Source: Aureococcus anophagefferens (taxonomy: Eukaryota > Sar > Pelagophyceae > Pelagomonadales > Pelagomonadaceae). Taken from it: a stretch of DNA of 56,233 nt. The DNA lies in NCBI RefSeq assembly GCF_000186865.1, contig NW_008705594.1:261794-318026 (forward strand), given 5' to 3'. The position numbers and the translations under genes are program-made. The notes beneath the pieces are model-generated. The model ran no database searches, was not told where the DNA came from, and worked only from the letters and a program-made list of their open reading frames with translations. Positions within the stretch are counted from its first letter, which is position 1, and each line of letters starts with the position of its first letter. Shown here in pieces: positions 1-56,233 of this stretch.

Positions 1-1110
1 ACCATGGGGCGCGGTCGGACAATATCACTCTTGTAAGCGACGATGAAGACACTGTCTCGCTAGCATTGTCAAGTTTAAGTAGACTGCTTTGATAGTGTGA
101 GCTGGCCTTTATGGAACTCGGCCGCCTCGAGGTTGGCACAGAAAGCGCGGTGGACCGCGGCAAGTCAATCAAGTCGTTCTTGATGTCATTATTCCAGGCT
201 GACGACCACCACAGTGTTGAAGGGCTCGACACTTTCAATGCGTGCTATGGTGGGACAAATGCATTATTCAGTACCACGAGCTGGCTCCAGAGCAGAGCAT
301 GGAATGGCATGTACGGTGTCGTGGTCTGTTCCGACCCGGCGGTCCACCCAGATCCTGCTCATATCTCTGGTATTGGGGTGTCTTCAATATCCCTGGTGGT
401 AGCGTCGCAAGCAGCATTGCTGCTCCAGCGAGAGCGCGCGACATTCATCAAGCACTCCTGGGACTTCTATCGGCCCGTCGGGTGGCCCACAAACGACGCG
501 GTAATAGACGTGAACATCGCAACTGGTCAATACGAAGAGGCCATGATGTGGTGCCAGGGCTGATTTAGTGAAACAGTGGGTCGACGGGAACTACTGGCAA
601 CCTTTGATCTAGTCGCGTACCACAATAACGCTCCTTATCATTCAAAGAGGAACCTGTGACTCATGTGTGGAGTGATGTATGGTAAACTTTCCAAGGCCCA
701 ACACGAGAATTTGTTCCAAAAGCATGTTGAGACTGGCGTTGCCATAAGTGCCCAGAATGCTACCACCTACACGTGCCCGGTCTATGCTAGTTTACTTTCA
801 CTCGCTCTGAAGATTGGTGACAGCCTTGCTATTCAACGCACCCTGTGCATGGCATATGGATCCGGTTGCGCCGCTAGCATGTTCGGACTGGACGCTACTG
901 CTGCGCCCGTGTACGCTTCAGATGTGCTTGTCGGTCTAAATAGTCGATAGCAGACATCGACAGAGGACGCCCTACTACTAGTAAATGCTTTCGAGATGAC
1001 ACACAGATGATTTGGATACGAGCCATCGCATCGCGAGAGCTGATAGGATGCAGCCTTTTATCTCAAGAGCGTTAGTGCAATGGGGGTCCGTGCCTACGAA
1101 GCCCATTCGA
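1..1110 (+). CDS. HMG-CoA synthase-like domain, copy 1 (N-terminus outside window)
   Basis: HMGS of the beta-branching type condenses acetyl-ACP with a beta-ketoacyl-ACP. The family triad is visible: Glu in GRLEVGTE (129-131), nucleophilic Cys in NACYGGT (243-245) and His in KHSWDFYRP (453-455). The C-terminal half (663-1110) carries YGSGCAAS and ends near VRAYE, as HMGS proteins do. In-frame stops include TGA-TAG at 90-95, conserved in all four copies. At 15-25 this copy is one base shorter than the others, putting the first codons in another frame; this may be an assembly-edge error. Domain 2 (ECH1) follows in the same frame. Confidence 0.85.
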
Positions 1111-4100
1111 CGGTTACGTTGATCAAGGTAGACTCGCTGGATTCTTCTCGTGTTGTCCGCGTCGAACTGGCCTAGGACTCAGTGACTGACTCCTTGGTCG
1201 AGGAGCTCACCCCAGTTCTAGATGATCCAGGACGAATCATGGTTTTCGCGTTTGCCACTGCTGCTGATAGTGGTGTCGAAAGCGCCGTGGCAGCGAGAAC
1301 CCTTCTCAATCACTTCTCGTCACGAACCAGTCATCTTCCCATCGTCTTCTTGAGTCACGGGCATACGACGGGGGGGGGAATGCTGATTGTTGCAGTTGCA
1401 GATCTCGCGATTGCAACGTCTCAGTCTATGTTTGGACTTTCTGTCACGCTTCGTCAACCCCTGGGCGTTGCCCTGGTGGCGCTCCGCAGGCGAGTCAGAT
1501 GCCACCTCATTCGGCGATGGGTGCTGCTTCAAGAGGACATTGACGCGAGCACCGCGCTGAGGAGCGGCCTCATTGAGATCATTACCCCGACAGGTGAAGA
1601 ACATCACTTTCCGTGCTCTCTGGATCAGCGTTTAGCATCAGAATCGACCGTGGACTCGCAGATGATTCTCCCTGGAGTCTTGGCAACCGACACACCAACG
1701 CACAGTACCCAGCAGCTTTAATTTAAATACCCCCTGGCAGGGGTTGGAGAAATGTTGGTGGACGAAGGCTCTCGCTCTTGGGGGCGGAGAGCTGAGTACA
1801 TTTACAATCTTCAGAGCAGAGGGATACATGCCATGGTGCTGCACACAGGTTCCAGGACTCGGAGAGCACGCTTGGGTCCTCACACCGAGGCGAATTCACC
1901 AAAGAAGAGGTCGGCCTCTGACCAGCATGCGCGATGATTGATTTCGAACATTCTTGCAAAGCTCCGAGCTCCCCTACTTGGTATTTTCCAGGGATGCAGC
2001 TTGCGCGTGTCAAATTGGATGTTTGATGCCGACTGGAGGACGTGCGGGACTCAAGCTCATGAAGAACTATCCTCGAGATTTCTTGCTGAACGCACTGCGT
2101 GCTCCGAGCTTATGCGTGAAAGTGCAGACCTACTAACGATTGGCGGCATTTCGTCCTGTCACCATGCCGCCTCTAGCCAATATTCTCATGCGCTCACACT
2201 CGCTTACACAGTGACCTAGGCACCTCGCACCGGGGCCCGGAACACGACCACACTACTGCGACCTAGCAATCAAATGGCATATGCAAACGTAGATGCCTAC
2301 TGGAGTCAGCAACACTGCGAAACGAGCGACAACATCAAGCAATGCCACCTGTCAAGCTGTCAATTCTCCACAGAATGGCATGTTTTCCTTTCCTTGACTT
2401 AACACAATAAACCTTGTAATTTTGTCGAATATCGAAGCAGGGCGCCACCAGTAGCGGAGATATCGCACAACGGAAATATGCCCTGCCTCTTGTTTGGTTA
2501 AACAAATACAATAAAAAGTCTGTAATTAGCGAATGCGTCAAGAGTAGTACCAAAAACACAGCCTTAAATTTCTTACCATTCAGACCAGAAAGAAAAGGCA
2601 AATCGATTACTTCGCGCACGGATTCAAACATAAATATGCGCACAAAACATGCTACAGTTTTGCCTGACAGGAATCAGCACCTGCAGCCTTGATATTGTTC
2701 TTCGTCAGATGCAGCCCAGTTCCCATCAACACGTGATGTGCTGCTCAGGGAGTCTACAAGAAACCGTTTGCGGTATTTGGACTTTGGCGCATGCTTTCTG
2801 CTATTGTGAATTGCCAACGATGCTTATTCTTGTTTCTGACACTGCTTTGGACCTAGAGCCGCTCGCGACAGCATCAGACCTGCTGGTCGTGGAGCGCAGA
2901 GACAACCCACACCAGCAATTTGCCCCTGCGTTCGGGGCTGGCACACGCGCAAGCATCTCGTTGTCAAACTCCGAAGCGTCCTTCCATCTGAAGTCATATC
3001 TCCACTCTAGATCACCAGCCGAAGCGGTCGTGGCTAGCTGTCGTAGCACCACTGCACAAGGTCCGAGTGTAGAAGTAACACGCGACCAACGCACGGTGCG
3101 CCTTGTAGTTTCTACTGCCTCAACGTCGGTCATTGAACTGAATGACGTAGTCCACTTCAATGCTCAAAACGACTCCCTAATTGCAGACCTGACCCTATGC
3201 ATCATTCCGCTTCGGAGAATAGCCTGCTATGCAGAGAGCTGATCCATGCTATTTCAGGGCGCTGGTGCTTATTTTTGCACCGGCGGAAACTTCGCACAGA
3301 TGGCGCAGGGAGTCTTCTAGCTATAGAAAGAAACTTTCATCTCTTCGCTCTGGAGAACCTCGCGCGTCACCTGAGACATTCGTCGACTCTGTGTGCCGAA
3401 ATTCGGAGCAGTTCACGGCAAGCTTATTGGAGGGGGTGTTGCGTTCGCGCTTGCAACAGATTGGCGCGTCTGTACCACTGGGACAACATTCAACTATGGC
3501 AACCTGCCGCGGGGAGTGAATCCCATTTTCATGTTCAGCTGAGCGCTGCCATTGATGGTTGGGTAAACTACTGGTTTTCAAATCTATGTGGAGGATATAG
3601 TTCTCTCCAGTAATCAGGCAGATGCATATGGCATTGTAGACTAGATCACAGTCAGCAAGGCCGAAGCGTAGCACTCGACAGCTGGTCCGGCCTTGTTCAG
3701 CACCCACTCAATTTTTTGACCCACCTCAGTACCTTCAGAGTGCGTGCTTGATGCCGCGCAAGCGGCGCTAGAGGTCGTGTGCTTTGCTGAGTCTTTCATG
3801 GATCGAATGGTCTCCTCTGAGAAACCTCCAGAGGTAATGAGGAAGGGAGGCGTGATCTAGCGACCATCTCCAACCTAAGCTGTACAGCTAGAATTCGACG
3901 ATTCCGATGTATCACCAAAAGTAAATCTATGCGTCGCGGAGGTGCTCGGCACTCAAGTAGCTGGAGACGCGCCGTTGATGGCGGCGGGAATTGACTCTCT
4001 GGGTGCCACGGAGCTGTAGCGAGCACTGAGCGACGAGTTCAGCGCCGAGCTCCCAGCCACCTTGCTTTTCGACCATCCATCAATCGAGGGAATCGCATCT

Positions 4101-7100
4101 TTGGTGAGCCAAGAGCTTCAAGTGGCATCGCCAAACATGGGTCAAATTGCCTGTTGCCAAGTGGACACGCACCAAGTGCAAGCAACGGTTCCCACTTGCG
4201 TCGCAGAGGTGCTCGGCACTCAAGTAGCTGGAGACGCGCCGTTGATGGCGGCGGGAATTGACTCTCTGGGTGCCACGGAGCTGTAGCGAGCACTGAGCGA
4301 CGAGTTCAGCGCCGAGCTCCCGGCCACCTTGCTTTTCGACCATCCATCAATCGAGGGAATCGCATCTTTGGTGAGCCAAGAGCTTCAAGTGGCATCGCCA
4401 AACATGGGTCAAATTGCCTGTGGACACGCACCAAGTGCAAGCAACGGTTGCCACTTGCGTCGCAGAGGTGCTTGGCACTCGAGTAGCTGGAGACGCGGCG
4501 TTGATGGCCGCGGGAATTGACTCTCTGGGTGCCACGGAGCTGTAGCGAGCCTTGAGTGGTGAGTTCAGCGCCGAGCTCCCAGCCACCTTGCTTTTCGACT
4601 ATCCTTCGATTGAGGGTATTACTTCAGTTATTACCGAGGAGAGGCTTCTGTTGGTTTCAATATAACACACTGAGGTGTACTCTGGGGCTTAAAGGACAAG
4701 ACTGAGCCTCAAGTAAGATGCCTCGCCGCCCCTACTGATATCAGAAGCATCAGATGGGACGGCAACCTTGACCTACAATCGGCCCAATACTCAAAATGCC
4801 TGGGACGGTGAAATGATCGATGCCTTATCGCGTTCTCTCGAACTCTTGAGCAATAGTACGAGCACACAACAAGTGGTGGTTACTGGAACTGGTCGCTATT
4901 TTTGTTCGGGAGCCGCTTTCACTGAGATCGTCGCAGTGTAATCCACCGACTCAGACCATTCGAATCCGCTCTCGGTATTCCTTAGTTTTCCAAAGCCAAT
5001 TGTTGCAGCTGTAAACGGACCTGCATTTGGTGCGGGCGTAACACAAGCTACTCTTTGCGATGCCATCGTTTCTTCAGACGAAGCCACATTTTCCCTGCCC
5101 TTTAACTGATGGAAGGTATCGCCAGAAGGATGCTCATCAATCCACCTTGTTCGCATTGTTGGGGCTCGTGTGGCGTCCCAAATGATTGTAGACATGTGGA
5201 TCCCTTCTTCTCTAGACCTACTTGCACTTGGACTGGTCACGTGATCTGCGCGCACTAAAACGCTCGTAGAAACTGCATGTCAGCTTCAAATTGCAAGATG
5301 AGCGCTCCCGGCCATTGGAAGTGCCTCGGAGGCAACCCACGAATACTCCGAAGCGGACGAGATGGAAAGTGCTGCTCTGAGTGATGCGTTTTCCTCTGCA
5401 CCTTTCTTCCTCGGATAAATTGAGTTTGCTATGCGCTTGTGATAGCCGATAGTTGAGACCACTTTTCGCATCATGTTGTTGAATTCAACCTTGTCTACTA
5501 TAGTTTAGTTGATTCGCGATGAAGATGATAGCAGCGATGGAAAGTCGCGTGCGATTGTGGGTGCGATCGGCGGTATGCAGTAGCGGCGGCCAGAAGAGAC
5601 TAAACCTCCACTCGCAGAACACCGGGCCAGGCCTCCATTTTCGCGAGAGGCCGGACAAGGACTCTGATTCTAATTCCATCTGCCGGGCGCAGCTTTGAGC
5701 TCGGCCGATTTGAGATGCCTCGTATCCAATTCTCTGGTAACTTCTACCTGTATTCCGTTGCATCGGTGGGACAGTGCGTCGGAGCCACCTGCGGCAGCGT
5801 ATGGGTCTTTTCTGTAGATGCCACTTGTAATAGACGATGGGCGCAGTTTCGGAATAAATCGACTCGAGGCTGGCAGAACTGATCCGCAATATTTCTTGCT
5901 GCTTCAATTGGCGGGCCAAATAATTGAACCTCAATGCTCTTCTCACAGAGGGTTCGGAGTTTACGTGGGAATGCTTTCTTCCCCGATTGAGGTTGTTTCT
6001 ACTTCCGTTCAAACGGGCCATTAATCGCAGGTCAGCTCTGCGGCTGGTCGAATCTCCTTCACGTTTGGGCTCACGGGCGCAGCTGTGACAATCGACACTG
6101 CCTGCTCTTCGTAGCTCGTAGCAACTCATATTGGTCTGATGGGGATGGAGTGAAACGATTGCACGCAGGCCTTATCTCTGGGTGTCGGTTTACTCGGGCC
6201 AATTTGGAATGGTGGATTTGCAGCGAAGGGCATGACTTCGACTCGCGGTCGCTGCCACACCTTTGATTCTCGCGCCGACGGATACGCTCGCGGAGAAGGC
6301 TGCTCACTGCTACTCTTGCATACTGAGGCCGACACGGTGTCTTGTCTTCTTTCCGCGGCAGTCTAAAACGACGGGCCAAGCGCCAGCATGACAGCCCCTA
6401 ATGGATCCGCGTAGTGACGCCTGATTGATGCGGTACGGAAATCTGTTGATTGTGCACGTGAGTTTCGCGGGGTTGCCTTTGAGGCCCATGGGACGGGAAC
6501 TGCGCTTGGAGATCCCGTCGAGGTTGGAGCAGTCATTGGTGCGCTTTGTACGTTCGGAGCAGAAATTGTGTGCACGTCGCTCAAGGCAAACGTGGGGCAT
6601 CTCGAGGCTGTCGCGGGTGGAGCGGGAGCGGTCGCATAATTATCTTTTGCTCTGTCAATAGGAAGTGTTGCTGCGAACTCTCAGCTGCAAAAGCTGAATC
6701 CGCATCTAGGGACGATGGTCTGAGCTGTGCCCTACTCGATTCCGGTTCGGGATTTTGTACCACTAGGGGAAGGCGTGCTCCAAGGCCGACTCAGTTCTTT
6801 CGGAGCGACTGGCACGATCGCGCACGGGGCATTTGCGGCTATGGTCTAGTCACACTGGTCCAAGTACACTGCCAAATTGCCTTCCCTCTATCGTGCTCAG
6901 CTGCCAGCCGCCTCTGGCGCGCGGCGAGCAAGTCGATGGACGACGCAACAAGACTCTGGAATCGCCGAAAGCGCGACGACGGCACCCCGCACCGGAGATC
7001 GCGATGTCAACACGTGCGCATATACAGTCCTCTTGTCGCTGGCACTCGGTAGAACTCATGCATCTCTTGGTGACGTTCGCTTCAATCACTGATTTATGTC

Positions 7101-10100
7101 ACAGACTCACAACAGCGTGCTTGGTTGTCACTTTGACTCTACGGCGCATACTTGGGCTGTTGTGACGCAGTAGTGACAGCCTCGAGTGCTTGCGTGCGGT
7201 GTGGTGCTGCAGGATCGGTCATCCGCTGAGGTTTCCGAGATTGTCCCCCAACCAGCAGCTCCGCAGACTTGGACCATTTGCAGCGAAGCGCTCGGCACGC
7301 TGCAGTTTGATAATGTTTGCAGGGCTATGCTACAGCTTCCTCCCTCTGGCGAGTCGTAGGCGTAGTCTGCTGAACAGCTCTTATTATGATTGGCGATGGC
7401 CCTCGATAAGTGTGAGGTCGACAGCCAGTAAGAAATACTCGCGATCGACATGTATTCGCATCAGAGCGCTGATACGCAGATAAAGCACCTGTATTGCGCG
7501 ACGGTTTCAGATCGCGCCGCGCGTTTCCTGGTTGTGGATGCGGCGTCCTGGGACAATGCCGTTGTAGCGAGCGGGATTCACGCGCAATGACGCTGCGCTT
7601 CCTTGGCTCTATCGAGGGTTGCAGACATTACTTTCGACGTGAAGACCTTTGGTGTTGCCTCTTTATCCTACTACGCTCCGAATCTAGCCCTGGGCGCCTC
7701 GTGCGCGGAAGCATTCCACGTCAGTCCCGGTAGATACACGATGGGGCGCGGGCAGGAGAACATCACTTTCGTTAGCGCTGATGAAGACACTGTCTCGCTG
7801 GCATTGTCAAGTTTGGGTAGACTGCTTTGATAGTGTGAGCTGGCCTTTATGGAACTCGGGCGCCTCGAGGTTGGCACGGAAAGCGCTGTAGACCGCGGCA
7901 AGTCAACGAAGTCGTTCTTGATGTCACTGTTCGAAGCTGACGACCACCACAGTGTTGAAGGGCTCGACACTTTCAATGCGTGTTATGGTGGAACAAATGC
8001 CCTGTTCAGTACCACGAACTGGCACCAGAGCAAAGCATGGAATGGCACGTACGGTGTCGTGGTCTGTTCCGACCCCGCGGTCCATCCGGATCCCGCGACC
8101 ATCTCTGCCATTGGAGCCTCCTCAATATCCCTGGTGACTGCGTCGCAAGCATCATTGCTGCTCCAACAAACGCGCACGACCTTCATCAAGCACTCCTGGG
8201 ACTTCTATCGGCCCGTCGGATGGCCCACAAACGACGCGGTAGTGGACGTCAACATCGCGACAGGTCAATACGAAGAGGCCATGATGTGGTGCTAGGGCTG
8301 ATTTAGTGAAACAGTGGGTCGACGGGATCTGTTGAGAACATTCAATCTAGTCGCGTACCACAACAACGCTCCTTATCATTCAAAGAGGAACCTGTGACTC
8401 ATGTGTGAAGTAATGTATGGTAAACTCACCAAGGCTCAACACGAAGAGTTGTTCCAAAAGCATGTCGAGGCTGGCATTGCCATAAGTGCCCAAAATGCTA
8501 CCACCTACACTTGCCCGGTCTACGCGAGTCTGCTGTCGTTCGCTCTCACGATTGGCTCTGGCCTGGCCAATCAACGTATCCTATGCATGGCGTATGGATC
8601 TGGTTGCGCCGCTAGCATGTTCGGACTGGACGCTACTGCTGCGACCGTGTACGCTTCAGATGTGCTCGCCGGCCTGCGTGATCGGTAGCAAACACCAATT
8701 GAGGACGCCCTACTACTTATCAGCGCTTTTGAGATGACACATGGACGATTCGGATACGAGCCGTCACATCACAAGAGCTGATAGGATGCAGCCTTTTATC
8801 TCAAGGGAGTCAGTGCAATCGGGGTCCGTGCCTACGAAGCTCATTCTGCAGTTACGTTGATCAAGGTAGACGCGCTGGAATCTTCTTGTGTTGTCCGCGT
8901 CGAGCTAGGCTAGGACTCGGTGACTGACTCGTTGCTTGAGGAGCTCATCCCAGTCCTAGATCCCGGACGAATCGTAGTTTTCGCGTCTGCCACTGCAGCT
9001 CAGAGTGGTATCAAAAGTGCCATAGCGGAGAGACTCCTCCTCAATCACTTCTCGTCACAAACCAGTCATCTTCCAATCGTCTTTTCGACTCGCGGGCAAA
9101 CAACGGGGGGGAGAATGCTGATTATTGCAGTTGCGGACGTCGCGAGTGCAACATCTCAGTCCACGTTTGGACTATTTGTCGCGCTTCATCAACCCCTGGG
9201 CATTGCCCCCGTGGCGCTCCGCAGGCGGGTCAGATCCCAACTCATTCGGCGATGGGTGCTGCTTCAAGAGGAACTTGAGGCGAGCACAGCACTGAGGAGC
9301 GGGTTGGTCGAGGTCATTACCTCGAGAGGTGAAGATCATTAGTTTCTTTGCTCTCTGGTTCAACGTTTAGCATCAGGATCGACCGTGGGCTCGCAGATGT
9401 AGATGATTCTCCCTGGAGTCTTGGTGACAGATACAGCAACGCACGTTACCCGACAGCTTCAATCTAGATACCCCTTGGCAGGAATTGGAGAAATATTGGT
9501 GGACAAAGGCTCTTGCTCTTGGAGGCAGACAGCTGAGTACATTTACAATTTTCAAAAAGAAGGGATACATGCCATGATTCTGCATACTGATACCAGGACG
9601 CAGAGAGCACGCTTGGGTCCTCACACTGAGGCGATTTTACCGAAGAAGAGGTAGGCTTGTGACCAGCACGCGCGATGATTGATTTCGAACATTTTTACAA
9701 AGCTCCGAGCTCCCCTACTTGGTATTTTGCAGAGATACAGCTCGCATGTGTTCAATTGGATGCTCGATACTGACTGGAGGACGTGCGGGACTCAAGCTCA
9801 TGGGGAACTATCGTCGAAATGTTCACCCACTGCGTGCACTCCACAGGTCTCCGGGGAAAGTGCAGATCTACTCGACAGGGGCGTCGTGTCTGCGTTTCAC
9901 GATCTTTCTTCTAGTCCATATTCGCATGCGCTCACTCTCGCTCACACGGTGACCTTGGCGCCCCGTGCTGGGGCCTGCAACTCGACTACGCTGCTACGAA
10001 TGAGCTCAGAACTGGCGATTTGCGATGGCACTGCAAACCAAAACAGTAATTAGAAGCCTTTGTATGATCAACGTCCTATCCTTAATTGTGCTGAAACTCG

Positions 10101-13100
10101 ATCCATCTGCAGGGTCCCATTTTGGGGTAAGCGAGCGACTTGGTTATACACAACGGCAGCCTTCGGTTGGCTCTTTACTGGGCAATTCACCTCAGTCCTA
10201 ATGACACGCCTGCGATCCAAAGAGACCTCTCTCACTAGCACAGTCCAGGAGTCCGTTACGTTTACTATGGGATGCGATCGTGGGGAAGATCGTCGATAAA
10301 GGCAGAAAACTCCTGGAATTCCGGTGCAGGTCGAAATGTGGATGCTTGCACTTAATACCCTCTTTCGCATTTGTAAATTCAACATTCGAGCCATCGATGC
10401 AATTCTTTGCTCCATGCAGCCTGGGCTCTGACAACATTCGCTTCGCCGCAGTGATTCTGCAGGCAGCAGTGAGACGGGTGCACTATATGATCTTGCTCTC
10501 GCTCTGTGCTGTTGCGAGTTGCCGACGATACTTGAACTCGCTGATAACACGCCACGTTTTGACTCGGAACCCCTGCTTGGCGCCTGCGACATTCTGCTCC
10601 TGTCGAACGCCTCAAGAACGCGCGCTAGCACAGATCACCTTACATTAAGTGTGATTTCTGATGCGGTTCACTCCAAAGACCGCAAGCTGCTTCTCAATAT
10701 CGCTTCGCACGCAGAAGCGGTCTTGGCCACGGCCAAGCGAGACGCAGAACCTGGAAAAATGCCCCCGGGGGCGCGGTTGTGACTGGTCCGTCTGACAATC
10801 TCTGGCGCGGCTATCATGGAACTTAACGACCCTGGCAGCTTCAATGCGCAACGGCGGAACTTGTTAGACGATCTGGTGTTGCTAATGGAGACAATAGAAC
10901 TTCTAGCTCGTTGCAAGCATGTCAATGCCAATCAATTCCAGGGTGTCGGTGCCCATTTCTGCACCGGAGGACGGCACGAGGAACACGAGCAAGGTACGCT
11001 GGCGACAATGCAAGTTCACAGCGGTATCGCAAGGGAAATTTGAATGCTCGTGGTACCTACATTTGCCTCAATTCACGGCAAGCTGCTTGGAGGCGGTGTT
11101 GCGTTTGCTCTCGCGGCAGATTGGCGTGCCTGTAGTGTGAAAACAACGCTCAATTTTGGCAATTTGCCGCGCGGTATGAATCCTCTTTTCATGCTCAGCC
11201 GCGCGTTGTAAATCATAGTAGGACGCCCCAAAGCTTTTCAGATCTATTTAGAAGATGGGGTAATCTCAAGCGAGTAAGCGAAGACGTTTGGGTTGGTAGA
11301 TCAAGTGACACCCGGTCGTGCTGAGTCAAAGCTTCTAGCGGCAAGATAAGCGCTGAGCTAGGCATACAGCATAGCCTGATAGAATTGCGTGGCGAGGGAG
11401 TGCGTGCGAGACGTTGCCCACGGCGCCTTGGAGGCTGTACTTTTTGCTGACTCGACAAAGAGCCCGGAGCCATCACTACGTGGCTCATCCAAGACTCGAA
11501 TAGTATCGTAGCTCCCGAATTCGCATCCTCTTCCAATTTCTCTACTTGCATTGAGGAAGGCCATATTTGATGCGCTGCCACAGGTCACCGCCTGTGTTGC
11601 AGAGGTGCTTGGGACTGAGGTCGCCGGCGATGCCCCGTTGATGGCAGCGGGTATCGACTCTCTGGGTGCCACGGAGCTCCAGCGAGCACTGAGTGACGAG
11701 TTCAGCGCCGAGCTGCCAGCCACGCTCCTCTTCGACCACCCCTCAATCGAGGGGATTGCATCTTCAGTGAGCCAAACATTTCAAGCATCATCGCCGCACG
11801 TGGGTGAAACCGCGTGTTGCCAAGTGGACACGCACCAAGTGCAAGCAACCGTGGTCTCTTGCGTCGCAGAGGTGCTTGGGACTGAGGTCGCCGGCGATGC
11901 CCCGTTAATGGCAGCGGGTATCGACTCTCTGGGTGCCACGGAGCTCCAGCGAGCACTGGGTGACGAGTTCAGCGCCGAGCTGCCAGCCACGCTCCTCTTC
12001 GACCACCCCTCAATCGAGGGGATTGCATCTTCAGTGAGCCAAACATTTCGAGTATCATCGGTCGAAGCTGAGTTGGTCACTTAATCCCCAGAGTAGGCAA
12101 AGTATGCAACCCCAAGAACAGCCCTTCAGGAGTCGTCAGGTTCACTAGTCCAAGAAACTCTCCTAACATCAAGAGGCGGCTTGCTAGATGTTGTCATTTC
12201 CCGAACCTGCAGTGTCCACATCAGTGCGTTGTCTTTTCAACTGAGTGGTGGCGTCCAAAGCTTGGTCTCAATGCACCAGCTTTTGTTCCGAGCCCTGGCG
12301 ACACCTTCAGATATCCCCCATCTGCGATGGGCCGCCGCCTCTTGAGACACTGCAGCTACTTATGGATCCTTCCTTCTCGGTGATCTCACCTTGGAGTATC
12401 AGACATTTGGGATTCCCCCCCATCAAGCACGAAACATGGACCGTCATTTTATCATGCTCCTCGAAGGGGCAGATTCTACGCTGAAATCCTGCAAGAAAAC
12501 ATCGAGTGGTCGTATACAAGATATCGGTGTTTTCGTAGGAATTCTCGGCTAACCTGTTGAACGAGCGGCTGCTGGTGATCCCGCCGTCGCAGGAGCGCCG
12601 TAAATATCTGTCGCCAGTGGCCAAACGTCATTTATTCTCGGGCTCACGGGCCCTTGTCTTTCCCTTGATACCGCGTGCTCTTCGCAACTTGTTGCTATTC
12701 ACCTTGCATCTGCCGCCTTGATACTGCGCGAGTGCCCGGATGCGATTGCTTCTGGCGTTGGGTTGCTCGGGCCCATTTTCACGGGCGCCTTTGCTGCTCA
12801 GGGCATGCTGTCTGGGCGGGGTTGATGTCACACCTTTGATGTTAGAGGAGACGGGTATTGTCGCGGGGAGGGCTCCGTGTCCATCTTGTTGTCTGTGGGT
12901 GAAGTCGCTCGATTCGAGGTCGGAGCGACACGGGTGCAAAACGACGGACCGAGCGCAAGTCTTACCGCTCCTAACGGATCTGCGCAGCGGCGGCTTATTA
13001 TCGAAGTTCAAGACTCGCTTGTCACTCANAACAAGCGCAGTCCCAGTGCCCTCGAGGCGCATGGCACGGGAACCGCGCTTGGGGATCCCGTTGAGGTTGG

Positions 13101-16100
13101 CGCAGTCACAGGCGCGCTCTGTTAGGCGGGAATCGAGGTTTCTTGCACCTCGCTCAAAGCCAACATGGGACATCTGGAGGCCGCCGCGGGCGGGGCTGGG
13201 GCGGCAGCCTTGCTTTGTTTGTCGTTGTCATTNTGAGGTGTCGCTGCCAACGCCCAGACACGGAATCTGAATCCACACCTCGTCAACGTTGTCTAAAATG
13301 CGCCCTTCCGCATCCCGCTCTGTGATTCAGCACCACTGTCGTAAGCACCCGTGGGTCGACTCAGCTCATTCGGGGCGACGGGGACCATTGCTCACGGGGC
13401 TTTTATTTTTAAGACTTCACAACGAAGCGGTGGTGCTTCGGCGACTCTGGTGAGGCCATCATTCTATCGTGCTCAATGACCAGCCGTCTCTGGCAAGCGG
13501 CGAGCAAGTCAGTGGAGTGCACAACAGGACTCTGGGATTTCCCCAAGCGCGGGTGCGAAGTGCATGCAAGGCTGACTGCTATCCACGACGCAAGCCTATC
13601 TCGCGGATCATGTAGCTGGAAGAAGTATCCTACTTCCAGGTGTTGGCTACGTCGACCTTGCCTTGCGGTCTCTCAGCCTGCCCAATTTACTTGCTGGTGT
13701 CCAATTTGTACGGCCATGCATACTACCAGAGCCTGGCCTGGGTTGATGCATCTTGAGATGTACGAGCCAAATTTCTGGAGCGTTTGCGATTGATAGCGCA
13801 ATGACAGAAGACAACTTGGCATTTTTCAATCACTGTGTGGGAAATTATCCCGAGGGAAATGACGATCATAGTGCAAGAAAAACCGGCCATCTTGCGCAAG
13901 CACTTCACGATCGCCAATTTACCAACACCTCGCAGCAAGTGAGTGAAAGCTTCTGAGAATCACGATGACCTACCAGATCCGAAAAGTGGCGCTCTCCATT
14001 GACCTCAGACGTCTACAGAACTTCTAATGCGATAGCACGGTGACCTTTGAAGTCAAGGTCACTACCAAGCGCGGGTCGACTCGGCACGTGCGCTTTCATG
14101 CCACGGGGACTTGTACGTCATGAATCACAAACCTCGCAACCGAGATAGTGATGATTTGGGCACGAGATGCTTGTGAAAAGCCAATCCTACAAACCTAGCA
14201 ATCTGAGCGCCACCTATCCGCAAAATAAGCTTGTCCATGATTTGAATGGGCGCCAGATTACAGGTGCACCTCTACCAATCAAATTTGTTTCAGGGAGGAG
14301 CTGCACCAGGCTCTCAGTTTTTCGCGTGCAGGAGCTTTAACATAGGACCATTGCGTCTGATCAAATCCTTTCAACGTCAAAATTGTGTGCGGACAAACGG
14401 CTGCAAGATAGGATGAATGTCGGGCTCGTAAAGTTATCAAACGCAAACAATTCAGATATCAATACGTTTTAATAATACTATTTTTAAGCATCGGCTTCAT
14501 CCCAAGCGCTCGTTCAAATCAAAGCAGCTGCCTCGACAAGGTCGGATAGAAGGATACAATTCCAAAAGAAATTATTCAACCCAAACTGGCGCATATCTTC
14601 GTTTCTGAGTTTTGGGACCCTGATCAAGAGCAACTACGGACGGCTCATCTCGCAGGAGAGTCGCCGACTTGCGTTGGCCACAGCTTCTCTGGCTAGCCCC
14701 AGCCATACGCTTGTCAGGGCGCAACCTGTCCGTCCCTCAGCACAACAAGGAATCGCGCAGGCGCAAAGCCTCGCCCCGTCCCATGTTCTGCATAATGATC
14801 TGGTTGGCATCGCAACCCAGCTTTCCGGCACGGCTATCTCGCTCGACGCGCCTCTAATGTCGGCTGGGCTCGACTCCATCGGAGCCACGGAGCTCTCAAC
14901 GCGACTCAGCGAACGCCTCGAAACGGAGCTACCGTCGACGCTGCTGTTCGACCACCCATCGCTACGTTCCATCGCCGGTTCCGTACCGACCGAGAGCGGA
15001 GATTCGAGCGCACCAGAAACTGCATGAAGCGTGATATGTCGAAAGGCTGTGTCCAAAACGCAAACCATCTCCCAAAGCACTTCATCTGTGGCTACAACCA
15101 TCTCTGCGTCGCTCATCGATGTGCTCGGCACAGCCATTGCCGCGAACTCGCCACTGATGGCTGCTGGACTGGACTCGGTCGCAGCGGCGGAGTTTGCGAA
15201 TACTCTAACGGAATGATTCACGATTGAATTGCCGTAGACGCTCCTGTTCGACCACCCGACGATTGAATCAGTGGCCGGGCTCATCTTAGACACAGCCGAC
15301 GGAGAGGGAGTGTATCTTGTCAGTGACACCCCCCAGATAATGATGTGGCATCAGGCTGAAGCAGCACCCCCAGCAGCACCGAGTGTCGCAGTGTCTCTCT
15401 CAGGCTCATTTTCATTCCTTTTGTCAGGCTTTACTTCGACGAAGATTCGACTAGAGCACCTCGTAACCCTTGGTTTAGCGGCCAACTCTGGTGTGCCCGT
15501 CACGCGATGGTAGAGCAACGCCTCTTATGTGTCAGCGGCGTATGGGTCTTTCACCGTTTTTTTGTCAGATGCAGCTGCTTTTGGAATCGCGAGGATGGAA
15601 TCGCAAGGCATGAATCCTCAAATGATGGTGGTTCTCGAAACAACGACTGCCACGCTTTGTGCGTTGAGCTGCCGCGCAACGCTTGTAAATAAACCGGTTG
15701 GCTTTTTCCTCGGCGTTGGCGGCGCTTTCTCAAGCGAGAGTGCTGGCAAGGGCGTTGCTAGTACACAAACACCTTCGGTGTACTCGGGCACCTCGGGAGC
15801 CCTCTCGGTGGCGTCTGGTCGGGTGTCTTTCACTCTTGGGCTCACAGGCCCCTGCCTGACTCTTGACACGGCGTGCTCGTCATCCCTCGTTGCAGCTCAT
15901 CTCGCAGCGTCGGCGATCGAGCTGATCAAATGTCCCAAAGCGGCGGCGACGGGTGTCGGTATGCTGGTGCAGACGGTGTCGATGGCTTTCTCGGCGGCAG
16001 GCATGCTCTCCGCTCTCGGACGCTGCCACACGTTCGATCGCCGCGGAGACGGGTACTGCCGCGGCGAAGGTTGCGGGGCTTTTTTACTGGACTCTGGAGT

Positions 16101-19100
16101 CTCTGCCAAAGTTGCTGTCCTTGGCACGGCGGTGCAGCAAGACGGCCCGAGCGCGAGCCTGACCGCGCCCAACGGGTCATCGCAGAGGTGATTGGTCTCG
16201 ACGGTGCGAGACGGTGACGTCGCTAACCGGGCTTTAGAAGCGCACGGCACGGGCACGGCGCTCGGGGACCCGATCGAAGTAGTCTCTTTCCAGGTGTCAA
16301 ATTCGTGTTTTTATCATTCGTCTTAGGTCGGGGCGGCTATGGGAGCCTTGTGTGTGAACTCGCAGTCGGTACGGTGCGCATCTTTGAAGTCGAACATGGG
16401 CCACTTGGAGCCATCGGCGGCTGCCGCTGGGTTGGCCTCTCTCGTGCTTGTGCCCCTCAGTATATGCTTGATCGCTACGAATGCGCAGCTCAGACTGTTG
16501 GTCCAATTTCAGCGCAATACCTGCAGAATTTCGAGCGAACAAGGTTGAACACGCACCTGTCCTCGATTGTGTCGTTGTAATTCCAGATGCCCTTGGAAAC
16601 TGTGGTTGAAGGTGAAACTCAGCAATCACCCGCGGGCCGGCTGAGCTCGTTTGGGTTCAGCGGGACCATCGCGCACGGGGCTTTTGTGGCTGTGGTGTGA
16701 CAAGGCTTGGCCCTGGCCACAGCCAAATTGCCTTCCCTCTATCGTGCTCAGTGACCAATCGTCTCTGATGAGCGGCGAGCAAGTCGATGGACGACGCAAC
16801 AAGACTCGGAAATCGCCCAAAGCGCGACAACAGCACCCCGCGCCGGAGATCGCGACGTCAACACGTGCGCCTATACAGTCCTTTTGTCGCTAGCAGGCGG
16901 TGGACTGCGTTCATCTCTTGGTGACGTTCGCTTCAATCACTGAATCATGTCGCAGACTAACAACAGCCTGCTTGGTTGTTGCATTGACTCTACGGCGCTT
17001 ACTTGGGCTGTTGTGACGCAGTCGTGACAGCCTCGAGCGCTTGCGTGCGGTGTGGTACTGCAGGATGGTTCGCAGGCTGAGATTTCCAAGATTGTTCACC
17101 AACCAGCATCCCCGCAGACTTGGACCATTTGCAGCGACGCGCTTGGCACACTGCAGTTTGATAATTTTGGTAAGGCTATGCTACGATTTCCAGCCTCTTG
17201 AGACTCGCAAGCGCAGTCTGCTGGATTTTTCCTATTGTCGTTGGCAACTGCTCTCAATGAGGGTGAGGTCGACAGCCCGTAAGTAATACTCGCAATCGAC
17301 ATGTATTCGCATCGGAGCGCTGATACGCAGACAAAGCACCTGTATCGCGCGATGGTCTCAGATCGCGCCGCGCGTTTCCTCGTGGCCGACGCTGCATCCT
17401 GGGATAACACGTCGGTGGCGAGAGGGATCCATGTGCAGTGACACGGCGCTTCCTTGGCTCCACTGAGCACTGCAGACATAACTTTCGATCTCGAGGCTGT
17501 CGGAATTGCCGCTCTGTCTTACTACGCTCCGAATCTAGCCCTGAACGCTTCCAGTGCGGAAGCATTCCACGTCAGTCCCGGCAGATACACGATGGGGCGC
17601 GGGCAGGAGAACATCACTTTCGTTGGCGATGATGAAGACACTGTCTCGCTAGCGTTGTCGAGTCTAAGTAGACTGCTTTGATAGTGTGAGCTGGCCTTTA
17701 TGGAACTCGGGCGCCTCGAGGTTGGCACAGAAAGCGCTGTAGACCGCGGCAAGTCAATCAAGTCGTTCTTGATGTCATTATTCGAAGCCGATGACCACCA
17801 CAGTGTTGAAGGGCTCGACACTTTCAATGCATGTTATGGCGGAACAAATGCATTATTCGGTACCACAAATTGGCTCCAGAGCACAGCATGGAATGGCACG
17901 TACGGTGTTGTGGTCTGTTCCGACCCGGCGGTCCACCCAGATCCTGCTCACATCTCTGGTATTGGGGCGTCGTCAATATCCCTGGTGGTAGCCTCGCAAG
18001 CATCATTGCTACTTCAGCGAGAGCGCACGACCTTCATCAAGCACTCCTGGGACTTCTATCGGCCCGTCGGGTGGCCCACAAACGACGCGGTAATGGACGT
18101 GAACATCGCGACTGGTCAATACGAAGAGGCCATGCTGTGGTGCCAGGGCTGATTTAGCGGAACAGTGGGTCGACGGGATCTACTGACAACATTCGATCTA
18201 GTAGCGTACCACAACAACGCTCCTTATCATTCAAAGAGGAACCTGTGACTCATGTGTGAAGTGATGTATGGTAAACTTTCCAAGGTTCAACACGAGAATC
18301 TGTTCTAAAAGCATGTTGCGGCTGGCATTGCCGTTAGCGCCCAGAATGCTACCACCTACACGTGCCCGGTCTATGCTAGTTTACTTTCACTCGCTCTGAA
18401 GATTGGTGACAGCCTTGCTATTCAACGCACCCTGTGCATGGCATATGGATCCGGTTGCGCCGCTAGCATGTTCGGACTGGACGCTGCTGCTGCGCCCGTG
18501 TACGCTTCAGATGTGCTTGTCGGTCTAAATAGTCGATAGCAGACATCGACAGAGGACGCCCTACTACTAGTAAATGCTTTCGAGATGACACACAGATGAT
18601 TTGGATACGAGCCATCGCATCGCGAGAGCTGATAGGATGCAGCCTTTTATCTCAAGAGCGTTAGTGCAATGGGGGTCCGTGCCTACGAAGCCCATTCGAC
18701 GGTTACGTTGATCAAGGTAGACTCGCTGGATTCTTCTCGTGTTGTCCGCGTCGAACTGGCCTAGGACTCAGTGACTGACTCCTTGGTCGAGGAGCTCACC
18801 CCAGTTCTAGATGATCCAGGACGAATCATGGTTTTCGCGTTTGCCACTGCTGCTGATAGTGGTGTCGAAAGCGCCGTGGCAGCGAGAACCCTTCTCAATC
18901 ACTTCTCGTCACGAACCAGTCATCTTCCCATCGTCTTCTTGAGTCACGGGCATACGACGGGGGGGGGAATGCTGATTGTTGCAGTTGCAGATCTCGCGAT
19001 TGCAACGTCTCAGGCTATGTTTGGACTGTCTCTTATGCCTCATCAACCCCTGGGCATTGCCCCCGTGGCGCTCCGCAGGCGGGTCAGATCCCACCTCATT

Positions 19101-22100
19101 CGACGATGGGTGCTGCTTCAAGAGAAACTTGATGCAAGCACAGCGCAGAGGAGCGGGTTGATCGAGGTCATTACCTCGAGAGGTGAAGAACATGAGTTTC
19201 TTTGCTCTCTCGATCAGTATTTGGCGTTAGAATCGACCGTGGGCCCGCAGATGTAGATGACTCTCCCTGGAGCCTTGACTGCCGATACGTAAAGTACCCA
19301 GCAGGTTCAATTTAGATACCCCTTGGCAGGGGTCGGAGAATTATTGTTGGATGAAGGCCCGTGCTCTTTTAGGCAGAACGAGTACGTTTGCAATCTTCAG
19401 AGAGGAGGGATACATGCCATGGTGCTGCAGACTGGTTCCGGGACCCAGAGAGCACGCTTGGGTCCTCACACTGAGCCGATTTCGCCGAAGAAGAGGTCGG
19501 CCTCTGACCAGCACACGCGATGATTGATTTCGAACATTCTCACAAAGCTCCAAGCTCCCCTACTTGGTATTTTGCACAGATACAGCTTGCACCTGTCCAA
19601 TTGGATGCTTGATGCTGACTGGAGGACGTGTGGGGCTCAAGCTCATGGAGAAATGTCGTCGGAATGTTTACCCACTGCGCGCACTCCGCAGCTCCCATGG
19701 GAAAGTGCGGATCTGCTCAACAGGGGCGTCGTTTCTGCGTTTCACGATGTTTCTTCTAGTCCATATTCTCATGCGCTCACTCTCGCTTACACCGTGACCG
19801 TCGCGCCTCGTGTTGGGGCCCGCAACTCGACTACGCTACTGCGACCTAGCAATCAAATGGCATATGCAAACGTAGATACCTACTGGAGTGAGCAACACGG
19901 TGAAACGAGCGACGACATCAAGCAGTGCCCCTCGTCAAGCTGTCAATTCTCCACAGACTGGCACACTTTCCTCGCGACATATTCATTGACTGAACACAAC
20001 TAGCCTCGTAATTAACGAGGCGGAGCACCATCAGTAGCGGAGGTATCGTACATAAAAAATGTGTTTTCCCTTTCGCTTGCTCGATGAATTGGTCAGAATA
20101 GTACAGAGGTCACTCCATGATTGGCGAATGTGTCAAAAGTAGCACCAAAAATACAAAGCAAGGGTCCTTTGAGTCCTATTCTTTTCCACTCAGACCAGAA
20201 AGAAAAGGCAACGAATCGATAACTTTGCGTATGGATCCAAACATCGCTATGCGCACAAAACATTCTGCGGTTTCGCATGACGGGACTCGGCATCGCTAGC
20301 GTCGATACTGTTCTTCGTCAGATGCAGCCCAGCTCTCATTAACACGTGATCTGCTGCGCGCGTAGTCCACAAGAAACCGCTGATGGTATTTGGACTTTAG
20401 CGTATGCGTTCTGCTATTGTGAATTGCCAACATCGCTCGTTCTTGTATCTGACACTGCTTCGGATATCAAGCCACTTGCGACAGCGTCGGATCTGCTGAT
20501 TGTGGAGCGCCGAGGCAATGCGCGCTAGCAATTTGCCCCTGCATTTGGCGCTGGCATGCGCATTAGCATCCCGTTGCCCAACGCCGAAGCGTCTGTCCTC
20601 CTAAAGTCGTATCTCCACTCCAGATCAGGAGCTGAAGCTGTCGTGGTTACCTCAACACAATTTCCGAGTGTAGAAGTAACACGCGACCAACGCACGGTGC
20701 GCCTTGTAGTTTCTACTGCCTCAATGTCGGTCATCGAACTAAATGACGTAGTCCACTTCAACGCTCAAAGCGATTCCCTAATTGCAGACCTGACCCTATG
20801 CATCATTTCGCTTCGGAGAATAGGCTGCTATGCAGAGAGCTGATCAATGTTATTTCAGGGCGCCGGTGCTTATTTTTGCACCGGCGGAAACTTCACGCAG
20901 ATAACGCAGGGCAGCTCGTAGCTACAGCAAGAAGCTTTCGTATCGTTTCTCCGGGAATTTTCGCGCGTCACCTGAGACATTCGTCGACTCTCTGTGCCGA
21001 AGTTCGGTGCAGTTCATGGAAAGCTCATTGGAGGGGGTGTCGCGTTCGCGCTTGTGACAGATTGGCGCGTCTGTACCACTGGGACAACATTCAACTATGG
21101 CAACCTGCCGCGGGGAGTGAATCCCCTTTTCATGTTCAGCTGAGCGCTGCCATTGATGGTGGGGTAAACTACTGGTTTTCAAATCTATGTGGAAGATATA
21201 GTTCTCTCCAGTAATCAGGCAGATGCGTGTGGCCTTGTAGACTAGATCACAGCCAGCAAGGCTGAAGCATAGCACTCAGCGGCTGCAACGGCATCGCTCA
21301 TCGCACAATAGATTTTCTGATCCACGTAAATAGCTTCGGCGTGTGTGCTCGATACCGCGCACGCGGCGCTGGAGGTCGTGTGCTTTGCTGAGTCTTTCAT
21401 GGATCGCGCGATTTTCCCTGATAGACATCAAGAGGTAATGAGGAAGGGAGGCGTGATCCAGCGACCATCTCCAATCTAGGCTACACATCCCGAATATCCT
21501 GAAATCGACAATTCCGATGTTTCACTAAAAGTAAGTTTATGCGTCGCGGAGGTGCTCGGCACTAAAGTGGCTGGAGACACGCCGTTGATGGCTGCTGGTG
21601 TCGATTCCTTAGGCGCCACGGAGCTGTAACGGGCACTGAGCGACGAGTTCAGTGCCGAGCTCCCGGCCACGCTCCTCTTCGACCATCCTTCGATTGCGGG
21701 AATCGCAACTTTGGTGATCCAAGCATTTCGTGTGCCATCGCCGCACGTAGGTGAACGTGCTTGTCACTAGGTGGATGCGCACCAAGTGCAAGCAACGGTT
21801 GCCACTTGCGTCGCGGAGCTGCTCGGCACTCAAGTAGCTGGAGACGCGGCGTTGATGGCGGCGGGAATTGACTCTCTGGGTGCCACGGAGCTGTAACGGG
21901 CACTGAGCGACGAATTCAGCGCGGAGCTTCCCGCCACGCTCCTCTTCGACCATCCTTCGATTGCGGGAATCGCAACTTTGGTGATCCAAGCATTTCATGT
22001 GCCATCGCCGCACGTAGGTGAACGTGCTTGTCACTAGGTGGATGCGCACCAAGTGCAAGCAACGGTTGCCACTTGCGTCGCGGAGGTGCTCGGCACTCAA

Positions 22101-25100
22101 GTAGCTGGAGACGCGGCGTTGATGGCGGCGGGAATTGACTCTCTGGGTGCCACGGAGCTGTAGCGAGCCTTGAGTGGTGAGTTCAGTGCCGAGCTTCCCG
22201 CCACGCTCCTCTTCGACCATCCTTCCATTGAGGGTATTACTTCAGTTTTGGCGTATTCGAGTTCAGGTCATGTTGGAGCACTACAAATGGCCACGGTGAA
22301 TCGATCATACGAGACGCCCACCGTTGATGAGAGCCAAATTGACCACGGATATGTTCGTTTAGATGAGCACTTGATGAAAGCAATTCGCGTGGGCAGCTAT
22401 GGTGGGCCCATAAAGTGGATGGACGTAGAACGGCCGGTGCTTCCACATATAGCAGACGATATTGTCCAAACTATGTCAGAATATCTGAGAGAAGACAAAA
22501 ATGTCGTTGTGGCGGGTATGGTCATCCTACAGGTCGCGGCCGTTGGTTTGTCCTTGGCAGACAATTTGAGCCTGCATGGCAAGTACTAGGTCAAGGCGCC
22601 CCTACCTGTCACCCCTGGGGCGGAAGCTGCTGGAGTCATATGCGCTGTTGCCGCCTAGACTTCCAACCTGCGGCTCCATGATGCCGCTGGAGTTATCCTC
22701 CCTTGGACAACAGGCACTTGCGCGGAGCAGATTCTGCTTCACGAACGTCAGTGTGTCAAACTACCCAAAAACGCTACCCAAAAAGATTTTGTTGACTTCG
22801 TAGCTCTCGGTAATAATTATCAGACCGCTTATTTTGCTCTGGTTCACCGAGCGCCTATTTGAGATTGGCACGTGCAGACCCTACTCATATTGGGAGCAGC
22901 CGGAGGTGCAGGTGTTGCCGCGCTTGACATTGCGAGGGTCCTAGGCGCTGTTATTCTTGCCTGTGCTAGTACGCAGAGTAAACGTGATCTTTGTGATTCT
23001 CGTGGTGCAAATACCGCAATAGACTACTCTCGCAGAGGCTGGTATCGAGACGTTATGGACTACACATCGCACGAGGGCGTCAGTTGCGTGTTCGATCCTG
23101 TAGGAGGTGACTACATCTATGCGTGTGTCTGATGCATCGGTGTCGGGGGCTCTTTACTAACCATAGGGTATGCATCGGGCGCTATTCCCACCATCTCGTT
23201 GGAGCATCTACTTCAGCGTAATATTGCGATCGTAGGAGTGTGGACATATGCAGTCCACTATCCTAGTGAAAACGAACAGGCGGCGGCAGAAGTTGTGAGA
23301 TTGTGGTAGGCTGGTCTGCTCATTCCAGAGGTGGACACCGTATTACCCATGGACTAGTTTCACACAGGATTATCTAAGATTCTCAGTCGAGAAGCCAAAG
23401 GGAAGGTTGTGCTAATTATCACTTCTTCAGAGTGGGCAGAAAAGTCACCTCCCAGAACCGATCCTCCCGTGCCTCTAGGAACAGCGGGACGAGAAATCAA
23501 TATGGCGTCAATATCTATGCAAGAAACTTGCGCGGCGCAAACGACCACACTCCACAACAGCTGACCAGAGGTTCCTAAGCCTCGCAGTGTTCGCCTTAGT
23601 GCATTCTAGATGCAACTCGCTGGTGGCATCGCGAGCTTGGTCTCAACGCGTCAGCTTTTGTTTCGAACCGAAGCGACTCCTTCACACATTCCCTCACAAA
23701 GATGGGTCGTGACTTCTCGAGACACTGCAGCTACTTATGGATCCTTCCTTCTCGGTGATCTCACCTTGGAGTATCATGTGTTTGGTATTCCCCCCCATCA
23801 AGCACGAAACATGGACTGTCATTTTATCATGCTCCTCGAAGGGGCAGATTCTATGCTGAAATCCTGCAAGAAAACATCGAGTGGTCGTGAACAGGATATC
23901 GGTGTTTTCGTAGGAATTCTTGGCTAACCTGTTGAACAAGCGGCTGCTGGTGATCCCGCCGTCGCAGGAGCGCCGTAAATATCTTTCGCCAGTGGCCAAA
24001 CGTCATTTATTCTCGGGCTCACAGGCCCTTGTCTTTCCCTTGATACCGCGTGCTCTTCACAACTTGTTGCTATTCACCTTGCATCTGCCGCCTTGATACT
24101 CCGCGAGTGCCCGGATGCGATTGCTTCCGGCGTTGGGCTGCTCGGGCCTATTTTCACGGGCGCCTTTGCCGCTCTGGGCATGCTGTCTGGGCGGGGTTGA
24201 TGTCACACCTTTGATGTTAGAGGAGACGGGTATTGTCGCGGGGAGGGCTCCGTGTCCATCTTGTTGTCCGTGGGTGAAGTTGCTCGATTTGAGGTCGACG
24301 CGACACGGGTGCAAAACGACGGACCGAGCGCAAGTCTGACCGCTCCTAACGGATCTGCGCAGCGGCGGCTTATTGTCGCTGTTCAAGACTCGCTCGTCAC
24401 TCAAAACAAACGCAGCGCCCTCGAGGCACATGGCACGGGAACCGCGCTTGGAGATCCCGTCGAGGTTGGCGCAGCTACAGGCGCGCTCTGTGAGGCAGGA
24501 ATCGACGTTTCTTGCACCTCGCTGAAAGCCAACATGGGGCATCTGGAGGCCGTCGCGGGCGGGGCTGGGGCGGCGGCCCTGCTTTGTTTGTCGTTGTCAT
24601 TTTGAGGTGTCGCCGCCAACGCCCAGACACGGAATCTGAATCCGCACCTCGTCACTGTTGTCTGAAACGCGCCCTTCCACATCCCACTCTGCGATTCGGC
24701 ACCTCTGTCGTGAGCACCTTTGGGTCGACTCAGCTCATTTGGGGCGACAGGGACAATTGCTCATGGGGCGTTTGTAGCTCTGGTGCGATACGGGTTAGCT
24801 CTGAACACAGACAAGCTACTAATGCTCTCCCTCTATCGTGCTCAGTAACCCAGCCGCTCTTTTTTGTGGCAAGCAAGTCGATGGACGACGCAACAGGATT
24901 CTGGAGTCACCCAAAGCGCGACAACGCCCCCCCGCGCCGGAGATCGCGACGTCAACACGTGCGCCTATACAGTCCTTTTGTCGCTAGCAGGCGGTGGACT
25001 GCGTTCATCTCTTGGTGACGTTCGCTTTGATCGCTGACTCATGTCATAAACTCACGACAGGGTCCTTGTTTGTCGCTTTGACTCTACAACACATGGTTGG

Positions 25101-28100
25101 GCTATACTTACGCAGTCGTGACAGCCTCGAGTGCTGGCGTGTGGTATGGTGTTGCAGGATTGGTCATACGCTGAGATTTTGAAGAATGTTCTCCAACCAG
25201 CGGCTTCGCGGACTTGGAACATTCGCGGTGAAGCACTTGGCACACTGCAGTTTGATAATTTTGGTAAGGCTATGCTACGATTTCCAGCCTCTTGAGACTC
25301 GCAAGCGCAGTCTGCTGGATTTTTCCTATTGTCGTTGGCAACTGCTCTCAATGAGGGTGAGGTCGACAGCCCGTAAGAAATACTCGCAATTGACATGTAT
25401 TCGCATCAGAGCGCTGATACGCAGACACAGCACCTGTATCGCGCGATGGTCTCAGATCGCGCCGTGCGTTTCCTGGTTGTGGATGCGGCGTCCTGGGATA
25501 ACACGGCGGTGGCGAGCGGGATCCACGTGCAGTGACGCGGCGCTTCCCTGGCTCCACTCGGCACTGCAGACATAACTTTCGAATCCAATGCCATCGGAAT
25601 TGCCGCTCTGTCCTACTACGCTCCGAATCTAGCGCTGAACGCCTCAAGCGCGGAAGCATTCCACGTCAGTCCCGGCAGATACACGATGGGGCGCGGGTAG
25701 GAAAATATCACTTTCGTTGGCGATGATGAAGACACTGTCTCACTAGCACTGTCAAGTTTAAGTAGACTGCTTTGATAGTGTGAGCTAGCCTTCCTGGAAG
25801 TCGGGCGCCTCGAGGTTGGCACGGAAAGCGCTGTGGACCGCGGCAAGTCAACGAAGTCGTTCTTGATGTCATTATTCGAGGCTGACGACCACCACAGTGT
25901 TGAAGGGATCGACACCTTCAATGCGTGCTATGGCGGGACAAATGCATTATTCAGTACCACGGACTGGCTCCAGAGCAAAGCATGGAATGGCACGTACGGC
26001 GCTGTGGTCTGTTCCGACCCGGCGGTCCACCCAGATCCTGCTGATATCTCTGGCATTGGGGTGTCGTCAATATCCCTGGTGGTAGCGTCGCAAGCATCAT
26101 TGCTGCTCCAGCGAGAGCGCACAACTTTCATCAAGCACTCCTGGGACTTCTATCGGCCCGTCGGGTGGCCCACAAACGACGCGGTAATGGACGTGAACAT
26201 CGCGACTGGTCAATACGAAGAGGCCATGCTGTGGTGCCAGGGCTGATTTAGCGGAACAGTGGGTCGACGGGATCTACTGACAACATTCGATCTAGTAGCG
26301 TACCACAACAACGCTCCTTATCATTCAAAGAGGAACCTGTGACTCATGTGTGAAGTGATGTATGGTAAACTTTCCAAGGTTCAACACGAGAATCTGTTCT
26401 AAAAGCATGTTGCGGCTGGCATTGCCATAAGTGCCCAAAATGCTACCACCTACACGTGCCCGGTCTATGCTAGTTTACTGTCGTTCGCTCTCACGATTGG
26501 CTCTGGCCTGGCTAATCAACGCATCCTGTGCATGGCGTACGGATCTGGCTGCGCTGCTAGTATGTTCGGACTGGACGCTACTGCTGCGCCCGTGTACGCT
26601 TCAGCTGTGCTCGCCGGCCTGCGTAATCGGTAGCAAACACCAATTGAGGACGCCCTACTACTCGTCAACGCTTTTGAGATGACACATGGATGATTCGGAT
26701 ACGAGCCGTCACATCTCGAGAGCTGATAGGATGCAGCCTTTTATCTCAAGGGGGTCAGTGCAATGGGGGTCCGTGCCTACGAAGCTCATTCTGCAGTCGC
26801 GTTGATCAAGGTAGACTCGCTAGATTCTTCTCGTGTTGTCCGCGTCGAGCTAGGCTAGGACTCGGTGACCGACTCGTTGCTCGAGGAGCTCATCCCAGTC
26901 CTGGATCCTGGACGAATCATAGTTTTCGCTTTTGCGACTGCTGCTGAAAATGGCGTCGAGAGCGTCGTGGCAGAGAGACTCCTTCTCAATTACTTCTCGT
27001 CACGAAGCAGTCATCTTCCCATCGTTGTCTCGAGTCGCGGGCATACCACAGGGGGGAGAATGCTGATGATTGCGGTTGCAGATCTCGCGATTGCAACGTC
27101 TCAGTCTACGTTTGGACTGTCTGTGACGCTTCATCAACCCCTGGGCATTGCCCCCTTGGCACTTCGCAGACGGGTTAAAGCTCGCGTCATCCGGTGATGG
27201 CAGCTGCTTCAAGAGGACCTTGACGCGAGCACAGCACTGAGGAGCGGTCTTATTGAGATTATTATCTCAATGAGTGAAGAACGTGAGTTTCTTTGCTCTC
27301 TAGATCAGCGTTTGGCATCACGACCGACCACGGGCTCGCAGATGTAGATGATTTTCCCGGGAGCTTTGGCGACTGATCCCTCAACGCACAGCACCCGACA
27401 GCTTCAATTTAGATACCCCTTGGCGGGGGTCGGAGAATTATTGTTGGATGGAGGCTTTTGGAGGCAGACAGCTGAGTACATTCACAATCTTCCGCGGAAA
27501 GGGATGCATGCCATGGTGCTGCATGCAGGTTTCGGGATTCTGAGGGCATGCTTGCGTCATCACACTGAAGCGAATTCACCTAAGAGACTGACCTCTGACT
27601 AGCACGATCAATAATTGATTTTGAACATTCTTACAAAGCTCCGAGCTCCCCTACTAGGTGTTTTGCAGAGATATAGCTTGCGTGTGTTCAACTGGATGCT
27701 TGATGCCGACTGGAGGACGTGCGGGACTCAAGCTCATGGAGAAATGTCGTCGAGATATCAAGCTGCTAAAGACGCTCGACAGCTCTCATGGGAAAGTGCG
27801 GATCTGCTCAAAAGGGGCGTCGTTTCTGCGTTTCATGATGCTTCTTCTAGTCCATATTCTCATGCGCTCACACTCGCCTACACAGTGACCTAGGCACCTC
27901 GTACCGGGGCCCGGAACACGACCACACTACTGCGACCTAGCAATCAAATGGCCGGTGCAAACGTAGATACCTACTGGAGTGAGCAATATTGTGAAACAAG
28001 CAATGATGCCAAGCAGTACCCCCCGTCAACTTGTTGATTCTCGACGGAGTGGCATGTCTTCCTTGCGACACATTCATTGATTGAACACCGACCTAATTTT

Positions 28101-31100
28101 TTGGTTGAATAACGAAGAACGGTGGAGGTGTCAATCGGTAAAAATATGCCCTGCCTTTGGTTCGCTCGATCTATTGGTTTACATTATACAAATTTTGGTG
28201 TGTCAAAAGTAGCTCCAAAAGTGCAGAGATTCATTTCTTCCCACTCAAACCAGAAAGAAAAGCCAACGAATCGACAACTCTGGGCATAGATTCAAACATA
28301 AATATGCGCAAAAAGCGTTCTAAAGTTTTGCCTGATGGGACTCAACATCTGTAGCCTTGATATTTTTCTTCGTCAGATGCAGCCCAGCTCTCATTAACAC
28401 GTGATCTGCTGCGCGCGTAGGCCACAAGAAACTGCTGATGGTATTTGGACTTTAGCGCGTGCGTTCTGCTATTGTGAATTGCCAACATCGCTCGTTCTTG
28501 TATCTGACACTGCTTCGGATATCGAGCCACTTGCGACAGCGTCGGATCTGCTGATTGTGGAGCGCAAAGACAACCCACACCAGAAATTTGCCCCTGCATT
28601 TGGCGCTGGCACGCGCATTAGCATCTCGTTGTCCAACTCCAAAGCGTCCTTCCGCCTGAAGTCATATCTCCACTCCAGATCAGCAGCCGAAGCTGTCGTG
28701 ACTAGCTGTCGTAGTACCACTGCACAAGGTCCGAGTGTGGAACTAACACGCAACCAACGCACGGTGCGCCTTGTAGTTTCTACTGCCTCAACGTCGGTCG
28801 TTGAACTGAATGACGTAGTCCACTTCAATGCTCAAAGCGATTCTCTAATTGCAGACCTGACCCTATGCATCAATACACTCCGCAGGATAGCCTGGTATGC
28901 AGAGAGCTGATCTATGCTATTTCAGGGCGCCGGTGCTTACTTTTGTACCGGCGGAAACTTTGCACAGATGGCGCTGGGCGACTTCTAGCTATAGAAAGAA
29001 ACTTTCGTTTCTTCGCTCTGGAGAACTTCGCGCGTCACCAGAGATATTCGTCGGCTCTGTGTGCCGAAATTCGGGGCACTCCATGGAAAGCTCTTGGGCG
29101 GGGGTGTCGCGTTTGCACTTGCAACAGATTGGCGCGTCTGTACCGCCGGGACGACGTTCAATTACGGCAACTTGCCGCGGGGAGTGAATCCCCTTTTCAT
29201 GTTCAGCTGAGCGCTGCCATTGATGGTGGGGAACCCTACTGGGTTTCAAATCTATGTGGAGGATATAGTTCTCTCCAGTAATCAGGCAGATGTGAGTGGC
29301 ATTGTAGACTAGATCACAGTCAGCAAGGCTGTAGCATAGCACTCGACAGCTGGTCCAGCCTTGTTCAGCACTCACTCAGTTTTCTGACCCATCTCAGTAG
29401 CTGCAGAGTGTGTGCTTGATGCTGCGCAAGCGGCGCTGGAGGTCGTGTGCTTCGCGGAGTCTTTCATGGATCGAATGGTTTCCGCTGAGAAACATCCTGA
29501 GGCAATGGGGAAGGGAGGCGTGCTCCATTGTGCATCTCCAATCTAAGCGGTACAGCCAGAATTCGACGATTCCGATGTATCATGAAAAGTAAGTTTATGC
29601 GTCGCTGAGGTGCTCGGCACTCAAGTAGCTGGAGACGCGGCGTTGATGGCCGCGGGTATCGACTCTCTGGGTGCCACGGAGCTGTAGCGAGCACTGAGCG
29701 ACGAGTTCAGCGCCGAGCTCCCTGCCACCTTGCTTTTCGACCATCCATCAATTGAGGGAATTGCATCTTTGGTGGGCCAAGTGTTTCAAGTGGCATCGCC
29801 AAACATGGGTGGAATTGCCTGTTGCCAAGTGGACACGCACCAAGTGTAAGCAGTGGTGGCCACTTGCGTCGCGGAGGTGCTCGGCACTCAAGTAGCTGGA
29901 GACGCGGCGTTGATGGCCGCGGGAGTTGACTCTCTGGGCGCCACGGAGCTGTAGCAGGCACTGAGCGACGAGTTTAGCGCCGAGCTCCCGGCCACTCTCC
30001 TCTTTGATCACCCTTCGATCGAGGGTATTACTTCAATTATTACCTAGGAGAGGCTTCTGTTGGTTTCAATATTACACACTGAGGTGTAATCTTAAGTTCA
30101 AATGACAAGACTGAACCTCGAGTAAGATGCCTCGCCGCCTCTGCTGATATCAGAAGCATCAGATGGGACGGCAACCTTGACCTACAATCGGCCCAATAGT
30201 CAAAATGCCTGGGGCGGTGAAATGATCGATGCCTTATGCCGTTCTCTCAAACTCTTGAGCAACGACACGAGCACACAGCAAGTGGTGGTTACTGGAACTG
30301 GTCGCTATTTTTGTTCGGGAGCCGCTTTCACTGAGATCGCCGCAGTGTAATCCACCGACTCAGACCATTCGAATCCGCTCTCAGTATTCCTTAGTTTTCC
30401 GAAGCCAATTGTTGCAGCTGTAAACGGACCTGCTTTTGGCGCGGGTGTGACGCAAGCTACTCTCTGCGATGCCATCGTTTCTTGGGATGAAGCCACATTT
30501 TCCTTGCCCTTCAACCGATGGAAGGTATCGCCAGAAGGATGCTCATCAGTCCACCTGTTTCGCATCATTGGAGCTCGTGTGGCGTCCCGAATGATTGTAG
30601 ACATGTGGATCCCTTCTTCTCTAGACCTAGTTGCGATTGGACTGGTCACGCGATCTGCGCGCACTGAAACGCTCGTAGAAACCGCATGTCAGCTTCAAAT
30701 TACAAGACGAGCGCTCCCGGCCATTGGAAGTGCCTCGGAGGCAACCCATGAATACTCCGAAGCGGACGAGATAGAAAGTGCTGCTCTGAGTGATGCGTTT
30801 TCCTCTACACCTTTCTTCCTCGGATAAATTGAGTTTGCTATGCGCTAGTGATAGCCAATAGTTGAGACCACTTTTCGCATCAAGTTTTTGAATTCAGCCT
30901 TGTCCACCATAGTCTAGTTGATTCGCGATGAAGATGATAGCAGCGATGGAAAGTCGCGTGCGATTGTGGGTGCGATCGGTGGTATGCAGTAGCGGCGGCC
31001 ATGAGAGACTAAACCTCCACTCGCAGAATACCGGGCCAGGCCTCCATTTTAATGAGACATCGGGCGAGGACTCTGATTCTAATTCCACAACAGCTGACCG

Positions 31101-34100
31101 TAGCTCCCCAAGCCGCACAATGTTTACCTTGGTGCATACTAGATCCGACTCGATGGTGGCATTGCAACCCTCCATTCGATGCGTCAGCTTTTAATTCGAG
31201 CCCTAGCGACTCCTTCGCACATCCCTTTGCAAAGATGGGCCGTAACTTCTTGAGAAACGGCAGCGAGCTACGGATCCTTCTTTCTCGGTGATCTCCGCTT
31301 GGAGTGTCACACGTTTGGCATTTCCCCACATCAAGCATGAAGTATGGACCGTCAGTTTATCGTGCTCCTCGAAGGGGCAGATTCTGTGCGGAAATCATGC
31401 AAGGAAGCATCGCGTGGTCATGAGCGAGACATCGGTGTTTTCGTAGGAATCCTCGGCTAACCTGTTGAACATGCGGCTGCTGGGGATCCCTCCGTAGCAG
31501 GAGCCCCATAAATCTCTTTCGCCAGCGGCCAAATATCATTTATTCTCGGGCTCACGGGCCCTTGTCTTTCCCTTGATACCGCGTGTTCTTCGCAACTTGT
31601 TGCTATTCACCTTGCATCTGCCGCCTTGATACTGCGTGAGTGCCCGGATGCGATTGCTTCCGGCGTTGGGCTGCTTGGGCCTATTTTAACGGGCGCCTTT
31701 GCCGCTCAGGGCATGTTATCTGGGCGGGGTTGATGTCACACGTTTGATGTCAGAGGAGACGGGTATTGTCGCGGGGAGGGCTCCGTGACCATCTTTTTGT
31801 CAGAGGTTGAAGTTTCTCGATTTAAAGTTGACGCGACACGGGTACAAAACGATGGACCGAGCGCAAGTTTGACCGCTCCTAACGGATCTGCGCAGCGGCG
31901 GCTTATAATCGCTGTGTAAGACTCGCTTGTCACTCAAAACAAACGCAATCCCGTCGCCCTAGAGGCACATGGCACGGGAACCGCGCTCGGTGATCCCGTC
32001 GAGGTTGGCGCAGCTACGGGCGCGCTCTGCAAGTCGGGGATCGAGGTTTCTTGCACCTCGCTAAAAGCAAGCATGGGACATCTAGAGGCTGTGGCGGGCG
32101 GAGCTGGAGCTGTAGCGTAGATTTGTTCGTCCCTAATTGTTCGCAACATTGCTGCCAACATTCAAGTTCGAAACCTGAATCCCCACCTAGTCACGCTCGT
32201 CCAAAATGCCCCCTGTCGTGTCCCGGTGGTTGATTTGGCACCTCTATTTTGTGCGCCTCTGGGTCGTCTCAGTTCATTTGGGGCTTCGGGCACCATCGCG
32301 CATGGAGCTTTTGTGGCTGTGGCGCGACAAGACTTGGCCCTGGACGCACCCAAGTCCTCCCTCTATCGTGCTCAGTGACCAACCATCTCTGACGAGCGGC
32401 GAGCAAGTCGATGGAGTACACAGCAGGACGTTGGCGCGTCCCCAAACTCGAACTTCCTGATTACCACGCTGCTGGCCTCGCAAGCCACTCTCGCCGTTTC
32501 AGTTGGATGAGGTATCATATTTCTGGGTGTTGCCCTTGTATCAGGAAGGGCCCCGAGGTCGCGCTCGGGTCTTTATTGCTGAAAGATGAAAAGGATGGCC
32601 GATCTAGAACAGCATAAGGATAATGGGATCTTGCACCCGGTGAGGTGACCCAGAGCTGATACAGACGCGAATAGATAAGTCTAGCCAGAAGGCATCTACG
32701 AGTTCATGTAACCTCTGGCGTGCAGCTTGGAACATTCAGTAAAGCAACGAGGGGAGGGGCTTTCCGGCAGGATTAAGTGGTCACTTGGGCGGGGGGGGGC
32801 GAGTGTTAATTCATTGCTACTGAAAAAAAAAGGGTCGACAATCAACTGTGCAGTTGTGCTCGAGAGTTGCGGTCTCGACGCGAAACGACATACCCCGGCC
32901 TTGCAATGTAGAGCCGCATGCCAATCTTCCACGAGGCTCGACCGCCGAGTACGAGAGCCCTCCGTCGAAGTCGACACTGGTCTGAGTATTAAATTGATGG
33001 GCTGGTTTAGGGATGTCCTTGGTACGGCAATAGACACAAACGCCCCGTTGATGTCCGCGGGCTTGAACTCTATAGCAGCAACGGACTTCACGCAGACTCT
33101 GTCTGCACACAGCGAACTGGAGCTTAGCCCGACGATGCTCTTCGACCATCCGACAGTGGATTCCATTATGACCCTGCTCTCGTCAAACGCCACCAACAGC
33201 GCACAAAAAATCAGTGATCTTGAGACGAGGAAGTACGCACTAGAGTTCTTGTCGCTGCCCACGAGCGAGCGGCAAAGGTAAACACCGTCGATGATCGCTG
33301 AATGGTGCTTTCAGTTACCCAGGCTGATGTGCTTCAATGCCGGCTTCCGCTCGATGTCCACGCGCGCACATGCGACCAACTCGCCCGTTCCCGCGGTCTG
33401 ATGGGTGGTGGTGGGAGTATCCGCAGCTGCGCACTATGGCTCGTTCACGAGTGTCGACCAACTCGGCATCGATGTGGCTGCTTTCAAAATCTCAAATTCC
33501 GAAGGCAAGTCTATCGATACTCAGCAGCGCTTTGTTCTTGATGTTGGCTACCGTGCACTGCGGTCTGCTCTCTTGACCTGAGATGTCCTGGCGTATTCCA
33601 GTATCGGAGTGTTTGTCGGTATTGAGCCCAGCGGTCAAATGCACGGCAGCGAGGACGTATCTGTTTTCACCGCGACCGGTAGCGCGCTGTCGATTGCATC
33701 CGGGCGCTTGTCTTACACACTCGGTCTCGTTGGACCGTGCTATTCCATCGATACCGCCTGCGCTTCTTCCCTGGTGGCCTTGCACTCTTGCTGAACAGCT
33801 ATATCACGAGGAGAATGCCGAGACGGAGTCACGATTGGGACAAAAGTTCTGAGCGAAGCTTCGAATGCCGCAACATCAATCGCGGGAATGACTTCATCTT
33901 GGGGACGATGCCACACTTTCGACGGTCGTGCAGATGGATATTGCCGCGGAGAGGGGTGCGCGGCATTCCTGTTATCGACTCGTCCCTGAATTGCCATCTT
34001 GGGCTCTGCGGTGCAGCAAGACGGCCCAAGCGCGAGTCTGACGGCGCCCAACGGATCGTCACAGAGGCGACTGCTCGAGGCGGTGCGAGATGATGGTGTC

Positions 34101-37100
34101 GCGGCGCACACGCTTGAGGCGCACGGCACGGGCACGGCGCTCGGAGATCCGATCGAGGTATGGCGTCCATGACTGAACGATCGCGATGGAGTAAGATGAT
34201 TCGACTTAGGTGGGGGCAGCTATTGGAGCCTTGGGTGCGGGTGGCCAGCCAGTTGAGTGTGCCTCGTTGAAGTCGAACACGGGTCACTTGGAGGCATCGG
34301 CCGCCGCGGCGGGAATGATCTCTGTTCTGCTCGTGCCTCTTGGCATGTGCGTCGTTGCCATTAACGCGCAACTCAAGCTGTCCGTGTACCTCAAGCGTAG
34401 GTCCAATTAGATCCTGCCATGCTAGGCTGAACACGCACCTGTCCTCGATCCCATCAACATCCTTCGAGATGCCCGCCGAGGTGTAGGCCGGAGGTAACAT
34501 CCAACGATCGTCTGTGTGTCGGCTGAGCTCGTTCGGGTTCAGCGGGACCATCGCGCATGGGGCATTTGCTCTGGCAATTTCTTGCTTGTCACTTGAGACC
34601 TCCGAGTCTCGTTCCCTCTATCGCGCGCAGCGCCTTACAATCCCTGGCCGGCGGTCAACACACAAGACACATGGAAGTGAGGAGACAAATTTGATTGGAA
34701 TAGGCACTGGATCGCCCGGGCTATCCCAAGGCCCTTTGGCAGACATGATCCCAAGAGCAGATTAGCAGAATCCAGCAAACTTACATTCCTGAAGTTTGGT
34801 TGGGACCCAGGCGTGACTGCAAGGTGCAGAAAATACTCGCGTTCGTCCTGATTTTGAATGCACTGAACTGCAAGGCATCGCAATCGAGGTACCTCACACG
34901 CAATCTGAAAGACGTTGGTGGTATTAGTGTGGGAATTTCACCTTAGTGTACAGCGCCTAGTACATCTCTGGACTCTATCCGCCACGAAACAGTCACAAAA
35001 GGTGCATGAAATAGTCCCAAGAAGCGCACAGTTTTCATGCTCGAGCCCCTGCCAGAAAACGGTCTGGACCAATCAAGCTCCTATTCCTCCACGGCATGGA
35101 CACGTGCGCGGAATTTCAAGCAGGTACTATGAACCATCAGGGATGGCTTCGAAGCCAATCAATCGAGTGGGGCACACTGAGCGCGCCAAACCAGGGCGCC
35201 GACTTCTCATCCGGAGCCGGCGGGGCGTTCTTGCGCGAGCAGTTTGGCTACGAGCCGCAGAAGTCGCGGTCGTGGCGCCTGATTACGCAGTATTCCCTGA
35301 CGAGCGCGAGCCAAGCTGAGATGTTCGCTTGAATCCGCAGAGCTACAGATCTCAACGACGATAGGTACGGGCTCCGAGAGGATTGGACAGCGTCTGTCGA
35401 ACAGATAACACGAGCCGTGAGGGAACAGGCTCCAGTTCACGGTTTTGCGGGTATCAGTGAGGGCGGCACCGTAGCGTCGATTCTCGTCGCTCAAAACACC
35501 GCTGACTTCAGGCCGGGGTTCTAGGGGTGATTGCTGATCAGCGTCTGCGCGCTGACTTCTCCTGCTCATGGCCAGCTGTACCAGGACGGAGCAGATAGTA
35601 TGCTGTCGCTCCATTTGGTCGGCAACAACGACACGGTAGACATTTGACACATGGTTGGGCGAACTGCGGGGCTCGTTGGAGCTGGTTCCGGGGTTTATAT
35701 GTTCTGCGGAGGGCATAAACTACCCAACATGAGCCCTCGGCTGGTCGATGCGTTAGAAGCACTCCACAACGGTACAATCAGGAAGTCTGTCGCGCATGCG
35801 CGCGACCCTGTTCAATTGAAACACCAATGCTCCCACTATAAGTACAATCACGAATTTATTTCTCATCAGACACCCCATGATGCGAGCATTGGGTCCATCA
35901 GCAGAACCTGCTCGCCTAGCACGGATGAGCCTTCACACAGTCCACGTGCATACTGGCAAGACGGGCACCTTCTGCGTTTGGAGTGTGAGCACCTACGGCC
36001 AATTACTCTCCTCGTGGCAAGTATGCTACACTCCATCACGTGCCAAGCTCTCGTTCTCTCCGAGACTGACGACGCACGGAATTTGGCGATGCGGTCGACC
36101 AGGTGCGATCTCGCTCCCAGTCTGGAAATCTACACCGCGACTCCAATTCTCGTGGTCCTTGGCCATCTTGCTCAAGTCGCGGACTGGTGCGTCGGTACAA
36201 GAAGACGTCAACAAGGAGAGCGCGCGATGACTCACGCATGGAACGAGAGCGCGGTCGCCTTCGACAAAAGGGATGCTCTAGTAGAATTGAGAAGTTGCAC
36301 GTTGACCCTGTAGCGCATCAAGGTCGTTGGTATTTGAAATACGCTCGCCTCGATGCGCAAAAATCATGGGTTGCTCGCAGCTCGAGTAAGAATTGAGAGC
36401 GCTGCAAAATCGGCATAGGCCGTTACATCGACCTTACGTCTCATCGTGCAGCGTGGTAGCACAGGTCGGCCTTTGTGATGCGTGAAACCAACCGAGGTGC
36501 TCATGTCGCGGTCGGGGCTGAGAATCAAGGAATCTTCGTGCTATTGGAGTTCGGACCGGGTGATTAGGATTCGGCCTGCCGTCTAGTGCAGGTAGCTCTA
36601 GGAGCAGATGATACGATATTCAGCTGGTGTCGTTGTCGAACTGAGTATGAGCAGCCTAGGAGAGCTTCCCCCGCCTCTCATTGCAGCCCCGGTGATTCTA
36701 GTAGCTGAGAGAGCGTCCTATGCGTGATTTGCACAGATTGTTTGAGACTACACGCTCATCGTAAATCGGGGCCAGGAATCGTCTTCGGTTGGCCAGGGGA
36801 ATGACTTGACTCTCTGAACTGCAGTCTTGTGTTTCAAGTCGTTGGCAGCAACCTGGGCCAATGTTGGCCCTACACTCCAGCTCCAGGTATCTATGAATGC
36901 CAGTCGACAGATGTAAGGTGGACACCTTGCTATCGTCGCCGCCCGCGGTGCAATTCACGTGTGCTTGACTCGATTTGAGTCAGCGGAGGTAAATGCCCTG
37001 ACTGCGATTCTGGGCGCGGCCCGCAAAAGCGGAATGACCATCGACGTACTCGCATCTTTTTACGAGGACAATGGCATACCCGACACTTGGCCACTTGGCC

Positions 37101-40100
37101 ACGAAAAGCTAGTTGGTAAAACAATGGTCGCTTCAGGGCTCTTGACATCCGATACAATCTCATCTTTCTGAGACATGTCGATTATGGCGGTCTCCGATGT
37201 CGAGGCGCTATACACATCCGTTGAATCTTTGACGCGAGCCGACAGCCTGGAAGCCGCTTGAAGGAGGCTCATAGACGATATCAAGCAGTAGAATCGCCAA
37301 AAAGCGACAGCCCTGATGAATAAGGATGTGCTCTTGCTGACGGCTGCACAAGCGCGCCGTGCGTTGAGCAGTGCATTGAAATCCATGTTCGGGGGTATGA
37401 AATTGGCTTCAGATGCTGACACTAAGCTCGTCACCCTCACGTGGAATGACACCACGACAGCATCACTCGAGCTCGACGACCCTTCCACGTTCAACGCCAT
37501 GACCTCGAGCTTGCTGCAGAATCTTGGACGATGTCTGGCAGCTACGTTCGCCTCGACAGATATTTGAGCTCTGGTACTACAAGCCGCTGGTCCTCATTTC
37601 TGCACCGGAGGTCGCTACGACAAATAATCATCGTCACTCCCGCCTTCGTGGATCAAAGCGCAGGGCGTATACGGCAGCGGGTATCTCCTCGACCGAATAT
37701 GAAGCGCATCATTCTTCTCAATCTCAGTACTCCAGGGGTCGTCCATCGGCGGCGGGTTGCTGTTGGGCCTGGCCACGGACCATCGTATCGCCACGCGCTC
37801 TGCGATTTTCCGGCTGGGCGTCGCGCCGTACGGCCTCAGTCCAGTAGTAATGGCAACGGTTGTACTACCGGAACTCGTCGGACACGGTCTCTCAACGCGA
37901 ATGTACGCGGAGGACTTGTCCTTGGATGCGCATAACGCCATGGTTTCTGGAATCGTGAACGGTGTTTCTTCGAGTATTCACCACGGAAGGGCGCATGCCT
38001 GTCGATCTGCCTCTACTGGCGTTCTTGTGGGCAACATGGCAGCGGATGTGTATCAATGCTACACAGCGCACTCCTTTATCCAGGAGACTTTGCTAAATGT
38101 TGAGGCGAGTGGGAGCGCCACCCAGGAACTTCAGCGACAGGCACCCCGCCCCAATGCTGTCACCAGAGAAGTGAAAAATAAGCTCACCTCAGTAAAAGCC
38201 GAGCTAATATCTCCCAGGCCAGAAAATTCAGCGGAACTTTGTCCAACGGAAGAACCCAGAGGCAAACTAGCTTCCGCGCCCTTGGTTAGCAGCATCATCA
38301 CCTCGGTGGTTGCTTCGTCCTAGGGGACTGCCGTGTCGAGCGATGTCCCGCTCATGGATGCAGGTCTCGATTCGCTCGCAGCATCAGAACTCGTAGGACA
38401 GCTGAGCAGCGAATTCAACGTAGACCTGCCTACGACACTGCTTTTTGATCACCCGAGCGTGGCTTCGATCTCGTCGTTCCTAGCGCCGTCCCAAGCTCCG
38501 TGAAATTCAGACCTAGAATCACGTGCAGGAGAGCTAGAACCTTGTGCAGGGGAAATAGAGCAAGCCATCGCGCCACGAAATTCTACCCCTGATGTATCTC
38601 TACGCGAGGTCTCCACGGTCATATCGTCCATCGTCGAGGAGAGTGTTGGCAATGATGTGACCTAAGACACACCTCTGATGGATGCGGGTGTCGATTCGCT
38701 CGCAGCTTCGGAGCTCGTGCAACAATTGAGCGGTGAGTTTTAGGTTGAGCTCTCTGCAACGTTGCTCTTCGATCACCCGAGTGTTGCGTCCATTTCATCG
38801 CACGTTGCATCGCTGGTGCTTACAGATGTAGGGAGTAATGTGCGTTCGACCGCAGACGTGGCCGCCCAGCCGACGTGCGCCCAACGACCAGTCTCGGAAG
38901 TTGACAACTCACCACTTGTCCTGTGAGAGACGGGCGCCGACGGGCTCATTGTGGTCCTCACGCTGAATCGACCTCACGTCTTCAACGGTGCCTTTGGTAT
39001 GGAAATGGCCTTGGCAGAATCAATGAATGTGGTGGCAGAGGAGTCGGAAACCCGCGCCTGCGTCGTCACCGGCCGAGGCCGCGTCTACCACGTCGCGGAG
39101 CACCGGAACAACCGAGAGTTTGATCCGGTGAAACGGCGACACGCTTCGACGCGAGACTACCTTGTACACTACTTCAATGCGTTCATTAACTTCTCAAAGC
39201 CGGTCGTCGCGGCGCTAAATGGAAGCGCCTACGGTGGGGCGGCTACGAGCACCAGCCACTGCGATCATGTCATCGCAATCGAAGAAGCTGAGCTCTCGTT
39301 TCCGTTTAAAAGATGGGGCGTCGTTGCCGAGGGAAATTCGACGGTGCATCTCGCGCGGCTCTCGGGTCAAGCTCGTGCGGCTCGGATGTTGCGTGGCTGG
39401 ATACCGCAGGCTGTTGAAGCGCAAGGCATCGGCCTCATCGATCGATGCACCACTGAAGTCTCCGGGAGCTCTAATTATCTTGACGCTGCGCTGGCGCTGG
39501 CTACAAAGTGGGCCACAGACGGTCGAACACGCACACCGAGAACGATAGGCGACTCCTCCGAGACATCCGAAGACTACAGGTGTACAAATGGATGCGAAGA
39601 AGATGCCCTTGGTTTGTCGTTCATCGGCAAGCCGTATCTCGCATCTCAAGTTAGCTTTTTTGGCGCGTGAATGGGAGCAGACTTGCCGTACTGGAAGGCG
39701 CTAATTCACACATCTGTCCTGTACTCTCTCGTGATAGAGTACCCAGCAACTGTCCCTTACGAAGAGGAAAGCAGGCGCTGGAATCAATTGCATGCTAGTT
39801 CGAATTCCGACAACAACTGAGAAGGCGTCATCGTAGCCGTCTGAGCACTAAGCAAAGGACCAAAAGAGTCAGAGATGACCTCGACGACGTTTCGAAAGAT
39901 AATCCCGGTTGAGCAATCGCTGTAGTCACTCGCGTCGGCGGTCTTTAAGTTGCCGGGTGGCCTTCTCAAACGCGCGTCTTTAACTCATGCCATCTGTCGT
40001 GGATTAAACTTGGGCGGGTCAGTCCCTTTGTAAAGATGGGCCTAAACAACATACGTTTCCGCAAATTATGGTAACCTCTTCTGCGGTCCGCTTAGTCTGG

Positions 40101-43100
40101 AAGCTCGCATCTGGGGTATGTCCATGTGAGAAGTCCAAGCAGTTGACCCCCAGCAGCTTTTGCTCCTCGAGATAGGGTATGATGCCTTCTCTCACGCAAC
40201 GTCAGCTGACTCTTGAACGAGGTGAGGAGAGTTGGTGAACGCTCACGTCGGCGTTTATGTCGGCGTATCGGGAGGTAGCTTTTTTACGCCTAGTGTCGCC
40301 TCTCCAAAAACGACCAAAGTAAGCGTGTACGCAGCCAGTGGATATGCGATATCGATTCTTTCCGGTCGCCTCTCGTTCATGCTGGGCCTCACGGGCCCGA
40401 ACTTCCCCGTCGATACGGCCTGCTCCTCGACTCTAGCGGCGCTTCACTGCGCAGCCTAGGCCATGAAGCTCGATGAGTGTTCTCAGGCGTCTGTGTGCGG
40501 ACTGGGAATTCTCGAAGTCACGGCAAGTGTTGGTACGGCGGCCGCCGGCATGACCTCGTCCTTTGGTTGATGTCATACCTTTGACAGACGTGCCGACGGA
40601 TTTGCCTGAGCTGATGGGGCTGGTGGATTTATCTTGAACCAGGCTGGCTGCGTGAGTCAAGTGCTAGGTTCTGCTGTGCAACAAGACGGTCCGAGTGCAA
40701 GCCTGACTGCCCCAAACGGGTCGTCGCAACGCCGACTCCTTTAGTCGGCGAGGGATGAAAGTTCCGTCGAGCGAACGCTCGAGGCGCACGGCACGGGCAC
40801 GGCGCTCGGGGACCCCATCGAGGTGTGATTCTCTTTTTATCAAAAGGAAGTTCAAAGAACCTTTCCTTAGGTCGGTGCTGCCATCGGGGCCTTGTGCGTG
40901 AACTCGGGACTAGTACAATGCACCTCTTTAAAATCAAACATGGGACACTTGGAGGCGTCTGCGGCCGCTGCAGGTCTTGCTTCTCTTGCGTTCCTGCCAC
41001 TTTACGTGTCGCTAGTATCCGCAAACTCCCAGCTCAGTCGGTCTCTTTCAACTGAGAGTAACGAGCGAGCCACGGCTCAATAATAGGTTAAACGCACATC
41101 TGTCCCAACTCGCATCATCGTGATTTGAGCTACGCGTCGAGTCGAGTGTACGAGCGAATAATGGCGGAGCTTCCACGGGTCGCTTGAGCTCCTTTGGCTA
41201 CAGCGGAGCAATTGCGCACGGGGCGTTTGCGGCTTCGGCGTCCTCGAGGTCGGTCCTAGATGAGCGAAGTTCGACCTCTTTGTATCGCGCCTAGCTTCTG
41301 GCGGACTTTGGCGACAAGAAGTGTCGCGAGAGCGTTTGCGGGCCACACGTAGCATGTGAGATACACTGCGCTGCTGCCAGAACTCATGAGCCGTAGCACG
41401 GGGTGCTGCAAGGTCCTTCTGTGTTCTTGGCCGGGGGCTCAGTAGGAAAGTCGAAGCAAGTGAACGAATCAGCTTTCTTGTGAGATCGCAGGGAACGATG
41501 CAGTCTTGCCAGCTGCCCCCATCACAGATTGGTCAAACGCGCTTGTGCAAGTCGTGCAAAAGCAGTTCACGCGTGAGTTGAGACTAACGAAAAATCACCT
41601 CACGCCGCAAACGCGCTCGCGGGCTGGACTCGCAGATGAATGTAGACCGACTGTGCACGGTTCTCGCTCTTCTTGGTACATCACATGCATCTCGCTACCC
41701 ACGGGCTTTTATTCAGTGCCGGGTGTTTGTTTGGAGCGCCCCTGAGGAGCATTGAACAACCTTGGGCGCACGCGAACCCGCCATATTCGCGCACGATTTG
41801 GCAGTCTAGAACAACCCTGCGTTCACCAGTCCGGCTCCTGTTCCTCCACGGCATGGACACGTACGCAGAATTTCAAGTAGGTTCCATGAACCATCAGGGA
41901 TGGCTTTCAAGCCAAACAATCGAGTGGACCACAGTGAGCGCTCCGAACCAGGGCGCCGACTTTTCATCCGGAGCCGGTGGGGCGTTCTTGCGCGAGCGGT
42001 TTGGCTACGAGCCACGGAAGTCGCGGTCTTGGCGCCTGGTTACGCAGTATTCCCTGACGAGCGCAAGCCAAGCTGAGATGTTTGCTTGAATTTGAAAAGC
42101 CACAGATGTCAACGTCGATAGCTTCGGGCTGCGGGAGGGTTGGACAGCATCTGTTGAGCAGATAACGCGAGCTGTGGGGGAACAAGCTACAGTTCACGGT
42201 TTAGCGGGTATCAGCGAGGGCGGCACCGCAGCGTCGATTTTGATCAAGTAAAACACCTCTGACTTTGGACCTGGTTTCTTAAACCGATTGCTGATAACTG
42301 TCTGCGCGCTGACGTCGCCTGCTCATAGTCGCCTGTACCAGGACGGGGCAGGCAACACGCCATCCCTCCACTTGGTCGGCAATGGCGACACCAACGATAT
42401 CTAGCACATGGTTGGGCGGACTGCGGGGCTCGTTGGGTCCAGCTCTGGGGTTTGCGTGTTCCGTGGAGGGCACAAACTACCCAACATGAGCCCTCGACTG
42501 GTTGCTGCGTTGGAAGCACTCCATGACAGTACGATTGGCGGGTCCATCGCGCATGCGCGCGACCCTGTTCAATTGAAACACCAATGTTCCTACTAGAAGC
42601 ACGATCATGAATGTATTTCTCATCAAAAAATCCAGAATGCCAGGTCAAACCAAACTTGTTTGCATAACACGGATACTCATTCACGCACTGCGCGTGCGTA
42701 TTGGCAAGACGGACACGTTCTGCGTTTGGAGTGCGGGCGCCTAAAGACAATCACTCTTCTCCTGGCAAGTACGCCACACTCCATCACGTGCCACTCTCTC
42801 ATTGTCTCCGAGACTGACGATAACATGCGGTATTCGACGATGCGGTCAACTAGGGGCAGTCTCGTTCCTGGTCTGGAAAGATACAGCACGACTCCAATCC
42901 TCGCAATCCCGGGCAAAGGGTGAATGGATCTTGCTCAAGTCGCGGACTGGTGCGTCGGTACGAGAGGACGTCAACAAGGAGAGTGCGTGATGACTCACCC
43001 ATGGAACGAGAGTGCTGTTGCCTTGGACAGAAGGGATGCTCTCAATCGATTAAGAAGCTACACGTTGACCCTATAGGGCATCAAGGTCGTTGGTATTTGA

Positions 43101-46100
43101 AACACGCTAGCTTCGATGCGCAAATAGCATGCGTTGCTCGCGCCTCAAGAAGGGGGCGATGTAAGATGGGCAGGGGTCGTTACGTCGACCTAACGTCTCA
43201 TTGTGCAGCGTGGTAGCACCGGTCGGCCTTTGTGATGTGCGAAATCGACCGAGGCGTTCACGTCGCCGTCGATGCCGAGACTCAAAGAATCTTCGTGCTG
43301 TTGGAGTTCGGACCGGGTGATTGTGATTCGGCCTGCCGTCCAGTGCAGCCAACTTTAGGAGCAGATGGTGCGGTACTCCGCTGGTGTCGTTGTCGAACTG
43401 AGTATGAGCAGCCCGGGAGAGCTTTCCCCGCCTCTCGTTGCATCCCCGATGATTCTAGTAGCTGAGAAAGCGTCCTATGCGTGATCTGCACAAATTGTTT
43501 GAGACTACACACTCGTCGTAAATCGGAGCCGGAAATTCTCTTTAGTTGGCCAACTGAATGACTTGACTCTCTGAACTGCAGTCTCGTGTTTCAAGTCGCT
43601 AGCAAAAACCCGGGCTAGTATCGGGCCCACCGTCCAGCTCTAGGTTTTTATGAGTCCCAGTCGACAGATATAACACTCAAGTGTCCACCTTGCTCTCGTC
43701 GCCGGCTGTGGCGCAGTTCACGTGTGCTTGACTTGATTTGAGTCAGCGGAGGTAAATGCCCTGACTGCGATTCTGGGCGCTGCCCCCAAAAGCGGAATGA
43801 GTATTGACCTACTCGCATCTTTTTTAAATGAGGACAATTGCATCCGCGACACTTGGTTACTTGGCAACGAAAAGCTAGTTGGTAAAACAATGGTCGCTTC
43901 AGGGCTGTTGACGTTCGATGCAATTTCATCTCTCCGAGACATTTCGACTACGGCGGTCTCCGATGTCGAGGCGCTATACAGGTCCGTCCAATCTTCGGCG
44001 CGAGCCGATAGCCTGGAAGCCGCTTGAGTGAGGCTCATTGATGACATCAAGCAGGAGAATCAACAAAAAGCGACAGCCACGACAAACCAGGGTGTGCTCC
44101 TGCTACCGGCTGCAGAAGTGCGCCGTGCGTTGAGCACTGTATCAAAGTCCATGTTCAGCGGTATGAAATTGGCTGCAGACACTGACACTAAGCTCGTCGC
44201 CCTCACGTGGAATGGCACCAACACCGCGTCGCTCGAGCTCGACGACCCTTCCACGTTCAACGCCATGACCCCGAGCTTGCTGGAGAATCTTGGACGATGT
44301 CTGGCAGCTGCATTCGCCTCGACAGAGATTTGAGCTCTGGTGCTCCAAGCCGCCGGCCCCCATTTCTGCACCGGAGGTCGCTACGACAAAAAAGCATCGC
44401 TACTCCCGCCTTGGTGGATCAAAGCGCAGGGCGTATACGGCAGCGGGTGTCTCCTCGACCGAATATGAAGCGCATCAATCTTCTCAATCTCAGTACTCCA
44501 GGGATCGTCCATCGGCGGCGGGTTGCTGTTGGGCCTGGCCACGGACCATCGTATCGCCACGCGCTCTGCGATTTTCCGGCTGGGCGTCGCGCCGTATGGC
44601 CTCAGTCCGGTAGTGATGGCAACAGCTGTACTGCCGAAGCTCGTCGGACACAGTCTCGCAATGCGAATGTACGTTGAAGACTTGTCCTTAAACGCCCACA
44701 ACGCCATAGCATCTGATATCTCAAGTATCTTGATGTCCGACAGTCAGATAGCGCAAAGGGAAGCCGCGCAACGCGCCCTTGCTGTCTCCGTAACTCCTGA
44801 ATGAGGGGATGGTTGTAGCAAGGCGCATCATTTCATTCAGGAGTCCCTTCTCAACGTCGAGGCGAGCGGACGCGCCAACGAGGCGCTTGAACCAACGTCG
44901 CCGGGTTCACGGGTATGAGAATGAAAGATTACAAAAGCAGACGTGTCGACCTCTTGTCCTGAAAACGCAGTACTCTCTTAAAGTCATCCCACGGTCACGC
45001 CTGCTATCACAGCAAAGGCTGTCGAGAATCTCGTCGCCTCCGTAGTCTCCTCGATGCTCGGGGAGGCAAGTATCGGCACTGACACACCACTCATGGATGC
45101 CGGAGTGGATTCAATTTCGGCTGCCGAACTTGTGCAGCAGCTTGGGATCCAGTTCAGTACTGAGCTCCCAGCGACGACGCTATTTGACTACCCGAGCATT
45201 GCATCAATAGCGCAACATCTCACACCTAAGCCCCAGTTCTTGGAAGCACAAGCCCCGTACATTGACGACCCTGCAGACTGAAAAACGGAAGACTAAAGCT
45301 GTTCAGTATTTGTGGCGGCCAAATCGCTCCGTCTTCCGCCTCGTCTCCACCTCAACTCCGACGCAGCGGGGTGCTCGAAAGGAACGCTGAACATGGCTTC
45401 TTCAGTGCCATTCTCACGCTGGGACATGGACACAGTCGATGTGAGGTGATTCAATGCTGACTAGAGACAACGTCTCTGATACGCCGCCTTCTTGGAGCAC
45501 GGGGACGAGTTCGATGCCAGATTCTTTCGAGTTTGATCGGCGGAAGCGGCGCCGATGGACCCGCAGCAATTTCTCGTACTACACGTCGGATATCATGCGC
45601 TGCGGAGAAGATTGCTCGACTGAAGTTCGCTCGCGAGCGCGGACGTCGGAGTCGCGCTCGGTATGATGAATTCGGATAACATGTGGAAGATTTCACGAGT
45701 TCCCGGTCCGTATGATATGACCGGCAATGGCATGTCCGCGGCCGGGGCCCGTCTGTCTTTCGTCTTCGCGATGCGCGGTCCGTGCGTTGCCACGGATACC
45801 GCGTGCTCGTCCAGCCTCGTCGCCACTCACCTCGCGGTGCGCCAGATAGAGCACGGCGAGTGTGTTCATGCGCTGTCGATAGGAAGCAGCATGATTCTGA
45901 GCCCGCGCGGCGCGTTTTCCATGTTTTCCATCGCTGGGATGCTGTCGACGAGCGGCCGATGCCACACGTTCGATTCCCGCGCGAACGGGTATCAGCGCGG
46001 CGAGGGCTGCGTGAGCATCGTGAACAGCTCCGTCGGCTCCGAGAACGTGCACCTGGGGTCGAGCTGCCTGCACAATGGTCAGAGTGCGACATTCACCGCG

Positions 46101-49100
46101 CTGAACGGGTCGTCGTAGTAGCACCTGCTGCGTCGCAGCGGAGAACTCGACACTCGATTCATCGAAGCCCACGGGACCGGCACATCGCTGGGCGATCCCG
46201 TGGAAGTCGGCTCGTTGGCCGGCGTGTTCGCGTCGTCTGCTGTGTCGATTACTTCCCTCAAGGGTAATCTGGGCCACATGGAAGGCACGGCTGGTGCTGG
46301 CGGCTTGCTGAATCTCAGCAGCGTGCTCGAATTTCGGTCGGCAGTCGCCAACGCCCAGCTTCGCCGGCTGAATCCGAACCTACAGAACATGATCGCTGGA
46401 TGAACACTGGAGCTCGCGGCGGACTAGACTACGGTGACGCGGGCATCGACCGGCGGCGCGAGCTCGTTCGGGGCTACGGGCATCATCGCGCACGCGCGGC
46501 TTGGAGGCTTTCAAGTAATCAAGTTGCCGAGTACTTTTTGTAAACTTGGGACTCCATCTTCGTGTCGTGCTTGTATCTAGCAATCAAGGATGTAAGTGTA
46601 TTGATGGATTGCCTCAAAAAGAGCTTCAAGCCCTTAAGGGTCCAGCATTGCACCATACACCTCAATCTCTCCCATACTCTCTGATCATATAATACACCCC
46701 CCCTCACCGAAAGTTTATCTTTTAACATCTCGCGCGTTTATACCTGCCGTCAATCTGCCACAATTGTATTCGTCTTCAGAATTGGCTGATCTACTATAGC
46801 ACAAGGACGATGGGATCTTGCATCGGGCGATGTGACTGGGCGCTGATACAGTCTAGCGAGGAAACATTCATGAGTTCATTTGAACCCTGGCGTGCAGCTC
46901 GGAAAATTCAGTGAAGCAATGGAGGGGGGGGCCTTCCGGCGGGGTTGAGTGGTGACTTTGGTGGGGGGGGCTGACTGTTGATTCATTGCTACTGGAAAAC
47001 AAAACGTTGACAAGCACTCTCACGTCCGTCCCACTATCATCCTCTGGGCATTGGCAATCTACCTAGGACCTATCAGGCTCTATTACCGAGACCATTTGAT
47101 TAGTTTGGGCTTCTCGGACGCTAGGATGCCATGACTTGGCCAATCGCAACATCAGTACCAAAGTATCCCAAGCTTGATGCTTAGGGCGACACTCAAGCAG
47201 CATATGGTTCCCCGGAATCATCTCTCAAGCGCACGCTGTGGAGCTGGTCCGCTTGGACACGTACAACCTGTCTCATTTGCTCGTGTTTGAGAATAACAAT
47301 TTTGCATCATCTCAATAGGGTCCAAGGAAGTTGGCTACGGGAAGTAGCCTCACAAATCAATCGTCCCTGACTTGTTACAATATACAAGTCTCTGCTAGAT
47401 CTGACTGTTGTGATACCAAGACGATGATATGCTCCGTGGCCTGGGAGGCTCTCGGTACACAAGTAGACATGAATACTCCGTTGATGTCAGCTGGCTTGGA
47501 CTCTCTCGCAGCAACGGACTTTGCACGGACCCTCTCTACAAGTTTGGGACTCGAGGTGAGCCCGACCATGCTCTTTGACCACCCGACATTAGATTCCGTT
47601 GTGACATTCCTCTCTGCGGATTTCGGCAGCGCACTGGCATGTGGGGTTCAGCCTGAGCGATACCACCCGCATATTTTGCAGCAGTCATCTCTTCATGAGT
47701 GAGAAGAGCAGCAGTCGATTTTAGCATTCAGGTTCCAGCTGGTCGGGTCGATTTGCTCCGATGATGGATTGCGCTCAATTTTGATGTGCGTGCACACGAC
47801 GAATTCGCGTGTCCCCGCAATGCGATGGGTGACGGCGAATTCACGAGTGGCCACGGCCGCAGGGTATGGCTCATTCATGTGCGTGAAGCAATGCAGCATC
47901 GATATTGGTGTATTCAAAATTTCGATGCTAGAAGCGAAGTCCATCGATCCTCAGCAACTTTTTGTGCTCAATGTTGCGTACGATGTCCTGCGCATGATTG
48001 CTTCAACACGAGATCACTATTTGTATGCGGATGTCGGAGTATTCGTTGGAGTTGAACCCAGTGGCTGAGAAGATAATAACATGGACGTAAATGTGTTTAC
48101 CGCGAGCGGTGTTGCGCTATCAGTGACGTCCGGGCGGTTATCCTACATGCTTGGTCTCATTGGACCGTGCTATTCGATTGATACTGCCTGCGCTTCCTCC
48201 TTGGTTGCGTTGCACTCTTGCTGAGGAGCTCTTAAGAATGGAGAATGCTTAAAGTCTGTGAGTATCGGGACCAAAATCCTCAGCGAAGCGCTCAATACTG
48301 CTACATCGATCGCTGGAATGACATCTTCTCACGGATGATGCCACACATTTGACGATCGAGCAGACGGGTATTGCCGTGGAGAGGGATGCGGAGCTTACCT
48401 GCTGTCGTCTAAAGGTTCTAGTGGCTAGGTCATTGGCACGGCTGTGCAGTAAGACGGCCCAAGCGCGAGTCTGACGGCACCCAACGGGTCTTCGCAAGAG
48501 CGACTTATCAAGACGGTGCAGGGTAAAGAAGACAAATACCCGGCATTGGAAGCGCACGGCACGGGCACATTGCTCGGCGATCCCATCGAGGTAAGGCTGG
48601 CAACAATTCTTCGGATGTTTTTATTCGTTTCTTGTAGGTGGGGGCGTTGATCAGGGCCTTGTGTGCAAAATCTTAGCTAGTACGGTGCGACTCGTTGAAG
48701 TCGAACATGGGTCACTGCGAGGCATCGGCGGCCGCCGCGGGATTGGCCTCTCTCGTGCTCGTACCCCTCAGTATGTGTGTGGTTGCTACGAACGCGCAGC
48801 TTAGGCTGTCGGCGCAATTCAAGTGCGAGGCCTGCTGAATTTCGAGCGCACAAGGTTGAACACGCACCTGCCCTCGATCGTGTCGTTCTGATTCCAGATG
48901 CCCTTGGAAACTGCTGCTCAAGGTGAGAATCAGCGAACATCCGTGGGTCGGTTGAGCTCCTTCGGCTTCAGCGGGACCATCGCGCACGGGGCTTTCACAT
49001 TTCCAGCATGTTTGGCAGCGTCCTGAAAGGAAGCGATATTGGCCTCATGCTATCGCGCCCAAACTTCAGCATTATCAAGGCTTCGCTCAGTATATGTCCA

Positions 49101-52100
49101 GCACAGCCCAAGTTTGACACAGGAGTCACCTCTGGCTGCTATCTTGGAGCACCGGGTGCACTCTAACACTTCGTATCCTAGGCTACCTTATGGAGCTTTC
49201 ACATTTTTCGACCATCGTAGCAGCTCACGTGAATGAGAATATGCAGCGTCACCATCCCAGCGCTACGGGATTGGGCGAACCCACGCAACATATGTCCATG
49301 AGGAACAAAAATAAAGCACTCATGGATGCCAATTGGCCTGTTTTGCCGAAGTAGGCCATGCTTGACGAACAGCTCCGTGTAACATCGACGCTCTTGTGGC
49401 TCAAAACTGAGAAATGAATTAGTGTCCCATACTGCAGTGGCTTATGGATTCGAAGATGGTGATGCAACTCACAACACATCAATACATCTCGCCCTTCATC
49501 TTCATACAAAAACATGCGTCGATGAGCCTTGACGATGCAGATTATCGGCCTATGTTTCAATTGAAAGGGCTTTGAGCTGCGATCGTCGACGAACTAATAG
49601 TTCGCCGGTCCCGAGGAGACCCCTTCGTGTCCGAGCCTATCAAATATGCAAAGTGCCAGACAGGCGGCAGTGAGTTTGAAGTCGATGCGCCAGCAAGCGA
49701 AGATGGGAGTGCACGGGCGTCTGCTCCCACAACTGATTGTGCTGATATCAAGACATTGGTGTGTTCCGTGGCCCGGGAAGCTCTTGGTACGTCAGTAGAC
49801 ACAAACACTCCGCTGATGTCGGCGGGTTTGGACTCTATCGCTACTTCAGACTTCACGCAGACCTTATCTACAGAAACTGGGATCAAAATGACCCCAGTGA
49901 TGCTATTTGACCATCCGACACTAGACTCCATTGCGGTCCTTCTTTTTGCGAACCCCGAGAGCTCGTAGACGTCTGAGCCTCGGGTCATGCAATCCAAATT
50001 GAAAATTTCGCTGCCATTGTCACCGAGCGAAATATTGGAATGGGCGTTAACGACGATTGTGGCATGGAGCTTCTAGCTGCCAAGGTCGCTTTGCTTGGAC
50101 ACGGCGCTATGCTCACTGTCGACGCGCGCGCACACGACCAACTCGAGTGCCCCTCTGATGCGATGGACGACAGTCGATTCCGTAGCCGCGAACTACGGCT
50201 CGTTTGCGAGCATCGATCAGTACAGTATTGATGCGCTTGTTTTCCATATCTCGATACTTGAAGCGAAGTCAGTGGACCCGCAACAGAAATTTGTACTAGA
50301 TGTTGGCTACCACGCCGCACATAGAGGTTACGAAAAAAAGACAACTTCAGTAGTGCGACATCAGCTGATGAATTCCAACGTCGGAGTATTCGTTGGCATT
50401 GAGCCTAGTGATTATAGAGATGTTAATATGGAAGTTAATGTGTTCACTCCAAGCGGGGCGGCGCTGTCTATTGCTTCTGGGAGGCTGGCGTACACACTTG
50501 GTCTCGTTGGACCATGCTATTCCATCGATACTGCGTGCGCGTCTTCCTTGGTGGCCTTGCACTCTTGCTGAATAGCCCTCCGAGGTCGAGAATGTGGAGA
50601 TTGCCTCGACATTGGCACCAAAATTCTCAGTGAAGCCATGAATACCGCGACGTCGGTCGCTGGAATGACATCCTCTCATGGATGATGTCACACTTTCGAC
50701 AATCGGGCAGATGGTTACTGCCGCGGCGAGGGATGTGGGGCTTTTTTTCTGTCCTCTCACTCCAAGGTTTTGGTCCTCGGCACGGCCGTGCAGCAAGACG
50801 GCCCGAGCGCAAGTCTAACCGCGCCCAACGGGTCATCGCAAAAACGACTTATCGAAAATGTTCAAGATAATGGTGCCACTTACCGCACGCTGGAAGCGCA
50901 CGGCACTGGTACGGCACTTGGAGACCCCGTTGAAGTACGCATCTTGAAGGGCAGTGACACTTCACCTATTCATTTCTCTCAGGTCGGCGCTGCCATGAAA
51001 GCTTTGTGTATGGACTCTAGGCCAATACAGTGCGCTTCTTTAAAGTCGAACATGGGTCACCTGGAGGCGTCAGCGGCCGCTTCGGGGCTGGCTTCTCTTG
51101 TGCTCGTACCACTTCGCACATGCTTGATCGCTATGAATGCACAGCTCAGGCTGTCAGACGCCTCTTGGAAGCGAACCCCCCAACTCGAGAGTTGTAGGCT
51201 GAGCACTCACCTGTTTTCGATCGTGTCGACATCGTTCGAGATGCCCACCGAGGTTTTGGCTGCAGGCCTAAGTCGATAATCACCGGTGGGTCGGCTGAGC
51301 TCCTTCGGCTTCAGCGGGACCATCGCGCACGGGGCTTTTACTTCTCCAGCAGGCTTGGCATCGTCGTGAAAGGAAGCGAGATGGGCTTCATGCTATCGCG
51401 CCCAAACATCAGCATTATTAATGGGGATGGCAATCTCCGCGTATCGCGCTCAACGAGTCAACCCTTCACGTGGGATGTCGGCGGTTAGCAATGAATCATT
51501 ATCACAAGATTCGCGCAGACAAGAAGGCAACATTGGGTCTTTCAAAGAGACCAAGATGCGTCTAAATATTCCTGGGATGAAAGCTTGGAAACCAAGCTCG
51601 CAAGCCGAGATTGTGAGAGTAGTCAAAGATTTATTATTGAAAAGCCTGAGCGTTGATTTTGCCCTAGATACACCATTTTATCAATTTGCATCTCCTTAGC
51701 TTGACCATCACACGCCGTTCATGGCCATGGGACTCAAGTCTAGCGCTGCTTTGAGTCTTGTTGGAGAACTGAGCACATGCTTTGAAATAGAAATACCCAT
51801 CACTTAGCTCTTCGAAACACCTACGATTGAAACATTTAGCTAACACATCGAGGCATCGTGTAGTGTATCGCGCTGCAAGATTGAAGAAGTGCTGATAACC
51901 GCGCTGCAGGTGCATGCCTCACCCCTCAGTAGCAACGTCGGTAGTCTGTGAGACGGTATCCAAGAGGCATTTGGTATTGATTTGGAGTTCGAAGAAATAA
52001 AAGATGGAAGACAACTCTGTGGCGTAATAGGCGCGCTCGCAAAAGGCGATGTGGATTGCAGGGGCTCGGACGAAGTACTTTTGGAGCCTCTGTCAGATGA

Positions 52101-54204
52101 CCAACATTGGGAATCCGTAATCAAGAACGGTATGACTATACCAGGTTAACACATGTATTCAAACTGATTGCCAAGAATGGCAGGATTCCTACTTTCAACA
52201 AAACACTCTGGAGCATCCCATCTTCTCTAGTGTTTCTCATCTGCCTATTTCCATGCTGTAGACAGTCTTTGTTTACTCGTGTTTTCGACGGTCGAAGACC
52301 GTTGCTACTCTGCTCCGTCAAAAGACAGGGACGAGTTATTCTCGTGCGCGTCTTCTTTGTGAAATATGACGTTTGACTACATACGACGATAGCTGACCTG
52401 TAAAGATGCATACTGCGAAATCCAAGAGTGGTGTGCGCCAAGGACCCTTGTAGATTCCACTCCAGCATACTCGGCGCATATTGACTTGGCTGTGTTCAAT
52501 ATCTAAAATTTCTTTTTTAACGCACGTGTCGTGCATCTTGTTTGAAATCCCTCGTAATGTGCGAGTTTGGAAATGAGCCAACGAGATTGCGAGCGCTTGT
52601 GGGCGGAAACCTTCCTGAAATTATCAATTTGCCTTGATTCATTTTCTGATCCTACGCATGTGTGCCGGCTGCGGTACGAAGATTTGTGTGATTCGTCAGA
52701 GAGCACAATGTGAGATTTGGAATTATTCTTCTGCCGTCCACCCGGAAGTCTCCATTGGACCTGAGCCAAAGAGCGGGTTTCGATTCCCCCTACATTGCAG
52801 CTGCGTTCCCCACTCAAGTTGCAGCTCAAGACTCGTCAGCTTGCCTGGTCTTTGGGATACTCGGTACACGTCCCGAGCGCGAATTTTAACTTTATTCGGT
52901 TTGATGTAGAAAGCGGGATGGTCCTTGTCGTACAAAAGGGAGAGGACCGGAACACAACTCTGGTCACCATTCACGGTGGGACCGGTACCCCCGTTGGAAC
53001 GCTTCTCGCATGCCATTTATCAAATTCAGTGCCGATCATCGCGCTGCAAGCGCCCGAACTCGTCGCGCCAAATGCCACGAGACCCTTCGTAGACGTGGAA
53101 GCGTGAATGTCCTACTACAGGAAAATCATGATCATGTAGCTTCGCCACCCTAGATGTGTGCACGTGGCTGGCCTCTCCCAGGGCGGGTGGTACGCCGCTT
53201 TATTCGCGCGCAGCCTAGAAGACGCGAAGATCTCGTGTGTGTCTTTGCACGTGGTCGATCCGACGCCTCTGGGCGGTTGAGGGTACAGAGGCCTGCTTGT
53301 GCAGATGGCGTCATTTTTTGACATGTTGTGCGCTACTTTTTTCTCGGAGAATTCGTGCGCAGCGGAATCAGCCGTGGCGTGCGGAGACCTGACGAGTATA
53401 GGTTCGCTCGTCCAGCACATTTCAGAGTCGGTACCCGTTTCAATCCAGGAAGAAGTCTGGAGGCTGGTGTATTACGCAATCTCATAAGAGACAGAATATT
53501 TTAACCTCGTGCGCAAGCGTCCTGACTTCTTTCGCCGCCTTTGCGCCCCGACCGCGTTCTTTAAATGCCGGGACGACGGTCCGGCCTTTTTCAAGCGGCT
53601 GTCTCATTTTTCGTGCGAGCATCTCGATGCTGTGTACGGCTGGAGCCGCGCCCAATCCAAGTAGGGTCACCCGACAATTTTGGACTGTCTCCACATCGAC
53701 CCGCTGAATAAATCACCCTGGATCAATTTGGTCGCGTTTTGGATTTAGCGATCGGTCGTCGCGGATCCTCGCGGTTTTTGGCATGAAGCGGTTCAAGAGG
53801 GTCGGGGCATGGAGAGAATGTGCGCGACCTGGGCTCTTGTGCACTCAGAACACTTGAATCGCTATCTCGACACTCCGGGCGTCAGCGGCTTGGATCGCGC
53901 CTACGCAAAAAGCACATCCTACACAATCTCGGCCGCTAGCGATACGATTTGCATATCCGTACCGTCGGCCACCGGGGCCATCGAGACGGTCTGCGCGCTC
54001 GACGGTCTGCCGACAAAGGTCAACGTTGGCGATGATTTTTCTTTCGACTCCGTCGTTTGGAGTGCCGACACCCTCATCTTGACAAGAAAAAGGTCCAGCC
54101 ATATCATTTGCGTGCAGCACGTCCTCGAATCTGAAGACATACTAGTCGTCAGGTCCAGTTTGGACGCCACCGTCGAGCTCGTGCAGCGTTATCGGCGCCT
54201 CTAG
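1..54204 (+). CDS. Giant modular trans-AT polyketide synthase, 5'-truncated, with introns and in-frame stop codons
   Basis: One continuous multidomain polypeptide on the plus strand. Reading frame by position: frame 3 to ~4420, frame 1 to 16496, frame 3 to 34157, frame 2 from 34426, frame 3 from 41087, frame 1 from 48855 to the end. Apart from an 8-nt deletion near 4420 and a 1-nt difference before 25, every frame change is explained by one of ten predicted introns. Stop triplets occur throughout, at Gln (TAG/TAA) or Arg (TGA) positions wherever a paralogue or motif allows a check. The part seen is about 17,900 codons. The end is set by the TAG at 54202-54204 after a fatty-acid-binding fold ending YRRL. 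No AT domain is seen, so extender loading is presumably in trans. Whether it is expressed as one protein cannot be told from DNA. Confidence 0.75.
1111..1720 (+). CDS. ECH1-like dehydratase domain, copy 1
   Basis: Crotonase-fold domain fused directly after HMGS. It shows the family core: [21 protein letters not shown] (oxyanion loop with GGG, 1357-1420), then FGLSV and RRWVLLQE. Its place after HMGS matches ECH1 (PksH/CurE role), which dehydrates the HMG-type intermediate. A run of eight G (1371-1378) lies in the GGG codons. The sequence ~775-1425 is nearly identical to 18365-19013 in copy 3, which suggests recent gene conversion. The catalytic assignment is by position and fold, not by a verified active residue. 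Confidence 0.72.
1721..2770 (+). CDS. Conserved inter-ECH linker region, module A, function unknown
   Basis: In-frame region between ECH1 and ECH2, also present in the other three HMGS modules (9461-10510, 19319-20390, 27419-28440). Recognisable blocks are [14 protein letters not shown]...IHAMVLHTG (1728-1850), which looks like a beta-alpha-beta unit, and [15 protein letters not shown] (2024-2068). It could be a ketoreductase structural subdomain, but I see no catalytic Ser-Tyr-Lys set, so I leave it unassigned. The part 2225-2640 is AT-richer and carries dense stops; it may contain an unrecognised intron. Confidence 0.4.
2771..3066 (+). CDS. Pre-ECH2 domain, module A, unknown
   Basis: Block with [13 protein letters not shown]...[12 protein letters not shown] before ECH2. 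A related block precedes ECH2 in each module, including the FSH modules, where it reads [13 protein letters not shown]...YTLIVNRG. The alternating hydrophobic strands suggest a small alpha/beta fold. No family recognised. Conservation across six modules argues that it is a real structural or docking element of the ECH2 unit. Confidence 0.4.
3067..3730 (+). CDS. ECH2-like (decarboxylase) crotonase domain, module A
   Basis: Crotonase fold matching the PksI/CurF-ECH2 role, which decarboxylates the 3-methylglutaconyl-type intermediate. Motifs: [16 protein letters not shown] (3132-3180), [17 protein letters not shown] (3255-3306), [18 protein letters not shown] (3414-3470) and [15 protein letters not shown] (3501-3545). 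In-frame TGA at 3390-3392 (VT-X-DIRRL) is AGA (Arg) in module D; the TAG at 3327 in KETF is CAG in module C. It is followed in frame by tandem ACPs. Confidence 0.78.
3921..4124 (+). CDS. Acyl carrier protein A1 of a tandem triplet
   Basis: ACP with phosphopantetheine attachment motif [16 protein letters not shown], then [18 protein letters not shown], the classic ACP helix-3 pattern. The TAG at 4017-4019 is CAG (Gln) in ACP B1. Tandem ACPs next to HMGS cassettes are typical of beta-branching modules. Confidence 0.88.
4176..4395 (+). CDS. Acyl carrier protein A2
   Basis: Second unit of the triplet, almost identical to A1 over the DSLGATEL to [15 protein letters not shown] stretch; the linker repeats [13 protein letters not shown]. 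Same TAG after GATEL. Confidence 0.87.
4436..4640 (+). CDS. Acyl carrier protein A3, after an 8-nt deletion
   Basis: Third unit, [16 protein letters not shown] and [15 protein letters not shown]. Compared with A2 the linker before it lacks 8 nt (GCCTGTGGACACG against GCCTGTTGCCAAGTGGACACG), moving the frame from 3 to 1; everything downstream stays in frame 1. This is the only uncompensated indel I found inside the gene body. It could be a real lesion, an assembly error or a sign of an unrecognised intron. Confidence 0.8.
4741..5490 (+). CDS. ECH3: accessory enoyl-CoA hydratase/isomerase-like domain, module A
   Basis: Third crotonase fold of the module, closer to the hydratase/isomerase family: [17 protein letters not shown] (4768-4818), [13 protein letters not shown] (4885-4920), [18 protein letters not shown] (4987-5040). 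Homologue at 30150-30895. In-frame TGA at 5107-5109, in the LPFN-X-WK motif, is CGA (Arg) at 30516-30518; two more TGA here are CGA in that copy. A shared TAA follows TEIVAV. Probable role (inference): double-bond isomerisation or extra hydration of the branch. Confidence 0.75.
5541..6850 (+). CDS. Ketosynthase A
   Basis: Elongating KS with all three catalytic elements: Cys in DTACSS (6101-6118), His in [12 protein letters not shown] (6481-6516) and His in [11 protein letters not shown]. The N-terminal PLHRWD element and LEAGRTDPQ are present, and the C-terminus ends [16 protein letters not shown]. No introns, unlike the KS domains at 15.4 and 33-51 kb. Stops: TAG after DTACSS is CAA (Gln) in KS-B; TAG-TGA in the NGSA-X-X-RLI motif is CAG-CGG (Gln-Arg) there. 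Follows ECH3 and precedes a DH-like region. Confidence 0.88.
6880..7600 (+). CDS. Dehydratase-like double-hotdog region, module A
   Basis: After LPSLYRAQ, the standard post-KS motif here, come about 240 residues: [16 protein letters not shown] with strands like a DH N-terminal hotdog, and [11 protein letters not shown]...[15 protein letters not shown] (7459-7560) like the end of a DH C-terminal hotdog. The catalytic HxxxGxxxxP motif is not seen. I first took the middle for a ketoreductase remnant. Homologues at 16,700-17,440 and 24,850-25,540. Probably inactive or atypical; the family call is tentative. Confidence 0.4.
7606..8850 (+). CDS. HMG-CoA synthase-like domain, copy 2 (complete)
   Basis: Complete HMGS: N-terminus [27 protein letters not shown], then GRLEVGTE, Cys 7981-7983 in [16 protein letters not shown] and C-terminal YGSGCAAS. 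Continues in frame from the preceding DH-like region and into ECH1. In this copy FGYEP is preceded by CGA (Arg), where copies 1, 3 and 4 have TGA. The TGA-TAG pair at 7828-7833 is shared with the other copies. Confidence 0.88.
8851..9460 (+). CDS. ECH1-like domain, copy 2
   Basis: Crotonase fold with [17 protein letters not shown], where Arg replaces the third Gly of the GGG seen in copies 1 and 3, then [12 protein letters not shown] and [11 protein letters not shown]. The changed oxyanion loop may lower activity. A TAG follows GEDH at 9340. Confidence 0.68.
9461..10510 (+). CDS. Inter-ECH linker and pre-ECH2 region, start, module B
   Basis: Same order as in module [12 protein letters not shown]...IHAMILHTD, then [15 protein letters not shown] (9761-9805), but the second half (9960-10510) has diverged and I recognise no fold. 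No net frame change: frame 1 before and after. Confidence 0.33.
10511..11330 (+). CDS. Pre-ECH2 plus ECH2-like domain, module B
   Basis: [28 protein letters not shown] (10530-10615) is the diverged pre-ECH2 block. The crotonase core follows: [15 protein letters not shown] (10816-10860), [12 protein letters not shown] (10936-10971), [18 protein letters not shown] and [14 protein letters not shown]. Here SRAL uses CGC (Arg) where modules A, C and D have TGA, supporting TGA as an Arg equivalent. Closest in spacing to the other ECH2 units but the most diverged of the four. Confidence 0.72.
11560..11790 (+). CDS. Acyl carrier protein B1
   Basis: [33 protein letters not shown] with no stop in it. 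The CAG at 11680-11682 is the sense partner of the TAG seen at the same place in the ACPs of modules A, C and [17 protein letters not shown] follows. Confidence 0.92.
11836..12084 (+). CDS. Acyl carrier protein B2
   Basis: Second tandem ACP, also stop-free up to TAA at 12082. Differs from B1 by a few residues (RALGDEF). The pair B1-B2 is the longest uninterrupted ACP stretch in the window and the best reference for the stop positions elsewhere. Confidence 0.92.
   Translation, partial: QVQATVVSCVAEVLGTEVAGDAPLMAAGIDSLGATELQRALGDEFSAELPATLLFDHPSIEGIASSVSQTFRVSSVEAELVT
12150..13460 (+). CDS. Ketosynthase B
   Basis: Intronless KS with [21 protein letters not shown]-terminal region, [31 protein letters not shown] and [14 protein letters not shown] at 12823-12825 falls exactly on the Arg of the KS motif GRCHTFD. 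Two unresolved bases (N) at 13029 and 13233. Near-identical to KS-C and close to KS-D; all three follow HMGS cassettes. Confidence 0.87.
13560..14115 (+). CDS. Dehydratase domain, module B, with catalytic His motif
   Basis: [20 protein letters not shown] (13603-13662) is a textbook DH HxxxGxxxxPG motif, followed by [15 protein letters not shown] later segment, [20 protein letters not shown] (14040-14099), fits the next hotdog strands but lies in another frame (3 instead of 1), so there is either a pair of compensating shifts or an intron between them. The C-terminal hotdog Asp region is not recognised. This is the only DH in the window that keeps the His motif. Confidence 0.6.
14116..14660 (+). 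other. Weakly coding AT-richer stretch between DH and ACP
   Basis: No domain recognised. Frame 1 is open in patches ([14 protein letters not shown] at 14410-14460; [15 protein letters not shown] at 14510-14555) but holds TAATAA and other clustered stops around 14469-14486. The frame before and after is the same, so this may be a fast-evolving linker or hold an intron. Confidence 0.4.
14773..14991 (+). CDS. Acyl carrier protein B3
   Basis: [20 protein letters not shown] then [19 protein letters not shown], stop-free. Differs from the HMGS-module ACP type ([10 protein letters not shown]) and belongs with the ACPs that precede intron-bearing KS domains (GLDSI type). Confidence 0.92.
15085..15290 (+). 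CDS. Acyl carrier protein B4
   Basis: [20 protein letters not shown] then [17 protein letters not shown] within FTIEL and TAG before TLLFD; the neighbour ACP has sense codons at both positions. Confidence 0.9.
15391..16690 (+). CDS. Ketosynthase B2, intron-bearing
   Basis: Best preserved KS: VPVTRW, YGSF, 220 residues without a stop from 15529, [51 protein letters not shown], then intron 1, VGAAMGALC...[10 protein letters not shown], intron 2, and LNTHLSSI. Ends [20 protein letters not shown] at 16190 in NGSSQR-X-L is CGA (Arg) in KS-D2 and KS-E. All catalytic residues present. Confidence 0.92.
16279..16326 (+). other. Intron 1 of KS-B2 (48 nt, GT..AG)
   Basis: Interrupts the motif GDPIE/VGAA, contiguous (GDPVEVGA) in the intronless KS domains. 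Phase 0; its last codon is an in-frame TAG. Confidence 0.85.
16497..16543 (+). other. Intron 2 of KS-B2 (47 nt, GT..AG)
   Basis: Splits AQLRL/LNTHL; removal shifts the frame from 1 to 3, exactly the frame of all downstream sequence. Phase 2. The exon between introns is 170 nt. Confidence 0.85.
16700..17440 (+). CDS. Dehydratase-like region after KS-B2
   Basis: Homologue of 6880-7600: [53 protein letters not shown] and [15 protein letters not shown]. No HxxxGxxxxP. Parts are identical to 24,850-25,540 (for example 17155-17310), pointing to recent exchange between modules. Confidence 0.4.
17454..18700 (+). CDS. HMG-CoA synthase-like domain, copy 3
   Basis: Complete HMGS with [35 protein letters not shown], Cys 17832-17834, KHSWDFYRP. 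It is a mosaic: 18146-18330 matches copy 4 almost base for base, including TAA in LF-X-KHV (CAA in copies 1 and 2), while the following ~650 nt match copy 1. Confidence 0.88.
18701..19318 (+). CDS. ECH1-like domain, copy 3
   Basis: [21 protein letters not shown] with intact [40 protein letters not shown]. Longest stop-free ECH1 run (161 codons from 18771). Confidence 0.74.
19319..20665 (+). CDS. Inter-ECH linker and pre-ECH2 region, module C
   Basis: Blocks [11 protein letters not shown]...IHAMVLQTG and [15 protein letters not shown], then [12 protein letters not shown] and the pre-ECH2 block [14 protein letters not shown]...LLIVERRGN (20430-20520). Segment 19990-20330 is AT-rich with many stops and no recognised motif. 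Function unknown. Confidence 0.38.
20666..21320 (+). CDS. ECH2-like domain, module C
   Basis: [59 protein letters not shown] and [17 protein letters not shown]. Shares the TGA in MFS-X-AL with modules A and D. In frame with the following triple ACP. Confidence 0.77.
21530..21740 (+). CDS. Acyl carrier protein C1
   Basis: [16 protein letters not shown] with TAA where the other ACPs have TAG or CAG, a third spelling at the same Gln position. [18 protein letters not shown] follows. Confidence 0.87.
21784..22000 (+). CDS. Acyl carrier protein C2
   Basis: [16 protein letters not shown] with TAA, then [18 protein letters not shown]. The linker [16 protein letters not shown] has TAG where modules A and B have CAA (CCQVDTHQ). 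Confidence 0.87.
22048..22250 (+). CDS. Acyl carrier protein C3
   Basis: [12 protein letters not shown] with [20 protein letters not shown]. Ends the triplet; the enoylreductase domain follows after about 40 residues. Confidence 0.87.
22374..23430 (+). CDS. Enoylreductase (MDR / quinone-oxidoreductase type), module C only
   Basis: Full-length MDR fold, about 350 residues: GroES part [21 protein letters not shown] (22374-22436), [26 protein letters not shown], Rossmann loop [20 protein letters not shown] (22881-22940), [20 protein letters not shown] and GKVVL near the end. TGA at 23130 in [13 protein letters not shown] sits where the family usually has Arg. NADPH-dependent reduction of the unsaturated branch is the likely role; position after ECH2 and ACPs recalls CurF. 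Absent from modules A, B and D. Confidence 0.82.
23590..24780 (+). CDS. Ketosynthase C
   Basis: Intronless [77 protein letters not shown] (24420-24470), [20 protein letters not shown]. Nearly the same sequence as KS-B but without its ambiguous bases and a six-base insertion after NKR. Confidence 0.88.
24790..25560 (+). CDS. Dehydratase-like region, module C
   Basis: Same domain as 16,700-17,440, to which 24935-25030 and 25248-25390 are practically identical. [20 protein letters not shown] and [15 protein letters not shown] give the best match to a hotdog C-terminus. Catalytic His motif missing. Confidence 0.4.
25563..26790 (+). CDS. HMG-CoA synthase-like domain, copy 4
   Basis: [27 protein letters not shown] with TAG where copies 2 and 3 have CAG, EVGTE, Cys 25926-25928, [23 protein letters not shown] at 25773-25778 as in the other copies. 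HMGS to KS-D is one unbroken frame 3 with no indel. Confidence 0.88.
26791..27418 (+). CDS. ECH1-like domain, copy 4
   Basis: [21 protein letters not shown] (Arg for the third Gly, as in copy 2), [12 protein letters not shown], then [15 protein letters not shown] at 27195-27197 where the other three copies have CGA (Arg). Confidence 0.72.
27419..28735 (+). CDS. Inter-ECH linker and pre-ECH2 region, module D
   Basis: Carries the [15 protein letters not shown] block and the pre-ECH2 block [14 protein letters not shown]...[13 protein letters not shown] (28481-28580). 28040-28330 is AT-rich with no motif seen. Unknown function. Confidence 0.38.
28736..29385 (+). CDS. ECH2-like domain, module D
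   Basis: [46 protein letters not shown] and [20 protein letters not shown] uses AGA (Arg) where module A has TGA. Where modules A and C have TAA before the GFQIY motif this copy has AAC. Confidence 0.77.
29590..29790 (+). CDS. Acyl carrier protein D1
   Basis: [40 protein letters not shown]. An unusual TGA lies at the start (CVA-X-VLGT) where others have GAG, a difference not explained by Gln or Arg equivalence. Confidence 0.85.
29840..30045 (+). CDS. Acyl carrier protein D2
   Basis: [39 protein letters not shown]. Only two ACPs here against three in modules A and C. A TAA in HQV-X-AVVATC is CAA elsewhere. Confidence 0.87.
30150..30895 (+). CDS. ECH3 hydratase/isomerase-like domain, module D
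   Basis: [63 protein letters not shown]. Stop-poor partner of the module A copy: three sites that are TGA there are CGA here. Between the copies silent changes are at least as frequent as replacements in the stretch I compared by eye. Confidence 0.77.
30940..32310 (+). CDS. Ketosynthase D
   Basis: Intronless [112 protein letters not shown]. The Asn of KxNxGH is Ser here; Lys and His are kept. Confidence 0.87.
32320..32700 (+). CDS. Degenerate dehydratase-like remnant after KS-D
   Basis: SSLYRAQ, then [19 protein letters not shown] (32490-32550), which aligns with the module B DH motif [20 protein letters not shown] but has lost the catalytic His and the Pro. Suggests an inactivated DH. Confidence 0.35.
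32620..32830 (+). repeat. Linker segment duplicated at 46795-47000
   Basis: About 200 nt (GGATAATGGGATCTTGCA.. to the G-run and ..TTCATTGCTACTG) recur before the ACP of KS-G. Both copies contain long G runs (32788-32797; 46964-46970). Both lie just upstream of an ACP plus intron-bearing KS unit, so the unit was probably copied with its leader. Confidence 0.75.
32985..33200 (+). CDS. Acyl carrier protein D3
   Basis: [29 protein letters not shown] then [19 protein letters not shown], stop-free (open 32727-33281). The Asp before the pantetheine Ser is Asn (LNSI). Same class as G and H ACPs. Confidence 0.92.
33290..34570 (+). CDS. Ketosynthase D2, intron-bearing
   Basis: VPAV-X-W with TGA at 33399-33401, where KS-G and KS-H have CGA, for the Arg of the KS P..RW motif. 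Then [61 protein letters not shown], intron, [21 protein letters not shown], intron, [24 protein letters not shown]. Acidic catalytic set complete. Confidence 0.88.
34158..34209 (+). other. Intron 1 of KS-D2 (52 nt, GT..AG)
   Basis: GAG/GTATGG...CTTAG/GTGGGG. Removal joins frame 3 to frame 1, restoring GDPIE-VGAA; the frame change makes this one of the strongest intron calls. Confidence 0.88.
34380..34425 (+). other. Intron 2 of KS-D2 (46 nt, GT..AG)
   Basis: CT/GTCCGT...GCTAG/GCTG; joins frame 1 to frame 2. Another AG at 34399-34400 would not restore LLNTHL. Confidence 0.83.
34625..35065 (+). other. Linker between KS-D2 and FSH1
   Basis: Begins with the post-KS motif RSLYRAQR. Frame 2 stays readable with Gln/Arg-type stops but no domain is recognised. 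Confidence 0.45.
35070..35850 (+). CDS. FSH-type serine hydrolase domain 1
   Basis: Alpha/beta hydrolase of the FSH family: [15 protein letters not shown], nucleophile elbow GISEGG (35451-35468), [12 protein letters not shown] acid region, and [12 protein letters not shown] with the catalytic His. It occupies the slot that HMGS holds in the four upstream modules. Possible roles (inference): hydrolysis or transfer of an acyl group from the adjacent ACP. TGA before HMVG is TAG in FSH2. Confidence 0.75.
35851..36690 (+). CDS. Unassigned region after FSH1, possibly a degenerate ECH1
   Basis: In-frame with [19 protein letters not shown] (35949-36005) and [20 protein letters not shown] (36138-36197). 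The last part resembles the ECH1 core (LPIV..GH...VADLAIAT) with the GGG loop deleted. Present again at 42601-43430. If ECH1-derived it has lost its oxyanion hole. Confidence 0.3.
36691..37400 (+). CDS. Pre-ECH2 region, module E
   Basis: [13 protein letters not shown]...DYTLIVNRG and a helical stretch [19 protein letters not shown] (36979-37035), then ADSLEAA. Counterpart of the block before ECH2 in the HMGS modules. Unknown fold. Confidence 0.38.
37401..38130 (+). CDS. ECH2-like domain, module E
   Basis: [57 protein letters not shown] and [20 protein letters not shown]. Two frame-2 stops here are TGA/TAG at Arg/Gln-compatible sites. Belongs to the same crotonase subgroup as the other ECH2 units; no HMGS in this module. 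Confidence 0.75.
38280..38500 (+). CDS. Acyl carrier protein E1
   Basis: [20 protein letters not shown] and [22 protein letters not shown] early in helix 1 region (SS-X-GTAVS). Confidence 0.9.
38600..38830 (+). CDS. Acyl carrier protein E2
   Basis: [20 protein letters not shown] and [19 protein letters not shown]. Distinct DAG-type ACP shared with ACP F. Confidence 0.9.
38935..39670 (+). CDS. ECH3 hydratase/isomerase-like domain, module E
   Basis: [19 protein letters not shown] (38953-39009), [53 protein letters not shown]. Open for 239 codons (38951-39670), the longest stop-free run in the window. YHVAEH replaces the YFCSGA of the other ECH3 domains, so oxyanion geometry or chemistry may differ. 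Confidence 0.8.
39810..41225 (+). CDS. Ketosynthase E, intron-bearing
   Basis: SVPL-TAA-RWA (CAA in KS-D), [104 protein letters not shown]. The ADG of the GYxRGEG motif is altered (GFA-X-ADGAGG). Catalytic Cys and both His present. Confidence 0.88.
40823..40870 (+). other. Intron 1 of KS-E (48 nt, GT..AG)
   Basis: GAG/GTGTGA...CCTTAG/GTCGGT at the GDPIE/VGAA junction; contains an in-frame TGA. Confidence 0.84.
41041..41086 (+). other. Intron 2 of KS-E (46 nt, GT..AG)
   Basis: CG/GTCTCT...AATAG/GTTAAACG; joins frame 2 to frame 3. 170 nt after intron 1, as in the other KS domains. Confidence 0.84.
41226..41799 (+). other. Linker between KS-E and FSH2
   Basis: Frame 3 with SLYRA motif then about 180 residues including [17 protein letters not shown] (41697-41747). 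No domain recognised. It is not similar to the linker before FSH1 except at the end. Confidence 0.4.
41800..42600 (+). CDS. FSH-type serine hydrolase domain 2
   Basis: [45 protein letters not shown] (42211-42246), [26 protein letters not shown] after ILIK is CAA (Gln) in FSH1. Part of a ~6.7-kb segmental duplication with 35070-38130. Confidence 0.75.
42601..43430 (+). CDS. Unassigned region after FSH2
   Basis: Second copy of 35851-36690: [47 protein letters not shown]. Slightly longer at the putative lost loop. Function unknown. Confidence 0.3.
43431..44165 (+). CDS. Pre-ECH2 region, module F
   Basis: [68 protein letters not shown] and TGA/CGA alternations with module E continue here (IKQ-TAG-N against IKQ-GAG-N is an exception). 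Confidence 0.38.
44166..44800 (+). CDS. ECH2-like domain, module F
   Basis: [66 protein letters not shown]. Very close to module E; differences are scattered substitutions. Confidence 0.75.
45010..45245 (+). CDS. Acyl carrier protein F
   Basis: [26 protein letters not shown] and [19 protein letters not shown], stop-free. Only one ACP here where module E has two plus an ECH3. Confidence 0.92.
45370..46520 (+). CDS. Ketosynthase F, intronless and distinct
   Basis: [78 protein letters not shown] (45792-45842), [72 protein letters not shown]. High G+C for this gene and few stops. Sequence is unlike both other KS groups; probably a third clade. Confidence 0.9.
46521..47395 (+). other. Long linker after KS-F, no domain seen
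   Basis: Frame 3 is kept on both sides but the stretch is AT-rich to 46800 and holds many stops, some in clusters; a minus-strand open frame at 46519-46728 looks like chance. 46795-47000 is the duplicated linker described at 32620-32830. Unrecognised introns are possible. Confidence 0.4.
47400..47620 (+). CDS. Acyl carrier protein G
   Basis: [29 protein letters not shown] and [19 protein letters not shown], stop-free (open 47331-47702). Confidence 0.92.
47720..48990 (+). CDS. Ketosynthase G, intron-bearing
   Basis: [101 protein letters not shown] (CAA in KS-H), [42 protein letters not shown]. Leu to Cys change in GHLE. Confidence 0.88.
48591..48637 (+). other. Intron 1 of KS-G (47 nt, GT..AG)
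   Basis: GAG/GTAAGG...CTTGTAG/GTGGGG, a near-consensus donor; joins frame 3 to frame 2. Confidence 0.9.
48808..48854 (+). other. Intron 2 of KS-G (47 nt, GT..AG)
   Basis: CT/GTCGGC...CACAAG/GTTGAACACG; joins frame 2 to frame 1. Confidence 0.85.
49050..49250 (+). CDS. DH-like remnant after KS-G
   Basis: SCYRAQT, then [20 protein letters not shown] and PYGAFTFF. Position and spacing (H, Pro) recall HxxxGxxxxPG, but the Gly is missing. Low confidence. Confidence 0.3.
49251..49730 (+). other. Linker, no domain seen
   Basis: Readable in frame 1 with stops; no motif. A minus-strand frame of 103 codons (49249-49560) has no recognisable feature. Confidence 0.4.
49735..49960 (+). CDS. Acyl carrier protein H
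   Basis: [29 protein letters not shown] and [19 protein letters not shown], stop-free within a 113-codon open stretch. Confidence 0.92.
50000..51330 (+). CDS. Ketosynthase H, intron-bearing, last of the assembly line
   Basis: [141 protein letters not shown]. Feeds the terminal ACP, sulfotransferase and thioesterase. Confidence 0.9.
50935..50982 (+). other. Intron 1 of KS-H (48 nt, GT..AG)
   Basis: GAA/GTACGC...TCTCAG/GTCGGC. No stop inside, so it could also be translated, but it is absent from intronless KS domains. Confidence 0.8.
51153..51197 (+). other. Intron 2 of KS-H (45 nt, GT..AG)
   Basis: CT/GTCAGA...GTTGTAG/GCTGAGC; multiple of three without stop; position identical to the other four. 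Confidence 0.8.
51550..51850 (+). CDS. Terminal acyl carrier protein H2
   Basis: [19 protein letters not shown], then [17 protein letters not shown] with the pantetheine Ser in a GLKSS context, and [10 protein letters not shown] in place of LFDHP. Diverged from all other ACPs here, as expected for a carrier dedicated to chain release. Confidence 0.8.
51860..52070 (+). CDS. ACP-like domain H3
   Basis: [19 protein letters not shown] then [23 protein letters not shown] and LCGVIGAL. Helical pattern fits an ACP with VGSL in place of DSL; the Ser may be the attachment site. Function uncertain. Confidence 0.5.
52140..52745 (+). CDS. Sulfotransferase domain before the thioesterase
   Basis: PAPS-dependent sulfotransferase fold, about 200 residues. 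5'-phosphosulfate loop: [19 protein letters not shown] (52168-52224), matching the SGxS-type loop of the family. 3'-phosphate motif: VHLV-X-NPSQCASLEMS (52531-52584), in which the invariant Arg is written TGA (52543-52545). Then [10 protein letters not shown] and [14 protein letters not shown], the conserved YEDL element. In curacin-type chain termination such a domain sulfates the beta-hydroxyl so that the thioesterase can release with decarboxylation and loss of sulfate. All ten stops in the domain are Gln/Arg-compatible. Confidence 0.8.
52790..53765 (+). CDS. Thioesterase domain
   Basis: Type I TE, alpha/beta hydrolase: [20 protein letters not shown] (52957-53016), [10 protein letters not shown], nucleophile elbow GLSQGG with Ser at 53176-53178, VVDPTPLGG, lid-region [20 protein letters not shown] (53497-53556) and YGWSRAQ. 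Six stops (TGA 53104, TAG 53137, TGA ~53278, TAA 53485, TAG, TAG), no frameshift. Together with the preceding sulfotransferase this suggests hydrolysis coupled to decarboxylation. Catalytic His not placed with certainty (candidate GFWHEAV, 53776-53796). Confidence 0.85.
53797..54204 (+). CDS. Fatty-acid-binding protein (FABP/calycin) domain at the C-terminus
   Basis: About 131 residues with no internal stop: [19 protein letters not shown] (53827-53883), typical of the FABP start, [37 protein letters not shown], and the end [17 protein letters not shown], matching the terminal strand of the fold. Same frame as the TE, about 30 residues on, so it is read as a fused domain; a separate gene starting at ATG 53809 cannot be excluded because a TAG (53746) lies between them. 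It could sequester the hydrophobic product. Confidence 0.82.
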   Translation, partial: EGRGMERMCATWALVHSEHLNRYLDTPGVSGLDRAYAKSTSYTISAASDTICISVPSATGAIETVCALDGLPTKVNVGDDFSFDSVVWSADTLILTRKRSSHIICVQHVLESEDILVVRSSLDATVELVQRYRRL

Positions 54205-54924
54205 GTAGACCTCCCTTTTGGCGTTCCTGGCTAACTAGGGCCACTGCCGCTGTAGAGAATCCGAGCCTCATCCTTTGTTAACGCCACCGTAATGATAACC
54301 GCAGCTAAAGCTTCGCGCACGCAATAACTGTCCGTCTCGTTTTACACGGGGAGAAGGGCTATGGAAAGCATCTTTGCGTTTCTCCTCCTCGATTATCTCG
54401 TCATTAAGTTTGCGCAAGAAACTGTGAAACCTTTCCTCAGTAAAATCTGATTTATCAGAATTCTCATATGGTCCCTCTAACTCCACCAGTAATTCCAACA
54501 TCAAAGTCAGGAGTGTGTCGGAATGGGTTACACTGTGTTATCCACACTTAAATTCAACACAAACAGCAGAAGATTTTTGGGTTCAATGTCAGCATTTTGG
54601 CTAATATGCCCCAAATGATATGTATCATTCCATATCTTTTACCAATGATACTTCCCGTGTATCACCAATGATACTTTTCAGTAAGAATGATACAAGATAT
54701 AGAATGATGATACTTCTCGTATCATTAGTCTTATATAAAGCGGTATCTTTGATCGGGGATGGACAAGGGGTCCTTGCGATCATCATCCGCGCGGATATAT
54801 ACAGGATTCTCCAAGGTAATGATTATCCAAACCCGTCTACCCAATATCCTTTCCCCTTCTTAATACTTTCTAACCCTGTTATAGTTGCTTCCCGCACTGT
54901 AATAGACGGAGAGACTTCCTGGAC
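54205..54924. other. Intergenic region between convergent genes
   Basis: Lies between the 3' ends of the PKS (+) and the Cys-rich gene (-). A minus-strand open frame of 78 codons (54268-54504, acidic, LRKLNDEIIEEEKRKD) could be a small gene or exon, but nothing supports it. An AATGATAC/GTATCATT cluster and a TATATAAAG at 54731-54739 are present. Confidence 0.5.
54610..54730. repeat. Cluster of AATGATAC / GTATCATT octamers
   Basis: At least five occurrences in about 110 nt in both orientations (near 54618, 54644, 54667, 54684, 54719). Could form hairpins or bind a dimeric factor; function unknown. Confidence 0.6.
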
Positions 54925-55750
54925 CTAAGGACGTAAGTTCACCTGGTAGTCGTGGGGCATGTCGTGCGCTGCATACGCGCTCGCCGAAGATTGACCTGGA
55001 TGGCCATCCTCGCGTATCCAGTACGCCAAAGACCGGCCCTCGAGGGCTAAAGTACCTCCCACAGGAGCCGAGTTTACAAACGGCATGATGGTGAGCATGA
55101 ATCTGAGGGCAGGCGCAGCGCCGCCACGGATGCACCACGAGAAGTCGTAGCAGTAGTGGGGCCGGTGCTCGCGGTGCTCCACGCAGGCGACGTCGGAGTC
55201 CGCGCCGCCGAGGTCCAGGCCGTAGTAGCCCGTCGGGGCGTAGGGCTTGACGGTGTGGAGGCTCGTGCCGTGATTGTCGCACGCGGACCCGGGCGGGCAC
55301 TCGGCGCAGTACTCGTCGACCGTCGTGACGACGGTGCGGTTGTCGACGCCGCCGATCCCCGGGTCGTCGCAGGCGTCGTAGCAGTCGGACGTGAGGAAGG
55401 CCTCGCCGGCCTCCTGGCAGTAGTAGTCGTCCACGCACGCGAACGAGATCGCGTCGTCCTCTTTCGAGTAGACGCTCTGCCCCGCGGCGGAGACGTTCAC
55501 GCTTGGAGCCGACGGACACGGCGGGCATCTCGCAGTAGACGTAGGGCTCGCCGCTGCCGTCGTCGACCTGCCACAGGCTCAGCTGCGTACATGGGAGGGG
55601 CAGCCCGAGCTATAGACCGTGATGCGCGCATCGGAACCCCCGGACTCGGGCACCTCGAACTTGAGCGTGCGGCACGTGTCGTCGATGTCGAGCGACGTCG
55701 CGACGTCGTCGATGACCTCCAGAGGCGCCGACACCAGTGTGACACAGACT
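54925..55750 (-). CDS. Cys-rich, probably extracellular protein, 3' part, frame-broken
   Basis: Minus-strand coding DNA of very high G+C, unlike the PKS. Main frame 55500 to 54925 gives about 190 residues with YYCQEAGEAFLTSDCYDACDD and CPPGSACDNHG, spaced Cys typical of secreted or cell-surface repeats. Upstream the reading moves to another frame (LSLWQVDDGSGEPYVYCEMP, 55515-55580) and back to the first (TLKFEVPESGGSDARITVYS), so there are two frame breaks or short introns. Ends with TAG at 54922. No start codon could be assigned. Confidence 0.5.
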
Positions 55751-56233
55751 TAGCAAGCGCTGCCGGGAGAGGCGGTATTTTCCTGGCACGGGACGGTCCG
55801 TCCCCACGCTGGGGACGGACACTTCAAGAAAAAGTACAAGGCCAAAACTTAAAACGAGTGGCTGCGAAGGCGGCGACGGACCGGGGACGGACCGGAGACG
55901 GACACTAGCCAGCGCACAATGGACGCGCACCGAAACACGGCGCGTTGCGTCCCGCCCTTTGTGGCCTGTACGTGCAGGTGCGGCCGCAAGCCGCCACGCG
56001 ACGCAGCGCAGCGCCGCGGCGTCAGCACTGGACTGTGTGGAGGGCGGGGCTGCCCCAGAACCGCACGCCTGCCCTCGTCGGGGCAGCCCCTGCTCCTCCG
56101 CGCCGTCGTGAGGCTCTCATCGACGGCGCGCGCGCGCCAGGCGGCGACCGCGCGCTGCGCGCCGCGCCGCGCGTCGAGCGCCGCGGCCGCTACCGCGGCC
56201 GCGCGGCCGCGCCGCGCGGCCGCGGCCGCCGCG
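55751..56233. other. GC-rich flank with GGACGGAC repeats and GC low-complexity end
   Basis: 55785-55910 contains several GGACGGAC-like units (GGGGACGGACCGGGGACGGACCGG), resembling a short dispersed repeat. 56130-56233 is almost pure CG/GGCCGC sequence. No gene is recognised. Confidence 0.5.

What the first reader, a model, noticed from the sequence alone, without database searches (positions are those of the whole stretch)
1..54204. Stop codons read as sense: TAG/TAA at Gln and TGA at Arg positions in a frame-preserved 54-kb gene
In 5780-7600 I count 18 stops in about 605 codons. Each site that can be checked against a paralogue or a family motif is Gln for TAG/TAA and Arg for TGA: TAG 4017 and TAA in C1 against CAG 11680 (ACP); TAA in KS-G GTAVQ against CAA in KS-H; TGA 5107 against CGA 30516 (ECH3); TGA 27195 against CGA in three ECH1 copies; TGA 33399 against CGA in KS-G/H (P..RW motif); TGA 52543 at the invariant Arg of the sulfotransferase; TGA against AGA in ECH2 A/D, which a pure C-to-T change does not directly explain. 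Reading frame survives over about 16,400 codons. Known all-stop-reassigned nuclear codes read UGA as Trp; UGA as Arg would be new to my knowledge. One ACP (D1) has TGA where Glu is usual, so the rule is not perfect.
Basis: partly seen in the sequence, partly recalled or inferred. Interest (0 to 1): 0.97.

Follow-up and report, generated by a model that had tools for sequence, protein, structure and literature searches.

The report
Giant algal gene with sense stops
A giant polyketide-synthase gene, very likely from the brown-tide alga Aureococcus anophagefferens, carries hundreds of in-frame stop codons that at well-conserved positions mostly stand where related proteins have arginine (TGA) or glutamine (TAG), so they are likely translated as amino acids, although histone genes of the same genome still end at TAA and TAG.

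Summary
The window is a giant trans-AT-like type I polyketide synthase (PKS) gene in a genome that matches Aureococcus anophagefferens. In the exon frame 399 of 17,923 codons are stops. Six of seven frame changes fit short GT..AG introns (predicted). A leave-one-codon-out inference recovered 59 of 59 testable sense codons and gave TAG=Gln, TAA=Gln (weak) and TGA=Arg. Many stops are shared among tandem copies about 85% identical; their commonest sense partners are CAG, CAA and CGA. Conserved Trp columns are 14 of 14 TGG. At Arg columns TGA stands 15 times; TGG, TGC and TGT never. So it is neither a decayed gene nor general U-to-C editing.

Histone genes of the same genome end at TAA and TAG; 2,582 codons of non-PKS low-GC exons hold no stop where about 54 would be expected; the one eRF1 found has standard motifs. 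71 of 80 KS matches on seven contigs hold stops, against 2 of 45 elsewhere. Stops as sense thus seem limited to one gene family. My favoured mechanism, untested, is ribosomal reading by ordinary Gln and Arg tRNAs through a U1-G36 wobble. No RNA or protein data were available.

The parts
1..54204 (+). PKS gene, exons and introns; its 5' end lies outside the window
   Evidence: tblastn coverage by PKS frames of the same genome; Pfam domains with X at stops
54202..54204 (+). TAG taken as the gene's end (inferred); previous in-frame stop at 53746
16497..16543 (+). predicted intron, GT..AG, 47 nt, in the KS NAQLR/LN motif
   Evidence: length fits the frame change
34158..34209 (+). predicted intron, GT..AG, 52 nt, after KS GDPIE
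   Evidence: exon flanks alike in paralogues, inside unlike
34380..34425 (+). predicted intron, GT..AG, 46 nt, KS NAQL motif
41041..41086 (+). predicted intron, GT..AG, 46 nt, KS NSQL motif
48591..48637 (+). predicted intron, GT..AG, 47 nt, after KS GDPIE
48808..48854 (+). predicted intron, GT..AG, 47 nt, KS NAQLR motif
6412..6414 (+). TAG at a KS Gln column (38 of 38 aligned residues Q)
46116..46118 (+). TAG at the same KS Gln column (37 of 37 Q; Q also in CurL, PDB 4mz0)
12823..12825 (+). TGA at the KS GRC Arg column (94% R); same column at 24198, 31731, 40568, 48336, 50683
40607..40609 (+). TGA at a KS Arg column (31 of 31 R; R in CurL, but D and P in 7zma)
52159..52719 (+). sulfotransferase-like stretch with TGA 52543 at the Arg of the RHP motif
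   Evidence: CurM sulfotransferase 4gbm, E 3.6e-4; no Pfam match
7642..8148 (+). HMG-CoA synthase-like domain; further copies at 21-413 and 17.4-18.1 kb
   Evidence: (PF01154, E 1.1e-41)
45396..46334 (+). ketosynthase domain, one of about ten (ten HGTGT motifs)
   Evidence: PF00109, E 3.9e-46; PF02801
44226..44750 (+). enoyl-CoA hydratase-like domain
   Evidence: PF00378, E 1.2e-20
45033..45221 (+). acyl carrier domain
   Evidence: PF00550, E 3.5e-13
16634..21970 (+). tandem unit, about 85% like 24722-30028 and, over parts, 1-4629 and 6811-9999; shares stop sites

Best explanation
A giant, predicted spliced PKS gene, very likely of the alga Aureococcus anophagefferens, has in-frame TAA/TAG codons that behave in comparisons as glutamine and TGA codons that behave as arginine, and they are likely read so on the ribosome. 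Shown here: the positions, their sharing among paralogues, the protein-level constraint and the standard stops of histone genes. Inferred: that the mRNA is translated through these codons. Proposed mechanism, untested: on these PKS mRNAs termination would be weak, and the ordinary tRNA-Gln (anticodons CUG, UUG) and tRNA-Arg (UCG) would read UAG, UAA and UGA by a U1-G36 wobble, each equal to reading the first U as C. This would touch stop codons only, because UGG, UGC and UGU have cognate tRNAs of their own that win. Dedicated suppressor tRNAs are the near variant. Why only PKS genes tolerate it is open; a termination signal that depends on mRNA context, as proposed for codes where all three stops are sense, would fit.
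For: Leave-one-codon-out inference: TAG Q (next K at -6.2 log units), TAA Q (K -1.3, A -2.8: weak), TGA R (K -2.9, Q -13.1); 59 of 59 sense codons recovered, Met and Trp not tested. Arg columns (at least 75%): 113 of 169 CGN/AGR, 15 TGA, 2 TAG, 0 TGG/TGC/TGT; Gln columns: 18 of 21 CAR, 2 TAG, 0 TAA; Trp columns 14 of 14 TGG; Cys 30 of 30. Paralogue pairs (seven, some copies used more than once): TAA faces CAA 10 and CAG 2 of 32; TAG faces CAG 11 and CAA 4 of 35; TGA faces CGA 13, CGC 2 and AGA 1 of 25, TGG 0; 85 identical stop pairs. Gaps between copies are almost all multiples of 3, and third positions differ most. Predicted introns diverged while exon flanks stayed alike. A high-GC PKS on C11 has TAG in the KS DPQ motif in two copies and at another Gln place. 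Raw ratios at codon position 1 follow stop strength: TAA/CAA 46/246, TAG/CAG 83/175, TGA/CGA 111/142.
Against: No RNA, ribosome or peptide data. Hundreds of readthrough events per protein need near-complete efficiency, while histone genes of the same genome stop at TAA/TAG and the only eRF1 found has standard motifs. No enrichment of the leaky base C after the stops. Seven of 24 stops at conserved columns do not fit the rule; in paralogue pairs TAR faces other codons than CAR in 40 of 67 and TGA other than Arg in 9 of 25. The Arg-over-Lys margin for TGA and the Gln margin for TAA are small. Copies are not independent, so the Fisher value (1.2e-9) is too small. On C4 the two TAG sites are Gln in only 11 of at least 28 alignments each, and other stops on C4 and C11 face no Gln or Arg majority. 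One frame change (4410) is unexplained.
Confidence: 0.5

Rival explanations
1. U-to-C RNA editing of PKS transcripts turns UGA, UAG and UAA into CGA, CAG and CAA before translation.
For: All three assignments equal a T read as C at codon position 1. It could be transcript-specific, which would explain why other genes are free of stops. TAY at His columns (5 of 83), Phe at Leu columns (11 of 255) and TCN/CTN at Pro columns of at least 75% (4 of 151) would fit, though they are also ordinary replacements.
Against: General editing predicts T for C at other codons: 0 TGG/TGC/TGT at Arg columns against 72 CGG/CGC/CGT, and 0 TCN/CTN at 81 Pro columns of at least 90%. A database search with one stop-rich piece found no near-identical long protein; best 56% over 42% (7,997 candidates scored, limited by length). 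Editing enzymes were not searched for.
Confidence: 0.18
2. Dedicated suppressor tRNAs (Gln with CUA/UUA, Arg with UCA) give the organism ambiguous stop codons everywhere, and other genes simply avoid them.
For: A nuclear code with all three stops as sense and contingent translation of one is described (Amoebophrya, PMC6394959, passages read). One intron-bearing tRNA (L063) has an anticodon that I could not settle.
Against: No such anticodon among the 29 of 37 tRNA matches that ARAGORN could read; 8 were not read by it. The list is incomplete: 63 of 277 candidates were scored and no tRNA-Gln was recognised. Intron-less UAR-suppressor pattern: 2 hits, one tRNA-Lys out of register, one not a tRNA. 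UCA patterns gave nothing usable. 0 stops in 2,582 low-GC non-PKS codons.
Confidence: 0.17
3. DNA from an organism with a different code (a contaminant, or a recent transfer), not read by this alga.
For: The window has GC 0.54 against 0.69-0.79 in nine other PKS regions; stop-bearing KS cluster on seven contigs, 71 of 80 against 2 of 45.
Against: The best database match of the tested piece is a protein 99% identical to this genome's own PKS on C4. TAG at Gln also occurs in a high-GC PKS on the 1.4-Mb contig C11, whose kinases have no stops. C41 and C34 also hold long open frames without stops. No kinases with clear exonic stops appeared, as a second organism would give (125 of 358 candidates scored).
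Confidence: 0.09
4. Decayed PKS genes, hit by C-to-T mutation (a RIP-like or methylation process).
For: GC is far below that of other PKS; CpG observed/expected 1.05 against 1.39-1.58; the inferred changes are C to T; one frame change is unexplained.
Against: Conserved residues are kept (W 14/14, C 30/30, D 128/137, G 322/342, N 35/36). No Trp-to-stop at conserved columns. Stop sites are shared across diverged copies. Frame-keeping gaps and third-position excess; transition/transversion 1.5-2.9.
Confidence: 0.06

Closest known systems
Amoebophrya sp. ex Karlodinium veneficum nuclear code (PMC6394959; passages read)
   Same: all three stop codons appear as sense; UAA/UAG as Gln; one of them (UGA) also still ends genes
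   Different: UGA reads as Trp there, as Arg here; there it is seen across many genes, here only in PKS as far as tested
Condylostoma and Blastocrithidia codes (recalled; a Blastocrithidia paper seen only in the listing)
   Same: stops as sense with context-dependent ends
   Different: UGA is Trp; genome-wide
U-to-C RNA editing in hornwort and fern organelles (recalled)
   Same: turns the same three stops into Gln and Arg codons
   Different: organellar, and edits other codons too; no clear trace of that here
KS clusters of A. anophagefferens in PMC4661987 (2015; passages and section 6 read)
   Same: clusters of co-directional KS genes that could not be re-annotated as type I PKS
   Different: the authors blame incorrect gene prediction; 'stop codon' does not occur in the main text
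Curacin-type PKS parts CurL, CurD, CurM (PDB 4mz0, 5kp5, 4gbm)
   Same: KS, HMG-CoA synthase and sulfotransferase resemble them
   Different: bacterial (recalled); similarity by sequence only

Membership tests
Genome-wide nuclear stop-codon reassignment | stop codons stand at positions of one amino acid in conserved proteins | tested here: met
   PKS only; TAA weakly
Genome-wide nuclear stop-codon reassignment | housekeeping genes use the same sense stops | tested here: not met
   histones: 0 stops inside 32 matches, 12 of 12 readable ends at TAA/TAG; kinases; 0 of 2,582 codons (exons mostly chosen by my reading)
Genome-wide nuclear stop-codon reassignment | altered eRF1 stop-recognition motifs | tested here: not met
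   GTS, NIKS and YLCDNKF motifs present in the only eRF1 found (roles of the motifs recalled)
Genome-wide nuclear stop-codon reassignment | tRNAs with CUA, UUA or UCA anticodons | tested here: inconclusive
   none seen, catalogue incomplete
U-to-C RNA editing | T for C also at non-stop codons | tested here: not met
   Arg columns 0 TGG/TGC/TGT; a few TAY, Phe and TCN that may be ordinary
U-to-C RNA editing | RNA differs from DNA at the sites | not testable with these tools
   no transcripts available
U-to-C RNA editing | DYW-type editing enzymes in the genome | not tested
Pseudogene / RIP-like decay | loss of conserved residues, frameshifts, Trp-to-stop changes | tested here: not met
   one 8-nt frame change at 4410 remains
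Selenocysteine insertion | UGA at Sec/Cys positions | tested here: not met
   0 TGA at 30 Cys columns; TGA at Arg columns
trans-AT type I PKS | repeated KS and ACP domains with HMG-CoA synthase and ECH cassettes | tested here: met
trans-AT type I PKS | no integrated acyltransferase domain | tested here: inconclusive
   no PF00698 in the 11 pieces scanned, about 29 of 54 kb

The most novel reading that the evidence does not exclude
One gene family in a nucleus with the standard code is written in a second code (TAA and TAG = Gln, TGA = Arg), read by ordinary tRNAs through a first-position U-G wobble on those mRNAs only: a code private to a gene family, with a reading of UGA not known from any nuclear code (recalled).
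Probability: 0.42. Interest if true: 0.97.

Novelty: categorically new. Interest (0 to 1): 0.92.

Why it matters
If true, the meaning of a codon can depend on the gene family within one nucleus, and UGA can mean arginine in a nuclear gene. It would explain why many KS genes of this harmful alga could not be assembled into type I PKS (PMC4661987): gene finders stop at every sense stop. It also makes a sharp test possible of how a cell tells a sense stop from a final one.

Tried and rejected
Decay by C-to-T mutation was my first reading, because the window has lower GC than the other PKS loci; rejected it. A reassigned code of the whole genome was next; spoke against it. Kinases with TAG/TAA inside looked like support, but by my reading the stops lie in introns or at match edges. 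A-to-I editing and pseudouridine at stops were set aside because they would give Trp, or Ser/Thr/Phe/Tyr (recalled). Base context around stops: T is rare before TAA/TAG, but also rarer before TAY than before CAY, so I draw nothing from it. An eRF1_2 match first looked odd because the locus lies in the other orientation; its reverse complement reads as eRF1. C34:351810, a DNA-methylase match with three stops, matched none of the other copies I held. Database proteins P0001 and P0273, near-identical to PKS on C4 and C11, end or begin next to a TAG, but whether their sources are DNA or RNA is unknown. The pattern list shows 100 of 124 hits and its count is no higher than its control. The Gln tRNA pattern had no positive control. 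The kinase search scored 125 of 358 candidates. The kinase and eRF1 exons were chosen by reading around introns, which favours stop-free stretches; the 701 codons of two retroelement copies were not so chosen. The query set (frames of 300 codons or more) also holds wrong-frame translations; I relied on E of at most 1e-15 and + frames. Two short wrong-frame stretches rest on single weak matches.

Full report
What the window is. It lies at C34:261794-318026 of a 49.05-Mb, 86-contig genome. A kinase from contig C4 matches an Aureococcus anophagefferens protein at 100% over 81% of the query, so the host is very likely this pelagophyte. The window encodes, on the + strand, a giant type I PKS with KS, ACP, HMG-CoA synthase, enoyl-CoA hydratase and other domains (with X at stops; 11 pieces, about 29 of 54 kb) and a sulfotransferase-like end. 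The GC of the window is 0.54, while nine other PKS regions of the genome have 0.69-0.79.

The stops are in the sense frame. Using long stop-to-stop frames of those nine regions as queries, tblastn covers the window in changing + frames. Six of the seven frame changes coincide with GT..AG stretches of 46-52 nt at two conserved places of KS domains, and their lengths give exactly the observed frame changes. Aligned paralogues agree on both sides and differ inside. I take them as spliceosomal introns (inferred). In the exon frame 399 of 17,923 codons are stops, 178 TGA, 134 TAG and 87 TAA (the last TAG, at 54202, is counted in; further introns may be hidden).

Which residues. I tallied the aligned residues at each codon (550 alignments). 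Scoring each codon against the profiles of all other codons gave the right amino acid for 59 of 59 sense codons (Met and Trp left out), and Q for TAA, Q for TAG and R for TGA. The margin for TAA is small. At columns of at least 75% one residue (2,148 columns), 24 hold a stop: 15 TGA at Arg, 2 TAG at Gln, and 7 others, all with 4-6 sequences. The nine best sampled, with 31 or more sequences, are all TGA at Arg (7) or TAG at Gln (2); they fall on three KS columns. Solved structures give outside support: Gln of CurL opposite TAG 46116, Arg of CurL opposite TGA 40568 and 40607, and Arg of CurM opposite TGA 52543. The two KS domains of 7zma have Q and R opposite 40568 but D and P opposite 40607, and stops elsewhere face other residues at variable places.

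Not a dead gene. The window holds tandem units 81-92% alike. Gaps between them are almost all multiples of three, and substitutions are most frequent at the third codon position. In a four-copy alignment 64 sites have a stop in some copy; at 24 every copy present has one, and elsewhere the stops often alternate with CAG/CAA or CGA/AGA, but also with other codons. Over seven pairs, 85 identical stop pairs, 14 stop-to-stop changes and 92 stop-to-sense pairs were seen; of the last, CAR faces TAR in 27 of 67 and an Arg codon faces TGA in 16 of 25; TGG faces TGA in 0 of 25 and TAG in 1 of 35. Conserved Trp, Cys, Asp, Gly and Asn columns are kept. Mutation-driven decay should have made Trp-to-stop and Arg-to-Trp/Cys changes; there are none at conserved columns. 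The same zero speaks against general U-to-C editing.

Not the genome's code, as far as tested. Of 20 histone gene ends fetched, three H3 end at TAA, eight H2B at TAG (5) or TAA (3) directly after the usual last residues, and one H3-like gene at TAG; 7 H2A-like pieces are open to their end and 1 is a partial match. Of 132 kinase matches 7 contain stops, and in these 7 loci the stops are in introns or at match edges by my reading. In 2,582 codons of non-PKS exons at GC 0.475 there are no stops against about 54 expected at the window's rates (most of these exons were picked by eye). The eRF1 on C31 has standard motifs, and the other match is Pelota-like. Counting the KS matches: 71 of 80 on contigs C34, C37, C41, C45, C52, C55 and C77 contain stops (120 TGA, 77 TAG, 74 TAA), and 2 of 45 on the other contigs. 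A high-GC PKS on C11 nevertheless has TAG at Gln: the KS DPQ motif has TAG in two copies (Gln in 21 of at least 28 aligned residues), and another site has TAG where all five aligned paralogues have Gln. On C4, which also carries histone genes, two TAG sites have Gln as the commonest residue only (11 of at least 28). Other stops there fit no rule. So the trait seems to follow the PKS family, not one foreign stretch.

Mechanism. All three readings are those of the codon with C for the first U. Ordinary tRNA-Gln and tRNA-Arg could read UAG, UAA and UGA by a U1-G36 wobble where release factors are weak; Gln at UAR and Arg at UGA are known products of natural readthrough (recalled). Sense codons beginning with U would not be affected, as seen. 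The raw ratios TAA/CAA 0.19, TAG/CAG 0.47 and TGA/CGA 0.78, against TTA/CTA 0.45 and TTG/CTG 0.75 for the synonymous Leu pairs, suggest that TAA is avoided most and TGA not at all, the order of termination strength (recalled). That favours a translational cause over editing. How the cell confines this to PKS mRNAs is unknown. Suppressor tRNAs were not found, but ARAGORN read only 29 of 37 anticodons and the tRNA list is incomplete.

What is in print. In the held library I found no report of in-frame sense stops in Aureococcus or in PKS (listings). PMC4661987 (passages and section 6) describes KS clusters of this species as hard to annotate and blames gene prediction; I did not show that they are the same loci. 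PMC10366177 on another pelagophyte has no 'stop codon' in its main text (passages). Amoebophrya reads UGA as Trp (PMC6394959, passages). That no nuclear code reads UGA as Arg is recalled.

Verdict. The genome-wide code is not supported. A code private to a gene family, most likely read on the ribosome, is the best current account; RNA data would settle it.

Noticed in passing
G000 contigs C22, C29, C31, C35, C44: Low-GC loci (0.46-0.57 in those read) with intron-bearing genes, including the only eRF1 found, in a genome whose other loci mostly have 65-80% GC.
   Followed up: partly
C41:13585, C49:91738, C29:198498 (L101-L103): Very similar long open frames (up to 2,986 codons, GC 0.47-0.48) with a DNA-methylase domain, probably retroelements; no in-frame stops in the matches.
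   Followed up: partly
C34:351810-352256 (L100): A DNA-methylase match with three in-frame stops near the end of contig C34; could be a decayed element or the same trait outside PKS.
   Followed up: partly
window 4410: A frame change caused by an 8-nt difference between tandem copies; no intron could be assigned with confidence.
   Followed up: partly
L063: A tRNA match with an insertion in the anticodon loop whose anticodon ARAGORN and I could not settle.
   Followed up: partly
L055, L065, L067: tRNA matches with 26-41 nt insertions in the variable region, not next to the anticodon.
   Followed up: no
window 1170, 8908, 18759, 26853: ACP-like G/A-x-D-S-V motifs whose second place is a stop in all four tandem copies (TAG in each).
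   Followed up: no
window 54860-56233: Sequence turns GC-rich after the PKS gene, with open frames on the minus strand.
   Followed up: no
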